From NCBI RefSeq assembly GCF_032118995.1, contig NC_092660.1:18958501-19022500 (forward strand): a stretch of DNA of 64,000 nucleotides, given 5' to 3'. The notes under the pieces were generated by a model. The model was given only the letters and a program-made list of their open reading frames with translations, ran no database searches and was not told the origin of the DNA. The translations under genes and the position numbers were made by a program. How positions within the stretch are numbered: the first letter of the stretch is position 1; each line of letters begins with the position of its first letter. The DNA is from Asterias amurensis (taxonomy: Eukaryota > Echinodermata > Asteroidea > Forcipulatida > Asteriidae). Of the stretch, positions 1-64,000 are shown one piece after another.

Positions 1-443
1 GAAGTATAACGCTGAAAGTGTTACACTGGATGTGGCTACGATGGTGTGGCCTCCGGTCGGTATTGGGTCATAGACAATACACACATATTCATCAGTATCG
101 GCCCTCTGCACATTGGTGATGGTAAAGTCCTGAACAACTGTTTGAGTATTCACACCTACTGATGTATCGAAGATGAAACGTCCATTGTTGTTATTAACAG
201 TGACTCCACCATATCTCAGGGTCCTTTCTGGGTTTTCAGTGCCCCAAACAACGATGTAATCCGACTCGAGGTTTGTAGCGGTACACCTCATATCAACCTG
301 CCCGCCCTCCTTACGATCAGCCTCTGGTGTTAAGATCTCCGCATACACTGTTGGTTGAGCATTGACAACCATCAGGAATCCGCCGCATCAAGTGAACACC
401 AAACACACACCAGCAAAACATACATCGAGATCCTTCCATCCAT
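1..443 (-). pseudogene. Gene 1: Ig receptor, N-terminal part only, frameshifted
   Basis: This is the N-terminal part of a family member, cut by the left window edge at the end of the V domain. Reading from the standard start at 443 (ATGGATGGAAGG context shared with the paralogues), one base is missing near 384 compared with every other copy (CGCCGCATC where the others have CGCCTGCATC). The signal-peptide frame then runs into a TGA after about 23 codons. Downstream of that point, the old frame still encodes a full V domain with MRC, W and DTDEYVC core residues and an FG-loop reading YDPIPTGGHTIVA. The tail class cannot be seen, but its position, strand and 5' flank match S genes 5 and 8. It is probably a pseudogene; a sequencing error or a polymorphic allele is possible. 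Confidence 0.8.
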
Positions 444-770
444 CGTATTGAATCTGAGTTTGTTAAGTTGCTATTAAATCATTTCTGGAGAAGACGGATA
501 AAGGATGAAAATGCATGAAGTAGAATGATCCCACGTTCACACACAGCTCAATGTAATAGTGATTTAATGTATGTATGTATGTATTAATGTTAACGATGAA
601 GTCGACTTGGTCTGTACTTCCTCCTGCTATAACTACGCGCCAATAAACTTCAACAATAACACAATTCATGAATTTCATTTTATCCAGACATGTTATCCAG
701 ACAGAGTTATAAAGTCACAGTTCAACCGATTCTACAACAGTTATTTGAGAACAGCCATACCGCAACTTAC
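444..770 (-). promoter_or_regulatory. 5' flank of gene 1 (S-type, long version)
   Basis: This is the upstream region of gene 1, read on the minus strand. It is closely matched at 19937-20270 (gene 5) and 35112-35450 (gene 8), and on the opposite strand upstream of the L genes. The first ~125 bases next to the start are conserved in all copies. An open frame of 71 codons lies here, but it is broken by out-of-frame indels in the paralogues, so I do not call it a gene. Confidence 0.55.
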
Positions 771-1917
771 CTAGACTTGTGGACAAGTCGTTAAATCGGC
801 CCCACGCGCTGAGATAGTGGTCTCGCGAGATCACTGCTCTCGCGCGAACTGATGGCTCCCCGATTTCATAATAATAATAAATCTTATAAAGCGCTGGTAT
901 CTAGAAAACTAATCACTGCGCTAAAATATGACCAAGGGAAAAATTAATGGTAGGCTTTACTGAAGAGGTAAGTTTTGAGATTGGATTTGAATGAAGAAAT
1001 GTCAGGTTGTGATCTAAGGGTGAGAGGCAGGTCGTTCCACAGGCGGGGGGCTGCAACCGAGAAACTTCTATCCCCATATGTTTTCAACCTGGAAGGTGGA
1101 ACGGCAAGCAAGTTGGCATTACTGGACCTTAGCTGGCGAACGGGCTTATACGGCAGGAGAAGCCTCTGCAAGTACAACGGGGATGAAGTCTCTGTCATAC
1201 AACGGTATGTTGTACAAAGGAGTTTGAAGATGATGCGTTGCTCAACAGGGAGCCAGTGTAATGCTTGAAGAACCGGGGTGATATGCTCAAACTTTTTTGA
1301 GCGTGTTAGGATACGAGCTGCAATGTTCTGACTGTCTTGTCGCTATTGAGTTGAAGTTTGTTTGCGACCATCTATTCCTTAACTTCGGCAACACACGCTT
1401 CTGTACGAGCAACTGCAGTGTTTGCGTCCGTGGAGACAAATGGCAGATATAGTTGTGCGTCATCCGCGTAAAGCTGAACGGACAGACCGTGGTTACGAGC
1501 AATGTTCGCAACAGGTGAAAAGTACAAGGAAAATAACACTGGACCGAGCACCGACCCCTGAGGGACGCCAACACGTGGTGTAGTGTTGGATGAGAAGGAC
1601 CCGTCAATTTTTACATTTTGGGTGCGATTTTCCAGATATGAAGTAAACCACTTCAAAGCAGTTCCAGTGATACCGAAATTGTAGTGAAGACGTTGAAGGA
1701 GGATTTGGTGGTCGATAGTGTCAAAAGCAGCAGAAAGGTCAAGTAACACTAAGATTACAGAGAGTTTCTTGTCAATGGCTCCAAGGATGTCATTTTGAAC
1801 ACACAGGAGCGTAGTCTCGGTGCTGTGGTGTTTACGATATGCTGACTGTGCCAGCTCAAGCAGGTTGTTAGATGTTAGGTAGTCATTGAGTTGACCAGCT
1901 ACCCCTTCGACTCCTCA
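771..1917 (-). mobile_element. 5'-truncated CR1/L2-like LINE plus flanking repeat
   Basis: Sequence absent from the otherwise matching spacers at 20270 and 35450. From about 1912 down to 867 the minus strand encodes a decayed reverse transcriptase: QSAYRKHHSTET, then DLSAAFDTIDH (motif A), GVPQGSVLGP (motif B) and YADDAQLY (catalytic motif C), followed after a frameshift by the typical C-terminal GDRSFSVAAPRLWN region. It ends in GCGCTTTATAAG plus a short ATT run near 868-880. The frames are broken (1372-1749 and 944-1198 are separate pieces), so it is inactive. Bases 771-866, with a TCTCGCGAGA dyad, look like another dispersed repeat carried along. Confidence 0.85.
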
Positions 1918-4590
1918 TCATGAATACTGTACTACGTCACTACCACAAACCGACTGATTGCAACATTTGAAAGTTCCACCAAGGTCTAATTGTGGAAAGA
2001 AACAAACGAAGAGACAGAAACACAGTAAGACTATACTTTAGAAGAGTTTCATTGAAAAGGGATAAGAATATAACGTCACTGTTTAATTTTCATGAAATTT
2101 GTACCTATATGCAGATTACAACTAGGTAGGGTTCGACACCAGAAAGTAGAACTGTTTATATGTTTCCTTTCATTTCAGTCGTTGACAATGTGCAACTTGA
2201 AAGTTTTGCAACAATATGAATTTTGGTTTTATAACTTTATACACCAATTTATACTCAGTAATTTTCTGGGTACTTTGTTTTGTTTCTTTCTAATTGTAAA
2301 TACTGAATTGACAGTGCTTACACAAATCGGTGTATAAGTTTAAAACCAAAATTAATAACAACAATTAAAGAGATATTAAATATGGACAGCATGAAAAAGT
2401 AAATTTAATTTCGATCATTGATTCGCCATTGAGTCACTTCGACTGAGTTATGAGACTATTTCCTTATCGTGGTTTGCTGCTGGTGCCAAAGGCCACAACT
2501 CTGAAATTTCCCAGCAGTGTTATGGTATGGTACACATCGTAACAATGACATAGCGGCAGAGTGCGCCCTCTATCCGATATCCATGTGTATTGTGATCATT
2601 GTGTTCGTTTTGAACGACAGCTAAATTAATAACGCTCATAGTATATCGATGAAGTGGTAGGGTATGGCCACTAATATGCTTCCTTGAGCTTCCTTACAAA
2701 CGAGGGCCGTACCTTTGTGTTGCAAACGTAGTTAAAATCCGCATTGAAGTTGTTCAAAAACATGTAGGTTAATGAAGTGACGTCACTAAGGCAAGGTCCC
2801 CACAGTGACATAGCTCAAAACTAGGTTAGTTAGGGATAACCAAGAGAGCCTAGAAATGACGAACAATGTCAGAAGGGTGATACTAATATGGAGGAAGATG
2901 ATGGAATTGTCATTTACGAAGTTATGAACATAATTATTATTTTACCATGACAGCTAACCTAATAAGGTGCGAATGTATTGGAGCTGATGCATTACAGTCA
3001 TTTCTAATTCTTAAAGCTTTGTATAAAATTCTTATCGATATTATTATAAACAGATCGCTTTCATTCTGAAAGCAACTAGACTCCCAATAATAAGTTGATC
3101 CGGAACCAAATCCTCAGAGAACTATTCCCATTTAAAACTCTCTCGAAGTTATTTATTTTCTTTAATTTGGATTGCCACAGGATTAATATTAAACAATACA
3201 CGTGAACAAAATCCCTGACTCAAAAAGATAGTCCTTTGTCGACAGAATTACAATGTAGTCGACTGACGTAGTTTGTTGGTAACAATTTATATTTTTGGCA
3301 AATCTGTGGGATTTATGATGTTTCACAAGTCCTCTAGACATTTTTTATTCAAAACTCAATAGAGAATTGTTTTTTAAAGCTTGAAATGCATTTTAATCAT
3401 GAAGTCATATAGCATTATGTACAATTATTAATTTGCAAAAGTGATGTAACCGCTCAATAAACATAAGTATCGATGATGCTGAAAGGTTTAGTCAAATAGC
3501 ATCTAAATGAAAAGTAACGGGTCAGAAGATAAATTTAAAACTTTATCTAGGGATTTTTTACATCGAGTTTGATTATAAAAACTATAGTGAGTTGTGAATG
3601 ATCTGTATTGTTGGATGGAGTTTGAACTAAGCCCAATTTGTTTTATTCCGCTGTGCAATGACACAAAACCTTTACATTTAATTCTTGGCTTTTGATATGT
3701 CGTTGTTGCGTCATTGAATTCGCATAAAAAAAGGAACTTCGTTTTGGTTAACGTCGATATTTGAAACAAAAATAGTATTTACAATTGATGTGAGGACCTA
3801 CCATCACATTTTGTTATCATTAAACGTGTTCGTATACCATCACCATAGGCTACTTGCAGTTTGAACTGCTAAGTATTAATATTTACATATTATTATAATA
3901 TGTAAATTATTAACAAAACTGTGTATGATACACAATTTTGTTGACGGTGTAAACTTACGTCCTCCGACACTTTTTATTCATACTTCTTAGCCAGTGTGAT
4001 TTATAACTGCTCCAGTAGTAATATCGTATTCATCCTAAAACAAAGATTGTTATCAAAACGCAGCTCCAACCAAAGCTAGAAACTGCAAATCACGGTCTGC
4101 GTTCTTGCCTAATACTAGTACCGTCGCTCGTTCACAACTACATTGTATTTACAGAAGTTTTCTCGATTTGGTTGACTGGTATATGTCTCTTGAAATCCAC
4201 TGAGAAGTGACTGCCCTTAAAAATGGATGATGTAATTGACGTTTCTATTTTATATTGGAGGCTTTGTGTTCAAAGTATTCTGTGTATAATCCGCACTCCA
4301 TTGAGAGAGTGTCGCCTCGAATACTGCCACTATACCATTATAATGTATCCTGCACAAACTGGGGATTCAACGTTGACACCAAGTGTGTTGTCTTATGTAG
4401 ATTCCCGAATAGAGAATCAAAGTAATCACAATAGGAGGTTAACACCAATGTAAATGTTTTCGCAGGAATTAGTGTTATTTAAACACCACATTATGTATAT
4501 ATTCCTTTTGTTTGTTTGTATCTTAATGTGACAACACCCATGGTGTAAATTTTAACACCCAGTTTTGCAATGTTTATGGTACTCATGTGT
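1918..4590. other. Gene 1-gene 2 spacer
   Basis: No gene is supported here. The stretch is a paralogue of 20270-22833 and 35450-38691, alignable along most of its length. It includes a foldback hairpin at about 2219-2353, a perfect TGACGTCA near 2777, and a short 3' flank of gene 2 rich in GTGTT/AACAC runs (4380-4590). An open frame at 2092-2337 is only open by chance: its paralogues differ by frame-breaking indels. Confidence 0.6.
2219..2353. repeat. Foldback hairpin (copies at 20571 and 35751)
   Basis: The left arm, beginning AATTTTGGTTTTATAAC, and the right arm, ending GTTTAAAACCAAAATT, are inverted copies about 30 bases long around a loop of about 75 bases. The same structure is present in the two paralogous S-S spacers at about 20571-20702 and 35751-35883. 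Confidence 0.6.
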
Positions 4591-5898
4591 CTAATTGTTA
4601 ACGTTCTGATACTGCTTCTCAGCTGAACTCGGTGGCACTCTTACCACTTCATAGCTGGTGTTGGTGCTACGCTCTGGACGAGCGAAGTCATACTCTGGGC
4701 TGCCATTCTCTACTTCAACTGGTACTTGGTAGTACGTATGTTGTGCGGGATGTGTCTCTTGAGTCGTAGTGGGTTCCGTGTAGACGCGATTCCTGTCCTC
4801 CGTTGGCTGCAGCTCCATGTTGGGATCAGGTTGGGTGACTCGGGGTCCTTTCTCAGAGGTGGGTCTTTTTATCAGACGTTTCTTTCTGACGTCACGAAGG
4901 ATGAGAATGATGATTATGACAAAGAATGTAACAGCGAGGATTAAGACAACAATGAAAGGTACAATCCATGGAGTTGAAGATGGGGCTGCACCAGAGCTTG
5001 GGCTAGACATAGTTGAAGAGGTTGAAGTAACCTCGTTCTCTGTAGTTGGAGTAGGATTTCCAATCGATTGTTTCGTTGATCCTGCTGTAGATGATGTTGA
5101 CGTGGATGATGTTGTGGGTTCTGTCATGGGTATTGTCATAGTGTTCCTTACTGTAATTGGTCCGATTTGACATGTACGTTGCATACCAGCAAAATACATT
5201 GATGATATGAGGCATTCGAATGCAACATCATTATCAGCATCATCCACTGTCAAAACTAATGTCCTTACGACTGTATCGCTATCATCGTTGATTACTGATG
5301 TCCATGTGATGTACCTAGAAGTCTGTAGAGTGGGATTGATCGTCATTGTGACTGTTCCGTGACTGCTCTCAGATGAACACCTCGTACCTAACTCTGTCCC
5401 AGCGTCTACTGTAATGGGTCCAGCAGGAGAGCACATAGGGAAGGACGCACTGGGGAAGTATAACACTGAAAGTGTTACACTGGATGTGGCTACGATGTTG
5501 TTGCCTCCACCCTGTATTGGTTCATTGACATTACACACATATTCATCAGTATCGGCCCTCTGCACATTGGTGATGGTAAAGTCTTGAACAACTGTTTGAG
5601 TATTCACACCCGATGTAGCGAAGATGAATCGTCCATTGTTATTATTAAAAGTGAATTCACCCCATCTCAGTGTCATATTATGGTCTCGCCTACTCCATTC
5701 CACGGTATGATGATCGTACCAGAGGTTTGTAGCGGTACACCTCATATCAACCTGCCCGCCCTCCTTACGATCAGCCTCTGGTGTTAAGATCTCTGCATTC
5801 ACTGTTTGTTGAGCAGCGGCAACCATCAGGAACCCGCCTGCATCAAGTGAACACCAAACACACACCAGCAAAACATACATCGAGATCCTTCCATCCAT
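4591..5898 (-). CDS. Gene 2: S-class Ig receptor, 435 aa
   Basis: A single-exon type I membrane receptor. The signal peptide is ~1-30, the V-like domain ~35-145 (B-strand MRC, VEW, F-strand DTDEYVC), the second Ig domain ~150-255, the Ser/Thr stalk ~258-311, the helix ~312-337 and the tail after that. The CDR-like segments differ from other copies (NLWYDHHTVEW; FTFNNNNGRF; FG loop NEPIQGGGNNI). The tail is unusual for class S: the first tyrosine motif reads PNMELQ (Tyr replaced by Asn), and an extra residue changes TYYQPV to TYYQVPV, so the first ITSM-like motif is lost. TSYEVV and YQNV remain. The start is the first ATG of the conserved ATGGATGG. The gene faces gene 3 head to head across 1.9 kb. 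Signalling through SH2 proteins is inferred from the motifs only. Confidence 0.9.
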   Translation of the reverse strand: MDGRISMYVLLVCVWCSLDAGGFLMVAAAQQTVNAEILTPEADRKEGGQVDMRCTATNLWYDHHTVEWSRRDHNMTLRWGEFTFNNNNGRFIFATSGVNTQTVVQDFTITNVQRADTDEYVCNVNEPIQGGGNNIVATSSVTLSVLYFPSASFPMCSPAGPITVDAGTELGTRCSSESSHGTVTMTINPTLQTSRYITWTSVINDDSDTVVRTLVLTVDDADNDVAFECLISSMYFAGMQRTCQIGPITVRNTMTIPMTEPTTSSTSTSSTAGSTKQSIGNPTPTTENEVTSTSSTMSSPSSGAAPSSTPWIVPFIVVLILAVTFFVIIIILILRDVRKKRLIKRPTSEKGPRVTQPDPNMELQPTEDRNRVYTEPTTTQETHPAQHTYYQVPVEVENGSPEYDFARPERSTNTSYEVVRVPPSSAEKQYQNVNN

Positions 5899-6421
5899 CG
5901 TGTTGAATCTGAGTTAATGAAGTTGCTATTAAATCATTCCTTGAGAAGACGGTTAAAGGATGGAAATGCATGGAGTAGAATGATCCCACGTTCACACACA
6001 GCTCAATGTAATAGTGATTTAATGTACGTTTAACGATACATGGTTGTACTTCCTTATACTGAGCACGACACGCCAATGAACTTCAACAATAACACAACAA
6101 TAACACAACTCTGGGTTTTCATTTTTACGGCAACAAGTTTAATAATAAGGGTCACAGTGTCACAGTTCAACTGATTCTAGAACATACCCCATCACAACTA
6201 CAAAAAAGATTACATTGTTTATTTATTACCATTTTCTTAATATTAGTAGGATGGTTTAAAACAGAATAATCTAGTCAAATATAGTTTGACAATTGTTGCC
6301 ACTTTGAACCATTATTTAACAGGCTTTCAGTCGCTTGTGCGATTATTTTGTTTGTCAAGAACTTATTTAAATTCCCACTGAGCGCTCTCAAAGAGTGTGA
6401 TCCATGTTAGGACGAGGATCG

Positions 6422-6429
6422 TGACGTCA
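6422..6429. promoter_or_regulatory. CRE palindrome TGACGTCA in a conserved spacer module
   Basis: A full consensus cAMP-response element inside a ~170-230 bp module repeated in most spacers. The palindrome is intact at 16956, 29707, 40553, 44888, 50553, 56204 and 59815, and mutated at about 24234 and 11604. CREB/ATF binding is known for this motif; any role here is inferred. Confidence 0.35.
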
Positions 6430-6578
6430 TAGATTTCTCAGGGTAGCACCAAACTAATTTGGAAAATGCCTGATAGATCAGTTCAGCGTATAGATGTAAT
6501 CCATCAATAAATCACAAATACGCCACCAACGGTGCCAATAGGGTCCTAAATCGTGTTTAATATTTGCCTTCTTTTTAA

Positions 6579-6953
6579 AGACACTGGGCACTTTTGGTAA
6601 AATGTCAAAGACCAGTCTTCTCACGTGTATCTCAACATGCACAAAATAACAAACCTGTGAAAATTTGAACTCAATTGGTCGTCTAAGTTGCGAGATAATA
6701 ATGGAAGAAAAACACACCCTTGTCACACGAAGTTGTGTGCGTTTAGATGGTTGATTTCGAGACCTCAAGTTCTAAACCTGAGGTCTTGAAATAAAATCCG
6801 TGGAAAATTACTTCTATCTCGAAAACTATGGCACTTCAGAGGGAGCCGTTTCTCACAATGTTGTATACTATCAACAGCTCTCCAATGCTTGTTACCAAGT
6901 AAGTTTTTATGCCAACATTTATTTTGAGTAATTACCAATAGTGCCCAGTGATT
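6579..6953. mobile_element. MITE family B, TTAA target site
   Basis: A 375-bp non-coding element flanked by TTAA at 6575-6578 and 6954-6957. The ends are inverted (AGACACTGGGCACTTTTGGTA against ATTACCAATAGTGCCCAGTG). Further copies lie at 18133-18479, 24390-24772, 40643-41025, 45055-45349, 57447-57817 and 59976-60271. TTAA duplication is typical of piggyBac-type transposition. Confidence 0.8.
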
Positions 6954-7125
6954 TTAATAAAGAAACATATTTTAGTAAACATTCTTGAGAGCAGCACTGA
7001 GTGTTATTAATTTAACTGTCATTCAAAACGAACACAATGATCACACTAGACATAACGATTATGTAACCACTGTATACTCAACATTTTCCCGAGTTCTGTG
7101 AACAAAATCACAGGCATAGTACTGA

Positions 7126-7196
7126 GGTGGGATTCGAACCCACGACCTTTGCAATTCTAGAGTCAGTGTCATACCAACTAGACCACCGAGATTGCC
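7126..7196 (-). repeat. tRNA-derived SINE-like segment
   Basis: On the minus strand there is a match to the pol III A box (TGGTCTAGTTGG) and, about 40 bases on, a perfect B box (GGTTCGAATCC) inside a GTGGG/CCCAC stem. The acceptor stem does not pair, so this is not a working tRNA. Copies lie at about 24952-25017, 45896-45962 and, decayed, 41173-41216. Confidence 0.6.
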
Positions 7197-7664
7197 CGGT
7201 AGCTAGAGACATGCCGTTCGAATCATATGTGTTAGCAGCGGGCACTCCAACGAATTTATAGATGTTAATTAATTTGCATCGGGTATGAAGAAAACTAATT
7301 TTGGTTTAACCTATACACACCGAGAAAATATTATTATCCTTTTTGAATAAATCTCCTCTGTCGTATAATCTCACTGTGTGGGCGTCTCTTCAGATGTTTC
7401 TTTCCACCATTAGATTTTGTTTGGAACTTTAAGAAATTGCAATCAGTCGGTTTGTGGCCGTGCCAAGGGTCTACAGTATTTCAATGTCATGATATGGGGG
7501 AGTTGGTATTGCTGTTCATAAATAACTGATTCAGTTGAACTGTGACGTTATAATTCTCTTTGTCAAACATGTCTGGATAAAATGAAATTCATGAATCGTG
7601 TTATTGTTGAAATTCATTGGCGCGTAGTGCTTAGTAAGAGAAAGTACAACCAAGTCGACTTATG

Positions 7665-7792
7665 TACATTAAATCACTGTTACATTGAGCTGTGTTTGAA
7701 TGTGGGATCATTCTACTTCATGCATTTCCATCCTTTATCCGTCTTCTCCAGGAATGATTTAATAGCAACTTAGTAAACTCAGATTCAATACG
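7665..7792 (+). promoter_or_regulatory. Conserved proximal 5' flank of gene 3
   Basis: About 125 bases directly upstream of the start are shared by all L and S genes (for example 443-570, 5899-6025, 25500-25620, 46450-46581). A pyrimidine-rich run ends in CTTCTCCAG at 7751 and looks like a splice acceptor 41 bases before the start. It is followed by a two-codon upstream frame, ATGATTTAA (7754-7762). A 5' non-coding exon further upstream is therefore possible. I see no clear TATA box. Confidence 0.4.
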
Positions 7793-9751
7793 ATGGAGGG
7801 AAGGATCTCGATGTATGTTTTGCTGGTGTGTGTTTGGTGTTCACTTGATGCAGGCGGACTCCTGATGGTTGTCACTGCTCAACCAACAGCGTATGCAGAG
7901 ATCTTAACACCAGAGGCTGATCGTAAAGGGGGCGGGCAGGTTGATATGAGGTGTACCGCTACAAACCTCGAAACGGATCATATCGTGGAGTGGAGGACTG
8001 AGGACCCACTACAGACCCTAAGATGGGGTGAGACCACTTATCAAAACGTGAATGGGCGATTCATCTTCGTTACATCGGTAGGTGTGAATACTCAAACAGT
8101 TATCCAAGACTTTACCATCAACAATGTGCAGAGGGCCGATACTGATCAATATGTGTGTAATGTCAGAGACCCAATACCGACCGGAGGCACCACCATCGTA
8201 GCCACATCCAGTGTAACACTTTCAGTGTTATACTTCCCCAGTGCGTCCTTCCCTATGTGCTCTCCTGCTGGACCCATTACAGTAGACGCTGGGACAGAGT
8301 TAGATATGATGTGTTCATCTGAGAGCAGTCACGGAACAGTCACAATGACGATCAATCCCACTATACAGACTTCTAGATACACCAACTGGACATCAGTAAT
8401 CAACGATGATAGCGATACAGTCGTAAGGACATTAGATTTGACAGTGGATGATGCTGACAATGGTGTTGCATTCGAATGCCTCATATCATCAATGTACTTC
8501 GCTGGTATGAAACGTACATGTCACATCGGACCAGTTACAGTGAGGAACACCGTGACAATACCCATGACAGAACCCACAACATCACCAACGTCAACATCAT
8601 CTACAGCAGGATCAACGAATCCTTCGATTGAAAATCCTACTCTAACCACAGAGAACGAGGTTTCTTCAACCTGCTCCTCTGCATCTACTCAATCTACGTC
8701 CACGAGTCAGTCCAGTCCTGCCGTCATTGCCGGAGCAGTCGTAGGGGGAGTCGCTGCATTTCTTCTCCTCGTTATCCTGATCCGTATTGGCTGTAAACGA
8801 CGCTCCGGCAACTCGGATCCCAAATCGGAACAGTTCAATGCAGACATCAACCCAACAAATACTGACTTGACGCTAGATAGACTTGAGCAGTCTCAGGTCA
8901 GTTTCAACGAGTATGGCGATCTTGACTCAATACAACATGGATTACAGGATAATATCATATATGTCCCATCCCCGAGCCCAATATCCGGACCAGGTGAGTC
9001 TTATGCTGGCACTTTGCCGGTACAAACAGCTGAGACGATTGATCCAAGTCTAATTTATGCAAAACCAATCCGTACCAAAACTCAAAAGACTGAACGTGAA
9101 TTAAAGAAGCAACAGTCATACCCCAACGATAATCCTACAACTGATCAGAGTTACAACAATCCTGCATTTGATTCTAATGTCTCTGGTGGAACAACAGCGC
9201 CCTATTGCGACGACTCACCCACTCCCACACCGGCGGCATCGGTTAGACCAACTCGACCTATTAAACCCACACCCTATAAACCCAACCCATCACAGCGTAA
9301 CACATTGGGTAGGCCTAACAATGACAATCCTGTAATTGAGTCAAGTATCTCTGATGGAACAACAACGCCCTCTGGAGTCGACATATCCACATCCACCAAA
9401 CCGATTGCATTAGTCAGACCAACTCGACCTAGTAAGCCAAGACGCTATAAGCCAAAGCCAGCAGAGCGTTGGAGTGACGCCCAGAGTATCCACAATGACC
9501 AGGCGATACCCTCTCCCCCATCCCTAACAAGCGTCACTGACGGTACCCCTAGCCTGGAAAACACCGACGATTCTCCTTACGCCGAACCCTCCGCACCCAT
9601 GAGGCAGCAGAGTAACCATGGCAACGCAGCATCTGAGGATCACACTGTCTATGCTGATTTGGATTTGCAATCAGACGAGATTCAAGATGGCGGACACCAC
9701 CCTCAACCAGCATCTGAAGCAGTGCTGTACTCGAGTGTTATGATGAACTAA
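7793..9751 (+). CDS. Gene 3: L-class Ig receptor, 652 aa
   Basis: A single-exon type I receptor. Signal peptide ~1-30; V-like domain with Cys54, Trp67 and Cys122 (DTDQYVC); second Ig domain with Cys174 and Cys229, Met where the core Trp is expected, and an extra Cys156/Cys243 pair that may form a second disulfide. The stalk is ~256-308 (mucin-like), with an unpaired Cys294 not seen in the other L genes. The helix is ~309-333. The ~320-residue tail has Tyr374 (YGDL), Tyr390 (YVPS), Tyr422 (YAKP), Tyr454 (YNNP), proline/basic runs at ~485-500 and ~541-556 of PxxPxK type, Tyr596 (YAEP), then TVYADL (Tyr620) and VLYSSV (Tyr646). The last two are ITIM-like and 26 residues apart, a spacing suited to tandem-SH2 phosphatases such as SHP-2 (inference). 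The gene is paired tail to tail with S gene 4. The start is the conserved ATGG; here the second codon is Glu. Confidence 0.92.
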   Translation: MEGRISMYVLLVCVWCSLDAGGLLMVVTAQPTAYAEILTPEADRKGGGQVDMRCTATNLETDHIVEWRTEDPLQTLRWGETTYQNVNGRFIFVTSVGVNTQTVIQDFTINNVQRADTDQYVCNVRDPIPTGGTTIVATSSVTLSVLYFPSASFPMCSPAGPITVDAGTELDMMCSSESSHGTVTMTINPTIQTSRYTNWTSVINDDSDTVVRTLDLTVDDADNGVAFECLISSMYFAGMKRTCHIGPVTVRNTVTIPMTEPTTSPTSTSSTAGSTNPSIENPTLTTENEVSSTCSSASTQSTSTSQSSPAVIAGAVVGGVAAFLLLVILIRIGCKRRSGNSDPKSEQFNADINPTNTDLTLDRLEQSQVSFNEYGDLDSIQHGLQDNIIYVPSPSPISGPGESYAGTLPVQTAETIDPSLIYAKPIRTKTQKTERELKKQQSYPNDNPTTDQSYNNPAFDSNVSGGTTAPYCDDSPTPTPAASVRPTRPIKPTPYKPNPSQRNTLGRPNNDNPVIESSISDGTTTPSGVDISTSTKPIALVRPTRPSKPRRYKPKPAERWSDAQSIHNDQAIPSPPSLTSVTDGTPSLENTDDSPYAEPSAPMRQQSNHGNAASEDHTVYADLDLQSDEIQDGGHHPQPASEAVLYSSVMMN

Positions 9752-10384
9752 CATTGATGTATTTGATAGATATCAAAGGATGACAAAGACGCTGCCCTTC
9801 TCCTTGCCACCTGGCCTGTCTCCCAATCTCATCCTCGTACCTTCTCCTATATATTGCTTATCGGTTCTTATTTATCTCTTGATTAAACATCATCTTCAGA
9901 TCAGTGTTTTGAATAATTCAAACTTAGCCTCGTTGAACATGCATCAATTTTAGAAACTTGAGTTTTCAACTTTTAAATGTAAACATTTTTTAGACATACT
10001 ATTTTGTAATCGAGCTGTTATACTACCACGGACGGTCTTGAGATCCTATCTGTTAGCAAAGACATTTTCCTGCACACACTTATATAAAGACTAATTTTCA
10101 TATTAAACATGTATTTGGTTTTATATTGTACCGATAACAAAAAATCATAAACTTGTGGTTCTTTTTATAAAACCTTGCCTTGCTGAAAAAGGGGAACCAC
10201 AACAAAAACTGCAACCTAAGACAATAAAATTTAACCCCGTCACAGGTAAATTGTACTCATTTTTAATACGCTTCTTCGGTAAAAAAATATATTAGAAGCG
10301 TCAAAATTTGTCATGAACAATACAAATATAGCTGCATTGGCTTTTATTTCTCAAAATCAAGTGGTTTGTATCCCCCGTAACGCG

Positions 10385-10440
10385 CACCTAGCACCACACC
10401 CATTGCCACACCCATTGCCACGCTCACTGCCACACCCCTA
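10385..10440 (-). repeat. Left-arm GTGGGTGTGGC minisatellite, short
   Basis: A few copies of the 12-bp unit are seen on the minus strand, the inverted partner of 13680-13840. The same short run is at about 49265-49320. The matching left arm in spacer 2 lacks it. Confidence 0.65.
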
Positions 10441-10800
10441 TCGATACCATCGCCAAAGGGTGTTCGTCCAGGTCCTTTAAGTTTTCCCTCCACAATGTCT
10501 GCCTAAATTTCCAAACAGAGTCGTGGTTGGAAACTTTGCCATTTTGTCTGTGGGTTTTAAGGTTTTAAGATTTTGAAAAACATGTACACTTTGCTTGTAT
10601 AACCGCATCTAATTCAGAAAAAAAATTGATGTTGTAAATAATACGTTAACAATTAACAGGCGTGTACAAACACTTTGTGTGAATTGATTGCAAATGCATC
10701 CTTAATTATTCAGAAGAGAAAAGTTACATGTCAAAGTTATGTTTTATGAATAATATATTTTTTACATTAACGCTAAGTCGGTGTGATCGGTGTTTGCTAA

Positions 10801-10914
10801 AGGGACCGTGTCGTCATGACTAATGATACGGAGTAGGGAAGGCGCGCCTGCAGTTGATAGATCATAGTTCCATGTACAGCCATGGCCTGCTTTGAACATG
10901 ACGACACAGCCCCT
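10801..10914. mobile_element. MITE family C
   Basis: A short element with inverted ends AGGGACCGTGTCGTCATGA and TCATGACGACACAGCCCCT (right end one base off here), TTAA on the right and a decayed CTAA on the left. Other copies: 12880-13078 (longer, right end decayed), 17820-17938, 28941-29061, 32379-32572, 49772-49892, 51838-52032, 57134-57252, and a broken one at 43844-43928. Confidence 0.75.
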
Positions 10915-11905
10915 TTAATCTATTTTCACGTCACACTTTTAAGTTTTGATAAAAATAAACAAAAAAAGTCAGAACACAAAATGAATAATTTCTTTGTACT
11001 CAGATTGCATCAACAGTGTACGAACCTGCTCGATATGATGTATTTTTTAGTGAATATTCATTTGGAATTATGATAAATGATTATGTCTGAACCTGCTTCT
11101 GTAAATAAATTATCTGAACCTGCTTCTGTAAATAAATTACTTAAACATCATTTCAGATTAAAAATAACAACAAGATTTTGATTAAGATAAATGTAATTGG
11201 AAAACATGAATATGTACGTATATACCTGCTTGATATTAATAATTTTTGCATTTAAAAAATTTGGTATATTAAAATTCTGCTACAGAATTATTGTGTAATT
11301 AATTTTTTTTATATTAAAATACAATCGAGGACTTTGTATGAGCTAGAATACAAAATACTCTGCCAAAATACTGAACCATTTTTTAACAGACTTTTAGATG
11401 TTGGTTGAGGACAATGAACGGCACTTGATCAAGTTTTTTCATTCTGTATTTAAAAGGATTAATAATCAGGATTTGTGACCCTATTGGCAGTTGGCACCGT
11501 TGGTGGCGTGTTTGTGATTTATTGATGGGATACATCTATACCCTGAACTGAACTATCTGACATTTTCCAAACTAGTTTTGTGCTACCCTGGGCAATCTAT
11601 AACGTCACAATCCTCGTTCAAATATGGGTCACACTCTGTGAGAGCGCTCAGTGAAATTTTGAATAAATTCTTTAACAAGTAATATCTCATCTACCTGTAA
11701 TTCTCAAAGCAACTAAAAGGACTGTAAAAGAGAAACATTTGTAGAACCAATATTTGGTTTGATTCTCCAATTTCGAACAATCCTCCTAGTTATATGATGA
11801 TATTTGTGCAGATCCAGCATAATATTCTGAGGCTGGATTTGTTGACCGTCCTGTTGTATTTCTCTCAGTAACAGCTTTGTGTACAACACTCCCATAGGCT
11901 GCAAA

Positions 11906-12046
11906 AGGAGACTTTTGGGACGCTTGGTGGCAGCAGACTTACCAGGTAAATTTCATTGTTCTCGGTAATGTGCGCGTGCTCAGAGCTACGTAAACAATGG
12001 AAATTTACCTGGTAAGTCCTGCCACCTAGCGCCTCAAAGTCTCCCA
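11906..12046. repeat. 141-bp foldback element at palindrome axis
   Basis: Two inverted arms of about 50 bases (AGGAGACTTTTGGGACGC against GCGCCTCAAAGTCTCCCA, and ACTTACCAGGTAAATTT against AAATTTACCTGGTAAGT). Same-length copies lie at 31119-31259 and 50852-50992, each near the centre of its spacer. Confidence 0.75.
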
Positions 12047-12879
12047 TTGAGGGAGTCTTTGGAGTATGCAGACCTTCTCTGAAGACGGTTGGAACTCAGC
12101 CCTAAACGACTCACAAGACTCCCCACTTTACTCGGACTCGGTCTCGAGGATTGAGGTCTCGATTACAAGACTTGTGTACGAGGCTAGGTCATTTGCTTGT
12201 CACAATTAACTTGTTTGCGTCATTTATTTCTGGGGATTCCCTTCTTGTTGTACATAGGCGACGCGGTGTTTACATGCTGACAAGTTATGACTACAGCTGA
12301 ACATGTTTCTATACTGTTTTTATGTGTTCGAGAACACCCGAACACTTATTGTTAGGTGTTCAGACTTCAGCCGAACACTTGTTTTTGTTGGAGTTTTCTT
12401 GTTTAGATGTTCGACCAGCAGCCGATGCGTGTTGGGCAATGATGCCTTATTTTCCTGATTGAGAGATGGACGTTTAAGATACCACGTGTTTATATCAATC
12501 AGTCGTCATTAATTTATTCCAGCCAGCTGGTTCATATACAGTCACACAATCTGATTACAAAATGGTAGTTATTTAAAAATGGCTAATTTATTTAAATCAA
12601 GCAAGTTCATGCATAATAATGTTTTCCGATTACAAAATTGTTTCTGACTCAAATCGTGCTATTTTTTCTATTCTGAAAATGATGTGAGCAATTTGTTTAT
12701 AGAAGCAGGTTCACACTTAATCATAATTCCAAATGAATATTTACTTAAAATACATAACAGCGAGCAGGTTCTTAAAAATGATATAATCTGAGTACAAAAA
12801 AGGAATAATCGTTTTTTTTGTTCTGACTGTGTGTACTTTTATGACCAAAAGCTAAAAACGTGACGTGAGAATAGATTAA

Positions 12880-13078
12880 AGGGGCTGTGTCGTCTTGGTC
12901 AAAGCAGGTCTGTGGCTGTACATTATGAACTATCACGCAGGTACTGCACATGCGCACTATCCCTACGTATCATATCTATGGCAAGAGAGCGCATGCGCGT
13001 GTGCAGTAACTGGGTGAAAGTTCATAATTTCATTTTCAGTCCATTGTTCATGATAACACGGCGACTTTATTAATCTTA
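12880..13078. mobile_element. MITE family C, long variant
   Basis: The left end is TTAA-AGGGGCTGTGTCGTC. An internal hairpin is centred on TACGTATCATATC, with GCGCATGCGCGTG. The right end is decayed. Its partner copy in the duplicate block is at 51838-52032. Confidence 0.6.
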
Positions 13079-13679
13079 ACATAAATGTATGACTAAATTT
13101 TTAGCGTTACTGTAGAAGCATCAATTTAAGTGAACATACCATTGACAGATATAACTTCCTTATATATATTTTTTTTCTGAATAAGTAATGATGCATTTGC
13201 AAATAATTTATTTATAAAATAACTGTATACACCTTGTGGTTTTATGACGTTAGTTTATATTCTGTATATAATTTTAAACTGGATGCGTTTACATAAAAAA
13301 TTGAACATGTAAATTCGAAATAAATCTTCAAAAATTTGAACATAACATTGGCAGGTATTGCTTGGATATCAATTGTTTCTGAATAATTAAAGATGCATTT
13401 AATTACAATTTACATTAACTGTTCATGCACTTTAATCGTAACGTATAATTTGTCTTTTGCGACATTAGCTTGTTCTGTTTATTCAATTTTTGATGCGTTT
13501 ACATCAGCAAAGTGTTGTTTTTCAAAATCTTAAAATCCTCAGTAGAAAACGTTTTTATTCGAGGGAAACAATCCCCCAAAATAGCAAAGTTTCCAACCAC
13601 AACGATGTTAGGAAATTACATTGCAGGAGATAGAGAAGGGAAAACTATAGGAGAACACCCATTGGCGATGATATGGGGT

Positions 13680-13840
13680 TAGGTGTGGCAATGGATGTGG
13701 CAAAGGTTGTGGTAGTGGGTGTGCCAAAGGGTGTAACAATGTGTATGGCTGTGGGTGTGGCATGGGTGTGGCGGTGGGTGTGGCGGTGGGTGTGGCGGTG
13801 GGTGTGGCAATGGGTGTGGCAATGGGTGTGGCAAATGGTA
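13680..13840 (+). repeat. GTGGGTGTGGC minisatellite, one higher-order unit
   Basis: A 12-bp tandem repeat (GTGGGTGTGGCN and variants) about 160 bases long, on the 3' side of S gene 4. The equivalent place is about 160 bases long at 33185-33345 (gene 8) and about 400 bases at 53205-53607 (gene 12). It is open in several frames only because the unit length is a multiple of three. Confidence 0.85.
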
Positions 13841-14049
13841 GCACGTATGAATACACATCCATTTTGGTATGGAGAATAAAATAATGCTGCAGTAATTTGT
13901 TCCCATTCTTCATTTGTGACGCTTTTGCAAAAGTTGTTTTATAAAGAGCTTTATTTATAACGTGTAACGCTGCAGTTTTTCTGTGGATATTGTTTTTAAG
14001 CAATATAAAACAAAATGTATTAATATGAGAAGGTTGTCATTATTTTTAA

Positions 14050-14429
14050 AGGAACATTACAGAATTGGTTTTCGCTAACAAAATAGTTGCTGGCAGTGTA
14101 AGCACTTTATGTAATCCACCATATACATAAACTGACAACAAACCTGTAGAAGTTTGAGATCCATCGGCGATCTGGGTCACGGGAGAATAGTGAAAAACCG
14201 ACTGCAAATTTTGCATTGCATCGATGCAAAAATAAAAACGAATAAAACGCTCACTGAGCGATAAACTCCAAACACGAAGTTAGATTATTTATTTCTGATC
14301 AAATATGACATTTCAGACAGAAATATTTCAAGGGATGTTTTCTACTATCATCATCATTAGACCATGTAAGTTTTATGTAAATCTGTGATCTTCACGATTT
14401 TTGTTTCTTACCAATTCTGTAACGTTCCT
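14050..14429. mobile_element. MITE family A, 380 bp, TTAA target site
   Basis: Flanked by TTAA at 14046-14049 and 14430-14433, with 20-bp inverted ends (AGGAACATTACAGAATTGGT, one mismatch in the right end). The gene 8 spacer shows the matching empty site with a single TTAA at about 33560. The duplicate is at 53814-54193. There is no coding capacity; it is probably mobilised by a piggyBac-type transposase. Confidence 0.88.
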
Positions 14430-14622
14430 TTAAAGTGTGTTGGAGAAATTGTATGACAAAATAATTTGCTAACGATAGAGTCTCATGTATTTGGTACAAG
14501 ATTAGCCCAATTAAAAAATAACATATCTGCAATAGTTATACACCATCACTCCATTGGTTATATGTTTGATTTCGTCTGTCAAGAATGTTGCATCTTCTAC
14601 ACCATTATGTTTTACAGGTTAA

Positions 14623-15939
14623 TCATGAATGTCTCATATTGTTAATGTTGTGATACTGCTTCTCAGCTGAACTCTGTGGCACTCTGACCGCTTCATAGCT
14701 GGTGTTGGTGCTGCCCTCTGGACGAGCGTAGTCATACTCTGGGCTGCCATTCTCTACTTCAACTGGTTGGTAGTAGGTATGTTGTGCGGGAATTGTCTCT
14801 TCAGTCGTAGTGGGTTCCATGTAGACGCGATTCTTGTCCTCCGTTGGCTGCAGCTCCATGTAGGGATCAGCTTGGGTGACTCGGGGTTCTTTCTCAGAGG
14901 TGAGTTTTTTTATCAGACGGTTCTGTCTGATAATACGAAGGCTGAGAATGATGATGATCACAAAGAATGTAACAGCGAGGACTAAGACAACAATGAAAGC
15001 TACAATCCATGGAGTTGAAGATGGGGCTGCACCAGACGAGCTTGGGCTAGACACAGTTGAGGAGGTTGAAGTAACCTCGTTCTCTGTGGTTAGAGTAGGA
15101 TTTCCAGTCGATGGTCTCGTTGATTCTGCTGTAGATGATGTTGACGTGGATGATGTTGTGGGTTCTGTCGTGGGTATTGTCACGGTGTTCCTCAGTGTAA
15201 TTGGTTCGATTTGACATGTACGTTGCATACCAGTGAAATACATTGATGATATGAAGCATTCGAATTCAACACCGTTATCAACAACATCCACTGTCAAATC
15301 TAATGTCCTAACGACTGTATCGCTATCATCGTTGATTACTGATGCCCAGTTGGCGTATCTAGAAGTCTGTATAGTGGGATTGATCGTCATTGTGACTGTT
15401 CCGTGACTGCTCTCAGATGAACACCTCATATCTAACTCTGTCCCAGCGTCTACTGTAATGGGTCCAGCAGGAGAGCACATAGGGAAGGACGCACTGGGGA
15501 AGTATAACACTGAAAGTGTTACACTGGATGTGGCTACGATGGTGTGGCCTCCGGTCGGTATTGGGTAAACGACATTACACACATATTCATCAGTATCGGC
15601 CCTCTGCACATTGGTGATGGTAAAGTCTTGAACAACTGTTTGAGTATTCGCACCCGATGTACCGAAGATGAATCGTCCGTTTCTATTATGAACAGTGAAT
15701 TCACCAAATCTCAGGGTCTGTATTGGATCTTCAGTTTCCCACTCCACAACATGATCCGACTCAAGGTTTGTAGCGGTACACCTCATATCAACCTGCCCGC
15801 CCTCTTTACGATCAGCCTCTGGTGTTAAGATCTCTGCATACACTGTTGGTTCAGCAGTGACAACCATCAGGAATCCGCCTGCATCAAGTGAACACCAAAT
15901 ACACACCATCAAAACATACATCGAGATTCTTCCACCCAT
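14623..15939 (-). CDS. Gene 4: S-class Ig receptor, 438 aa
   Basis: Full-length single-exon member. Signal peptide ~1-30 (begins MGGRIS), V domain Cys54/Trp67/Cys121, second Ig domain Cys173/Cys228 with extra Cys155/Cys242, stalk ~256-309, helix ~311-335. The tail has YMEL (Tyr360), YMEP (373), TYYQPV (ITSM-like, 390), YDYARP (402/404), TSYEAV (ITSM-like, 415) and YHNI (429). The usual TAG after NINN is shifted by two inserted bases, so the protein gains MRHS; gene 12 shares this change. CDR-like differences: FTVHNRNGRF and FG loop NVVYPIPTGGHTI. It lies tail to tail with L gene 3. The start is the conserved first ATG at 15939. Confidence 0.92.
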   Translation of the reverse strand: MGGRISMYVLMVCIWCSLDAGGFLMVVTAEPTVYAEILTPEADRKEGGQVDMRCTATNLESDHVVEWETEDPIQTLRFGEFTVHNRNGRFIFGTSGANTQTVVQDFTITNVQRADTDEYVCNVVYPIPTGGHTIVATSSVTLSVLYFPSASFPMCSPAGPITVDAGTELDMRCSSESSHGTVTMTINPTIQTSRYANWASVINDDSDTVVRTLDLTVDVVDNGVEFECFISSMYFTGMQRTCQIEPITLRNTVTIPTTEPTTSSTSTSSTAESTRPSTGNPTLTTENEVTSTSSTVSSPSSSGAAPSSTPWIVAFIVVLVLAVTFFVIIIILSLRIIRQNRLIKKLTSEKEPRVTQADPYMELQPTEDKNRVYMEPTTTEETIPAQHTYYQPVEVENGSPEYDYARPEGSTNTSYEAVRVPQSSAEKQYHNINNMRHS

Positions 15940-16216
15940 CGTATTGAATCTGAGCTTATTAAGTTGCGTTTAAATCATTCTTTGAGAAGACGGATTTAGG
16001 ATGGAAATGAATGAAGTAGAATGATCCTACGTTCACACACAACTCAATGTAATAGTGATTTAATGTACATTTAACGATACATGGGTGTACTTCCTTATGC
16101 TGAGCACGGCACGCCAATGAACTTCAACAATAACACAATTCTGGGTTTTCATTTTTACGGCAACAGATTTAACAATAAGGGTCACAATGTCGCAGTTCAA
16201 CTGATTCGATAATACC

Positions 16217-16707
16217 CTAGCCCTATATAGGACTCTTTCTCTGTACACAGGAACAGAGTCCTAAGTATTGAGGCCCGTTTCTGGGGCGGAAAAAATTCAC
16301 AGCTTCATAACTTAAATCTTACCTGCAACAAGCCATTAATTTCAACAGATTCACATTCCATGACGGCATACATTTTTCTGCGGTGGGTTTTGGTCCTCAT
16401 ATTTTCCTCACGAATCCGTCATTTTCGTGAAATAATGCAGCTTCCAACGTTAAAAAATTCCTGTTTCGATCGTTTTCTCACAGTGTTGTCGGTCGTCGTG
16501 CGTACACGTATACATTCGCGTGCAAGATGCATGATGCAAGCGTAGACGCATGAATTCTTGGTCACCGTATCTTGACTGCACACAGCGTTAACAACACAAT
16601 TCAAAATGTGCGCGTCGCGCGTCTTGCGTACACACGGCAGACTGTGAGAGTACGGACAAAAATGGTCACTGTAGTACAAAACGAAAGTGTAAGGCCGCCA
16701 GGGCTAG
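16217..16707. mobile_element. 491-bp hAT-like non-autonomous element
   Basis: Flanked by perfect 8-bp direct repeats ATAATACC (16209-16216 and 16708-16715). The ends are short inverted repeats, CTAGCCCT and AGGGCTAG. The duplicate spacer carries the empty site once, in GATAATACCCC at about 55960. An 8-bp duplication is usual for hAT elements. No transposase is encoded. Confidence 0.8.
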
Positions 16708-17511
16708 ATAATACCCCAAACCAACAGAAAATATGACGTATTTCTTGCCATTAATGTAATTTTCTTAATATTAGTAGAATGGTTTGAAACAGAAGAATCA
16801 AGTCAAATAGTTTGACAATATTGTTGCCCTTTTAAACCTTTATTTTACGGTCTTTTAGTCGCTTTGATGTGTGAGAATTGGTTTGCCAAAGAACTTTCTT
16901 AAATTCTTACTGATGGCTCTCAATAAATGTGACCTGTTTTGGGGAAAAAATATTGTGACGTCATAGATTGCCCAAGGTAGCACGAAACTGATTTGGAAAG
17001 TATCTGATTGTTCAGTTCTGGGTATAGGTGTATTCCATCTACAACGCCACCAACGGTGCTAATGGTCTAATGTCCTTTATTGTCTATGCACAACTTGATC
17101 GAGGAAAACTGGTCATTCGGCCTCTGTCAGTATTATTTTTGGCAGAATAATTTTCCTAACTCATACAAAGTCCTCGATCTCGTTTTAGTATAACAAAAAA
17201 TATGAATGGATACATTCGTTTTGTAGGAGGAATAATAAGTATACGTGTTGAGGCAATGAGGTCCGTTCTTTCCCGATTGAGATGACGTTTAAAATACACT
17301 TGTCACTAATTTATTCAAATCCAGCAGGTTCATTTATATAAACACAGTCTGATTGCAAACTGATAATCATTAATTAGGAATGCAAATTTATTCATATCAA
17401 GCAGGTTCATACATGTTCATGTTTTCCGATTACATTTATCTGACTCAAAATCTTGTTGCTTTATCATTATAAACCACAAGGGAAACTGACTGGGTAAATT
17501 TTAAAATGATT

Positions 17512-17630
17512 TTTGGAGTTGAACAAAGAATTGACTAGAGTGGGATTCGAACCAACGACCTCCGGCACGTTAATCCGGAGGTCGTTGGTTCGAATCCCAC
17601 TCTAGTCAATTCTTTGTTCAACCCCAAAAA
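17512..17630. repeat. Near-perfect hairpin with B box on both strands
   Basis: Arms of about 50 bases surround the 9-base loop CACGTTAAT. Each arm holds GGTTCGAATCC, a pol III B box, on its own strand. The arms end in TTGAACAAAGAATTGAC and its complement. A second copy, with a few mismatches in the left arm, is at about 56813-56930. Confidence 0.8.
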
Positions 17631-17819
17631 TATTGTTAATATAAAATAATGTGTTATTTATTTACAGAAGTTTTAATTCAGAATGAATATTCACAAATCA
17701 GTAATCATAGCAAGCAGGTTTTTACAGTGTTGATGTAATCTGACTACAAAGAAAAATATTTGTTCTGACTTTGTGTACTTTTATGATCAACCCTAAAACG
17801 TGACGTGAGAATATATTAA

Positions 17820-17938
17820 AGGGGCTGTGTCGTCTTGCTCATAAAAGGCGTGTGGCTGTACATGGAACTCACACACAGTTACTGTACGTGCACACTCCCT
17901 CCGTATCATATCTATTTGGGCATAAAGACACAGCTCCT
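17820..17938. mobile_element. MITE family C, 119 bp
   Basis: Bounded by TTAA on both sides (17816-17819 and 17939-17942), with ends AGGGGCTGTGTCGTC and AAGACACAGCTCCT. The identical position in the duplicate block is 57134-57252. Confidence 0.75.
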
Positions 17939-18132
17939 TTAACCTTAACTTGCACCAATCACATTGATTCAATGTTTATCGTTACTTTAAAAACATACAA
18001 TAACATGAACATAAATTTGACAAATATAACTTTTTTTGACAATACTTTTTTTATAATCATGAATGCAATTGCAAATATTTTACAACGATCAGTACACGCC
18101 TTTGAATCGTATGGTATAATTTGTTTGTTTAA

Positions 18133-18479
18133 AAACACTGGACACTATTGGTCATTGTCAAAGACCAGTCTTTTCACTTCGTGTATCTTAACATATGCAT
18201 AAAATAACAAACCTCTGAAAATTTGAGCTCAATTGGTCGCCGAAGTTGCGAGATAATAATGAAAGAAAAACACCCTTGTCACACGAAGTTGTGTGCGTTT
18301 AGATGGTTGATTTCGAGACCTCAAATTATGAAAATTGATTCTTTCTCGAAAACCATGTCACTTCAGAGGCAGCCGTTTCTCACTATGTTTTATACCATCA
18401 ACATCTCCCATTACTCGTCACCAAGTAAGGTTTTATGCTAATAATTATTTTGAGTATTTACCAACAGTGTCCGCTGCCT
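18133..18479. mobile_element. MITE family B, 347 bp
   Basis: TTAA at 18129-18132 and 18480-18483. Ends AAACACTGGACACTATTGGT and ACCAACAGTGTCCGCTGCCT. Inner GAGACCTCAAATT region as in the other copies. Confidence 0.8.
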
Positions 18480-18703
18480 TTAATGAGTTGTTTGTATACT
18501 TAATTTGGGTACGTTTTTACTTACATAATTAAAGTGTCCATGTATTTCAAAATAATATCAAAGGAGGAGGAGGTTAACACAAATGTTAATGCTTTCGCAG
18601 AAATAAGTGTTATTTAAACACCACGTTGTGAAAAATATTGATTTCTTTTTTTCAATTTTAACACCTAGTTTTTGCAATGTAGGCCTATATGGTACTCATG
18701 TGT

Positions 18704-19936
18704 CTAATTGTTAATGTTCTGATACTGCTTCTCAGCTGAACTCTGTGGCACTCTTACCGCTTCATAGCTGGTGTTGGTGCTGCCCTCTGGACGAGCGTAG
18801 TCATACTCTGGGCTGCCATTCTCTACTTCAACTGGTTGGTAGTAGGTATGTTGTGCGGGAATTGTCTCTTCAGTCGTAGTGGGTTCCGTGTAGACGCGAT
18901 TCTTGTCCTCCGTTGTCTGCAGCTCCATGTAGGGATCAGCTTGGTTGACTCGGGGTTCTTTTTCAGAGATGAGTCTTTTTATCAGACGGTTCTTTCTGAC
19001 GTCACGAAGGACGAGAATGACGATGATGACGAAAAATGTAATGGCAAAAATAATGGCTATTAACGCTAGAATCCATGGAGTGGAAGATGGAGTTGGTATA
19101 GTGATGGTAATTCCATTGTTTTGTGACGTCATACTTTCGGATGTTGTTATCTGCTCCACCGTCATGGGTATTGTCATTGTGTTCCTCACTGTTATTGGGC
19201 CGATTTGACAAGGACGTTGCATAGTAGTGAAGTACATTGATGCGATGACGCAATCGAATGCAACACCATTGTCAGCATCACCCACCGTCAAATCTAATGT
19301 CCTTACGACTGTATCGTTATCATCGTTGATTACTGATGTCCAGTTGGTGTATCTAGAAATCTGTATAGTGGGATTGATCGTCATTGTGACTGTTCCGTGA
19401 CTGCTCTCAGATGAACACCTCATATCTAACTCTGTCCCAGCGTCTACTGTAATGGGTCCAGCAGGAGAGCACATAGGGAAGGACGCATTGGGGAAGTATA
19501 ACACTAAAAGTGTTACACTGGATGTGGCTACGATGGTGTGGCCTCCGGTCGGTTTTGGGTCATTGACATTACACACATATTCATCAGTATCGGCCCTCTG
19601 CACATTGGTGATGGTAAAGTCTTGAACAACTGTTTGAGTATTCACACCTACCGATGTATCGAAGATGAATCGTCCATTTACGTTTTGATAAGTGGTCTCA
19701 CCCCATCTTAGGACCAATGCCGGGTCTTCAGTCCTCCATACCACGATATGATGCGACTCGAGGTTTGTAGCGGTACACCTCATAGCAACCTGCCCGCCCT
19801 CCTTACGATCGGCCTCTGGTGTTAAGATCTCCGCATACGCTGTTGGTTGAGCAGTGGCAACCATCAGGAATCCGCCTGCATCAAGTGAACACCAAACACA
19901 CACCAGCAAAACATACATCGAGATCCTTCCATCCAT
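18704..19936 (-). CDS. Gene 5: S-class Ig receptor, short stalk, 410 aa
   Basis: Single-exon member with the usual two Ig domains (Cys54, Trp67, Cys122; Cys174, Cys229) but a different, short stalk (~258-286, TVEQITTSESMTSQNNG) and a variant helix at 288-310 (ILALIAIIFAITFFVIIVI). The tail has YMEL (Tyr336), YTEP (349), TYYQPV (366), YDYARP, TSYEAV (391) and YQNI (405). The V domain carries ETTYQNVNGRFIF, the form found in L genes 3, 7 and 14 and not in most S genes, which suggests exchange between classes. Its nearest relative is gene 13. The 3' flank is shared with gene 13 and the 5' flank with genes 1 and 8. The start is the conserved ATG at 19936. Confidence 0.92.
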   Translation of the reverse strand: MDGRISMYVLLVCVWCSLDAGGFLMVATAQPTAYAEILTPEADRKEGGQVAMRCTATNLESHHIVVWRTEDPALVLRWGETTYQNVNGRFIFDTSVGVNTQTVVQDFTITNVQRADTDEYVCNVNDPKPTGGHTIVATSSVTLLVLYFPNASFPMCSPAGPITVDAGTELDMRCSSESSHGTVTMTINPTIQISRYTNWTSVINDDNDTVVRTLDLTVGDADNGVAFDCVIASMYFTTMQRPCQIGPITVRNTMTIPMTVEQITTSESMTSQNNGITITIPTPSSTPWILALIAIIFAITFFVIIVILVLRDVRKNRLIKRLISEKEPRVNQADPYMELQTTEDKNRVYTEPTTTEETIPAQHTYYQPVEVENGSPEYDYARPEGSTNTSYEAVRVPQSSAEKQYQNINN

Positions 19937-22833
19937 CGTATTGAATCTGAGTTTATTAAGTTGCTATAAAATCATTCCTCGAGAAGACAGATAAAGGATG
20001 GAAATGCATGAAGTAGAATGATCCCACGTTCACACACAGCTCAATGTAATAGTGATTTAATGTAAGTTATGTATTAATTTTAACGATGAATTCGACTTGG
20101 TTTGTACTTCCTCTTGCTATAACTACGCGCCAATAAACTTCAACAATAACACAATTCATGAATTTCATTTTATCCAGACATGTTTGACAAAGAGAATTAT
20201 AACGTCAAAGTTCAACTAGATCTGGAACAGTTATTTGAGAACAACCATACCGCAACTTACCCGAATCATGAACACTGTACTATGTCACTACCACAAACCG
20301 ACTGATTGCAACATTTGAAAGTTCCACCAAGGTCTAATTGTGGAAAGAAACAAACGAAGAGACAGAAACACAGTAAGACTATACTTTAGAAGAGTTTCAT
20401 TGAAAAGGGATAAGAATATAACGTCACTGTTTAATTTTCATGAAACTTGTACCTATATGCAGATTAAAACTAGGTAGGGTTCGACACCAGAAGGCAGAAC
20501 TGTTTACATATTCTCTTTCATTTCGGTCGTTGACAATGTGCAACTTGAAAGTTTTACAACAATATGAATTTTGGTTTTATAACCTTATACACCAATTTAT
20601 ACTTAGTACTTTTCTGAGTTCTGTTATTTTTGTTTCTTACTTTTTGTAAATACTGAATTGACAGTGCTTACACACATCGGTGTATAAGTTTAAAACCAAA
20701 ATTAATAACAACAATTAAAGAGATGTTAAATATGGACAGCATGGAAAAGTAAATTTAATTTCGATCATTGCTTCGCCATTGAGTCACTTCGACTGAGTTA
20801 TGAGACTATTTCCTTATCGATGTTTGCTGCTGGTGCCAATTGCCACAATTCTGAAATTTCCTAGCAGTGTTATGGTATGGTACACATCGTAACAATGACA
20901 TAGCGGCAGAGTGCGCCCTCTATCCGATATCCATGTTTATTGTGATCATTGTGTTCGTTTTGAACGACAGCTAAATTAATAACGCTCATATAGTATATGG
21001 ATGGAGTGGTAGGGTATAGCCACTAATATACTTCATTGAGCTTCCTTACAAACAAGGGCCGTACCTTTGTGTTGCAACCGTAGTTTAAAGCTTCCTTGAA
21101 TCTGTACAAAAACATGTGACGTCACTAAGGCAAGGTCCCCCAGTGACCAAGCTTGGTTGGGGAGAGACAAGAGAGCCTAGAGAATTCCGCACAATGTCAG
21201 AAGGGTGCTACTAACATGGAGGATGGTGATGGGATTCTCATTTACGAAGTGATGAACATAATTATTATTTTACCATGACAGCTAACCTAATAAGGTGCGA
21301 ATGTATTGGAGCTGATGCAGTACAGTCATTTCTAATTCTTAAAGCTTTGTATAAAATTCTCATCGATATTATTATAAACAGATCGCTTTCATTCTGAAAG
21401 CAACTAGACTCCCAATAATAAGTTGATCCGGAACCAAATCCTCAGAGAACTATTCCCATTTAAAATTCTCTCGAAGTTATTTATTTTCATTAATTTGGAT
21501 TGCCACAGGATTAATATTAAACAATACACGTGAACAAAATCCCTGACTCAAAAAGATAGTCCTTTGTCGACAGAATTACAATGTAGTCGACTGACGTAGT
21601 TTGTTGGTAAAAGTGTATATCTTTTTGCAAATCTGTGGGACTTATAATGCTTCACAAGGCAGTCCTCTCGACATTTTGTATTCAAAACTCAATAGAGAAT
21701 CGTTTTTTAAAGCTTTAAATGCATTTTAATCATGAAGTCATACATCATTATGTACAATTATTACTTTGCAAAAGTTATGTATCCGCTAATGATGTTGAAA
21801 GGGTTAGTCAAATAGCACCTTAATGAAAAGTAGATAATATTAAACTTTGAGTTTGATTTTTTTTTTAATAGTGACTTGTGAATTATCTGTATTGTTGGAT
21901 GGAGTTTGGACTGAGCCAAATTTGGTTTTATTCCGCTGAGGGCAATGACACAAAAACCTTTACATTTAATTCTTGGCTTTTGACATGTCGTTGTTGAATT
22001 CGCAAAAAAAAAATAAAAAAAATTCGTTTTGGTTAAAGTCGATATTTGAAACAAACATAATATTTACAATTGATGTGAGGACGTACCATCACATTTTGTT
22101 ATCCTTAAACGCGTTCATATACCATCACCATAGGCTACGTGTAGTTTATTTACATTAAAAAAAATTATATACCATTTTGTTAACGGTGTAAACTTTAGTC
22201 CTCCAAATATCGTAATAATCCTAAATATTATTTGTATGAAAAGATTGTTATCAAAACGCAGCCCAAACCAAAGCTACAAATTGCAAATCACGGTCCGCGT
22301 TCTTGCCTTATACTTGTACCGTCACTCGTTCACAGCTACATGGTATTTAAAGAAGTTTTCTCGATTTGGTTGACTGATATGTCTCTTGAAATCCACTGAG
22401 AACAATGCAAATGACTGTCCTTAAAAATTGATGATGTAATTGACGTTTCTATTGTAGATAATTGGAGGTGTAAATGTTATCAAAGTATTCTGTGTACAAT
22501 CCGCACTCCTATTCAGTTAATAATTGCCATTATACCATTATGTACACTGCACAACAAACTGGAGTGTCAAAAGTTGACACCAAGCGTGTTGTCACATAGA
22601 TTCCGAATAGAGAATCAAAGTAATCACCATATGAGGTTATACCACTTAAAATGTAAACGTTTTCGCAGAAACAAGTGCTATTTAAAAACCACATAAACCA
22701 CATTGTGTATATTTATATTTATTTTGTTGTTTTCATCTTTATGTACAACACCCACAGTATAAATTTTAACAACCAGTTTTTGCAATGAATATGGTACTCA
22801 TGTGTCTAACTGTTAATGTTCTGAAACTGCTGC
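19937..22833. other. Gene 5-gene 6 spacer
   Basis: A paralogue of the gene 1-2 and gene 8-9 spacers, here without the LINE. It includes the hairpin at 20571-20702 and the GTGTT-rich 3' flank of gene 6. The open frames at 20440-20649 and 21761-22054 are not preserved in the paralogues; I see no gene. Confidence 0.6.
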
Positions 22834-23717
22834 TCAGGTGGCACTCGGTGGCACTCTTACCACTTCATAGCTGGTGTTAGTGCTACCCTCTGGACGAGCG
22901 TAGTCATACTCTGGGCTGCCATTCCCTACTTCAACTGGTTGGAAGTAGGTATGTTGAGTGTCAGTTGCTCCTGATGAACTTGGTGTTGGGTCAACGTGCA
23001 AAGTGACTTGGTGATTTATTCTTTGCTCATAGGTATCATCGGGAATTGTCTCTTCAGTCGTAGTGGGTTCCATGTAGATGCGATTCTTGTCCTCCGTTGG
23101 CTGAAGGTCCATGTAGGGATCAGGTTTGGTGACTTGGGGTTCTTTCTTAGCTCTGAGTCTTTCAAATAGACCCTTTTGTCGGACAGCACGAAGGATTGGA
23201 ATGACGATGACGACGAAGAAGAATGTAACAGCGAGGGCTATTATGGAAGCAACCATCAATGGAGTCATGCTGGCGAAGTATAGCAATGAAAGTGTTACAC
23301 TGAACGTGACTACGATGTCGTAGTCTCCGACCGATATTGGGTCATTGACATTACACACATATTCATCACTATCGGCCCTCTGCACATTGGTGATGGTAAA
23401 GTCTTGAACAACTGTGTGAGTAACTGTGTCTACCGAAGTAACGAAGATGAATCGTCCATTGTTATTATTAATAGTGAATTCACCCTCATCTCAGTATCAT
23501 ATCATGGTCTCGCCTCCTCCATTCCACGGTATATTCCGACTCGAGGTCTGTAGCGGTACACCTCATATCAACCTGCCCGCCCTCCTTACGATCAGCCTCT
23601 TGTGTTAAGATCTCAGCATACGCTGTTGGTTGAGCAGTGACAACCATCAGGAATCCGCCTGCATCAAGTGAACACCAAACACACCAGCAAAACATACATC
23701 GAGATCCTTCCATCCAT
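22834..23717 (-). pseudogene. Gene 6: S-class receptor, second Ig domain deleted, frameshifted
   Basis: A degenerate member with several lesions. (1) Two bases are missing in the signal-peptide region, so the frame is open only from the second ATG at 23713 (MEGSRCMFCWC). (2) One extra base at about 23486 breaks the V domain after MILR; the frame resumes to give QRADSDEYVC. (3) An in-frame deletion joins the end of the V domain (LLYFAS) straight to the helix (MTPLMVASII), removing the second Ig domain and stalk. (4) A C-terminal shift ends the protein at VPPSAT, removing the YQNI motif. The tail has an insertion of about 27 residues before TYFQPV not seen elsewhere; it has its own Tyr (TYEQ). 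Most likely a pseudogene. Its 5' flank faces L gene 7. Confidence 0.88.
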
Positions 23718-24389
23718 CGTATTGAATCTGAGTTTATTAAGTTGCTTTTAAATCATTCCTGGAGAAGACGGGTAAAGGATGGAAATGCATGAAGTAGAAT
23801 GATCCCACGTTCACACACAGCTCAATGTAATAGTGATTTAATGTAAGTTTAACGGTACATGGTTGTACTTCCTTCTGAGCATCACACGCCAATGAACTTC
23901 AACAATAACACAACTCTGGGTTTTCATTTTTACGGCAACAAGTTTAACAATAAGGGTCACAATGTCGCAGTTCAACTGATTCTGAAACATGCCCAAAACC
24001 AACAAATTAAATCACGCTGACCTCAACATAATTTCAGCGTCATCATGTTAATAAAATGGTTTGAAACAGAATAATCAAGACAAACTATAGTTTAACAATT
24101 GTTGCCATTTTAAAACGTTCGATTTTACAGTCTTTCAGTCGCTTGGATATGTGGGAATTGGTTTGTCAAAGAACTTATTTAAATTTTTACTGAGCGCTCT
24201 CAAAGAGTGTGATCCATGTTTGGACGAGGATCGTGGCGTCATAGATTTCCCAGGTCAGCACAAAACTGATTTGGAAAATGCCTGATAGATCAGTTCAGGG
24301 TATAGATGTAATCCATCAATAAATCACAAACACGCACCAACGGTGCCAATAGGGTCCTAAATCGTGTTTAATATTTGCCTTCTTTTTAA

Positions 24390-24772
24390 AGACACTGAGC
24401 ACTTTTGGTAATTGTCAAAGACCAGTCTTCTCACGTGTATCTCAACATGCACAAATTAACAAACCTGTAAAAATTCGAACTCAATTGGTTGTCGAAGTTG
24501 CGAGATAATAATGGAAGAAAAAACACCCTTGTCACACGAAGTTGTGTGGTTTCAGATGCTTGATTTCGGTGACTCAAAATCCAATTCTGAGGTCTCGAAA
24601 TCAAATTCAAATATTTTAGTGGAAAATTACTTCTTTCTCGAAAGGTACGTTACTTAGAGGGAGCCGTTTCTCGCAATGTTGTATACTATCAACAGCTCTC
24701 CAATGCTTGTTACCAAGTAAGTTTTTATATGCTAACATTTATTTTGAGTAATTACCAATAGTGCCCAGTGCT
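24390..24772. mobile_element. MITE family B, 383 bp
   Basis: TTAA at 24386-24389 and 24773-24776. Ends AGACACTGAGCACTTTTGGTA and TACCAATAGTGCCCAGTGCT. Confidence 0.8.
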
Positions 24773-24951
24773 TTAAATACAGAAACATATTTTAGTAAAC
24801 ATTCTTTAGAGCAGTACTGAGTGTTATTAATTTAGCTGTAATTCAAAACGAATACAATGATCACACTAGACATGCCGATTATGTAACCACTGTATACTCA
24901 ACATTTTCCCGAGTTCTGTGAACAAAATCACAGGCATATTACTCAGGTGGG

Positions 24952-25017
24952 ATTCGAACCCACAACCTTTGCAATTCTAGAGTCAGTGTCATACCAACTA
25001 GACCACCGAGATTGCCC
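24952..25017 (-). repeat. tRNA-derived SINE-like segment
   Basis: Same A-box/B-box arrangement as at 7126, in the same place relative to L gene 7. The T-stem has one changed base (TTGTGGG). Confidence 0.55.
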
Positions 25018-25620
25018 GGTAGCTAGAGACAAGTATAGTTAGAATCATATTGTGTAAAGCAGCGGGCACTCCAACGAACTAATAGATGTTAAATTTGCAA
25101 CGGACATGAAGAAAATTAATTTTGGTTTCACCCATACACACCGAGAAATTATTATTATCATTTTCCAATAAATCTCCTTTGTCGTATAATCTGTATTTGT
25201 GTCTTTTCAGCTGTTTTTCTGCGCCATTAGATTTATTTAGCTTTAAGAAGTTGCAATTAGTCGGTTTGTTGCCGTGCCAAGGTTCTACAGTATTGCAATG
25301 TCATGATATGTGTGAGTTGCAGTATGGTTGTTCATAAGTTCTAGATTCAGTTGAACTGTGACGTTATAATCCTTGTTGTCAAACATGTCTGGATAAAATG
25401 AAATTCATGAGTTGTGTTATTGTTGAAGTTTATTGGCGCGTAGTTATAGCAGGAGGAAGTACAAACCAAGTCGACTTATCGTTGAATACATGTACATTAA
25501 ATCACTATTACATTGAGCTGTAAGTAAACGTGGTATCATTCTACTTCATGCATTTCCATCCTTTATCCGTCTTCTTAAGGAATGATTTAAAAGCAACTGA
25601 ATAAACTCAGATTCAATACG

Positions 25621-27585
25621 ATGGATGGAAGGAGCTCGATGTATGTTTTGTTGGTGTGTGTTTGGTGTTCACTTGATGCAGGCGAATTCCTGATGGTTGT
25701 CACTGCTCAACCAACAGCGTATGCAGAGATCTTAACACCAGAGGCTGACCGTGTAAAGGAGGGCGAGCAGGTTGATATGAAGTGCACCGCTACAAACCTC
25801 ACGTCGAAGCACATCGTGGAGTGGGGGACTAAGGACCCAATACAGACCCTGAGATGGGGTGAGACCACTTATCAAAACGTGAATGGGCGATTCATCTTCG
25901 TTACATCGGTAGGTGTGAATACTCAAACAGTTGTTCAAGACTTTACTATCACCAATGTGCAGAGGGCCGATACTGATGAATATGTGTGTAATGTCAATGA
26001 CCCAATACCGACCGGAGGCCACACCATCGTAGCCGAATCCAGAGTTACACTTTCAGTGTTATACTTCCCCAGTGCGTCCTTCCCTGTGTGCTCTCCTGCT
26101 GGACCCATTACAGTAGACGCTGGGACAGAGTTAGATATGAGTTGTTTTTCATTCAGAAGTCACGGAACAGTCAAAATGACGATCAATCCCACTATACAGA
26201 CTTCTAGATACACCAACTGGGCATCAGTAATCAACGATGATAGCGATACAGTCGTAAGGACATTAGATTTGACATTGGATGATGCTGATAATGGTGTTGC
26301 ATTCGAATGCTTCATATCATCAATGTATTTCGCTGGTATGCAACGTACATGTCAAATCGGACCAATTACAGTAAGGAACACTATGACAATACCCATGACA
26401 GAACCCACACCATCATCACCGTCAACATCATCTACAGCAGGATCAACGAGACCATCGATTGGAAATCCTACTCTAACCACAGAGAACGAGGTTGCTTCAA
26501 CCTCCTCCTCTGCATCTACTCAATCTACGTCCACGAGTCAGTCCAGTCCTGCCGTCATTGCCGGAGCAGTCGTAGGGGGAGTCGCTGCATTTCTTCTCCT
26601 CGTAATCCTGATCCGTATTTGCTGTAAACGACGCTCCGGCAACTCGGATCCCAAATCGGAACAGTTCAATGCAGACATCAACCAAACAAATACTGACTTG
26701 ACACTAGATAGACTTGAACAGTCTCAGATCAGTTTCAACGAGTATGGAGATCTTGACTCAATACAACATGGATTACATGATAATATCATATATGTCCCAT
26801 CCCCGAGCCCAATATCCGAACCAGCTGCGTCTTATGCTGGCACTTTGCCGGTACAAACAGCTGAGACGATTGATCCAAGTCTAATTTATGCAAAACCAAT
26901 CCGTACCAAAACTCAAAAGACTGAACGTGAACTGAAGAAGCAACAGTCGGACCCCAACGATAACCCTACAACTGATCAGAGTTACAACAATCCTGCATTT
27001 GATTCTAATGTCTCTGGTGAAACAACAGCGCCCTATTGGGACGACTCACCCACTCCCACACCGGCGGCATCGGTTAGACCAACTCAACCTAGTAAACCCA
27101 CACCCTATAAACCCAACCCGTCACAGCGTAACACATTGGGTAGGCCTAACAATGACAATCCTGTAACTGAGTCAAGTGTCTCTGATGGAACAACAACGCC
27201 CTCTGGAGTCGACTTATCCACATCCACCAAACCGATTGCATTAGTCAGACCAACTCGACCTAGTAAGCCCAGACCCTATAAGCCCAAGCCAGCAGAGCGT
27301 ATGAGTGACGCCCCGAGTACCCACAATGACCGGATGCCACCCTCTCCCCCACCCCTAACAAGCGTCAATGACGGTGCCCCTAGCCTGGAAAACACCGACG
27401 ATTCACCTTATGCCCAAACCTCCTTACCTATGAGGCAGCAGAGTAGTCATGGCAACCCAGCATCTGAGGATCACATTGTCTATGCTGATTTGGATTTGCA
27501 ATCAGACGAGATTCAAGATGGCGGACACCACCCTCAACCAGCATCTGATGAAGCAGTGCTGTATTCGAGCGTTATGATGAACTAA
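25621..27585 (+). CDS. Gene 7: L-class Ig receptor, 654 aa
   Basis: Single-exon L member with an extra residue in the first strand (EADRVKEGEQ). V domain Cys55/Trp68/Cys123; second Ig domain begins with the unusual patch SCFSFRSHG in place of RCSSESSHG, shared base for base with S gene 9. Stalk ~257-309, helix ~311-333. The tail has YGDL, YVPS, YAKP, YNNP, two proline/basic runs, YAQT, IVYADL and VLYSSV; the last two satisfy the ITIM pattern (I/V)xYxx(L/V), here 27 residues apart because of one extra Asp (SDEAV). The gene pairs tail to tail with gene 8 and head to head with broken gene 6. The start ATG at 25621 is in the conserved context. Confidence 0.92.
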   Translation: MDGRSSMYVLLVCVWCSLDAGEFLMVVTAQPTAYAEILTPEADRVKEGEQVDMKCTATNLTSKHIVEWGTKDPIQTLRWGETTYQNVNGRFIFVTSVGVNTQTVVQDFTITNVQRADTDEYVCNVNDPIPTGGHTIVAESRVTLSVLYFPSASFPVCSPAGPITVDAGTELDMSCFSFRSHGTVKMTINPTIQTSRYTNWASVINDDSDTVVRTLDLTLDDADNGVAFECFISSMYFAGMQRTCQIGPITVRNTMTIPMTEPTPSSPSTSSTAGSTRPSIGNPTLTTENEVASTSSSASTQSTSTSQSSPAVIAGAVVGGVAAFLLLVILIRICCKRRSGNSDPKSEQFNADINQTNTDLTLDRLEQSQISFNEYGDLDSIQHGLHDNIIYVPSPSPISEPAASYAGTLPVQTAETIDPSLIYAKPIRTKTQKTERELKKQQSDPNDNPTTDQSYNNPAFDSNVSGETTAPYWDDSPTPTPAASVRPTQPSKPTPYKPNPSQRNTLGRPNNDNPVTESSVSDGTTTPSGVDLSTSTKPIALVRPTRPSKPRPYKPKPAERMSDAPSTHNDRMPPSPPPLTSVNDGAPSLENTDDSPYAQTSLPMRQQSSHGNPASEDHIVYADLDLQSDEIQDGGHHPQPASDEAVLYSSVMMN

Positions 27586-27643
27586 CATTTATGTATTTGA
27601 TAGGTATCATAGGATGAGAAAGACGCTGCCCTTCTCATTGTCA

Positions 27644-27893
27644 CCTGGGCCCAATTTCATAGAGCTGCTAAGAACAAAAACATTTCTTAGCATGAAGTTT
27701 CTTCCTTGATGAAAACAGGCCTACCAACCAAATTTCTATTTGTTGCATATTGCTTGTTAACTGGTATTCAGCTGTTGTTTGCTTATCCTGAAAATCACAT
27801 GGAAATTTGGTTGGTAATCCTGTTTGTATCAAGGAAGAACTGTCATGCTTAGCAAATTGTTGTGCTTAGCAGCTCTACGAAGATGGGTCCAGG
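27644..27893. mobile_element. MITE family D, ~250 bp
   Basis: Inverted ends CCTGGGCCCAATTTCATAG and its diverged complement ending GGGTCCAGG. Copies follow L genes 11 (48485-48735) and 14 (from 63785). It is absent after gene 3, where CACCTGGCCTGTCTCCCAAT is uninterrupted. Confidence 0.75.
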
Positions 27894-28308
27894 TCCGGTA
27901 TTCTCTCCCAATATAATCCACGTACCTTCTCCTAAAATGCTTATCAGCTCTTATTTATCCCTTGATTAATCTTCAAATAATTTTGTTCTACAATTCAAGT
28001 TGGCCTCATTGCTTTTTAAATGAACATGCATCAATTTTAGAAACATCAGTTTTCAACTTTTGAATTAAAAACATTTTTAAGAGATGTTATTTTGTTATCG
28101 AGCTATTATACTACCACGGTCTTGAGATCCTATTTGTTAGCCAAGACATTTTCTTGTACACACTTTATAAATAAGGACAAATTTTCACATTAAACATGAA
28201 TTTGGTTTTACATTGTACCGAAAACTAAAAATCATAAACTTCTTGACAACAATTTCATACATTTTTGATTATTTCACTTGAATGAAACTGTTCTGTTCTG
28301 GGCTTTAA

Positions 28309-28672
28309 AGCCATTATACACTTTCGGTAAACAGTATTGTCCAAGTCCCACACTTCGTGTATCACAACTTATATATAAAATAACAATCCTGTGGAAATTT
28401 AGGCTCAATCGGACATCGGAGTCGGGAGAAAATAACGGGAAAACCCACTCCTGTTTTCGCGCGTTTCGCCGTGTCATGACATGTGTTTATAACAAATCCG
28501 TAATTCTCGTTAACGAGAATTTATATTGTTTTACCGTTTTCTCAAAAAGTAAAGCATTTCATGGACTAATATTTCAAGAGAAGTCTTTCACCATTACCTT
28601 CTGTAAACCCTGTAAATTATTTGTAAATCTGTGAACTTTTTTTTTATTCTGTACCGAAAGGGTCCAATGGCT
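28309..28672. mobile_element. MITE family F, 364 bp, TTAA target site
   Basis: TTAA at 28305-28308 and 28673-28676. Ends AGCCATTATACACTTTCGGTA and TACCGAAAGGGTCCAATGGCT. The empty site, GGGTTTTAAGGTTTTAAG, is seen at about 49492 and 10552. Confidence 0.85.
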
Positions 28673-28940
28673 TTAAGGTTTTAAGATTTTGAAAAACATG
28701 TACTCTTTGCTAATATAACCGCATCTAATACATAAACAAACTATAACAAACAAAATGTACGTTTACGATTTAAAAGGCGTGTACAAACACTTTGTGTGAA
28801 TTGATTGCAAATGCATCCTTAATTATTCAGAAGAAAATTAATATCCAAAAAAGTTACACGTCAAAGTTATGTTTTATGAATGATATATTTTTACATTAAC
28901 GCTAAAATGAAGTCGGTGTAATCGGTGTTTGCAAGATTAA

Positions 28941-29061
28941 AGGGACCGTGTCGTCATGACTAATGATACGGAGTAGGGAAGGCGCGCCTGCAGTAACTGG
29001 TTGATAGATCATTGTTCCATGTACAGCAATGACCTGCTTTGACCATGACGACACAGCCCCT
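28941..29061. mobile_element. MITE family C, 121 bp
   Basis: A complete copy with TTAA at 28937-28940 and 29062-29065 and good inverted ends (AGGGACCGTGTCGTCATGA / CATGACGACACAGCCCCT). Confidence 0.8.
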
Positions 29062-29802
29062 TTAATCTATTTTCACGTCACACTTTTAGGTTTTGATAAA
29101 AAAAAATAAAAAATCAGGAAAAAAAATGAATAATGTCTTTGTATTTAGATTGCATCAACAGTGTAAGAACTTGCTCGACATGATGTATTTTTTAGTGAAT
29201 ATTCATTTGGAATTATGATAAATGATTATGTCTGAACCTGCTTAAGTAAATGAATAACTTAAACATCATTTCAGATTAAAAATAACAACAAGATTTTGAT
29301 TAAGATAAATGTAATTGGAAAACATGAATATGTACGTATACCTGCTTGATATTAATAAATTTTGCATTTAAAAAATTTTGTATATTAAAATTCTGCTACA
29401 GAATTATTGTATAATTTATTTTTTTTATATTAAAATACAATCGAGGACTTTGTATGAGCTAGAATACAAAATACTCTGCCAAAATACCGAACCATTTTTT
29501 TAACAGACTAGATGTTGGTTGAGGACAATGAACGGCACTTGATCAAGTTTTTTCATTCTGTATTTAAAAGGATTAATAATCAGAATTTGTGACCCTGTTG
29601 GCACCGTTGGTGGCGTGTTTGTGATTTATTGATGGGATACATCTATACCCTGAACTGAACTACCAGACATTTTCCAAACTAGTTTTGTGCTACCCTGGGC
29701 AATCTATGACGTCACAATCCTCGTTCAAATATGTGTCACACTCTGTGAGAGCGCTCAGTGAAATTTTGAATAAATTCTTTAACAAGCAATATCTCACCTA
29801 CC

Positions 29803-30873
29803 TGTTGTTTTGAACTACTCTGTGCCACAGGGGTCGGTACTCGGCCCGCAGTGGTTTACGCTGTACACTTTACCGATTCGTGACATCATCCTCAAATTTA
29901 ATCTGAATTACCATGTGTACGCAGACGACACTCAGCTATACATCACGTTTAAATCTTCTCAAGAAAACGCCAATGCATCTATTGCAAGACTTGAGAAATG
30001 CATCCAAGAGATTCGACGTTGGACACAACAAAACTTCCTGAAGTTAAATGATGATAAGACAGAGTTCCTTTTATTTGGGTCACGTCAACAGTTAACTAAG
30101 GTTTCAGTGCCATACATCTCCATCGGTGATGCTCGGATAGCTCCCTCGCTGAAAGCTCGGAACTTAGGGGTTATTTTTGATTCATCGATGACACTTCAGC
30201 CACACATCAACAATATTGTTCGTTTATCATCATATCACATCAGGAATATAGGTAAGATTCGCAAGTACTTGGACAAAAGTGCCACTGAAAAGGTCATTCA
30301 CGCATTTGTTACTTCTCGTCTTGACAACGGCAATGCTCTTCTCTACAGTCTTCCTAACAACCAGATTTCCCGACTTCAACGGCTCCAAAATACTGCTGCC
30401 CGCATTGTGACACTGTCTAGAAAATCCTGTTCTATCACCCCCATTCTGAAACAACTACACTGGCTCCCTATCTCTCAACGAATCATCTTCAAGCTGATGC
30501 TCATTGTCCACAAAGCTCTAAATGGCAAGGCTCCCCACTATATTTCTGAACTGCTTCAAGTTTACACTCCATCAAGGAATCTTCGATCAAGTTCCATGCT
30601 TCTCCTCATTGAACCCAAGTCTCGACACTCATGGGGTGACAGGTCTTTTTCTGTAGCCGCGCCACGCATCTGGAACTCTCTACCACTTAATCTTCGATCT
30701 TGTCTTTGTACCGCAAAATTCAAGTCTCTTCTCAAAACTTATCTTATGTCACAGGTTTTCAATGACTAATTTTATTGTGTCTGCTTTTCTTTGTGTTGTG
30801 TTTTTGTTTTGTTTTGTTTTGGTTTACTGCGCCTTGAACACCCAGCAGGGTGGATATGTGCGCATTACAAGTC

Positions 30874-30905
<32 letters not shown>
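29803..30905 (+). mobile_element. 5'-truncated CR1/L2-like LINE, 3' half
   Basis: Inserted in spacer 2 within sequence that is continuous at about 11690 in spacer 1; ACCTG is repeated on both sides as a short target duplication. An open frame (29810-30769, about 319 codons) encodes the reverse transcriptase from VPQGSVLGP (motif B) through YADDTQLY (catalytic), LKLNDDKTEF and NLGVIFDSS to the GDRSFSVAAPRIWN C-terminal end. It is followed by a ~100-base 3' region and an ATT microsatellite to 30905. Motif A and everything before it are missing, so it cannot move by itself. The intact frame suggests a recent insertion. Confidence 0.9.
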
Positions 30906-30908
<3 letters not shown>

Positions 30909-31118
30909 TGTAATTCTCAAAGCAACTAAAGGGCTGTAAAAGAGAAACATTTGTAAAACCAATATTTGATTTGATTCTCCAATTTCGAACAATCCTCCTA
31001 GTTATATAATGATATATATGCATATCCAGCGTATTATTCTGAGGCTGGATTTGTTGACCGTCCTGTTGTATTTCTCTCAGTAACAGCTTTGTGTACAACA
31101 CTCCCCATAGACTGCAAT

Positions 31119-31259
31119 AGGAGACTTTTGGGACGCTTGGTGGCAGCAGACTTACCAGGTAAATTTCATTGTTCTCGGTAATGTGCGCGTGCTCAGAGCT
31201 ACGTAAACAATGGAAATTTACCTGGTAAGTCCTGCCACCTAGCGCCTCAAAGTCTCCCA
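31119..31259. repeat. 141-bp foldback element
   Basis: Second copy of the axis foldback, in spacer 2; see 11906-12046. Confidence 0.75.
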
Positions 31260-32378
31260 TTGAGGGAGTCTTTGGAGTATGCAGACCTTCTCTGAAGACG
31301 GTTGGAACTCAGCCCTAAACGACTCACAAGACTCCCCACTTTACTCGGACTCGGTCTCGAGGATTGAGGTCTCGAATACAAGACTTGTGTACGAGGCTAG
31401 GTCATTTGCTTGTCACAATTAACTTGTTTGCGTCATTTATTTCTCGGGATTCCCTTCTTGTTGTACATAGGCAACGCGGCGTTTACATGCTGACAAGTTA
31501 TGACTACAGCTGAACACTTTTCTGTACTGTTTTTGATGTGTTCGGGAACACCCGAGCAGTTATTGTTAGGTGTTCAGACTTCAGCCGAACACTTTGTTTT
31601 TGTTCGGGTTTTCTTGTTAGATGTTCGACCAGCAGCCGATGCGTGTTGGGCAATGGTGCCTTATTTTCCTGATCGAGAGATGGACGTTTAAGATACCACG
31701 TGGTTATATCAATCAGTCGTCATTAATTTATTCAAGCAAGCTGGTTCATATACATTCACACAATCTGATTAGAAAATGATAACTATTTAAAAATGCTTCA
31801 TTTATTCATATTTTAAGCAGGTTCATACATATTCATACATCTGATTACAAGAGAACAAACATTTAAAAATGCAAATTTAATCATATCAAGCAAGTTCATA
31901 CTAAATAATGATTTCCGATTACAAATTTTTTATGACTCAAAATCCTGCTGTTTTTTTCTATCCTGAAAACGATGTTAGCATAGAAGCAGGTTCATCTTAT
32001 TTCAAATGAATATTCACTTAAAATATATAACAGCGAGCAGGTTCTAATTGATGTAATCTGAGTACAAAGGATTTTTTTGTTTTGTTCTGAGTGTGTTTAC
32101 TTTTATGATCAAAAACCTAAAAACGTGACGTGAAATTAGATTAAATGGGCTGTGTCGTCTTGGTCAAAGCTGGTCTGTAACTGTACAGTTATCATGAACT
32201 CTCACCCAGTTACTGCACATAATCATAGTCTAATTCCAAATGAACATTCACAAAAAACATCTCAGCGAGCAGGTTCTTACACTGTTGATTTAGTCTGAGT
32301 ACAACGAAATATTCATTCTATTATTTTGACTTGTTTGCCGTTTCAAAACCTAAAATGGTTGATATGAGAATAGATTAA

Positions 32379-32572
32379 AGCGGATGTGTCATAATAATCA
32401 AAGCAGGTCTGTGGCTGTACATGGAACTATGAACTCTCAACCAGTTACTGCACATGCGCACTCACCCTACGTATCATATCTAAGGCGAGAGAGCGCATGC
32501 GCGTGTGCAGTAACTGGGTGAGAGTTCATAACTCCTTGTCCAGTCTGCTTCGGTCATGACGACACAGCCCCT
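32379..32572. mobile_element. MITE family C, 194-bp variant with inner hairpin
   Basis: TTAA at 32375-32378 and 32573-32576. The inner part is an inverted repeat (CAGTTACTGCACATGCGCA against its near complement). A truncated sibling starts at 32145. Confidence 0.7.
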
Positions 32573-33184
32573 TTAACGTGCACCAATCACGTTAGCGTTA
32601 CTGTAAAAACATCAATGTAAGTTAACAAAGCTTTGACAAATATAACTTCCTTTGATATTTTTTTCCTGAATATGTATTGATGCATTATTAAAAAAAAAAT
32701 CATTGAGTATATGTACACACCTTGTGCTTTTTGGCGACGTTAGTTTATGTTCTGTATATTTTAAGTTTGATGCGTTTACATAAACAAAAGTGAACATGTA
32801 CTTCAAAATAAATCTTCAAAAATCTGAACATAACATTGACAGATATTGCTTGGATATTTATTGTTTCTGAATAATTATAGATGCATTTGCTGACAATTCA
32901 CATCAATTGTTCATGCCTTTTTTAATCTTAACGAATAGTTTGTCTTTTGCGATTGGCGTTTATTCTGTATATTAAAATTGGATGCGTTTACATCAGCAAA
33001 GTGTACACGTTTGTCAAAATCTTAAAAACTTAAAACCCTCAGTAGAAAAAAGTTTTATTCGAGTGAAACAATCCCCCAAAATAGCAAATTTTCAAAACCA
33101 CAACGCTGATCGGAAATTACATTTAGAGAGATAGAGAAGGGAAAACTAGGAAAACGTTGGAGAACACCCATTGGCGATGATGTG

Positions 33185-33345
33185 GGCATGGGGATGGGTG
33201 TGGCAGTGGGTGTGGCAATGGATGTGACAAAGGTTGTGGTAGTGGGTGTGCCAAAGGGTGTAACAATGTGTGTGGCTGTATCATGGGTGTGGCGGGGGTG
33301 TGGCAGTGGGTGTGGCAATGGGTGTTGCAATTGGTAGCACGTATT
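33185..33345 (+). repeat. GTGGGTGTGGC minisatellite
   Basis: About 13 imperfect 12-bp units downstream of S gene 8, more diverged than the copies at 13680 and 53205. Confidence 0.8.
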
Positions 33346-33773
33346 AAAGGATGGATACATACACCTCCTTTTGGTATGGAGAATAAAAATGCTACAGTAA
33401 TTTGACCCTATTCTTAATAATTTGTGACGCTTTTGCAATAATTGTTTTATCCAAGAATCGTGTTTTATAAAGAACTTCAAATAAAACGTGTAACGCTGCC
33501 GTTTTTCTGTGGATATTGTTTTAAAGCAATATACAAATTGGATTAATATGAAAAGTATTTTTAAGTTGTGTTGAAGAAATTTTATGGCAAAATAATTGGT
33601 CAACGATATTTTTTATAGAGTCTCATGTATGTGGTACAAGATTAACCCAATTAAAAAATAATATATCTGCAATAGTTAAACAACCTCAATCACTCAATTG
33701 ATTCGAGTAATTTCGTCTGTCTAGAATCTTGCATCTTCTACACCATTATGTTGTGCAGGTATATCATGGATGT

Positions 33774-35111
33774 CTAATTGTTAATGTTCTGGTACTGCTT
33801 CTCAGCTGAACTCTGTGGCACTCTGACCGCTTCATAGCTGGTGTTGGTGCTGCCCTCTGGACGAGCGTAGTCATACTCTGGGCTGCCATTCTCTACTTCA
33901 ACTGGTTGGTAGTAGGTATGTTGTGCGGGAATTGTCTCTTCAGTCGTAGTGGGTTCCATGTAGACGCGATTATTGTCCTCCGTTGGCTGCAGCTCCATGT
34001 AGGGATCAGCTTGGGTGACTCGAGGTTCTTTCTCAGAGGTGAGTCTTTTTATCAGACGTTTCTGTCTGATATCACGAAGGATGAGAATGATAATGGAGAC
34101 CAAGAATATAGCAGCGAGGACTATAAACGCTACAATCCATGGAGTTGAAGATGGGACTGAAGCAGACGAACTTAGGCTAGACTCGGTTGTTTTCTGCTCT
34201 GGTGTTGTTGGTTTTGTCATGGTAGATGTCGCAGAGGACGTTGAAGTAACCTCGTTCTCTGTAGTTGGAGAAGGATTTCCAGTCGATGGTCTAGTTCCTG
34301 CTGTAGATGATGTTGACGTGGATGATGTTGTGGGTTCTGTCATGAGTATTGTCACGGTTTTCCTCACTGTAATTGGTCCGATTTGACATGTACGTTGCAT
34401 ACCAGCAAAATACATTGATGATATGAAGCATTCGAATGCAACACCATTGTCAGCATTATCCACTGTCAAATCTGATGTCATTACGACTGTATCGCTATCA
34501 TCGTTGATTACTGATATCCAGTTGCTGTATCTAGAAGTCTGTATAGTGGGATTGATCGTCATTGTGACTGTTCCGTGACTGCTCTCAGATGAACACCTCA
34601 TATTTAACTCTGTCCCAGCGTCTACTGTAATGGGTCCAACAGGAGAGCACATAGGGAAGGACGCACCGGGGAAGTATAACACTGAAAGTGTTACACTGGA
34701 TTCTGCTACGATGGTGCTGCCTCCGGTGGATATTGGATCATTGACTCTACACACATATTGACCAGTATCGGCCCTCTGCACATTGGTGATGGTAAAGTCT
34801 TCAACAACTGTTCGAGTATTCACTACCGATGTACCGAAGGTGAATCGCCCACTGTTGTTAAAAACAGTGATATCACCCCATCTCAGGGTCGTATGTGGGT
34901 CCTCAGTCCTCCACTCCACGATATGATCCGACTCGAGGTTTGTAGCGGTACACCTCATATCAACCTGCCCGCCCTCCTTACGATTGGCCTCTTGTGTTAA
35001 GATCTCTGCATACGCTGTATGTTGAGCAGTGACAACCATCAGGAATCCGCCTGCATCAAGTGAACACCAAACACACACCAGCAAAACATACATCGAGATC
35101 CTTCCCTCCAT
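33774..35111 (-). CDS. Gene 8: S-class Ig receptor, long stalk, 445 aa
   Basis: Single-exon member with a longer stalk (~257-320, with TMTKPTTPEQKTTESS) that is shared only with gene 9. Two Ig domains as usual; the F strand is ADTGQYVC and the preceding strand NTRTVVEDFTI. The helix ~322-345 is the AFIVLAAIFLVSIIILIL form. The tail has YMEL, YMEP, TYYQPV, YDYARP, TSYEAV and YQNI, so all class-S motifs are present. The start at 35111 opens MEGRIS. The 3' flank is that of gene 4 and the 5' flank that of gene 5, so the gene sits at a hybrid junction, as expected after unequal crossing-over. Confidence 0.92.
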   Translation of the reverse strand: MEGRISMYVLLVCVWCSLDAGGFLMVVTAQHTAYAEILTQEANRKEGGQVDMRCTATNLESDHIVEWRTEDPHTTLRWGDITVFNNSGRFTFGTSVVNTRTVVEDFTITNVQRADTGQYVCRVNDPISTGGSTIVAESSVTLSVLYFPGASFPMCSPVGPITVDAGTELNMRCSSESSHGTVTMTINPTIQTSRYSNWISVINDDSDTVVMTSDLTVDNADNGVAFECFISSMYFAGMQRTCQIGPITVRKTVTILMTEPTTSSTSTSSTAGTRPSTGNPSPTTENEVTSTSSATSTMTKPTTPEQKTTESSLSSSASVPSSTPWIVAFIVLAAIFLVSIIILILRDIRQKRLIKRLTSEKEPRVTQADPYMELQPTEDNNRVYMEPTTTEETIPAQHTYYQPVEVENGSPEYDYARPEGSTNTSYEAVRVPQSSAEKQYQNINN

Positions 35112-38100
35112 CGTACTGAATCTGAGTTTATTAAGTTGCTATTAAATCATTCCTGGAGAAGACGGGTAAGGGATGGAAATGCATGAAGTAGAATGATCCC
35201 ACGTTCACACACAGCTCAATGTAATAGTGATTTAATGTATGTATATTGTATGTATTAATTTTAACGATGAAGTCGACTTGGTTTGTACTTCCTCTTGCTA
35301 TAACTACGCGCCAATAAACTTCAACAATAACACAATTCATGAATTTCATTTTATCCAGACATGTTTGACAAAGAGAATTATAACGTCAAAGTTCAACTAG
35401 ATCTGGAACAGTTATTTGAGAACAACCATACCGCAACTTACCCGAATCATGAACACTGTACTATGTCACTACCACAAACCGACTGATTGCAACATTTGAA
35501 AGTTCCACCAAGGTCTAATTGTGGAAAGAAACAAACGAAGAGACAGAAACACAGTAAGACTATACTTTAGAAGAGTTTCATTGAAAAGGGATAAGAATAT
35601 AACGTCACTGTTTAATTTTCATGAAACTTGTACCTATATGCAGATTAAAACTAGGTAGGGTTCGACACCAGAAGGCAGAACTGTTTACATATTCTCTTTC
35701 ATTTCGGTCGTTGACAATGTGCGACTTGAAAGTTTTGCAACAATATGAATTTTGGTTTTATAACCTTATACACCAATTTATACTTAGTACTTTTCTGAGT
35801 TCTGTTATTTTTGTTTCTTACTTTTTGTAAATACTGAATTGACAGTGCTTACACACATCGGTGTATAAGTTTAAAACCAAAATTAATAACAACAATTAAA
35901 GAGATATTAAATATGGACAACATGGTAAAGTAAATTTAATTTCGATCATTGCTTCGCCATTGAGTCACTTCGACTGAGTTATGAGACTATTTCCTTATCG
36001 ATGTTTGCTGCTGGTGCCAAAGGCCACAATTCTGAAATTTCCTAGCAGTGTTATGGTATGGTACACATCGTTAAACAATGACATAGCGGCAGAGTGCGCC
36101 CTCTATCCGATATCAATGTTTATTGTGATAATTGTGCTCGGTTTGAACGACAGCTAAATTAATAACGCTCATAGTACATGGATGGAGTGGTAGGGTATAG
36201 CCACTAATATACTTCATTGAGCTTCCTTACAAACAAGGGCCGTACCTTTGTGTTGCAACCGTAGTTTAAAGCTTCCTTGAATTTGTACAAAAACATGTGA
36301 CGTCACTAAGGCAAGGTCCCACAATGACGAAGCTTAGTTGGGGAGAGACAAGAGAGCCTAGAGAATTCCGCACAATGTCAGAAGGGTGATACTAACATGG
36401 AGGATGGTGATGGGATTCTCATTTACGAAGTGATGAACATAATTATTATTTTACCATGACAGCTAACCTAATAAGGTGCGAATGTATTGGAGCTGATGCA
36501 TTACAGTCATTTCTAATTCTTAAAGCTTTGTATAAAATTCTCATCGATATTATTATAAACAGATCGCTTTCATTCTGAAAGCAACTAGACTCCCAATAAT
36601 AAGTTGATCCGGAACCAAATCCTCAGAGAACTATTCCCATTTAAAACTCTTTCGAAGTTTTTTTTATTTTCTTAAATTTGGATTGCCACAGGATTAATAT
36701 TAAACAATACAAGTGAACAAAATCCCTGACTCAAAAAGATAGTCCTTTGTCGACAGAATTACAATTTAGTCGACTGACGTAGTTTGTTGGTAACAATTTA
36801 TATTCTTGGCAAATCTGTGGGATTTATTATGTTTCACAAGGCAGCAGTCCTCTAGACATTTTTAATTCAAAACTCAACAGAGAAGTGGTTTTTTTTAAGC
36901 TTGAAATGCATTTTAATTATGAAGTCACACAGCATTATGTACAATTATTAATTTGCAATAGTGATGTAACAGCTAAATAAACATAAGTATCGTTGATGCT
37001 GAAAGGTTTAGTCAAATAGCATCTAAATGAAAAGTAACGGGTCAGAAGATAAATTTAAAACTTTATCTAGGGATTTTTTACATCGAGTTTGATTATAAAA
37101 AATATAGTGAGTTGTGAATGATCTGTGTTGTTGGATGGAGTTTGAACTGAGCCCAATTTGTTTTATTTCGCTGTGCAATGACACAAAACCTTTACATTTA
37201 TTTCTTGGCTTTTGAGATGTCGTTGTTGAATTCGCATAAAAAGGAACTTCGTTTTAATTAAAGTTGATATTTGAAACAAACATAAGATTTACAATTGATG
37301 TAAGAACGTACCATCACATGTTGTTATCCTTAAACGTGTTCGTATACCATCACCATAGGCTACTTGTATTTTTAACTGCAAGTATTAATAAATGGCTTAT
37401 TTACATAAATTATACACAATTTTGTTAACGGTGTAAACTTTAGTCCTCCAACACTTATTATTCATACTTCTTAGCCAGTGTGAGTTTTAACTGCTCCAGT
37501 AAAAAAAAATTGTATTCAGCCTAGAATGTATTTGTATTAAAAGATTGTTATCAAAACGCAGCTCTGACCAAAGTTAGAAACTGCAATGCATGGTCCGCGT
37601 GCTTGTCTAATACATGTACCGTCACTCGTACACAGTTACATTTAAAGAAGTTTTCTCGATTTGGTTGAGTGGTATAAAGTCTCTTGAAATCCACTGAGAA
37701 CAATGCAAATGGCTGTCCTTAAAAAATGGATGATCTAATTGACGTTATATTGTAGATATTTGGAGGTGTTGTTATCAAAGTATTCTGTGTATATGTATGA
37801 GTTTGAACTGAGCCCAATTTGTTTTATTCCGCTGGGCAATGACACAAAACCTTTACAATTTAATTATTGGCTTTTGAGATGTCGTTGTTGCGTCATTGAA
37901 TTCGCATAAAAAAAAGAACTTCGTTTTGGTTAACGTCGATATTTGAAACAAAAATAGTATTTACAATTGATGTGAGGACCTACCATCACATTTTGTTATC
38001 ATTAAACGTGTTCGTATACCATCACCATAGGCTACTTGTAGTTTGAACTGCTAAGTATTAATATTTACATATTATACACAATTTTGTTAACGGTGTAACC

Positions 38101-38691
38101 GTGTGAGGTTTAACTGCTCCAGTAGAAATATCGAATTCATCCTGAAATTTAATTGTATGAAAAGATTGTTATCAAAACGCAGCTCCAACCAAAGCTAGAA
38201 ACTGCAATGCATGGTCCGCGTTCTTGCCTAATACTAGTACCGTCGCTCGCAAGTTTTCTCGATTTGGTTGACTGGTATATGTCTCTTGAAATCCACTGAG
38301 AAATGACTGCCCTTAAAAATGGATGATGTAATTGATGTTTCTATTGTAAATTGGAGGTGTTGTGTTCAAAGTATTCTGTGTATAATCCGCACTCCATTAA
38401 GAGAGTGTCGCCTCGAATACTGCCACTATACCATTATAATGTATCCTGCACAAACTGGGGATTCAACGTTGACACCAAGTGTGTTGTCTTATGTAGATTC
38501 CCGAATAGAGAATCAAAGTAATCACAGTAGGAGGTTAACACCAATGAAAATGTTTTCGCAGGAATTAGTGTTATTTAAACACCACATTGTGTATACTTAT
38601 ATTCATTTTGTTTGTATCTTAATGTGACAACACCCATGGTGTAAATTTTAACAACCAGTTTTTGCAATGATTGTATATGGTTCTCATGTGT
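35112..38691. other. Gene 8-gene 9 spacer
   Basis: Matches the gene 1-2 and 5-6 spacers but contains an internal tandem duplication, about 37137-37797 repeated from about 37798. It includes the hairpin at 35751-35883 and TGACGTCA near 36298. No gene. Confidence 0.6.
37137..38400. repeat. Tandem duplication, ~661-bp offset
   Basis: TTTGAACTGAGCCCAATTTG at 37141 recurs at 37803, and the similarity continues through TGTCGTTGTTG and the AAGATTGTTATC region. The second copy is closer to the gene 1-2 spacer, so the pair probably came from unequal exchange rather than a simple local copy. Confidence 0.6.
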
Positions 38692-40029
38692 CTAATTGTC
38701 GATGTTCTGGTACTGCTTCTCAGCTGAACTCTGTGGCACTCTGACCGCTTCATAGCTGGTGTTGGTGCTGCCCTCTGGACGAGCGTAGTCGTACTCTGGG
38801 CTGCCATTCTCTACTTCAACTGGTTGGTAGTAGGTATGTTGTGCGGGAATTGTCTCTTCAGTCGTAGTGGGTTCCATGTAGACGCGATTCTTGTCCTCCG
38901 TTGGCTGCAGCTCCATGTAGGGATCAGGTTGGGTGACTCGAGGTTCTTTCTCAGAGGTGAGTCTTTTTATCAGACGTTTCTGTCTGATATCACGAAGGAT
39001 GAGAATGATGATGGAGACCAAGAATATAGCAGCGAGGACTATGAACGCTACAATCCATGGAGTTGAAGATGGGGCTGAAGCAGACGAACTTAGGCTAGAC
39101 TCGGTTGTTTTCTGCTCTGGTGTTGTTGGTTTTGTCATGGTAGATGTCGCAGAGGACGTTGAAGTAACCTCGTTCTCTGTAGTTGGAGAAGGATTTCCAG
39201 TCGATGGTCTAGTTCCTGCTGTAGATGATGTTGACGTGGATGATGTTGTGGGTTCTGTCATGAGTAATGTCACGGTGTTCCTCACTGTAAATGGTCCGAT
39301 TTGACATGTACCTTGCATACCATCGAAATACATTGATGATATGACGCAGTCGAATGCAACACCATTATCAGCATCATCCACTGTCAAATCTAATGTCCTT
39401 ATGACTGTATCGCTATCATCGTTGATTACTGATATCCAGTTGGTGTATCTAGAAGTCTCTATAGTGGGATTGATCGTCATTGTGACTGTTCCGTGACTTC
39501 TGAATGAAAAACAACTCATATCTAACTCTGTCCCTGCGTCTACTGTAATGGGTCCAGCAGGAGAGCATATAGGGAAGGACGCACTGGGGAAGTATAACAC
39601 TGAAAGTGTTACACTAGATCTGGCTACGATGGTGTTGCTTCCGGTGGCTACTGGGTCGTTGACAATACACACATATTCATCAGTATCGGCCCTCTGCACA
39701 TTGATGATGGTAAAGTCTTGGAGAACGTCTTGAGACGAAGCCATGGCTACAAATGTAAGGAAGTTGAATCGTCCATTGTTATTATTAACAGTGGTTCGAC
39801 CCCATCTCAGGGTCGTGTATGGGTCCTCAGTCACCCACGCCACGATGTGATCCGACTCGAGGTTTGTAGCGGTACACCTCATATCAACCTGCCAGCCCTC
39901 CTTACGATCAGCCTCTGGTGTTAAGATCACCGCAGACACTGTTGGTTGAGCAGTGACAACCATCAGGAATCCGCCTGCATCAAATACACCAAACACACAC
40001 CAGCAAAACATACATCGAGATCCTTCCAT
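38692..40029 (-). CDS. Gene 9: S-class Ig receptor with rescued frame, 445 aa
   Basis: The open frame runs from the second ATG at 40029, not the family start at 40033. A net two-base loss in the signal-peptide region (CATCAAATACACC where others have CATCAAGTGAACACC) puts the first ATG out of frame, and the overlapping ATGGATGG supplies a new in-frame start. The new leader, MEGSRCMFCWCVFGVF, is still hydrophobic but cysteine-rich; whether it directs secretion is uncertain. The rest is a full S receptor: V domain with an altered DE region (TFVAMASSQDVLQDF), second domain with the SCFSFRSHG patch of L gene 7, the long stalk of gene 8, helix, and YMEL, YMEP, TYYQPV, YDYARP, TSYEAV and YQNI. It could be functional or an early pseudogene. 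Confidence 0.8.
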   Translation of the reverse strand: MEGSRCMFCWCVFGVFDAGGFLMVVTAQPTVSAVILTPEADRKEGWQVDMRCTATNLESDHIVAWVTEDPYTTLRWGRTTVNNNNGRFNFLTFVAMASSQDVLQDFTIINVQRADTDEYVCIVNDPVATGSNTIVARSSVTLSVLYFPSASFPICSPAGPITVDAGTELDMSCFSFRSHGTVTMTINPTIETSRYTNWISVINDDSDTVIRTLDLTVDDADNGVAFDCVISSMYFDGMQGTCQIGPFTVRNTVTLLMTEPTTSSTSTSSTAGTRPSTGNPSPTTENEVTSTSSATSTMTKPTTPEQKTTESSLSSSASAPSSTPWIVAFIVLAAIFLVSIIILILRDIRQKRLIKRLTSEKEPRVTQPDPYMELQPTEDKNRVYMEPTTTEETIPAQHTYYQPVEVENGSPEYDYARPEGSTNTSYEAVRVPQSSAEKQYQNIDN

Positions 40030-40033
40030 CCAT

Positions 40034-41826
40034 CGTATTGAATCTGAGTGTATTAAGTTGCTATTAAATTATTCCTGGAGGAGACGGGTAAAGGATGGAA
40101 ATGCATGAAGTAGAATGATCCCACGTTCACACACAGCTCAATGTAATAGTGATTTAATGTACGTTTAACGATACATGGTTGTACTTCCTTATACTGAGCA
40201 CGGCACGCCAATGAACCTCAACAATAACACAATTCTGGGTTTTCATATTTACGGCAACAGGTTTAACAATAAGGGTCACAATGTCGCAGTTCAACTGATT
40301 CTGGAACATGCCCAAAACCAACAAATTAAATCACGTTGACCTCAACATAATTTCATCGTCACCTTATTAATAAAATGGTTTGAAACAGAATAATCAAGAC
40401 AAACTATAGTTTAACAATTGTTGCCATTTTAAAACGTTCGATTTTACAGTCTTTCAGTCGCTTGGATATGTGAGAATCGGTTTGTCAAAGAACTTATTTA
40501 AATTTTTACTGAGCGCTCTCAAAGAGTGTGATCCATGTTTGGACGAGGATCGTGACGTCATAGATTTCCCAGGTCAGCACAAATACCCACCAACGGTGCC
40601 AATAGGGTCCTAAATCGTGTTTAATATTTGTCTTCTTTTTAAAGACACTGGGCCCTTTTGGTCATTGTCAAAGACTAGTCTTCTCACGTGTATCTCAACA
40701 TGCACAAATTAACAAACCTTCGAAAAAATTCGAACTCAATTGGTTGTCGAAGTTGCGAGATAATAATAAAACACAAAACACCCTTGTCACACGAAGTTGT
40801 GTGCTTTCAGATGCTTGATTTCGGTGACTCAAAATCTAATTCTGAGGTCTCGATATCAAATTCAAATATTTAGTGGAAAATTACTTCTTTCTCGAAAGGT
40901 ACGTTACTTAGAGGGAGCCGTTTCTCGCAATGTTGTATACTATCAACAGCTCTCCAATGCTTGTTACCAAGTAAGTTTTTATGCTAACATTTATTTTGAG
41001 TAATTACCAATAGTGCCCAGTGCTTTTAATACAGAAACATATTTTAGTAAACATTCTTGAGAGCAGTAAGTGTACTCAAAACGAACACAATGATCACACA
41101 TACCGATTGTGTAACCACTGTATACTCAACTTTTTTCCGAGTTCTGTGAACAAAATCACAGGCAAAAATACTCGGGTGGGATTGGCACCCACGACCTTTA
41201 AAATGACCGAGATTGCCCGGTAGCTAGAGGCAGTTCGAATCATATGTGTATAGCAGCGGGCACTCCATCGAGTTAAGATGTTAAATTTGCATCGGGCATA
41301 AAGAAAGTTAATTTTGGTGTCACCCATACACACCGAGAAATTATTATTATCCTTTTCGAATAAATTCCTCTGTCGTATAATATGTGTTTGTGTCTCTTCA
41401 GTTGTTTTTTCCGCCATTAGATTTTGTTTGGAACTTTAAGAAGTTGCAATCAGTCGGTTTGTGGTCGTGCCAAGGGTCTACAGTATTTCAATGTCATGAT
41501 ATGGGTGAGTTGCGGTATGGTTGTTAATAAATACTAACTGCAGTTCTAGATTCAGTTAAACTTTGACGTTATAATCCTCTTTGTCAAACATGTCTGGGTA
41601 AAAAGAAATTCATGAATTGTGTTATTGTTGAAGTTTAATGGCGCGTAGTTATATCAGGAGGAAGTACAAACCAAGTCGACTTCATCGTTAACTACATGTA
41701 CATTAGATCACTATTACATTGAGCTGTATGTGAATGTGGGATCGTTCTACTTCATGCATTTCTATCCTTTATCCGTCTTCTCCAGAAATGATTTAAAAGC
41801 AACTTAATAAACTCAGATTCAATACG
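40034..41826. other. Divergent spacer, genes 9 and 10
   Basis: Has the CRE module (TGACGTCA at 40553), MITE B (40643-41025), a decayed tRNA-like segment (41173-41216) and a proximal flank of the kind that elsewhere precedes L genes, although gene 10 is class S. Confidence 0.6.
40643..41025. mobile_element. MITE family B, 383 bp
   Basis: TTAA at 40639-40642 and 41026-41029; very similar to the copy at 24390-24772. Confidence 0.8.
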
Positions 41827-43131
41827 ATGGATGGAAGGATCTTGATGTATGTTTTGCTAGTGTGTGTTTGGTGTTCACTTGATGCAGGCGGATTCCTGAT
41901 GGTTGTCACTGCTCAAACAACAGCGCATGCGGAGATCTTAACACCAGAGGCTGATCGTAAGGAGGGCGGGCAGGTTGATATGAGGTGTACCGCTACAAAC
42001 CTCAAACCGAATCACATCGTGGAGTGGAGGACTGAGGACCCAATACAGACCCTAAGATGGGGTAATTCCACTGTTTTTAACAACAATGGACAATTCATCT
42101 TCGATACATCGGGTGTGAATACTCAAACAGTTGTTCAAGACTTTACCATCACCAATGTGCAGAGGGCCGATACTGATGAATATGTGTGTAGAGTCAATGA
42201 CCCACTATTGATCGGAGGCAACACCATCGTAGCCACATCCAGTGTAACACTTTCAGTGTTATACTTCCCCAGTGCGTCCTTCCCTATGTGCTCTCCTGCT
42301 GGACCCATTACAGTACACGCTGGGACAGAGTTAGATATGAGGTGTTCATCTGAGAGCAGTCACGGAACAGTCACAATGACGATCAATCACACTATACAGA
42401 CTTCTAGATACACCAACTGGGCATCAGTTATCAACGATGATAGCGATACAGTCTTGAGGACATTAGATTTGACAGTGGATGATGCTGATAATGGTGTTGC
42501 ATTCGACTGCTTCATATCATCCATGTATTTCGCCGGTATGGCACGTACATGTCACATCGGACCAATTACAGTGAGGAACACCTTGACCATACCCTTGACA
42601 GAACCCACAACATCATCTACGTCAACATCATCTACAGCAGGATCAACGAGACCATCGACTGGAAATCCTACTCCATCTACAGGGAACGAGGTTACTTCAA
42701 CCTCCACAACTGTGTCTAGCCCAAGCTCGTCTGATGCAGCCCCATCTTCAACTCCATGGATTGTAGCTTTCATAGTTGTCTTAGTCCTCGCTGTTACATT
42801 CTTCGTGACCAACATTATTCTCATCCTTCGTGACGTCAAACAGAAACGTCTGATAAAAAGACTTAGATCTGAGAAAGAACCCCGAGACACCCAACCCGAT
42901 CCCTACATGGAGCTGCAGCCAACGGAGGACAAGAATCGCGTCTACACGGAACCCACCACGACTGAAGAGACAATTCCAACACAACATACCTACTACCAAC
43001 CAGTTGAAGTAGAGAATGGCAGCCCAGAGTATGACTACGCTCGTCCAGAGGGTAGCACCAACACCAGCTATAAAGCGGTCAGAGTGCCACAGAGTTCAGC
43101 TGAGAAGCAGTATCAGAACATTAACAATTAG
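41827..43131 (+). CDS. Gene 10: S-class Ig receptor on plus strand, 434 aa
   Basis: The only class S gene on the plus strand. Signal peptide ~1-30, V domain Cys54/Trp67/Cys121 with FG loop NDPLLIGGNTI, second domain Cys173/Cys228 plus Cys155/Cys242, stalk ~256-309, helix 311-335. Tail Tyr360 (YMEL), 373 (YTEP), 390 (TYYQPV), 402/404 (YDYARP), 415 (TSYKAV) and 429 (YQNI). An N-glycosylation site, NHT, is created in the second domain (about residue 187). The upstream flank is of the L-gene kind and the downstream flank, to about 43928, is an inverted copy of the gene 4-5 spacer, which indicates an inversion. A possible AATAAA lies at 43456. Confidence 0.92.
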   Translation: MDGRILMYVLLVCVWCSLDAGGFLMVVTAQTTAHAEILTPEADRKEGGQVDMRCTATNLKPNHIVEWRTEDPIQTLRWGNSTVFNNNGQFIFDTSGVNTQTVVQDFTITNVQRADTDEYVCRVNDPLLIGGNTIVATSSVTLSVLYFPSASFPMCSPAGPITVHAGTELDMRCSSESSHGTVTMTINHTIQTSRYTNWASVINDDSDTVLRTLDLTVDDADNGVAFDCFISSMYFAGMARTCHIGPITVRNTLTIPLTEPTTSSTSTSSTAGSTRPSTGNPTPSTGNEVTSTSTTVSSPSSSDAAPSSTPWIVAFIVVLVLAVTFFVTNIILILRDVKQKRLIKRLRSEKEPRDTQPDPYMELQPTEDKNRVYTEPTTTEETIPTQHTYYQPVEVENGSPEYDYARPEGSTNTSYKAVRVPQSSAEKQYQNINN

Positions 43132-43949
43132 ACACATGAGTACCATCATCATCAGGTTCACTGTATAAACTGGAGTGTTCGAATGTACACCATGGGTAAT
43201 GTCCCATTAAGATAAAACAGGGGGAAAATTACACAAAGTGGGGTTTAAATAACACTTATTTCTGCGGAAACATTTACATTGGCGTTAACCTCTTTTGGTG
43301 ATTACTTTGATGTGACGACACCCTTGGTGTCAATTTGACACCCCAGTTGTTGCAGTGTACATAAAAACCATAGTTGTACAATGTTCGAGACGACACACTC
43401 AGAGGGTTCAGATAATTTACAGAGTACTTTGTTGACAACGTTTTCGAAAAGCTACAATAAAAACGTCCATTTTTGGAAGAGAGGACAATTTCTATTGTTC
43501 TCTATGGATTTCATAAACGAACCTCCTATATATAAATAAATTACTGACAACAATAGTAAACTATCATTGATCTATTTGATAGATATTGATTTTGATACTA
43601 TTTTGAAATACATGTACACCTTGATTTACCCAAATTTAAGATACAAAAACTCATTAACAACAAATTATACAATACGATTCAAAGGCGTGTACACTCGTTG
43701 TAAAATGTTTGTAAATGCATATATGATAATAATACAAAGTATTGTTCAAGAAAGTTATTTGTCGAACTTATGTTCATGCTATTGTATGTATTTATAGTAA
43801 CGCTAAACATTGAATCAATGTGATTCGTGCAAGTTAAGGTTAAGGAGCTGTGTGGCTTTATCACCAAATAAATATGATACGGATGGAGTGTGCACATACA
43901 GTAACCGTGTGTGAGTTCCATGTACAGCTCAATGTACAAGTGATTTAAT

Positions 43950-44498
43950 AAAGGAATCAATGTGTGGTGAAGAGGTTGTCAACTAGTGGTTTAGTCCCAA
44001 CGAGGCCTGGTTCTTGATCATTTTACCGAGACGAAGTCGAGGTAATTTATCAAGAACCAGGCCTCGGCGGGTTTAAACCACTAGTTGAAAACCGATTCAA
44101 CACACTTTGATTCCCATTCATAAACACCTTTTCGGTCAAAAAACATCAACACTTTTGGTCAAAAAGTAAAATAAATGCACAAATTATAATTGTTCAATGA
44201 TTTCTTTCAACACAACACCCCTCTAGCTATGAAATAGTAAGGCCCTCCGCCACCCTCGGGTAAACAACTCCTTATAAGGGAATTCTGTGCGCGTCGCGCG
44301 TATCGTGTGGTGTGGCACACTGTCCCGGTCGTTGCTCTCGACCAATAGGAATGAAGAAACTGTCTTATAAGAACAGGTGCAAGCTCACGTGTCACGCCCA
44401 TGTTTCAACACTTTTTACTGGTCATAAACAAAGGTTTATAAACACCCACGTGACGCGCTCTCCACCAATAGGAATAGCGAAACTGTCTGAGGTATTTA
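43950..44498. repeat. Inverted-repeat element inside a relict S 5' flank
   Basis: The first part folds: ACTAGTGGTTTAG and GAGGCCTGGTTCTTGAT (43982-44019) are mirrored by ATCAAGAACCAGGCCTC and AAACCACTAGTTG (44049-44087). The remainder is a GC-richer stretch with two CCAATAGGAAT motifs (44343, 44465). The S flank resumes at GAATGTACGTTTAACG. Confidence 0.6.
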
Positions 44499-45054
44499 TG
44501 AATGTACGTTTAACGATAAATGGTTGTACTTCCTTAATATTCTGAGCACCACACGCAAATGAAGTTCAACAATAAAACAACTCTGGGTTTTCATTTTTAC
44601 GGTAACCAGTTTAACAATAAAGGTCGCAATGCCGCAGTTCAACTGATTCAAGAACATGCCCCAAACCAACAAAATAAATGACGTATATTATTCAACATAA
44701 TTGTTTATATTCTCTTCGTATTAGTAAGATGGTTTAAAACAGAATAGTTAAGTCAAATATATGTTTGACAATACTTGTCATTTTATACCGTTATGTAACA
44801 GGCTTTTAGTCGCTTGTGCGTTTTTTTGTGGCAGGAACTTATTAAAATTCACACTGGGTGCTCTCAAAGAGTGTGATCCGAGGATTGTGACGTCATAGAT
44901 TGCCCAGGGTAGCACAACACTAGTTTTGAAAATGCCTGATAGATCATTTCAGGGTATAGATGTTGATGTATCCCATCAATAAATCACAAACACGCCAGCC
45001 ACCAACGGTGCCAACAGGCTCCTAAATCGTGATAAATATTTGCCTTCTTTTTAA

Positions 45055-45349
45055 AGACACTATGGACGCTTTTGGTAATATTGTCAAAAACCAGTCTTCA
45101 CTCACTTGGTGTATCTCAACATGACCAAAAAAAACTTTGATTTTGGTACTCAAAATCTAAATATGAGGTCTCGAAACCAAATTCAAATATTTTACTGGAA
45201 TATTAGTTCTTTCTCGAAAACTACGTTTACTTCAGATGGAGCCGTTTCTCACAATGTTTTATACTATCAACAGCTCTCCATTGATTGTTACCAAATATGT
45301 TTTTATGCTAACAATGCTTTTGAGTAATTACCAATAGTGTACAGTGCCT
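45055..45349. mobile_element. MITE family B, internally deleted, 295 bp
   Basis: TTAA at 45051-45054 and 45350-45353. The central AACAAACCTGTGAAAATTTG region of the other copies is missing. Confidence 0.75.
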
Positions 45350-45895
45350 TTAATACAAACAAAATATTTTAGTAAACATTCTTCAGAGCAGTATGAGTGT
45401 TATTAATTTTAACTGTCATTCAAAACGAACACAATGATCACATACACTAGACATGGATATTGGATAGAGGGCGCACTCTGCCGCTGTGTCAACGTTACGA
45501 TAAATTGGGGAGGGGAATTTTGCATCAGAAGCAAACCACGACAATGCCACAATCTCATGATTCGGTCGAATTGACTCGATGGCGAATCAATTATCTAAAT
45601 GACATTATTGGTTGTACATAGTGTAATTAAAGACATAAACACTACCTTGTTTGCTTGAGGGCCTACTGTTGGAAAACCTTCACGTTGCACACTTCCATTA
45701 ACTGAAATGAGGGGAAAAGGTAACTGTTTGTCTTTCTTCTGGCGAACTACATAGTTCTAATCTGCATGTGTACAACTTTCTTTGCTGATTAAAGTAAATA
45801 CCATTCGTTTTGGTATAACCCATGTACACCGACTGTGTAACCACTTAATACTCAGTACTTTCCCGAGTTCTGTGAACAAAGTCACAGGCATAGTA

Positions 45896-45962
45896 CTCAC
45901 GTGGGATTCGAACCCACGACCTTTGCAATTCTAGATCAGTGTCATACCAACTAGACCACCTA
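45896..45962 (-). repeat. tRNA-derived SINE-like segment
   Basis: Same unit as at 7126, with a perfect B box, upstream of L gene 11. Confidence 0.55.
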
Positions 45963-46581
45963 TATTGCCCGGTAGCTAGATGACATGTAGTTCGAATCAT
46001 ATGTGTTAGCAGCGGGCACTCCAACGAATTAATAGATGTGAAATTTGCATCGGGTATGAAGAAAATTAATTTTGGTTTAACCCATACACACCGAGAAAAT
46101 ATTATTATCATTTTCCAATAAATCTCCTCTGTCGTATAATCTTACTGTGTTGGCATCTCTTCAAATGTTTCTTTCAACCATTATTTGTTTGGAACTTTAA
46201 GAAGTTGCAATCAGTCGCTTTGTGGTCGTGCTAAGGTTCTGCAGTATTTCAATGTCATGATATGGGCGAGTTGCGGTATGGTTGTTCATAAATAACTGTT
46301 CTAGATTCAGTTGAACTGTGACGTTATAATCCTTTTTGTCAAACATGTCTGGATAAAATGAAATTCATGAATTGTGTTATTGTTGAAGTTCATTGGCGCG
46401 TAGTTATAGCAGGAGGAAGTACAAACCAAGTCGACTTCATCGTTAAATACATGTACATTAAATCACTGTTACATTGAGCTGTATGTGAACGTGGGATCAT
46501 TCTACTCCATGCATTTCCATCCTTTACCCGTCGTCTCCAGGAATGATTTAATAGCAACTTAATAAACTCAGATTCAATACG

Positions 46582-48426
46582 ATGGATGGAAGGATCTCGA
46601 TGTATGTTTTGCTGGTGTGTGTTTGGTGTTCACTTGATGCAGGCGGATTCCTGATGGTTGTCACTGCTCAACCAACAGTGTCTGCGGTGATCTTAACACC
46701 AGAGGCTGATCGTAAGGAGGGCGGGCAGGTTGATATGAGGTGTACCGCTACAAACCTCGAGTCGCATTATTTTGTTCAATGGGAAACTGAAGATCCAAAA
46801 CAGACACTGAGATGGGGTGAAAGTACTGTTTTTAGCAACAATGGACGATTCATCTTCGGTACATCGGGTGTGAATACTCAAACAGTTGTTCAAGACTTTA
46901 CCATCACCAATGTGCAGAGGTCCGATACTGATCAATATGTGTGTAATGTCAATGACCCAATGCAGGGTGGAGGCAACAACATCGTAGCCACATCCAATGT
47001 AACACTTTCAGTGTTATACTTCCCCAATGCGTCCTTCCCTATGTGCTCTCCTGCTGAACCCATTACAGTAGACGCTGGGACAGAGTTAGATATGAGGTGT
47101 TCATCTGAGAGCAGTCACGGAACAGTCACAATGACGATCAATCCCACTATACAGACTTCTAGATACACCAACTGGACATCAGTAATCAACGATGATAACG
47201 ATACAGTCGTAAGGACATTATATTTGAAAGTGGATGATGCTGACAATGGTGTTGCATTCGAATGCTTCATATCATCAATGTATTTCGCGGGTATGCAACG
47301 TACATGTAAAGTCGGACCAATTACAGTGAGGAACACCGTGACAATAAAAATAACAGAACCAACAACAACGTCCAAGACTTCGTCCAGTCCTGCCGCCATT
47401 GCCGGAGTAGTCGCTGGGGGAGTCGCTGCATTTCTTCTCCTCGTAATCCTGATCCTTTTTATTTACTGTAAACGACGCTCCGGCAACCCGGATCCCAAAT
47501 CGGAACAGTTCAATGCAGACATCAACCCAACAAATACTGACTTGATACTAGATAGACTTGAGCAGTCTCAGGTCAGTTTCAACGAGTATGGAGGTCTTGA
47601 CTCAATACAACATGGATTACAGGATAACATCATATATGTCCCATCCCCGAGCCCAATATCCGGACCAGGTGAGTCTTATGCTGGCCCTTTGCCGATACAA
47701 ACAGCTGAGACGATTGATCCAAGTCTAATTTATGCAAAACCAATCCGTACCAAAACTCAAAAGACTGAACGTGAATTGAAGAAGCAACAGTCAGACCCCA
47801 ACGATAACCCTACAACTGATCAGAGTTACAACAATCCTGCATTTGATTTTAATGTCTCTGGTGAAACAACAGCGCCATATTGGGACGACTCACCCACTCC
47901 CACACCGGCGGCATCGGTTAGACCAACTCGACCTATTAAACCCACACCCTATAAACCCAATCCGTCACAGCGTAACACATTGGGTAGGCCTAACAATGAC
48001 AATCCTGTAATTGAGTCAAGTGTCTCTGATGGAACAACAACGCCCTCTGGAGTCGACTTATCCACATCCATCAAACCGATTGCATTAGTCAGACCAACTC
48101 GACCTAGTAAACCCAGACCCTATAAGCCCAAGCCACGAGAGCGTAGGAGTGACACCCCGAGTACCCACAATGACCAGATCGTACCTTCTTCCCCACCCCC
48201 AACAAGCGTCAATGACGGTACCCCTAGCCTGGAAAACACCGACGAATCTCATTATGCCCAAGCCTCCATAACAATGAGGCAGCAGAATAGTCATGGCAAC
48301 CCAGCATCTGAGGATCACATTGTCTATGCTGATTTGGATCTGCAATCAGATGAGATTCAAGATGGCGGACACCACCCTCACCCAGCATCTGAAGCAGTGC
48401 TGTACTCGAGTGTAATGATGAACTAA
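46582..48426 (+). CDS. Gene 11: L-class Ig receptor, very short stalk, 614 aa
   Basis: Single-exon L member whose stalk is cut to about 12 residues (TEPTTTSKTSSS, ~258-269), against about 50 in genes 3, 7 and 14; this accounts for the shorter protein. The V domain is of the S kind (STVFSNNGRFIFGTSGVNTQ), unlike the other L genes, and the FG loop NDPMQGGGNNI resembles S gene 2. Second Ig domain normal; helix ~270-297 ending LFIYCKRR. The tail has YGGL, YVPS, YAKP, YNNP, proline/basic runs, HYAQ, IVYADL and VLYSSV. A shorter stalk would hold the Ig domains closer to the membrane. It pairs tail to tail with broken gene 12. Confidence 0.92.
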   Translation: MDGRISMYVLLVCVWCSLDAGGFLMVVTAQPTVSAVILTPEADRKEGGQVDMRCTATNLESHYFVQWETEDPKQTLRWGESTVFSNNGRFIFGTSGVNTQTVVQDFTITNVQRSDTDQYVCNVNDPMQGGGNNIVATSNVTLSVLYFPNASFPMCSPAEPITVDAGTELDMRCSSESSHGTVTMTINPTIQTSRYTNWTSVINDDNDTVVRTLYLKVDDADNGVAFECFISSMYFAGMQRTCKVGPITVRNTVTIKITEPTTTSKTSSSPAAIAGVVAGGVAAFLLLVILILFIYCKRRSGNPDPKSEQFNADINPTNTDLILDRLEQSQVSFNEYGGLDSIQHGLQDNIIYVPSPSPISGPGESYAGPLPIQTAETIDPSLIYAKPIRTKTQKTERELKKQQSDPNDNPTTDQSYNNPAFDFNVSGETTAPYWDDSPTPTPAASVRPTRPIKPTPYKPNPSQRNTLGRPNNDNPVIESSVSDGTTTPSGVDLSTSIKPIALVRPTRPSKPRPYKPKPRERRSDTPSTHNDQIVPSSPPPTSVNDGTPSLENTDESHYAQASITMRQQNSHGNPASEDHIVYADLDLQSDEIQDGGHHPHPASEAVLYSSVMMN

Positions 48427-48484
48427 CATGGATGTATTTGATAGGTATCATAGGATGAGAAAGACGCTGCCCTTCTCCTTGTCA

Positions 48485-48735
48485 CCTCGGCCCAGTTCAT
48501 AGAGCTGCTAAGAACAACAAAATTGCTTAGCATGAAATTTCTTCCTTGATTAAAACAGGACTACCAACCAAATTTCTACCTGTTGCATATTGCTTGTTAC
48601 TGGTACGGCGCAGCTGTTGTTTGCTTATCCTGAAAATCACATGGAAATTTGGTTGATAATCCTGTTTTTATCAACGAAGAAATTTTATGCTTAATAAATT
48701 TGTGTGCTTAGCAGCTCTATGAAATTGTGCCCAGG
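48485..48735. mobile_element. MITE family D
   Basis: Copy after L gene 11; ends CCTCGGCCCAGTTCATAG and GAAATTGTGCCCAGG. Confidence 0.7.
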
Positions 48736-49771
48736 TCCGGTATTCTCTCCCAATCTCCTCGTACCTTCTCCTATATATGGCTTGTCAGCTCCTGTTTATC
48801 CCTTGATTAATCTTCAAATAAATGTGTTCTACATTTCAAAGTTGGCCTCGTTGCTTTTTAAATGAAAACATTTTTTTTGACATATTATTTTGTAAGCGAG
48901 CTGTTATACTACCACGGTCTTGAGATCCTATCTGTTAGCCAAGACATTTTTCTGCACACACTTATATAAAGACTAGTTTTCATATTGAACATGTACTTGG
49001 TTTTATATTGTACCGATAACAAAAAATCATAAACTTGTTGTTCTTTTTATAAAACCTTGCCTTGCTGAAAAAGGGGAACCACAACAAAAACTGCAACCTA
49101 AGACAATAAAATTTAACCCCGTCTCAGGTAAATTGTACTCATTTTTAATACGCTTCTTCGGTAAAAAATATATTAGAAGCGTCAAAAGTTGTCATGATGA
49201 ACAATACAAATATAACTGCATTGGCTTTTATTTCTCAAAATCAAGTGGTTTGTATCCCCCGTAACGCGCACCTAGCACCACACCCATTGCCACACCCATT
49301 GCCACGCTCACTGCCACACCCCTCTCGATACCATCGCCAAAGGGTGTTCGTCCATGTCCTTTAAGTTTTCCCTCCACAATGTCTGCCTAAATTTCCAAAC
49401 AGAGTCGTGGTTGGAAACTTTGCTATTTTGTAGTCACAAAAATTTCACACATGTTGGATTATTTCAATTGAATGAAACTGTACTGTACTGTGGGTTTTAA
49501 GGTTTTAAGATTTTGAAAAACATGTACACTTTGCTTGTATAACCGCATCTAATTCAGAAAAAAATTGATGTTGTAAAAAATAAATACGTTAACAATTAAC
49601 AGGCGTGTACAAACACTTTGTGTGAATTGATTGCAAATGCATCCTTAATTATTCAGAAGAGAAAAGTTACATGTCAAAGTTATGTTTTATGAATAATATA
49701 TTTTATACATTTCATTTTTACATTTTTGTATTTTTTATTTTTTACAATTCGGTGTGATCGGTGTTTGCTAA

Positions 49772-49892
49772 AGGGACCGTGTCGTCATGACTAATGATAC
49801 GGAGTAGGGAAGGCGCGCCTGCAGTAACTGGTTGATAGATCATAGTTCCATGTACAGCCATGGCCTGCTTTGACCATGACGACACAGCCCCT
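49772..49892. mobile_element. MITE family C, 121 bp
   Basis: Right TTAA at 49893-49896. The left target is decayed to CTAA, as in the paralogue at 10801, so that change predates the block duplication. Confidence 0.75.
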
Positions 49893-50851
49893 TTAATCTA
49901 TTGTCACGTCACACTTTTAGGTTTTGATAAAAATTTAAAAAAAGTCAGAACACAAAATGAATAATTTATTTGTACTCAGATTGCATCAACAGTGTAAGAA
50001 CTTGCTCGACATGGTGTATTTTTTTTTAGTGAATATTCATTTGGAATTATGATAAATGATTATGTCTGAACCTGCTTCTGATCAATATGTTACTTAACAA
50101 ATAAATTACTTAAAACATCATTTCAGATTAAAAATAACAACAAGATTTTGATTAAGATAAATGTAATTAGAAAACATGAATATGTACGTATACCTGCTTG
50201 ATATTAATAAATTTTGCATTTTAAAAATTTGGTATATTAAAATACAGAATTATTGTAAAATTTCATTTTTTTGTATTAAAATACAATCGAGGACTTGTAT
50301 GAGCTAGAATAGAAAATACTATGCCAAAATGCTGAACCATTTTTTAACAGATTTTAGATGTTGGTTGAGGACAATGAACGGTACTTGATCAAGTTTTTTC
50401 ATTCTGTATTTAAAAGGATTAATAATCAGGATTTGTGACCCCGTTGGCACCGTTGGTGGCGTGTTTGTGATTTATTGATGGGATACATCTATACCCTGAA
50501 CTGAACTATCTGACATTTTCCAAAATAGTTTTGTGCTTCCCTGGGCAATCTATGACGTCACAATCCTCGTTCAAATATGGGTCACACTCTGGGAGAGCGC
50601 TCAGTGAAATTTTGAATAAATTCTTTAACAAGTAATATCTCACCTAATTCTCAAAGCAACTAAAGCGCTGTAAAAGAGAAACATTTGTAAAACCAATATT
50701 TGATTTGATTCTCCAATTTCGAACAATCCTCCTAGTTATATGATGATATTTGTGCAGATCCAGCATATTATTCTGAGGCTGGATTTGTTGACCGTCCTGT
50801 TGTATTTCTCTCAGTAACAGCTTTGTGTACAACACTCCCATAGGCTGCATT

Positions 50852-50992
50852 AGGAGACTTTTGGGACGCTTGGTGGCAGCAGACTTACCAGGTAAATTTC
50901 ATTGTTCTCGGTAATGTGCGCGTGCTCAGAGCTACGTAAACAATGGAAATTTACCTGGTAAGTCCTGCCACCTAGCGCCTCAAAGTCTCCCA
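50852..50992. repeat. 141-bp foldback element
   Basis: Third copy of the axis foldback. Confidence 0.75.
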
Positions 50993-51837
50993 TTGAGGGA
51001 GTCTTTGGAGTATGCAGACCTTCTCTGAAGACGGTTGGAACTCAGCCCTAAACGACTCACAAGACTCCCCACTTTACTCGGACTCGTTCTCGAGGATTGA
51101 GGTCTCGATTACAAGACTTGTGTACGAGGCTATAGGTCATTTGCTTGTCACAATAAACTTGTTTGCGCCATTTATTGCAGGGGATTCCCTTCTTGTTGTA
51201 CATAGGCGACGCGGTGTTTACATGCTGACAAGTTATGACTACAGCTGAACATGTTTCTATACTGTTTTTGATGTGTTCGGGAACACCCGAGCAGATATTG
51301 TTTGGTGTTCAGACTTCAGCCGAACACTTTGTTTTTGTTCGGGTTTTCTTGTTTAGATGTTCGACCAGAAGCCGATGCGTGTTGGGCAATCAGTGATGCC
51401 TTATTTTCCTGATTGAGAGCTAGAGATGGCCTTTAAGATACCACGTGTTTATATCAATCACTCGTCATTAATTTATTCCAGCCAGCTGGTTCATATACAG
51501 TCACACAATCTGATTACAAAATGGTTAGTATTTAAAAATGTCTAATTTATTCAAATCAAGCAAGTTCATCCATAATAATGTTTTCCGATTACAAAATTGT
51601 TTATGACTCAAATCGTGCTGTTTTTTCTATTCTGAAAATGATGTGAGCAATTTGTTTATAGAAGCAGGTTCACACTTAATCATAATTCCAAATGAATATT
51701 TACTTAAAATACATAACAGCGAGCAGGTTCTTAAAAATGATATAATCTGAGTACAAAAAAGGAATAATCGTTTTTTTGTTCTGACTGTGTGTACTTTTAT
51801 GACCAAAAGCTAAAAACGTGACGTGAGAATAGATTAA

Positions 51838-52032
51838 AGGTGCTGTGTCGTCTTGGTCAAAGCAGGTTTGTGGCTGTACATTATGAACTATCACGCAGGT
51901 ACTGCACATGCGCACTATCCCTACGTATCATATCTATGGCGAGAGAGCGCATGCGCGTGTGCAGTAACTGGGTGAAAGTTCATAATTTCATGTCCAGTCC
52001 GCTTTGTTCATGATAACACGGCGACTTTATTA
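51838..52032. mobile_element. MITE family C, long variant
   Basis: Duplicate of 12880-13078; left TTAA at 51834-51837, right end decayed in the same way. Confidence 0.6.
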
Positions 52033-52184
52033 ATCTTAACTAAATGTATGATTAAATTTTTAGCGTTACTGTAAAAGCATCAATTTAAGTGAACATACCA
52101 TTGACAGATATAACTTCCTTATATATATTTTTTTTTTCTGAATAAGTAATAATGCATTTGCAAACAATTTATTTATAATACAAC

Positions 52185-52736
52185 TAACAGGTTCACAATT
52201 AACTATGATTTTTTATTTTTTGCCTTTTCCGGTAATATATAGCAAATTTTCTTGAAGATGTTTTCAAAAATGTTAAAACTATACTGTTTTTCTGGGAGAA
52301 CAAAGTCAATATTGGGTGCACAAACTTAGCCATAAAGAGGAGGGGATAGATTTGTTTATCCTTTGGTGCTTAAATCAAGCTGAAAAGTGGAAGGGAAAGA
52401 TTTGTTTGTCCTTTGCTGCTCAAAACCAACCGAAAAAGAGGAAGGGATAGATTGTTGTATCCCTTGAAACTAAAACACGACAACGAGTGTGATATAATGC
52501 AACAAATACGTGTGATTTATCCATTTTGAAAAAAGTTAGCATAGCAAAATTAGATTGAGTCGTAAAATCTACAGCATATTTTTCACGATTTGGAGGAAAA
52601 AATGGTAAAACAAAAATTTTTTGCTTTAAAATCCTGTTTCGAGAGCAATTTACATACCATAATGACAATTTTAAGCTGTAAATTTGAAAAATAACCAAAT
52701 CAAAAAAAATACAGTCAGTTAAATATGAACCTGTTA
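52185..52736. mobile_element. 552-bp TIR element of unassigned family
   Basis: Ends TAACAGGTTCACAATTAACT and its near complement AGTTAAATATGAACCTGTTA (about 22 bp, few mismatches). It interrupts a sequence that is continuous in block 1 (TTTATAAAATAACTGTATAC, about 13213), so it arrived after the duplication. Inside are three tandem units of about 60 bp containing AAGGGATAGATTTGTTT variants. The longest open frame, about 92 codons, shows no transposase signature. Confidence 0.8.
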
Positions 52737-53204
52737 ACTGTATACACCTTGTGGTTTTATGATGTTAGTTTATATTCTGTATATAATTTTAAACTGGATG
52801 CGTTTACATAAAAAGTTGAACATGTAATTCAAAATAAATCTTCAACAATTTGAACATAACATTGGCAGATATTGCTTGGATATCAATTGTTTCTGAATAA
52901 TTAAAGATGCATTTAATTACAATTTACATTAACTGTTCATGCACTTTAATCGTAACGTTCAATTTGTCTTTTGCGACATTAGCTTGTTCTCTGTTTATTC
53001 AATTTTTGATGCGTTTACATCAGCAAAGTGTTGTTTTTCAAAACCTTAAAATCCTCAGTAGAAAACGGTTTTATTCGAGGGAAACAATCCCCCAAAATAG
53101 CAAAGTTTCCAACCACAACGATGTTAGGAAATTACATTGAAGGAGATAGTGAGGGGAAAACTAGGAGAACGTTGGAGAACACCCATTGGCGATGATGTGG
53201 GGTT

Positions 53205-53607
53205 AGGTGTGGCAATGGGTGTGGCAAAGGTTGTGGTATGTGGGTGTGCCAAAGGGTGTAACAATGTGTATGGCCGTGGGTGTGGCCGTGGGTGTGGCGG
53301 TGGGTGTGGCCGTGGGTGTGGCGGTGGGTGTGGCAATGGGTGTGGCAATGGGTGTGGCAAAGGTTGTGGTAGTGGGTGTGCCAAAGGGTGTAACAATGTG
53401 TATGGCCGTGGGTGTGGCCGTGGGTGTGGCGGTGGGTGTGGCCGTGGGTGTGGCGGTGGGTGTGGCAATGGGTGTGGCAATGGGTGTGGCAAAGGTTGTG
53501 GTAGTGGGTGTGCCAAAGGGTGTAACAATGTGTATGGCCGTGGGTGTGGCATGGGTGTGGCGGTGGGTGTGGCAATGGGTGTGGCAATGGGTGTGGCAAA
53601 TGGTAGC
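53205..53607 (+). repeat. Expanded minisatellite with 132-bp higher-order repeat
   Basis: The 12-bp GTGGGTGTGGC unit is organised in a 132-bp period (11 units): TGGGTGTGCCAAAGGGTGTA begins at 53241, 53373 and 53505. The duplicate locus at 13680 has a single higher-order unit. Because 132 is divisible by three, frames stay open on both strands. Confidence 0.88.
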
Positions 53608-53813
53608 ACGTATGAATACACATCCATTTTGGTATGGAGAATAAAAAAAGCTGCAGTAATTTGTTCCCATTCTTCATTTGTGACGCTTTTGCAAAAGTTG
53701 TTTTATAAAGAGCTTTATTTATAACGTGTAACGCTGCAGTTTTTCTGTGGATATTGTTTTTAAGCAATATAAAACAAAATGTATTAATATGAGAAGGTTG
53801 TCATTATTTTTAA

Positions 53814-54193
53814 AGGAACATTACAGAATTGGTTTTCGCTAACAAAATAGTTGCTGGCAGTGTAAGCACTTTATGTAATCCACCATATACATAAACTGAC
53901 AACAAACCTGTAGAAGTTTGAGATCCATCGGCGATCTGGGTCACGGGAGAATAGTGAAAAACCGACTGCAAATTTTGCATTGCATCGATGCAAAAATAAA
54001 AACGAATAAAACGCTCACTGAGCGATAAACTCCAAACACGAAGTTAGATTATTTATTTCTGATCAAATATGACATTTCAGACAGAAATATTTCAAGGGAT
54101 GTTTTCTACTATCATCATCATTAGACCATGTAAGTTTTATGTAAATCTGTGATCTTCACGATTTTTGTTTCTTACCAATTCTGTAACGTTCCT
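53814..54193. mobile_element. MITE family A, 380 bp
   Basis: TTAA at 53810-53813 and 54194-54197; almost identical to 14050-14429. Confidence 0.88.
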
Positions 54194-54386
54194 TTAAAGT
54201 GTGTTGGAGAAATTGTATGACAAAATAATTTGCTAACGATAGAGTCTCATGTATTTGGTACAAGATTAGCCCAATTAAAAAATAATATATCTGCAATAGT
54301 TATACACCATCACTCCATTGGTTATATGTTTGATTTCGTCTGTCAAGAATGTTGCATCTTCTACACCATTATGTTTTACAGGTTAA

Positions 54387-55686
54387 TCATGAATGTCTAA
54401 TATTGTTAATGTTGTGATACTGCTTCTCAGCTGAACTCTGTGGCACTCTGACCGCTTCATAGCTGGTGTTGGTGCTGCCCTCTGGACGAGCGTAGTCATA
54501 CTCTGGGCTGCCATTCTCTACTTCAACTGGTTGGTAGTAGGTATGTTGTGCGGGAATTGTCTCTTCAGTCGTAGTGGGTTCCATGTAGACGCGATTCTTG
54601 TCCTCCGTTGGCTGCAGCTCCATGTAGGGATCAGCTTGGGTGAGTTGAGTTTTTTTATCAAACGGTTCTGTCTGATAATACGAAAGATGAGAATGATGAT
54701 GATCACAAAGAATGTAACAGCGAGGACTAAAAGACAACAATGAAAGCTACAATCCATGGAGTTGAAGATGGGGCTGCACCAGACGAGCTTGGGCTAGACA
54801 CAGTTGAGGAGGTTGAAGTAACCTCGTTCTCTGTGGTTAGAGTAGGATTTCCAGTCGATGGTCTCGTTGATTCTGCTGTAGATGATGTTGACGTGGATGA
54901 TGTTGTGGGTTCTGTCGTGTGTATTGTCACGGTGTTCCTCACTGTAATTGGTCCGATTTGACATGTACGTTGCATACCAGCGAAATACATTGATGATATG
55001 AAGCATTCGAATTCAACACCGTTATCAACAACATCCACTGTCAAATCTAATGTCCTAACGACTGTATCGTTATCATCGTTGATTACTGATGTCCAGTTAG
55101 TGTATCTAGAAGTCTGTATAGTGGGATTGATCGTCATTGTGACTGTTCCGTGACTGCTCTCAGATGAACACCTCATATCTAACTCTGTCCCAGCGTCTAC
55201 TGTAATGGGTCCAGCAGGAGAGCACATAGGGAAGGACGCACTGGGTAAGTATAACACTGAAAGTGTTACACTGGATGAGGCTACGACGAGGCCGCCTCCT
55301 GTCGGTATTGGTTCATTGACAATACACAGATACTCATTAGTATCGGACCTCTGCACATTGGTGATGGTAAAGTCCTGAACTGTTTGAGTAGCTATATCTA
55401 CCGTTGTATCGAAGATGAATCGTCCATTGCCACTATAAACAGTGGCTTGACCCCATCTCAAGACCTGTACTGGGTCCTCAGTCCTCCATGCCACGGTGTG
55501 ACGCAGCATGAGGTTTGTAGCAGTGCACCTCATATGAACCTGCCCGCCCTCCTTACGATCAGCCTCTGGTGTTAAGATCTCCGCATACGCTGTTGGTTGA
55601 GCAGTGACAACCATCAGGAATCCGCCTGCATCAAGTGAACACCAAACACACACCAGCAAAACATACATCGAGATCCTTCCATCCAT
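54387..55686 (-). pseudogene. Gene 12: S-class receptor with two frameshifts
   Basis: From the conserved start at 55686 the frame is open for 319 residues: signal peptide, both Ig domains, stalk and the first part of the helix (PWIVAFIVVF), then stop. The cause is two extra bases at about 54730 (ACTAAAAGAC where gene 4 has ACTAAGAC). A second lesion, a 19-base deletion near 54643, shifts the frame again; the tail then reads DPYMEL to YHNI plus IRHS down to 54387. It is the duplicate of gene 4. Either it is a pseudogene or the 319-residue product, ending in a short hydrophobic segment, is released or poorly anchored. The V domain is distinct (TNLMLRHTVAW; QATVYSGNGRF; FG loop NEPIPTGGGLV). Confidence 0.87.
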
Positions 55687-56812
55687 TGTATTGAATCTAA
55701 GTTTATTAAGTTGCGTTTAAATCATTCCTTGAGAAGACGGATTTAGGATGGAAATGAATGAAGTAGAATGATCCCACGTTCACACACTACTCAATGTAAT
55801 AGTGATTTAATGTACATTTAACGATACATGGGTGTACTTCCTTATGCTGAGCACGGCACGGCAATGAACTTCAACAATAACACAACTCTGGGTTTTAATT
55901 TTTACGGCAACAGGTTTAACAATAAGGGTCACAACGTCGCAGTTCAACTGATTCTAGATAATACCCCAAACCAACAGAAAATATGACGTATTTCTTGCCA
56001 TTAATGCAATTTTCTTAATATTAGTAGAATGGTTTGAAACAGAAGAATCAAGTCAAATAGTTTGACAAATGTTGCCCTTTTAAACCGTTATTTTAAGGTC
56101 TTTTAGTCGCTTTGATGTGTGAGAATTGGTTTGCCAAAGAACTTATTTAAATTCTTACTGATGGCTCTCAATAAATGTGACCTGTTTTGGGGAAAAAATA
56201 TTGTGACGTCATAGATTGCCCAAGGTAGCACGAAACTGATTTGGAAAGTATCTGATTGTTCAGTTCTGGGTATAGGTGTATTCCACCCACAACGCCACGA
56301 ACGGTGCTAATGGTCTAATGTCCTTTATTGTCTATGTTTAATACAGCATGTACAACTTGATCGAGGAAAACTGGTCATTCGGCCTCGAACCAAAAGTTTA
56401 AAAGTCTGTTAAAATCTGTCAGTATTATTTTTGGCAGAATAATTTTCCTAACTCATACAAAGTCCTCGATTTCGTTTTAGTATAACAAAAAATATGAATG
56501 GATACATTCGTTTTGTAGGAGGAATAATAAGTATACGTGTTGAGGCAATGAGGTCCGTCCTTTCCCGATTTAGATAACGTTTAAAATACACTTGTCATTA
56601 ATTTATTCAAATCCAGCAGGTTCATTTATATAAACACAGTCTGATTGCAAACTGATAATCATTAATTAGGAATGCAAATTTATTCATATCAAGCAGGTTC
56701 ATACATATTCATGTTTTCCGATTACATTTATCTGACTCAAAATCTTGTTGGTTTTTTTAATTTATCAATATAAACCACATGGGAAACTGACTGGGTAAAT
56801 TTCAAAATGATT

Positions 56813-56930
56813 TTGGGGGTTGAACAAAGAGTTGACTAATGTGGGATTCGAACCAACGACCTCCGGCACGTTAATCCGGAGGTCGTTGGTTCGAATCCCA
56901 CTCTAGTCAATTCTTTGTTCAACCCAAAAA
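56813..56930. repeat. B-box hairpin, second copy
   Basis: As at 17512-17630; two changes in the left arm (GAGTTGACTAATGTGGG) leave the right arm intact. Confidence 0.75.
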
Positions 56931-57133
56931 ATATTTCTAATATAAAAATAATGTGTTATTTATTTACAGAAGTTTTAATTCAAAATGAATATTCACAAAT
57001 CAGTAATCATTTATAGCAAGCAGGTTTTTACAGTGTTGATGTAAACTGACTACAAAGAAAAATTCTTTTTTTTTGTTCTGACTATGTGTACTTTTATGAT
57101 CAACCCTAAAAACGTGACGTGAGAATATATTAA

Positions 57134-57252
57134 AGAGGCTGTGTCGTCTTGCTCATAAAAGGCGTGTGGCTGTACATGGAACTCACACACAGTTACTGCA
57201 CGTGCACACTCCCTCCGTATCACATCTATTTGGGCATAAAGACACAGCTCCT
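57134..57252. mobile_element. MITE family C, 119 bp
   Basis: TTAA on both sides (57130-57133, 57253-57256). Confidence 0.75.
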
Positions 57253-57446
57253 TTAACCTTAACTTGCACCAATCGCATTGATTCAATGTTTATCGTTACT
57301 TTAAAAACATACAATAACATGAACATAAATTTGACAAATATAACTTTTTTTGACAATACTTTTTTTATAATCATGAATGCAATTGCAAATATTTTACAAC
57401 GATCAGTACACGCCTTTGAATCGTATGGTATAATTTGTTTGTTTAA

Positions 57447-57817
57447 AAACACTGGACACTATTGGTCATTGTCAAAGACCAGTCTTTTCACTTCGTGTAT
57501 CTTAACATATGCATAAAATAACAAACCTCTGAAAATTTGAGCTCAATTGGTCGTCGAAGTTGCGAGATAATAATGAAAGAAAAACACCCTTGTCACACAA
57601 AGTTGTGTGCCATGGTTGACTTCGAGACCTCAAATTCTAAATCTGAGGTCTCGAAATCAAATTCGTGGAAAATTACTTCTTTCTCGAAAACCATGTCACT
57701 TCAGAGGCAGCCGTTTCTCGCTATGTTTTATACCATCAACATCTCCCGTTACTCGTCACCAAGTAAGGTTTTATGATAATAATTATTTTGAGTATTTACC
57801 AACAGTTTCCGCTGCAT
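57447..57817. mobile_element. MITE family B, 371 bp
   Basis: TTAA at 57443-57446 and 57818-57821. Retains the inner hairpin GAGACCTCAAATTC / AATCTGAGGTCTC that its partner at 18133 has lost. Confidence 0.8.
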
Positions 57818-58083
57818 TTAATGAGTTTTTGTATTTTGAGTTTTTTGTATACTTAATTTGGGTACGTTTTTACTTACATAATTAAAGTGTCTATGTATTT
57901 CATAATAATATCAAAGGAGGAGGAGGTTACCACAAATGTTAATGCTTTCGCAGAAATAAGTGTTATTTAAACACCACGTTGTGTAAAATAGTGATTTTTA
58001 TTTTTTCATCTTTATGTGACAACACCCACGGTGTAAATTTTAACACCCAGTCTTTGCAATGTAGGCCTATGGTACTCATGTGT

Positions 58084-59313
58084 CTAATTGTTAATGTTCT
58101 GATACTGCTTCTCAGCTGAACTCTGTGGCACTCTGACCGCTTCATAGCTGGTGTTGGTGCTACCCTTTGGACGAGCGTAGTCGTACTCTGGGCTGCCATT
58201 CTCTACTTCAACTGGTTGGAAGTAGGTATCTTCTGTGGGATTTGTCTCTTCAGTCGTAGTGGGTTCCATGTAGACGCGATTCTTATCCTCCGTTGGCTGC
58301 AGCTCCATGTAGGGATCAGCTTGGGTGACTCGAGGTTCTTTCTCAGAGGTGAGTCTTTTTATCAGACGGTTCTTTCTGATATCACGAAGGACGAGAATGA
58401 CGATGATGACGAAAAATGTAATAGCAAAAATAATGGCTATTAACGCTAGAATCCATGGAGTGGAAGATGGAGTTGGTATAGTGCTGGTAATTCCATTGTT
58501 TTGTGACGTCATACTTTCGGATGTTGTTATCTGCTCCACCGTCATGGGTATTGTCATTGTGTTCCTAACTGTTATTGGGCCGATTTGACAAGGACGTTGC
58601 ATAGTAGTGAAGTACATTGATGCGATGACGCAATCGAATGCAACACCATTGTCAGCATCATCCACTGTCAAATCTAATGTCCTTACGACTGTATCGTTAT
58701 CATCGTTGATTACTGATGTCCAGTTAGTGTATCTAGAAATCTGTATAGTGGGATTGATCGTCATTGTGACTGTTCCGTGACTGCTCTCAGATGAACACCT
58801 CATATCTAACTCTGTCCCAGCGTCTACTGTAATGGGTCCAGCAGGAGAGCACATAGGGAAGGACGCACTGGGAAAGTATAACACTGAAAGTGTTACACTG
58901 GATGTGGCTACGATGTCGTTGCCTCCGGTCGGTATTGGTTCATTGGCATTACACACATATTCATTAGTATCGGCCCTCTGTACATTGGTGATGGTAAAGT
59001 CTTGAACTGTTTGAGTATTCACACCTACCGATGTATCGAAGATGAATCGTCCATTCACGTTTTGATAAGTGGTCTCACCCCATCTTAGGATCAATACTGG
59101 GTCCTCAGTCCTCCATGCCACGATATGATGCGACTCGAGGTTTATAGCGGTACACCTCATATCAACCTGCCCGCCGTCCTTACGATCAGCCTCTGGTGTT
59201 AAGATCTCCGCAAACACTGTTGGTTGAGCAGTGACAACCATCAGGAATCCACCTGCATCAAGTGAACACCAAACACACACCAGCAAAACATACATCGAGA
59301 TCCTTCCATCCAT
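58084..59313 (-). CDS. Gene 13: S-class Ig receptor, short stalk, 409 aa
   Basis: Closest relative of gene 5: same short stalk (TVEQITTSESMTSQNNG) and ILALIAIIFAITFF helix. V domain with ETTYQNVNGRFIF and one residue fewer in TQTVQDF; FG loop NEPIPTGGNDI. The tail has YMEL, YMEP, then TYFQPV, where Phe replaces the second Tyr so the first ITSM-like site is lost; YDYARP, TSYEAV and YQNI remain. The 3' flank is that of gene 5 but the 5' flank is of the kind next to L genes (as genes 2, 6 and 9), so a second S gene seems to have been lost by recombination. It faces L gene 14. Conserved start at 59313. Confidence 0.92.
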   Translation of the reverse strand: MDGRISMYVLLVCVWCSLDAGGFLMVVTAQPTVFAEILTPEADRKDGGQVDMRCTAINLESHHIVAWRTEDPVLILRWGETTYQNVNGRFIFDTSVGVNTQTVQDFTITNVQRADTNEYVCNANEPIPTGGNDIVATSSVTLSVLYFPSASFPMCSPAGPITVDAGTELDMRCSSESSHGTVTMTINPTIQISRYTNWTSVINDDNDTVVRTLDLTVDDADNGVAFDCVIASMYFTTMQRPCQIGPITVRNTMTIPMTVEQITTSESMTSQNNGITSTIPTPSSTPWILALIAIIFAITFFVIIVILVLRDIRKNRLIKRLTSEKEPRVTQADPYMELQPTEDKNRVYMEPTTTEETNPTEDTYFQPVEVENGSPEYDYARPKGSTNTSYEAVRVPQSSAEKQYQNINN

Positions 59314-59975
59314 CGTATTGAATCTGAGTTTATTAAGTTGCTTTTAAATAATTTCTGGGGAAGACGGATAAAGGATGGAAATGCATGAAGTAGAATGATC
59401 CCACGTTTACACACAGCTCAATGTAATAGTGATTTAATGTACATGTATTTAACAACTTTGATTCAGTTCCTTATATTGAGCACCACACACCAATGATCTT
59501 CAACAATAAACTCCGGGTTTTCATTTTTTACGGAAACAAGTTAACAATAAGGGTCACAATGTCGCAGTTCAACTGATTCTAGAACATACCCCAAACCACA
59601 AAAAAAAATGACATATTCCTCAACATCTTTTCATTATCATCATAAAACAGATTAATCAAGACAAACTTTAGTTTGACAATTGTTGCCATTTTAAACCGTT
59701 CAATTTTACAGTCTTTTAGTCGCTTGGATATGTGAGAATTGGTTTGTCAAAGAACTTCTTTAAATTTTTACTGAGTGCTCTCAATGAGTGTGATCCATGT
59801 TTGGACGAGGATCGTGACGTCATAGATTGCCCAGGGTATAGTAACACAAAACTGATTTGGGAAATTTTTGATAATTCAGTTCAGGGTATAGATGTATCTC
59901 ATCAATAAATCACAAATACGTACGCCACCAAAGGTGCTAATAGGGTCCTAAATGGTGATATTGCCTTCTATTTAA

Positions 59976-60271
59976 AGACACTGGTCAAAGTCCAGTCTTC
60001 TCATGTGTATCTCAACATGCACAAAATAACAAACCTGTGAAATTTCTTCTTCTTTGTTTATTTAGAGACCTCAAAATCAAAATCTGAGGTCTCGAAATCA
60101 AATTCAAATATTATTTTACTGGAAAATTACTTCCTTCTCGAAAACTACGTTACTCAGAGGGAACCGTTTTTCCACAATGTTTTATACTATCAACAGCTCT
60201 CCATTGCTTGTTACTAAGTAAGTTTTTTGCTAACAATTATTTTAAGTAATAACCAATAGTGCCCAGTGCCT
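59976..60271. mobile_element. MITE family B, internally deleted, 296 bp
   Basis: TTAA at 59972-59975 and 60272-60275. Part of the left half is lost. Confidence 0.7.
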
Positions 60272-60544
60272 TTAAAATATTTTAATAAACATTCTTCAGA
60301 GCAGTATGGTTGTTATTAATTTAGCTGTCATTCAAAACGAACACAATAATCACACTATATAGACAGGGATATTAGATAGAGGGCGCACTCTGCCGCTGTG
60401 TCAACGTTACGATATGTGCCACACATATAAAACTGCTAGAAAATTTGGGTAGGGGGAAATTTGCATCAGAAGCAAATCACAATAATGCCACAATGTCATG
60501 ATGCGGTCGAATTGACTCAATGGTGAACCAAATGACCTAAATGA

Positions 60545-60995
60545 CAAATTCAAAATGACGCCGCCAGACTTGCCACAGGTTCATCCATGTTCTGCCACAT
60601 GAAACCTATCCTAACGTCAACTGAACTGGCTACCCATCAGGTCCCGGATTGAATACAAAGTTCTCCTTCTCACCTTCAAATGCATCCACGGTCTAGCTCC
60701 TCCCTACCTATCTGAACTTATAACCATCGCGCAACCATCCCGCTACTCCCTTCGCTCCTCTCAAGGCATCACGCTGAACCACCCATCTCCCAAGATGCTA
60801 CCCACACTTGGTGATAGAGCCTTCACTACTGCCGCTCCCAAACTGTGGAATAAACTCCCAATATCTATTCGTTATCAACAATCTGTCAATATGTTCAAAA
60901 CACTTCTAAAAACTCACCTGTTCTGTTAACAACATCTCGTGATGTCAAGCGCATTTGAACATGGTTATGGAAAATGCGCTATATGTTATTGATAT
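60545..60995 (+). mobile_element. 3' end of a CR1/L2-like LINE
   Basis: The plus strand encodes the usual C-terminal end: NWLPIRSRIEYKVLLLTFKC, then LAPPYLSELI, GDRAFTTAAPKLWN and LLKTHLFC, stop. It interrupts a sequence that is continuous near 45603. A different lineage from the LINEs at 771 and 29803 (its 3' end is GAAAATGCGCTATATG). Confidence 0.8.
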
Positions 60996-61776
60996 TATTT
61001 GTACATAGTGTAATTGAAGACATAAACACTACATTGTTTGCTTGAGGGCCTACTGTGGGAAAACCTTCACGTTGCTCACTTCCATTAACTGAAATGAAAG
61101 GGAAACGTTAACTGCTTTTCTTTCTGTTGGCGAACTATACTTCTAATCTGCATAAAGGTACAAGATTCTTTGCTATTATTATTAAACATTGAAGGATACC
61201 ATTCATTTTGGTATTACCCATAATATACACAGATTGTGTAACCACTGTATACTCAGTACTTTCCCGGGTTCTGTGAACAAAATCACAGGCGAGAAACCGA
61301 CACACCGAGAAAACATTATTATCCTTTTCGAATAAATCTCCTTTGTCGTATACTCTCACTGTGTTGACGTCTCTTCAGTTGTTTCTTTCCGCCATTAGAT
61401 TTATTTAACCAATAAGAAGTTGCAATCAGTCGGTTTGTGGTCGTGCCAAGGTTCTGCAGTATTTCAATGGTATGGTTGTTCATAAATAACTGTTCTATAT
61501 TCAGTTGAACTGTGACGTTATAATCCCTTTTGTCAAACATGACTGGATAAAATGAAATTCATGAATTGTGTTATTGTTGAAGTTTATTGGCGCGTAGTGC
61601 TCAGTAAGAGGAAGTACAAGTTAAGTCGACTTCATCGTTAAATACATGTACATTAAATCCCTATTACATTGAGCTGTGTGTGAACGTGGGATCATTCTAC
61701 TTCATGCATTTCCATCCTTTATCCATCTTCTCCATGAATGATTTAATAGCAACTTAATAAACGCAGATTCAATACG

Positions 61777-63726
61777 ATGGATGGAAGGATCTCGATGTAT
61801 GTTTTGCTGGTGTGTGTTTGGTGTTCACTTGATGCAGGCGGATTCCTGATGGTTGTCACTGCTGAACCAACAGCGTATGCGGAGATCTTAACACCAGAGG
61901 CTGATCGTAAAGAGGGCGGGCAGGTTAAAATGAGATGTACCGCTACAAACCTCGTCTCGGATCATATCGTGGAGTGGAGGACTGAGGAACAGACACTGAG
62001 ATGGGGTGAGACCACTTATCAAACCGTAAATGGACGATTCATCTTCGTTACATCGGTAGGTGTGAATACTCAAACAGTTGTTCAAGACTTTACCATCACC
62101 AATGTGCAGAGGGCCGATACTAATGAATATGTGTGTAGAGTCAATTACCAAATAGCCACCGGAGGCAGCACCATCGTAGCCTCATCCAGTGTAACACTTT
62201 CAGTGTTATACTTCCCCAATGCGTCCTTCCCTATGTGCTCTCCTGCTGGACCCATTACAGTAGACGCTGGGACAGAGTTAGATAAGAGTTGTTCATCTGA
62301 GAGCAGTCACGGAACAGTCACAATGACGATCAATCCCACTATACAGACTTCTAGATACACCAACTGGATATCAGTAATCAACGATGATAGCGATACAGTC
62401 TCCAGGACATTAGAATTGACAGTGGATGATGCTGACAATGGTGTTGCATTCGATTGCTTCATATCATCAATGTACTTCGATGGTATGCAACGTACATGTC
62501 ACATCGGACCAATTACAGTGAGGAACACCTTGACAATACCCATGACAGAACCCACAACAGCATCTACGTCAACACCATCTACAGCAGGATCAGCGAGACC
62601 ATCGACTGGAAATCCTACTCCATCTACAGAGAACGAGGTTACTTCAACCTACTCCTCTGCATCTACTCAATCTACGTCCACGCCTTCGTCCAGTCCTGCC
62701 GCCATTGCCGGAGCAGTCGCCGGGGGAGTCGCTGTATTTATTCTCCTCGTAATCCTGATCCTTATTTGCTGCAAACGATGCTCCGGCAACTCGGATCCCA
62801 AATCGGAACAGTTCAATGAAGACATCAACCAAACAAATACTGACTTGACACTAGATAGACTTGAGCAGTCTCAGGTCAGTTTTAACGAGTATGGAGATCT
62901 TGACTCAATACAGTATGGATTACAGGATAATATCATATATGTCCCATCCCGGAGCCCAATATCCGGACCAGGTGAGTCTTACGCTGGCACTTTGGCGGTA
63001 CAAACAGCTGAGACGATTGATCCAAGTCTAATTTATGCAAAACCAATCCGTACCAAAACTCAAAAGACTGAACGTGAATTGAAGAAGCAACAGTCAGACC
63101 CCAACGATAACCCTACAACTGATCAGAGTTACAACAATCCTGCATTTGATTCTAATGTCTCTGGTGGAACAACAGCGCCCTATTGGGACGACTCACCCAC
63201 TCCCACACCGGCGGCATCGGTTAGACCAACTCGACCTAGTAAACCCACACCCTATAATCCCGACCCGTCACAGCGTAACCCATTGGGTACCCGTAATGAC
63301 AATCCTGTGATTGAGTCAAGTGTCTCTGATGGAACAACATCGCCCTCTGGAGTCGACTTATTCACATCCACCAAACCGATTGCATTAGTCAGACCAACTC
63401 GACCTAGTAAGCCCAGACCCTATAAGCCCAAGCCAGCAGAGCGTACGAGTGACACCCCGAGTACCCACAACGACCGGATGCCACCCTCTCCCCCACCCCT
63501 AACAAGCGTCAATGACGGTGCCCCTAGCCTGGAAAACACCGACGATTCTCCTTATGCCCAAGACTCCGTACCCATGAGACAGCAGAGTAGTCATGGCAAC
63601 CCAGCATCTGAGGATCACATTGTCTATGCTGATTTGGATTTGCAATCAGACGAGATTCAAGATGGCGGACACCACCCTCAACCAGCATCTGAAGCAGTGC
63701 TGTACTCGAGTGTAATGATGAACTAA
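61777..63726 (+). CDS. Gene 14: L-class Ig receptor, 649 aa
   Basis: Single-exon L member. The V domain is shortened in the C-C' loop (EWRTEEQTLRW, two or three residues fewer than others) and has FG loop NYQIATGGSTI. Second domain as usual (DKSCSSES); stalk ~255-306; helix ~309-331 (AVFILLVILILICC). The tail has YGDL, YVPS, YAKP, YNNP, proline/basic runs with small local changes (YNPDPSQRNPLGTRN), YAQD, IVYADL and VLYSSV. Conserved start ATGGATGG at 61777. Head to head with gene 13; the next gene downstream is outside the window. Confidence 0.92.
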   Translation: MDGRISMYVLLVCVWCSLDAGGFLMVVTAEPTAYAEILTPEADRKEGGQVKMRCTATNLVSDHIVEWRTEEQTLRWGETTYQTVNGRFIFVTSVGVNTQTVVQDFTITNVQRADTNEYVCRVNYQIATGGSTIVASSSVTLSVLYFPNASFPMCSPAGPITVDAGTELDKSCSSESSHGTVTMTINPTIQTSRYTNWISVINDDSDTVSRTLELTVDDADNGVAFDCFISSMYFDGMQRTCHIGPITVRNTLTIPMTEPTTASTSTPSTAGSARPSTGNPTPSTENEVTSTYSSASTQSTSTPSSSPAAIAGAVAGGVAVFILLVILILICCKRCSGNSDPKSEQFNEDINQTNTDLTLDRLEQSQVSFNEYGDLDSIQYGLQDNIIYVPSRSPISGPGESYAGTLAVQTAETIDPSLIYAKPIRTKTQKTERELKKQQSDPNDNPTTDQSYNNPAFDSNVSGGTTAPYWDDSPTPTPAASVRPTRPSKPTPYNPDPSQRNPLGTRNDNPVIESSVSDGTTSPSGVDLFTSTKPIALVRPTRPSKPRPYKPKPAERTSDTPSTHNDRMPPSPPPLTSVNDGAPSLENTDDSPYAQDSVPMRQQSSHGNPASEDHIVYADLDLQSDEIQDGGHHPQPASEAVLYSSVMMN

Positions 63727-64000
63727 CATTGATGTTTTTGATAGGTATCATAGGATGAGAAAGACGCTGCCCTTCTCCTTGTCACCTGGGCCCAATTTCA
63801 TAGAGCTGCTAAGAACAACAAAATTGCTTAGCATGAAATTTCTTCCTTGAATAAAACAGGACTACCAACCAAGTTTCTACCTGTTGCATATTGCTTGTTA
63901 CTGGTATTCAGCTGTTGTTTGCTTATCCTGAAAATCACATGGAAATTTGGTTGGTAATCCTGTTTGTATCAAGGAAGAAATGTCATGCTTAGCAAATGTT
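63727..64000. mobile_element. 3' flank of gene 14 with MITE family D (cut by window)
   Basis: MITE D begins at about 63785 (CCTGGGCCCAATTTCATAG) and runs off the window; the preceding ~58 bases are the short L-gene 3' flank. Confidence 0.7.

Follow-up and report, generated by a model that had tools for sequence, protein, structure and literature searches.

Why does a short stretch of starfish DNA hold many similar immunoglobulin (Ig) receptor genes that end in two different kinds of cytoplasmic tail? We analysed a window of 64,000 nucleotides, corresponding to C13:18958501-19022500 of the 491.5 Mb Asterias amurensis genome, together with related genes elsewhere in that genome.

Gene content of the locus

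A tblastn search with one ectodomain as query matched 14 places in the window, in agreement with a preliminary description that had counted at least 14 Ig-receptor loci. The division by tail given there was also recovered: the L-tail search finds four matches in the window and the S-tail search nine, including one split into three segments. The first gene had been listed as a probable S gene, and an S tail is indeed present just beyond the window start, at C13:18957743-18958126. The loci are as follows.

1..443, minus strand: g01 (S type), V part, truncated by the window start; broken
4591..5898, minus strand: g02S, intact V-C2 receptor with S tail, 435 aa
7793..9751, plus strand: g03L, intact V-C2 receptor with L tail, 652 aa
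14623..15939, minus strand: g04S, intact, S tail, 438 aa
18704..19936, minus strand: g05S, intact, S tail, 410 aa
22834..23717, minus strand: g06S, V-only, without C2, S-like tail; broken by at least two frame changes
25621..27585, plus strand: g07L, intact, L tail, 654 aa
33774..35111, minus strand: g08S, intact, S tail, 445 aa
38692..40033, minus strand: g09S, S tail, frame change in the signal peptide; 445 aa open from the ATG at 40029
41827..43131, plus strand: g10S, intact, S tail, 434 aa; upstream DNA as in the L genes (chimera)
46582..48426, plus strand: g11L, intact, L tail, short stalk, 614 aa
54393..55686, minus strand: g12S, ectodomain intact; broken by two frame changes, in the transmembrane segment and the tail
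58084..59313, minus strand: g13S, intact, S tail, 409 aa
61777..63726, plus strand: g14L, intact, L tail, 649 aa

Ten loci run cleanly from ATG to stop, one has a shifted start (g09) and three are broken (g01, g06 and g12). The earlier figure of 14 V-C2 receptors is correct as a number of loci, but not all of them are intact and g06 lacks the C2 domain. In g01 the reading frame shifts within the signal peptide and close to the border of V and C2. The signal-peptide shift of g09 could be avoided by starting at another ATG, which lies in the alternative frame.

The genes had further been described as single-exon. Everything from signal peptide to tail does lie in one frame; the statement is limited to the coding region, and an intron in the 5' UTR is possible. 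A pyrimidine-rich CAG upstream of the ATG was considered as a splice acceptor and dropped, being absent from several of 13 copies. A single splice-variable gene with both tails was ruled out: each window gene has one tail, with no second tail adjoining.

Domain organisation

The receptors are built from a signal peptide, two Ig domains (the first of V type, the second with an additional pair of cysteines), an S/T-rich stalk, a transmembrane segment and the tail. Five window frames, four intact and the partial g06, were scanned against Pfam: 'ig' passed the cut-off in three of them and V-set in none, the intact four reaching 19-25.9 bits against a threshold of 26. V-set did pass in two of five relatives from outside the window. 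The second Ig domain of the window genes was best matched by C2-set_2, at 17.1 bits (cut-off 21). V cysteines 25 and 92 are invariant in 22 of 22 sequences. A structure model of the V-C2 part had a mean pLDDT of 44, and its fold matches were nanobodies mixed with other beta-sandwich proteins; SIRP alpha chains occur among the weak PDB matches of g07. Three V-only relatives of g06 lie elsewhere on C13, in frames of 417, 488 and 517 aa.

Signalling tails

At the end of the L tails stand two ITIM-type motifs separated by 26-27 residues. By motif match only, this pair is present in all nine complete L genes of C13 and C10, and strict in eight. ITIM pairs by themselves are weak evidence, because shuffled tails reach two ITIMs in 647 (g14L) and 398 (L032) of 20,000 trials. 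The S tails contain ITSM, YxxP and YxN motifs, with TxYxxV in 26 of 26. Tyrosine columns are better conserved than the others in both classes: 0.66 against 0.36 in S (20/20000 permutations) and 0.46 against 0.22 in L (32/20000), over 12 S and nine L rows picked by hand. Tail dN/dS values of 0.48-0.66 indicate fairly fast evolution, and a PDB search with the L and S tail ends gave no match up to E 10.

The claim of two tails holds within the window, but greater variety appears among 24 relatives read from other clusters, some of whose tails have an ITAM and some no motif at all. Two ITIM-type sites stand at the tail end in three of six L relatives, the second one being lost or altered in L029, L030 and L033. 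An ITAM is found in three relatives on C18 (L040-L042). An SHP-like gene, in which a pair of SH2 domains precedes PTP exons on the same strand, lies at C18:13.904-13.918 Mb.

We propose that these genes form a germline paired-receptor system of the starfish, written in single coding exons, in which SHP-type inhibition by L would be set against adaptor or activating signalling by S; we give this reading a probability of roughly 60%. Every gene would produce a type I membrane protein from one coding exon. The ITIM-type pair of L tails would recruit an SHP-type tandem-SH2 phosphatase, leading to inhibition. The ITSM-type, YxxP and YxN sites of S tails would recruit SH2 adaptors for an activating or engulfment output, with neither a charged transmembrane segment nor a partner chain. 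The least secure part of the mechanism is the S output. We infer from sequence that the proteins reach the cell surface and are phosphorylated, and likewise their cell type, their ligand and whether each tail activates or inhibits.

Alternatively, both tails could be inhibitory or mixed scaffolds, S being a second phosphatase- or adaptor-binding tail, with no activating partner in the window. With no canonical ITAM among the 35 C13/C10 genes, and with phosphatases as possible further partners of ITSM sites, S is not bound to act against L. The ITSM-type sites of all 26 S tails fit such a scheme, as does the absence of ITAM and charged transmembrane segments among the C13/C10 types. It sits poorly with the ITAM-bearing relatives L040-L042 and with the YxxP and YxN motifs kept in S, motifs that a tail dedicated to phosphatases would not be expected to have. 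We regard it as unlikely.

Exchange between ectodomains and tails

Ectodomains are not sorted by tail class, in the window trees or in other clusters. A single clade of L ectodomains is rejected by the AU test for upstream DNA (p 0.003), V (p 0.007) and C2 (p 0.002). On the family tree, the L label by itself clusters no better than expected at random (values as low as observed in 110 of 500 shuffles); 52 rows were kept, g04 and C13:18872004 being excluded since the script's end pattern missed them, and the tree was built on 38 of the 52. Sister ectodomains with different tails occur in other clusters, namely L029/L034 (support 100/99) and L032/L036 (100/100), whose tails were identified by homology to window tails. 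The sister pairs L031/L051 and L044/ITAM depend on tail labels assigned by eye from length and motifs (L030, L031, L033 and L044 as L; L039 and L046 as S), with a long-branch warning at L044. These six are absent from the tail-search matches, and their labels also entered the comparison of tyrosine columns. Within the window, g10 is an L/S chimera that combines L-only upstream DNA with an S-only tail. A PHI-like test for recombination gave 0/1000. The paired-receptor architecture suggested at the outset, with similar ectodomains and two tail classes with conserved tyrosines, is borne out in the window and in clusters on other chromosomes.

Variation on the V domain

Column entropy is highest in C'', CC', FG, C'C'' and C, that is, on one face of V. 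For this face pN/pS is 0.66 (0.45-0.95). Only the nine-codon FG loop, chosen after sliding windows pointed there, exceeds 1, with a pN/pS of 1.92 (1.14-8.26). Simple positive selection does not account for the diversity of the V face. Entropy, pN/pS and the PHI-like test were all computed on 31 of the 35 complete genes, four near-identical rows of a duplicated block being dropped.

Under the proposed paired-receptor system, the C-C'-C''-FG side of V would bind ligand and would owe its diversity to point mutations and to sequence exchange among the copies. Recombination within a cluster would keep L and S ectodomains alike, so that both tail classes would see similar ligands.

The same proteins might serve general adhesion or developmental cell recognition, in the manner of nectin, JAM or Dpr/DIP, with tyrosine scaffolds that are neither immune nor opposed. 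A PDB search with the family profile returned the adhesion molecules CEACAM, DSCAM, DIP and JAML alongside antibodies, and YxxP-rich tails, with up to 18 sites in the relative L052, would fit cytoskeletal adaptors. The large copy number, clustering, broken copies, two tail classes on interchangeable ectodomains and V-face variation are nevertheless better explained by recognition under diversifying pressure; we consider the adhesion reading unlikely.

The family across the genome

At least 150 matches, corresponding to at least 145 loci, are spread over 13 contigs. At least 120 loci have an open frame of at least 380 aa, two of which contain an internal stop. These counts are lower bounds, with 150 of 183 candidates scored and the duplicated block counted twice; a few of the matches are weak (E up to 1e-4). 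The preliminary description had named a collapsed assembly of one or two genes as a possible refutation. This is not one collapsed gene, because ectodomains 24-55% identical to that of g10 occupy open frames on other contigs.

A histocompatibility-type locus could also be envisaged, in which V binds allelic partners, itself or other copies and the L and S tails set acceptance or rejection. Starfish reject allogeneic cells, according to the accessible part of PMC9763293, and the receptor genes are clustered, recombining and variable on one V face. Some 145 loci over 13 contigs are broad for one allorecognition locus, and the same part of PMC9763293 names no receptor gene; we consider this quite unlikely. 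That assembly or duplication errors account for most of the array, or that it is a silent set of retro-copies, is scarcely credible: a block of about 17 kb that carries four S genes is present twice outside the window (C13:18.866-18.883 and 19.028-19.045 Mb, 11 mismatches; either a recent duplication or an assembly duplicate), a second receptor cluster lies right at the beginning of C10, some copies are broken and coding regions lack introns, but the 24-55% identical relatives retain tail tyrosines as well as open frames, and copies have upstream DNA in common (up to 1.5 kb in some pairs), unlike scattered retro-copies.

The paired-receptor cluster may have an immune or allorecognition role, and the array is a candidate for starfish recognition of microbes or foreign cells. 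More tentatively, and as a possibility rather than a probability, echinoderms may have a paired-receptor immunity of their own: well over 100 V-C2 receptors without coding introns, bearing ITIM, ITSM/YxxP or ITAM tails in cis, diversified by recombination and serving self/non-self or microbe recognition by coelomocytes. An 'Ig kappa' gene has reportedly been claimed in A. rubens. Against an immune role counts a paper on A. rubens coelomocyte surface proteins, in whose main text, as far as accessible, neither 'immunoglobulin' nor 'Ig-like' appears (PMC13409769). No description of a starfish V-C2 receptor family was found among the top-ranked literature matches, where subscription papers are thinly covered. 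The window and its relatives provide concrete candidate genes for graft rejection and coelomocyte allorecognition in starfish.

Comparison with known systems

Vertebrate KIR, LILR, SIRP and FcR genes devote about one exon to each Ig domain, an arrangement absent from the window genes. SIRP alpha and beta resemble the starfish receptors in their V-type N-terminal domain and in the tandem ITIMs of the tail. They have three Ig domains and multi-exon genes. Their tail ends may closely resemble those of starfish L; the PDB search with the L tail end gave no SIRP or other match. Among invertebrates, Hydractinia Alr genes reportedly encode clustered Ig-like membrane receptors with tail tyrosine motifs; they are said to be multi-exon cnidarian genes with genetically demonstrated allorecognition.

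Amphioxus VCBPs are likewise invertebrate germline V-domain genes of immune type and of genomic complexity, but in the available part of PMC2632668 they carry two V domains and one for chitin binding, an architecture other than that of V-C2 receptors with a signalling tail. Sea urchin SpTransformer (Sp185/333) is, according to its abstracts, an echinoderm immune family that is clustered and recombining; it differs in its small two-exon genes with repeats, and the abstracts describe no Ig-receptor or signalling-tail architecture.

Mammalian CEACAMs, with the ITIM of CEACAM1 and ITAM-like relatives, are also clustered and fast-changing and carry motifs in the receptor's own tail; the V ligand domains of inhibitory and ITAM-type members are kept alike by gene conversion and recombination (PMC2832619, accessible part). 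Unlike in the starfish, their signalling motifs are split by introns (same source). Within the comparison made, no CEACAM-starfish orthology was found beyond shared Ig folds. Xenopus FcR-like (XFL) and mammalian FcR/KIR genes form large lineage-specific families that combine similar ectodomains with two kinds of transmembrane segment and tail, but they are multi-exon and their activating members pair with an FcR gamma chain (PMC2413239, in the portion available). None of the 27 starfish transmembrane segments scored has a K, R, D or E. The contrast first drawn with multi-exon vertebrate paired receptors stands, XFL genes being multi-exon (same portion) and starfish coding regions unsplit. The paired Ig receptors in the literature found are vertebrate. 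If our reading is true, a genome-wide starfish version that encodes each receptor entirely within a single coding exon would mean that the paired-receptor design either arose independently or predates vertebrates.

A large receptor family with single coding exons

At least 14 Ig-receptor loci had been claimed for this DNA, and the window indeed holds 14 ectodomain matches, with nine loci matching the S tail and four the L tail; gene 1, described earlier as a probable S type, has its S tail just beyond the window start. Ten of the 14 reading frames are clean, one has a shifted start and three are broken. Upstream of the ATG, a conserved stretch of 174 columns averages 83% column identity across 13 aligned window loci (the V-only locus g06 was left out), with A at position -3 in all 13. 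The following features are interspersed with the receptors:

Other features of the window (window coordinates)
1372-1914, minus strand: LINE-like reverse-transcriptase fragment (Pfam RVT_1, E 2.9e-20)
29783-30769, plus strand: LINE-like reverse-transcriptase fragment (Pfam RVT_1, E 2.6e-13)
53206-53599: minisatellite of 12-base units, 132-base higher-order repeat x3, 97% matches
13682-13834 and 33194-33335: similar 12-base arrays near S genes
17531-17608 and 24939-25012, both minus strand: tRNA-like matches, one ARAGORN (Val) and one Rfam, not coinciding

We searched the genome (491,506,623 bases, 23 contigs) with the ectodomain of the S gene g10. It matches at least 150 places, merging into at least 145 loci on 13 contigs and at least 11 clusters of three or more loci; these are lower bounds, as 150 of 183 candidates were scored. 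A frame of at least 380 aa is open in at least 120 loci, two of which have an internal stop. Full reading of 215 kb of C13, the contig on which the window spans 18958501-19022500, and 30 kb of contig C10 gave 35 complete single-frame receptors (26 S, 9 L). In the contig orientations as stored, all nine L genes lie on the plus strand and 20/26 S genes on the minus strand. A further 24 relatives were read from other places.

The second cluster, of at least 11 loci, occupies the extreme start of its contig (C10:1-56 kb) and may be subtelomeric, or else a misplaced piece. On C13, a block of about 17 kb that contains four S genes occurs twice (18865981-18882981 and 19028-19045 kb); the copies differ by 11 mismatches, well under the heterozygosity of 0.96% that PMC11090083 gives for another individual; recent duplication, conversion and assembly duplicate are the alternatives.

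The source organism is Asterias amurensis with high confidence. In COX1 of the mitochondrial contig (16,427 bp), the invariant TNHKDIG needs AAA read as Asn, and AGA/AGG codons are Ser. ND1 and ND2, named by eye, are opposite in orientation to COX1, which we take to be the starfish arrangement.

Tyrosine motifs of the tails

The L tail, of about 315 residues, is proline-rich and ends in two ITIM-type sites, whose tyrosines are spaced by 26 or 27 in all nine complete C13/C10 L genes; g03 is exceptional in having Thr at -2 of the first site. Since shuffling the g14L tail produces such a pair in 647/20000 cases from composition alone, it is conservation that supports L: divergent L rows retain the first tyrosine in 6/6 and the second in 5/6.

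The S tail is about 100 residues long. Among 26 complete S genes it carries YMEL/YTEL (23), VYxEP (22), TYxQ (26), YxYARP/YxFARP (25), TxYxxV (26) and YxN[IV] (22). Two ITSM sites arise by chance in 36/20000 shuffles of g10S.

Other relatives vary the theme. Tandem YxxP-bearing modules form the tails of three genes without a C2 domain (C13:18864191, 19051564 and 19054905) and of the V-C2 genes L051 and L052, the latter two with 12 and 18 YxxP sites. A trio on contig C18 (L040-L042) contains YMELNPPEQKPAVYS[KE]L, an ITAM under a 6-12 spacing rule and expected by chance in 82-109/20000 shuffles; with a spacer of nine, it exceeds the 6-8 range of PMC2832619 by one. None of the 27 transmembrane segments scored has a charged residue (K, R, D, E), and that of L042 has two His.

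Exchange between ectodomains and tails

The L genes do not form a single lineage: monophyly is rejected for upstream DNA (14 rows, AU p 0.003), V (14 rows, 0.007) and C2 (12 rows, 0.002), and a protein tree of 38 family members likewise rejects a single L clade (p 0.0003). Among 31 genes, one supported upstream-DNA class (100/100) unites 9/9 L genes with four S genes. The g10 locus is an L/S chimera: from -1200 to about -600 it matches L genes only (0.87-0.99; S at most 0.24), its ectodomain is similar to both classes, from about +900 it matches S genes only (0.78-0.97; L at most 0.17), and its 3' flank is weakly S-like. Across the ectodomains of 31 genes, all four gametes occur at 33% of site pairs, and none of 1000 permutations reached the observed PHI-like statistic.

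Five positions (C25, C92, C126, C213 and P217) are invariant in 22 aligned ectodomains, of which C126 and C213 would give the second domain an additional cysteine pair. By eye, L045 and L048 have an apparent additional Ig-like stretch within the same open frame.

In 31 cluster genes, columns are more variable in V than in C2 (mean entropy 0.59 versus 0.35 bits). Within V, entropy peaks in C'' (1.44), CC' (1.28), FG (1.15), C'C'' (1.01) and C (0.98), and AB, EF, B and E are the least variable (0.16-0.27); the strand limits are approximate and were taken from a model whose pLDDT averages 44 (mostly 45-71 in the V blocks). As for selection, pN/pS exceeds 1 in the FG loop alone (nine codons; 1.92, CI 1.14-8.26). 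Synonymous divergence is maximal in BC-C''D (pS 0.37 versus 0.07 for the remaining V), which points to old, separately kept sequence types amid homogenised flanks and away from simple positive selection.

A candidate signalling partner and comparison with paired receptors

C18 has a pair of SH2 domains encoded by three exons (13903699-13906002) and, after them on the same strand, protein-tyrosine-phosphatase exons (13916232-13917620); from this domain order, the locus would be an SHP-type gene. Many phosphatase exons also lie on C13 outside the window (around 0.4-2.2, 3.7-5, 15-18 and 19.6 Mb, among the matches listed). Of the predicted signalling, L inhibition through an SHP-type phosphatase is the best supported part and S output the weakest.

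The likeness to vertebrate paired receptors proposed in the preliminary description holds for anatomy. We keep the starfish genes outside the vertebrate families because their coding region is one exon and orthology is not demonstrated. The anatomy of the array is that of paired receptors, with common recognition parts, differing tyrosine-based tails and exchange between them; judged by it, the starfish receptors would work like a paired-receptor system.
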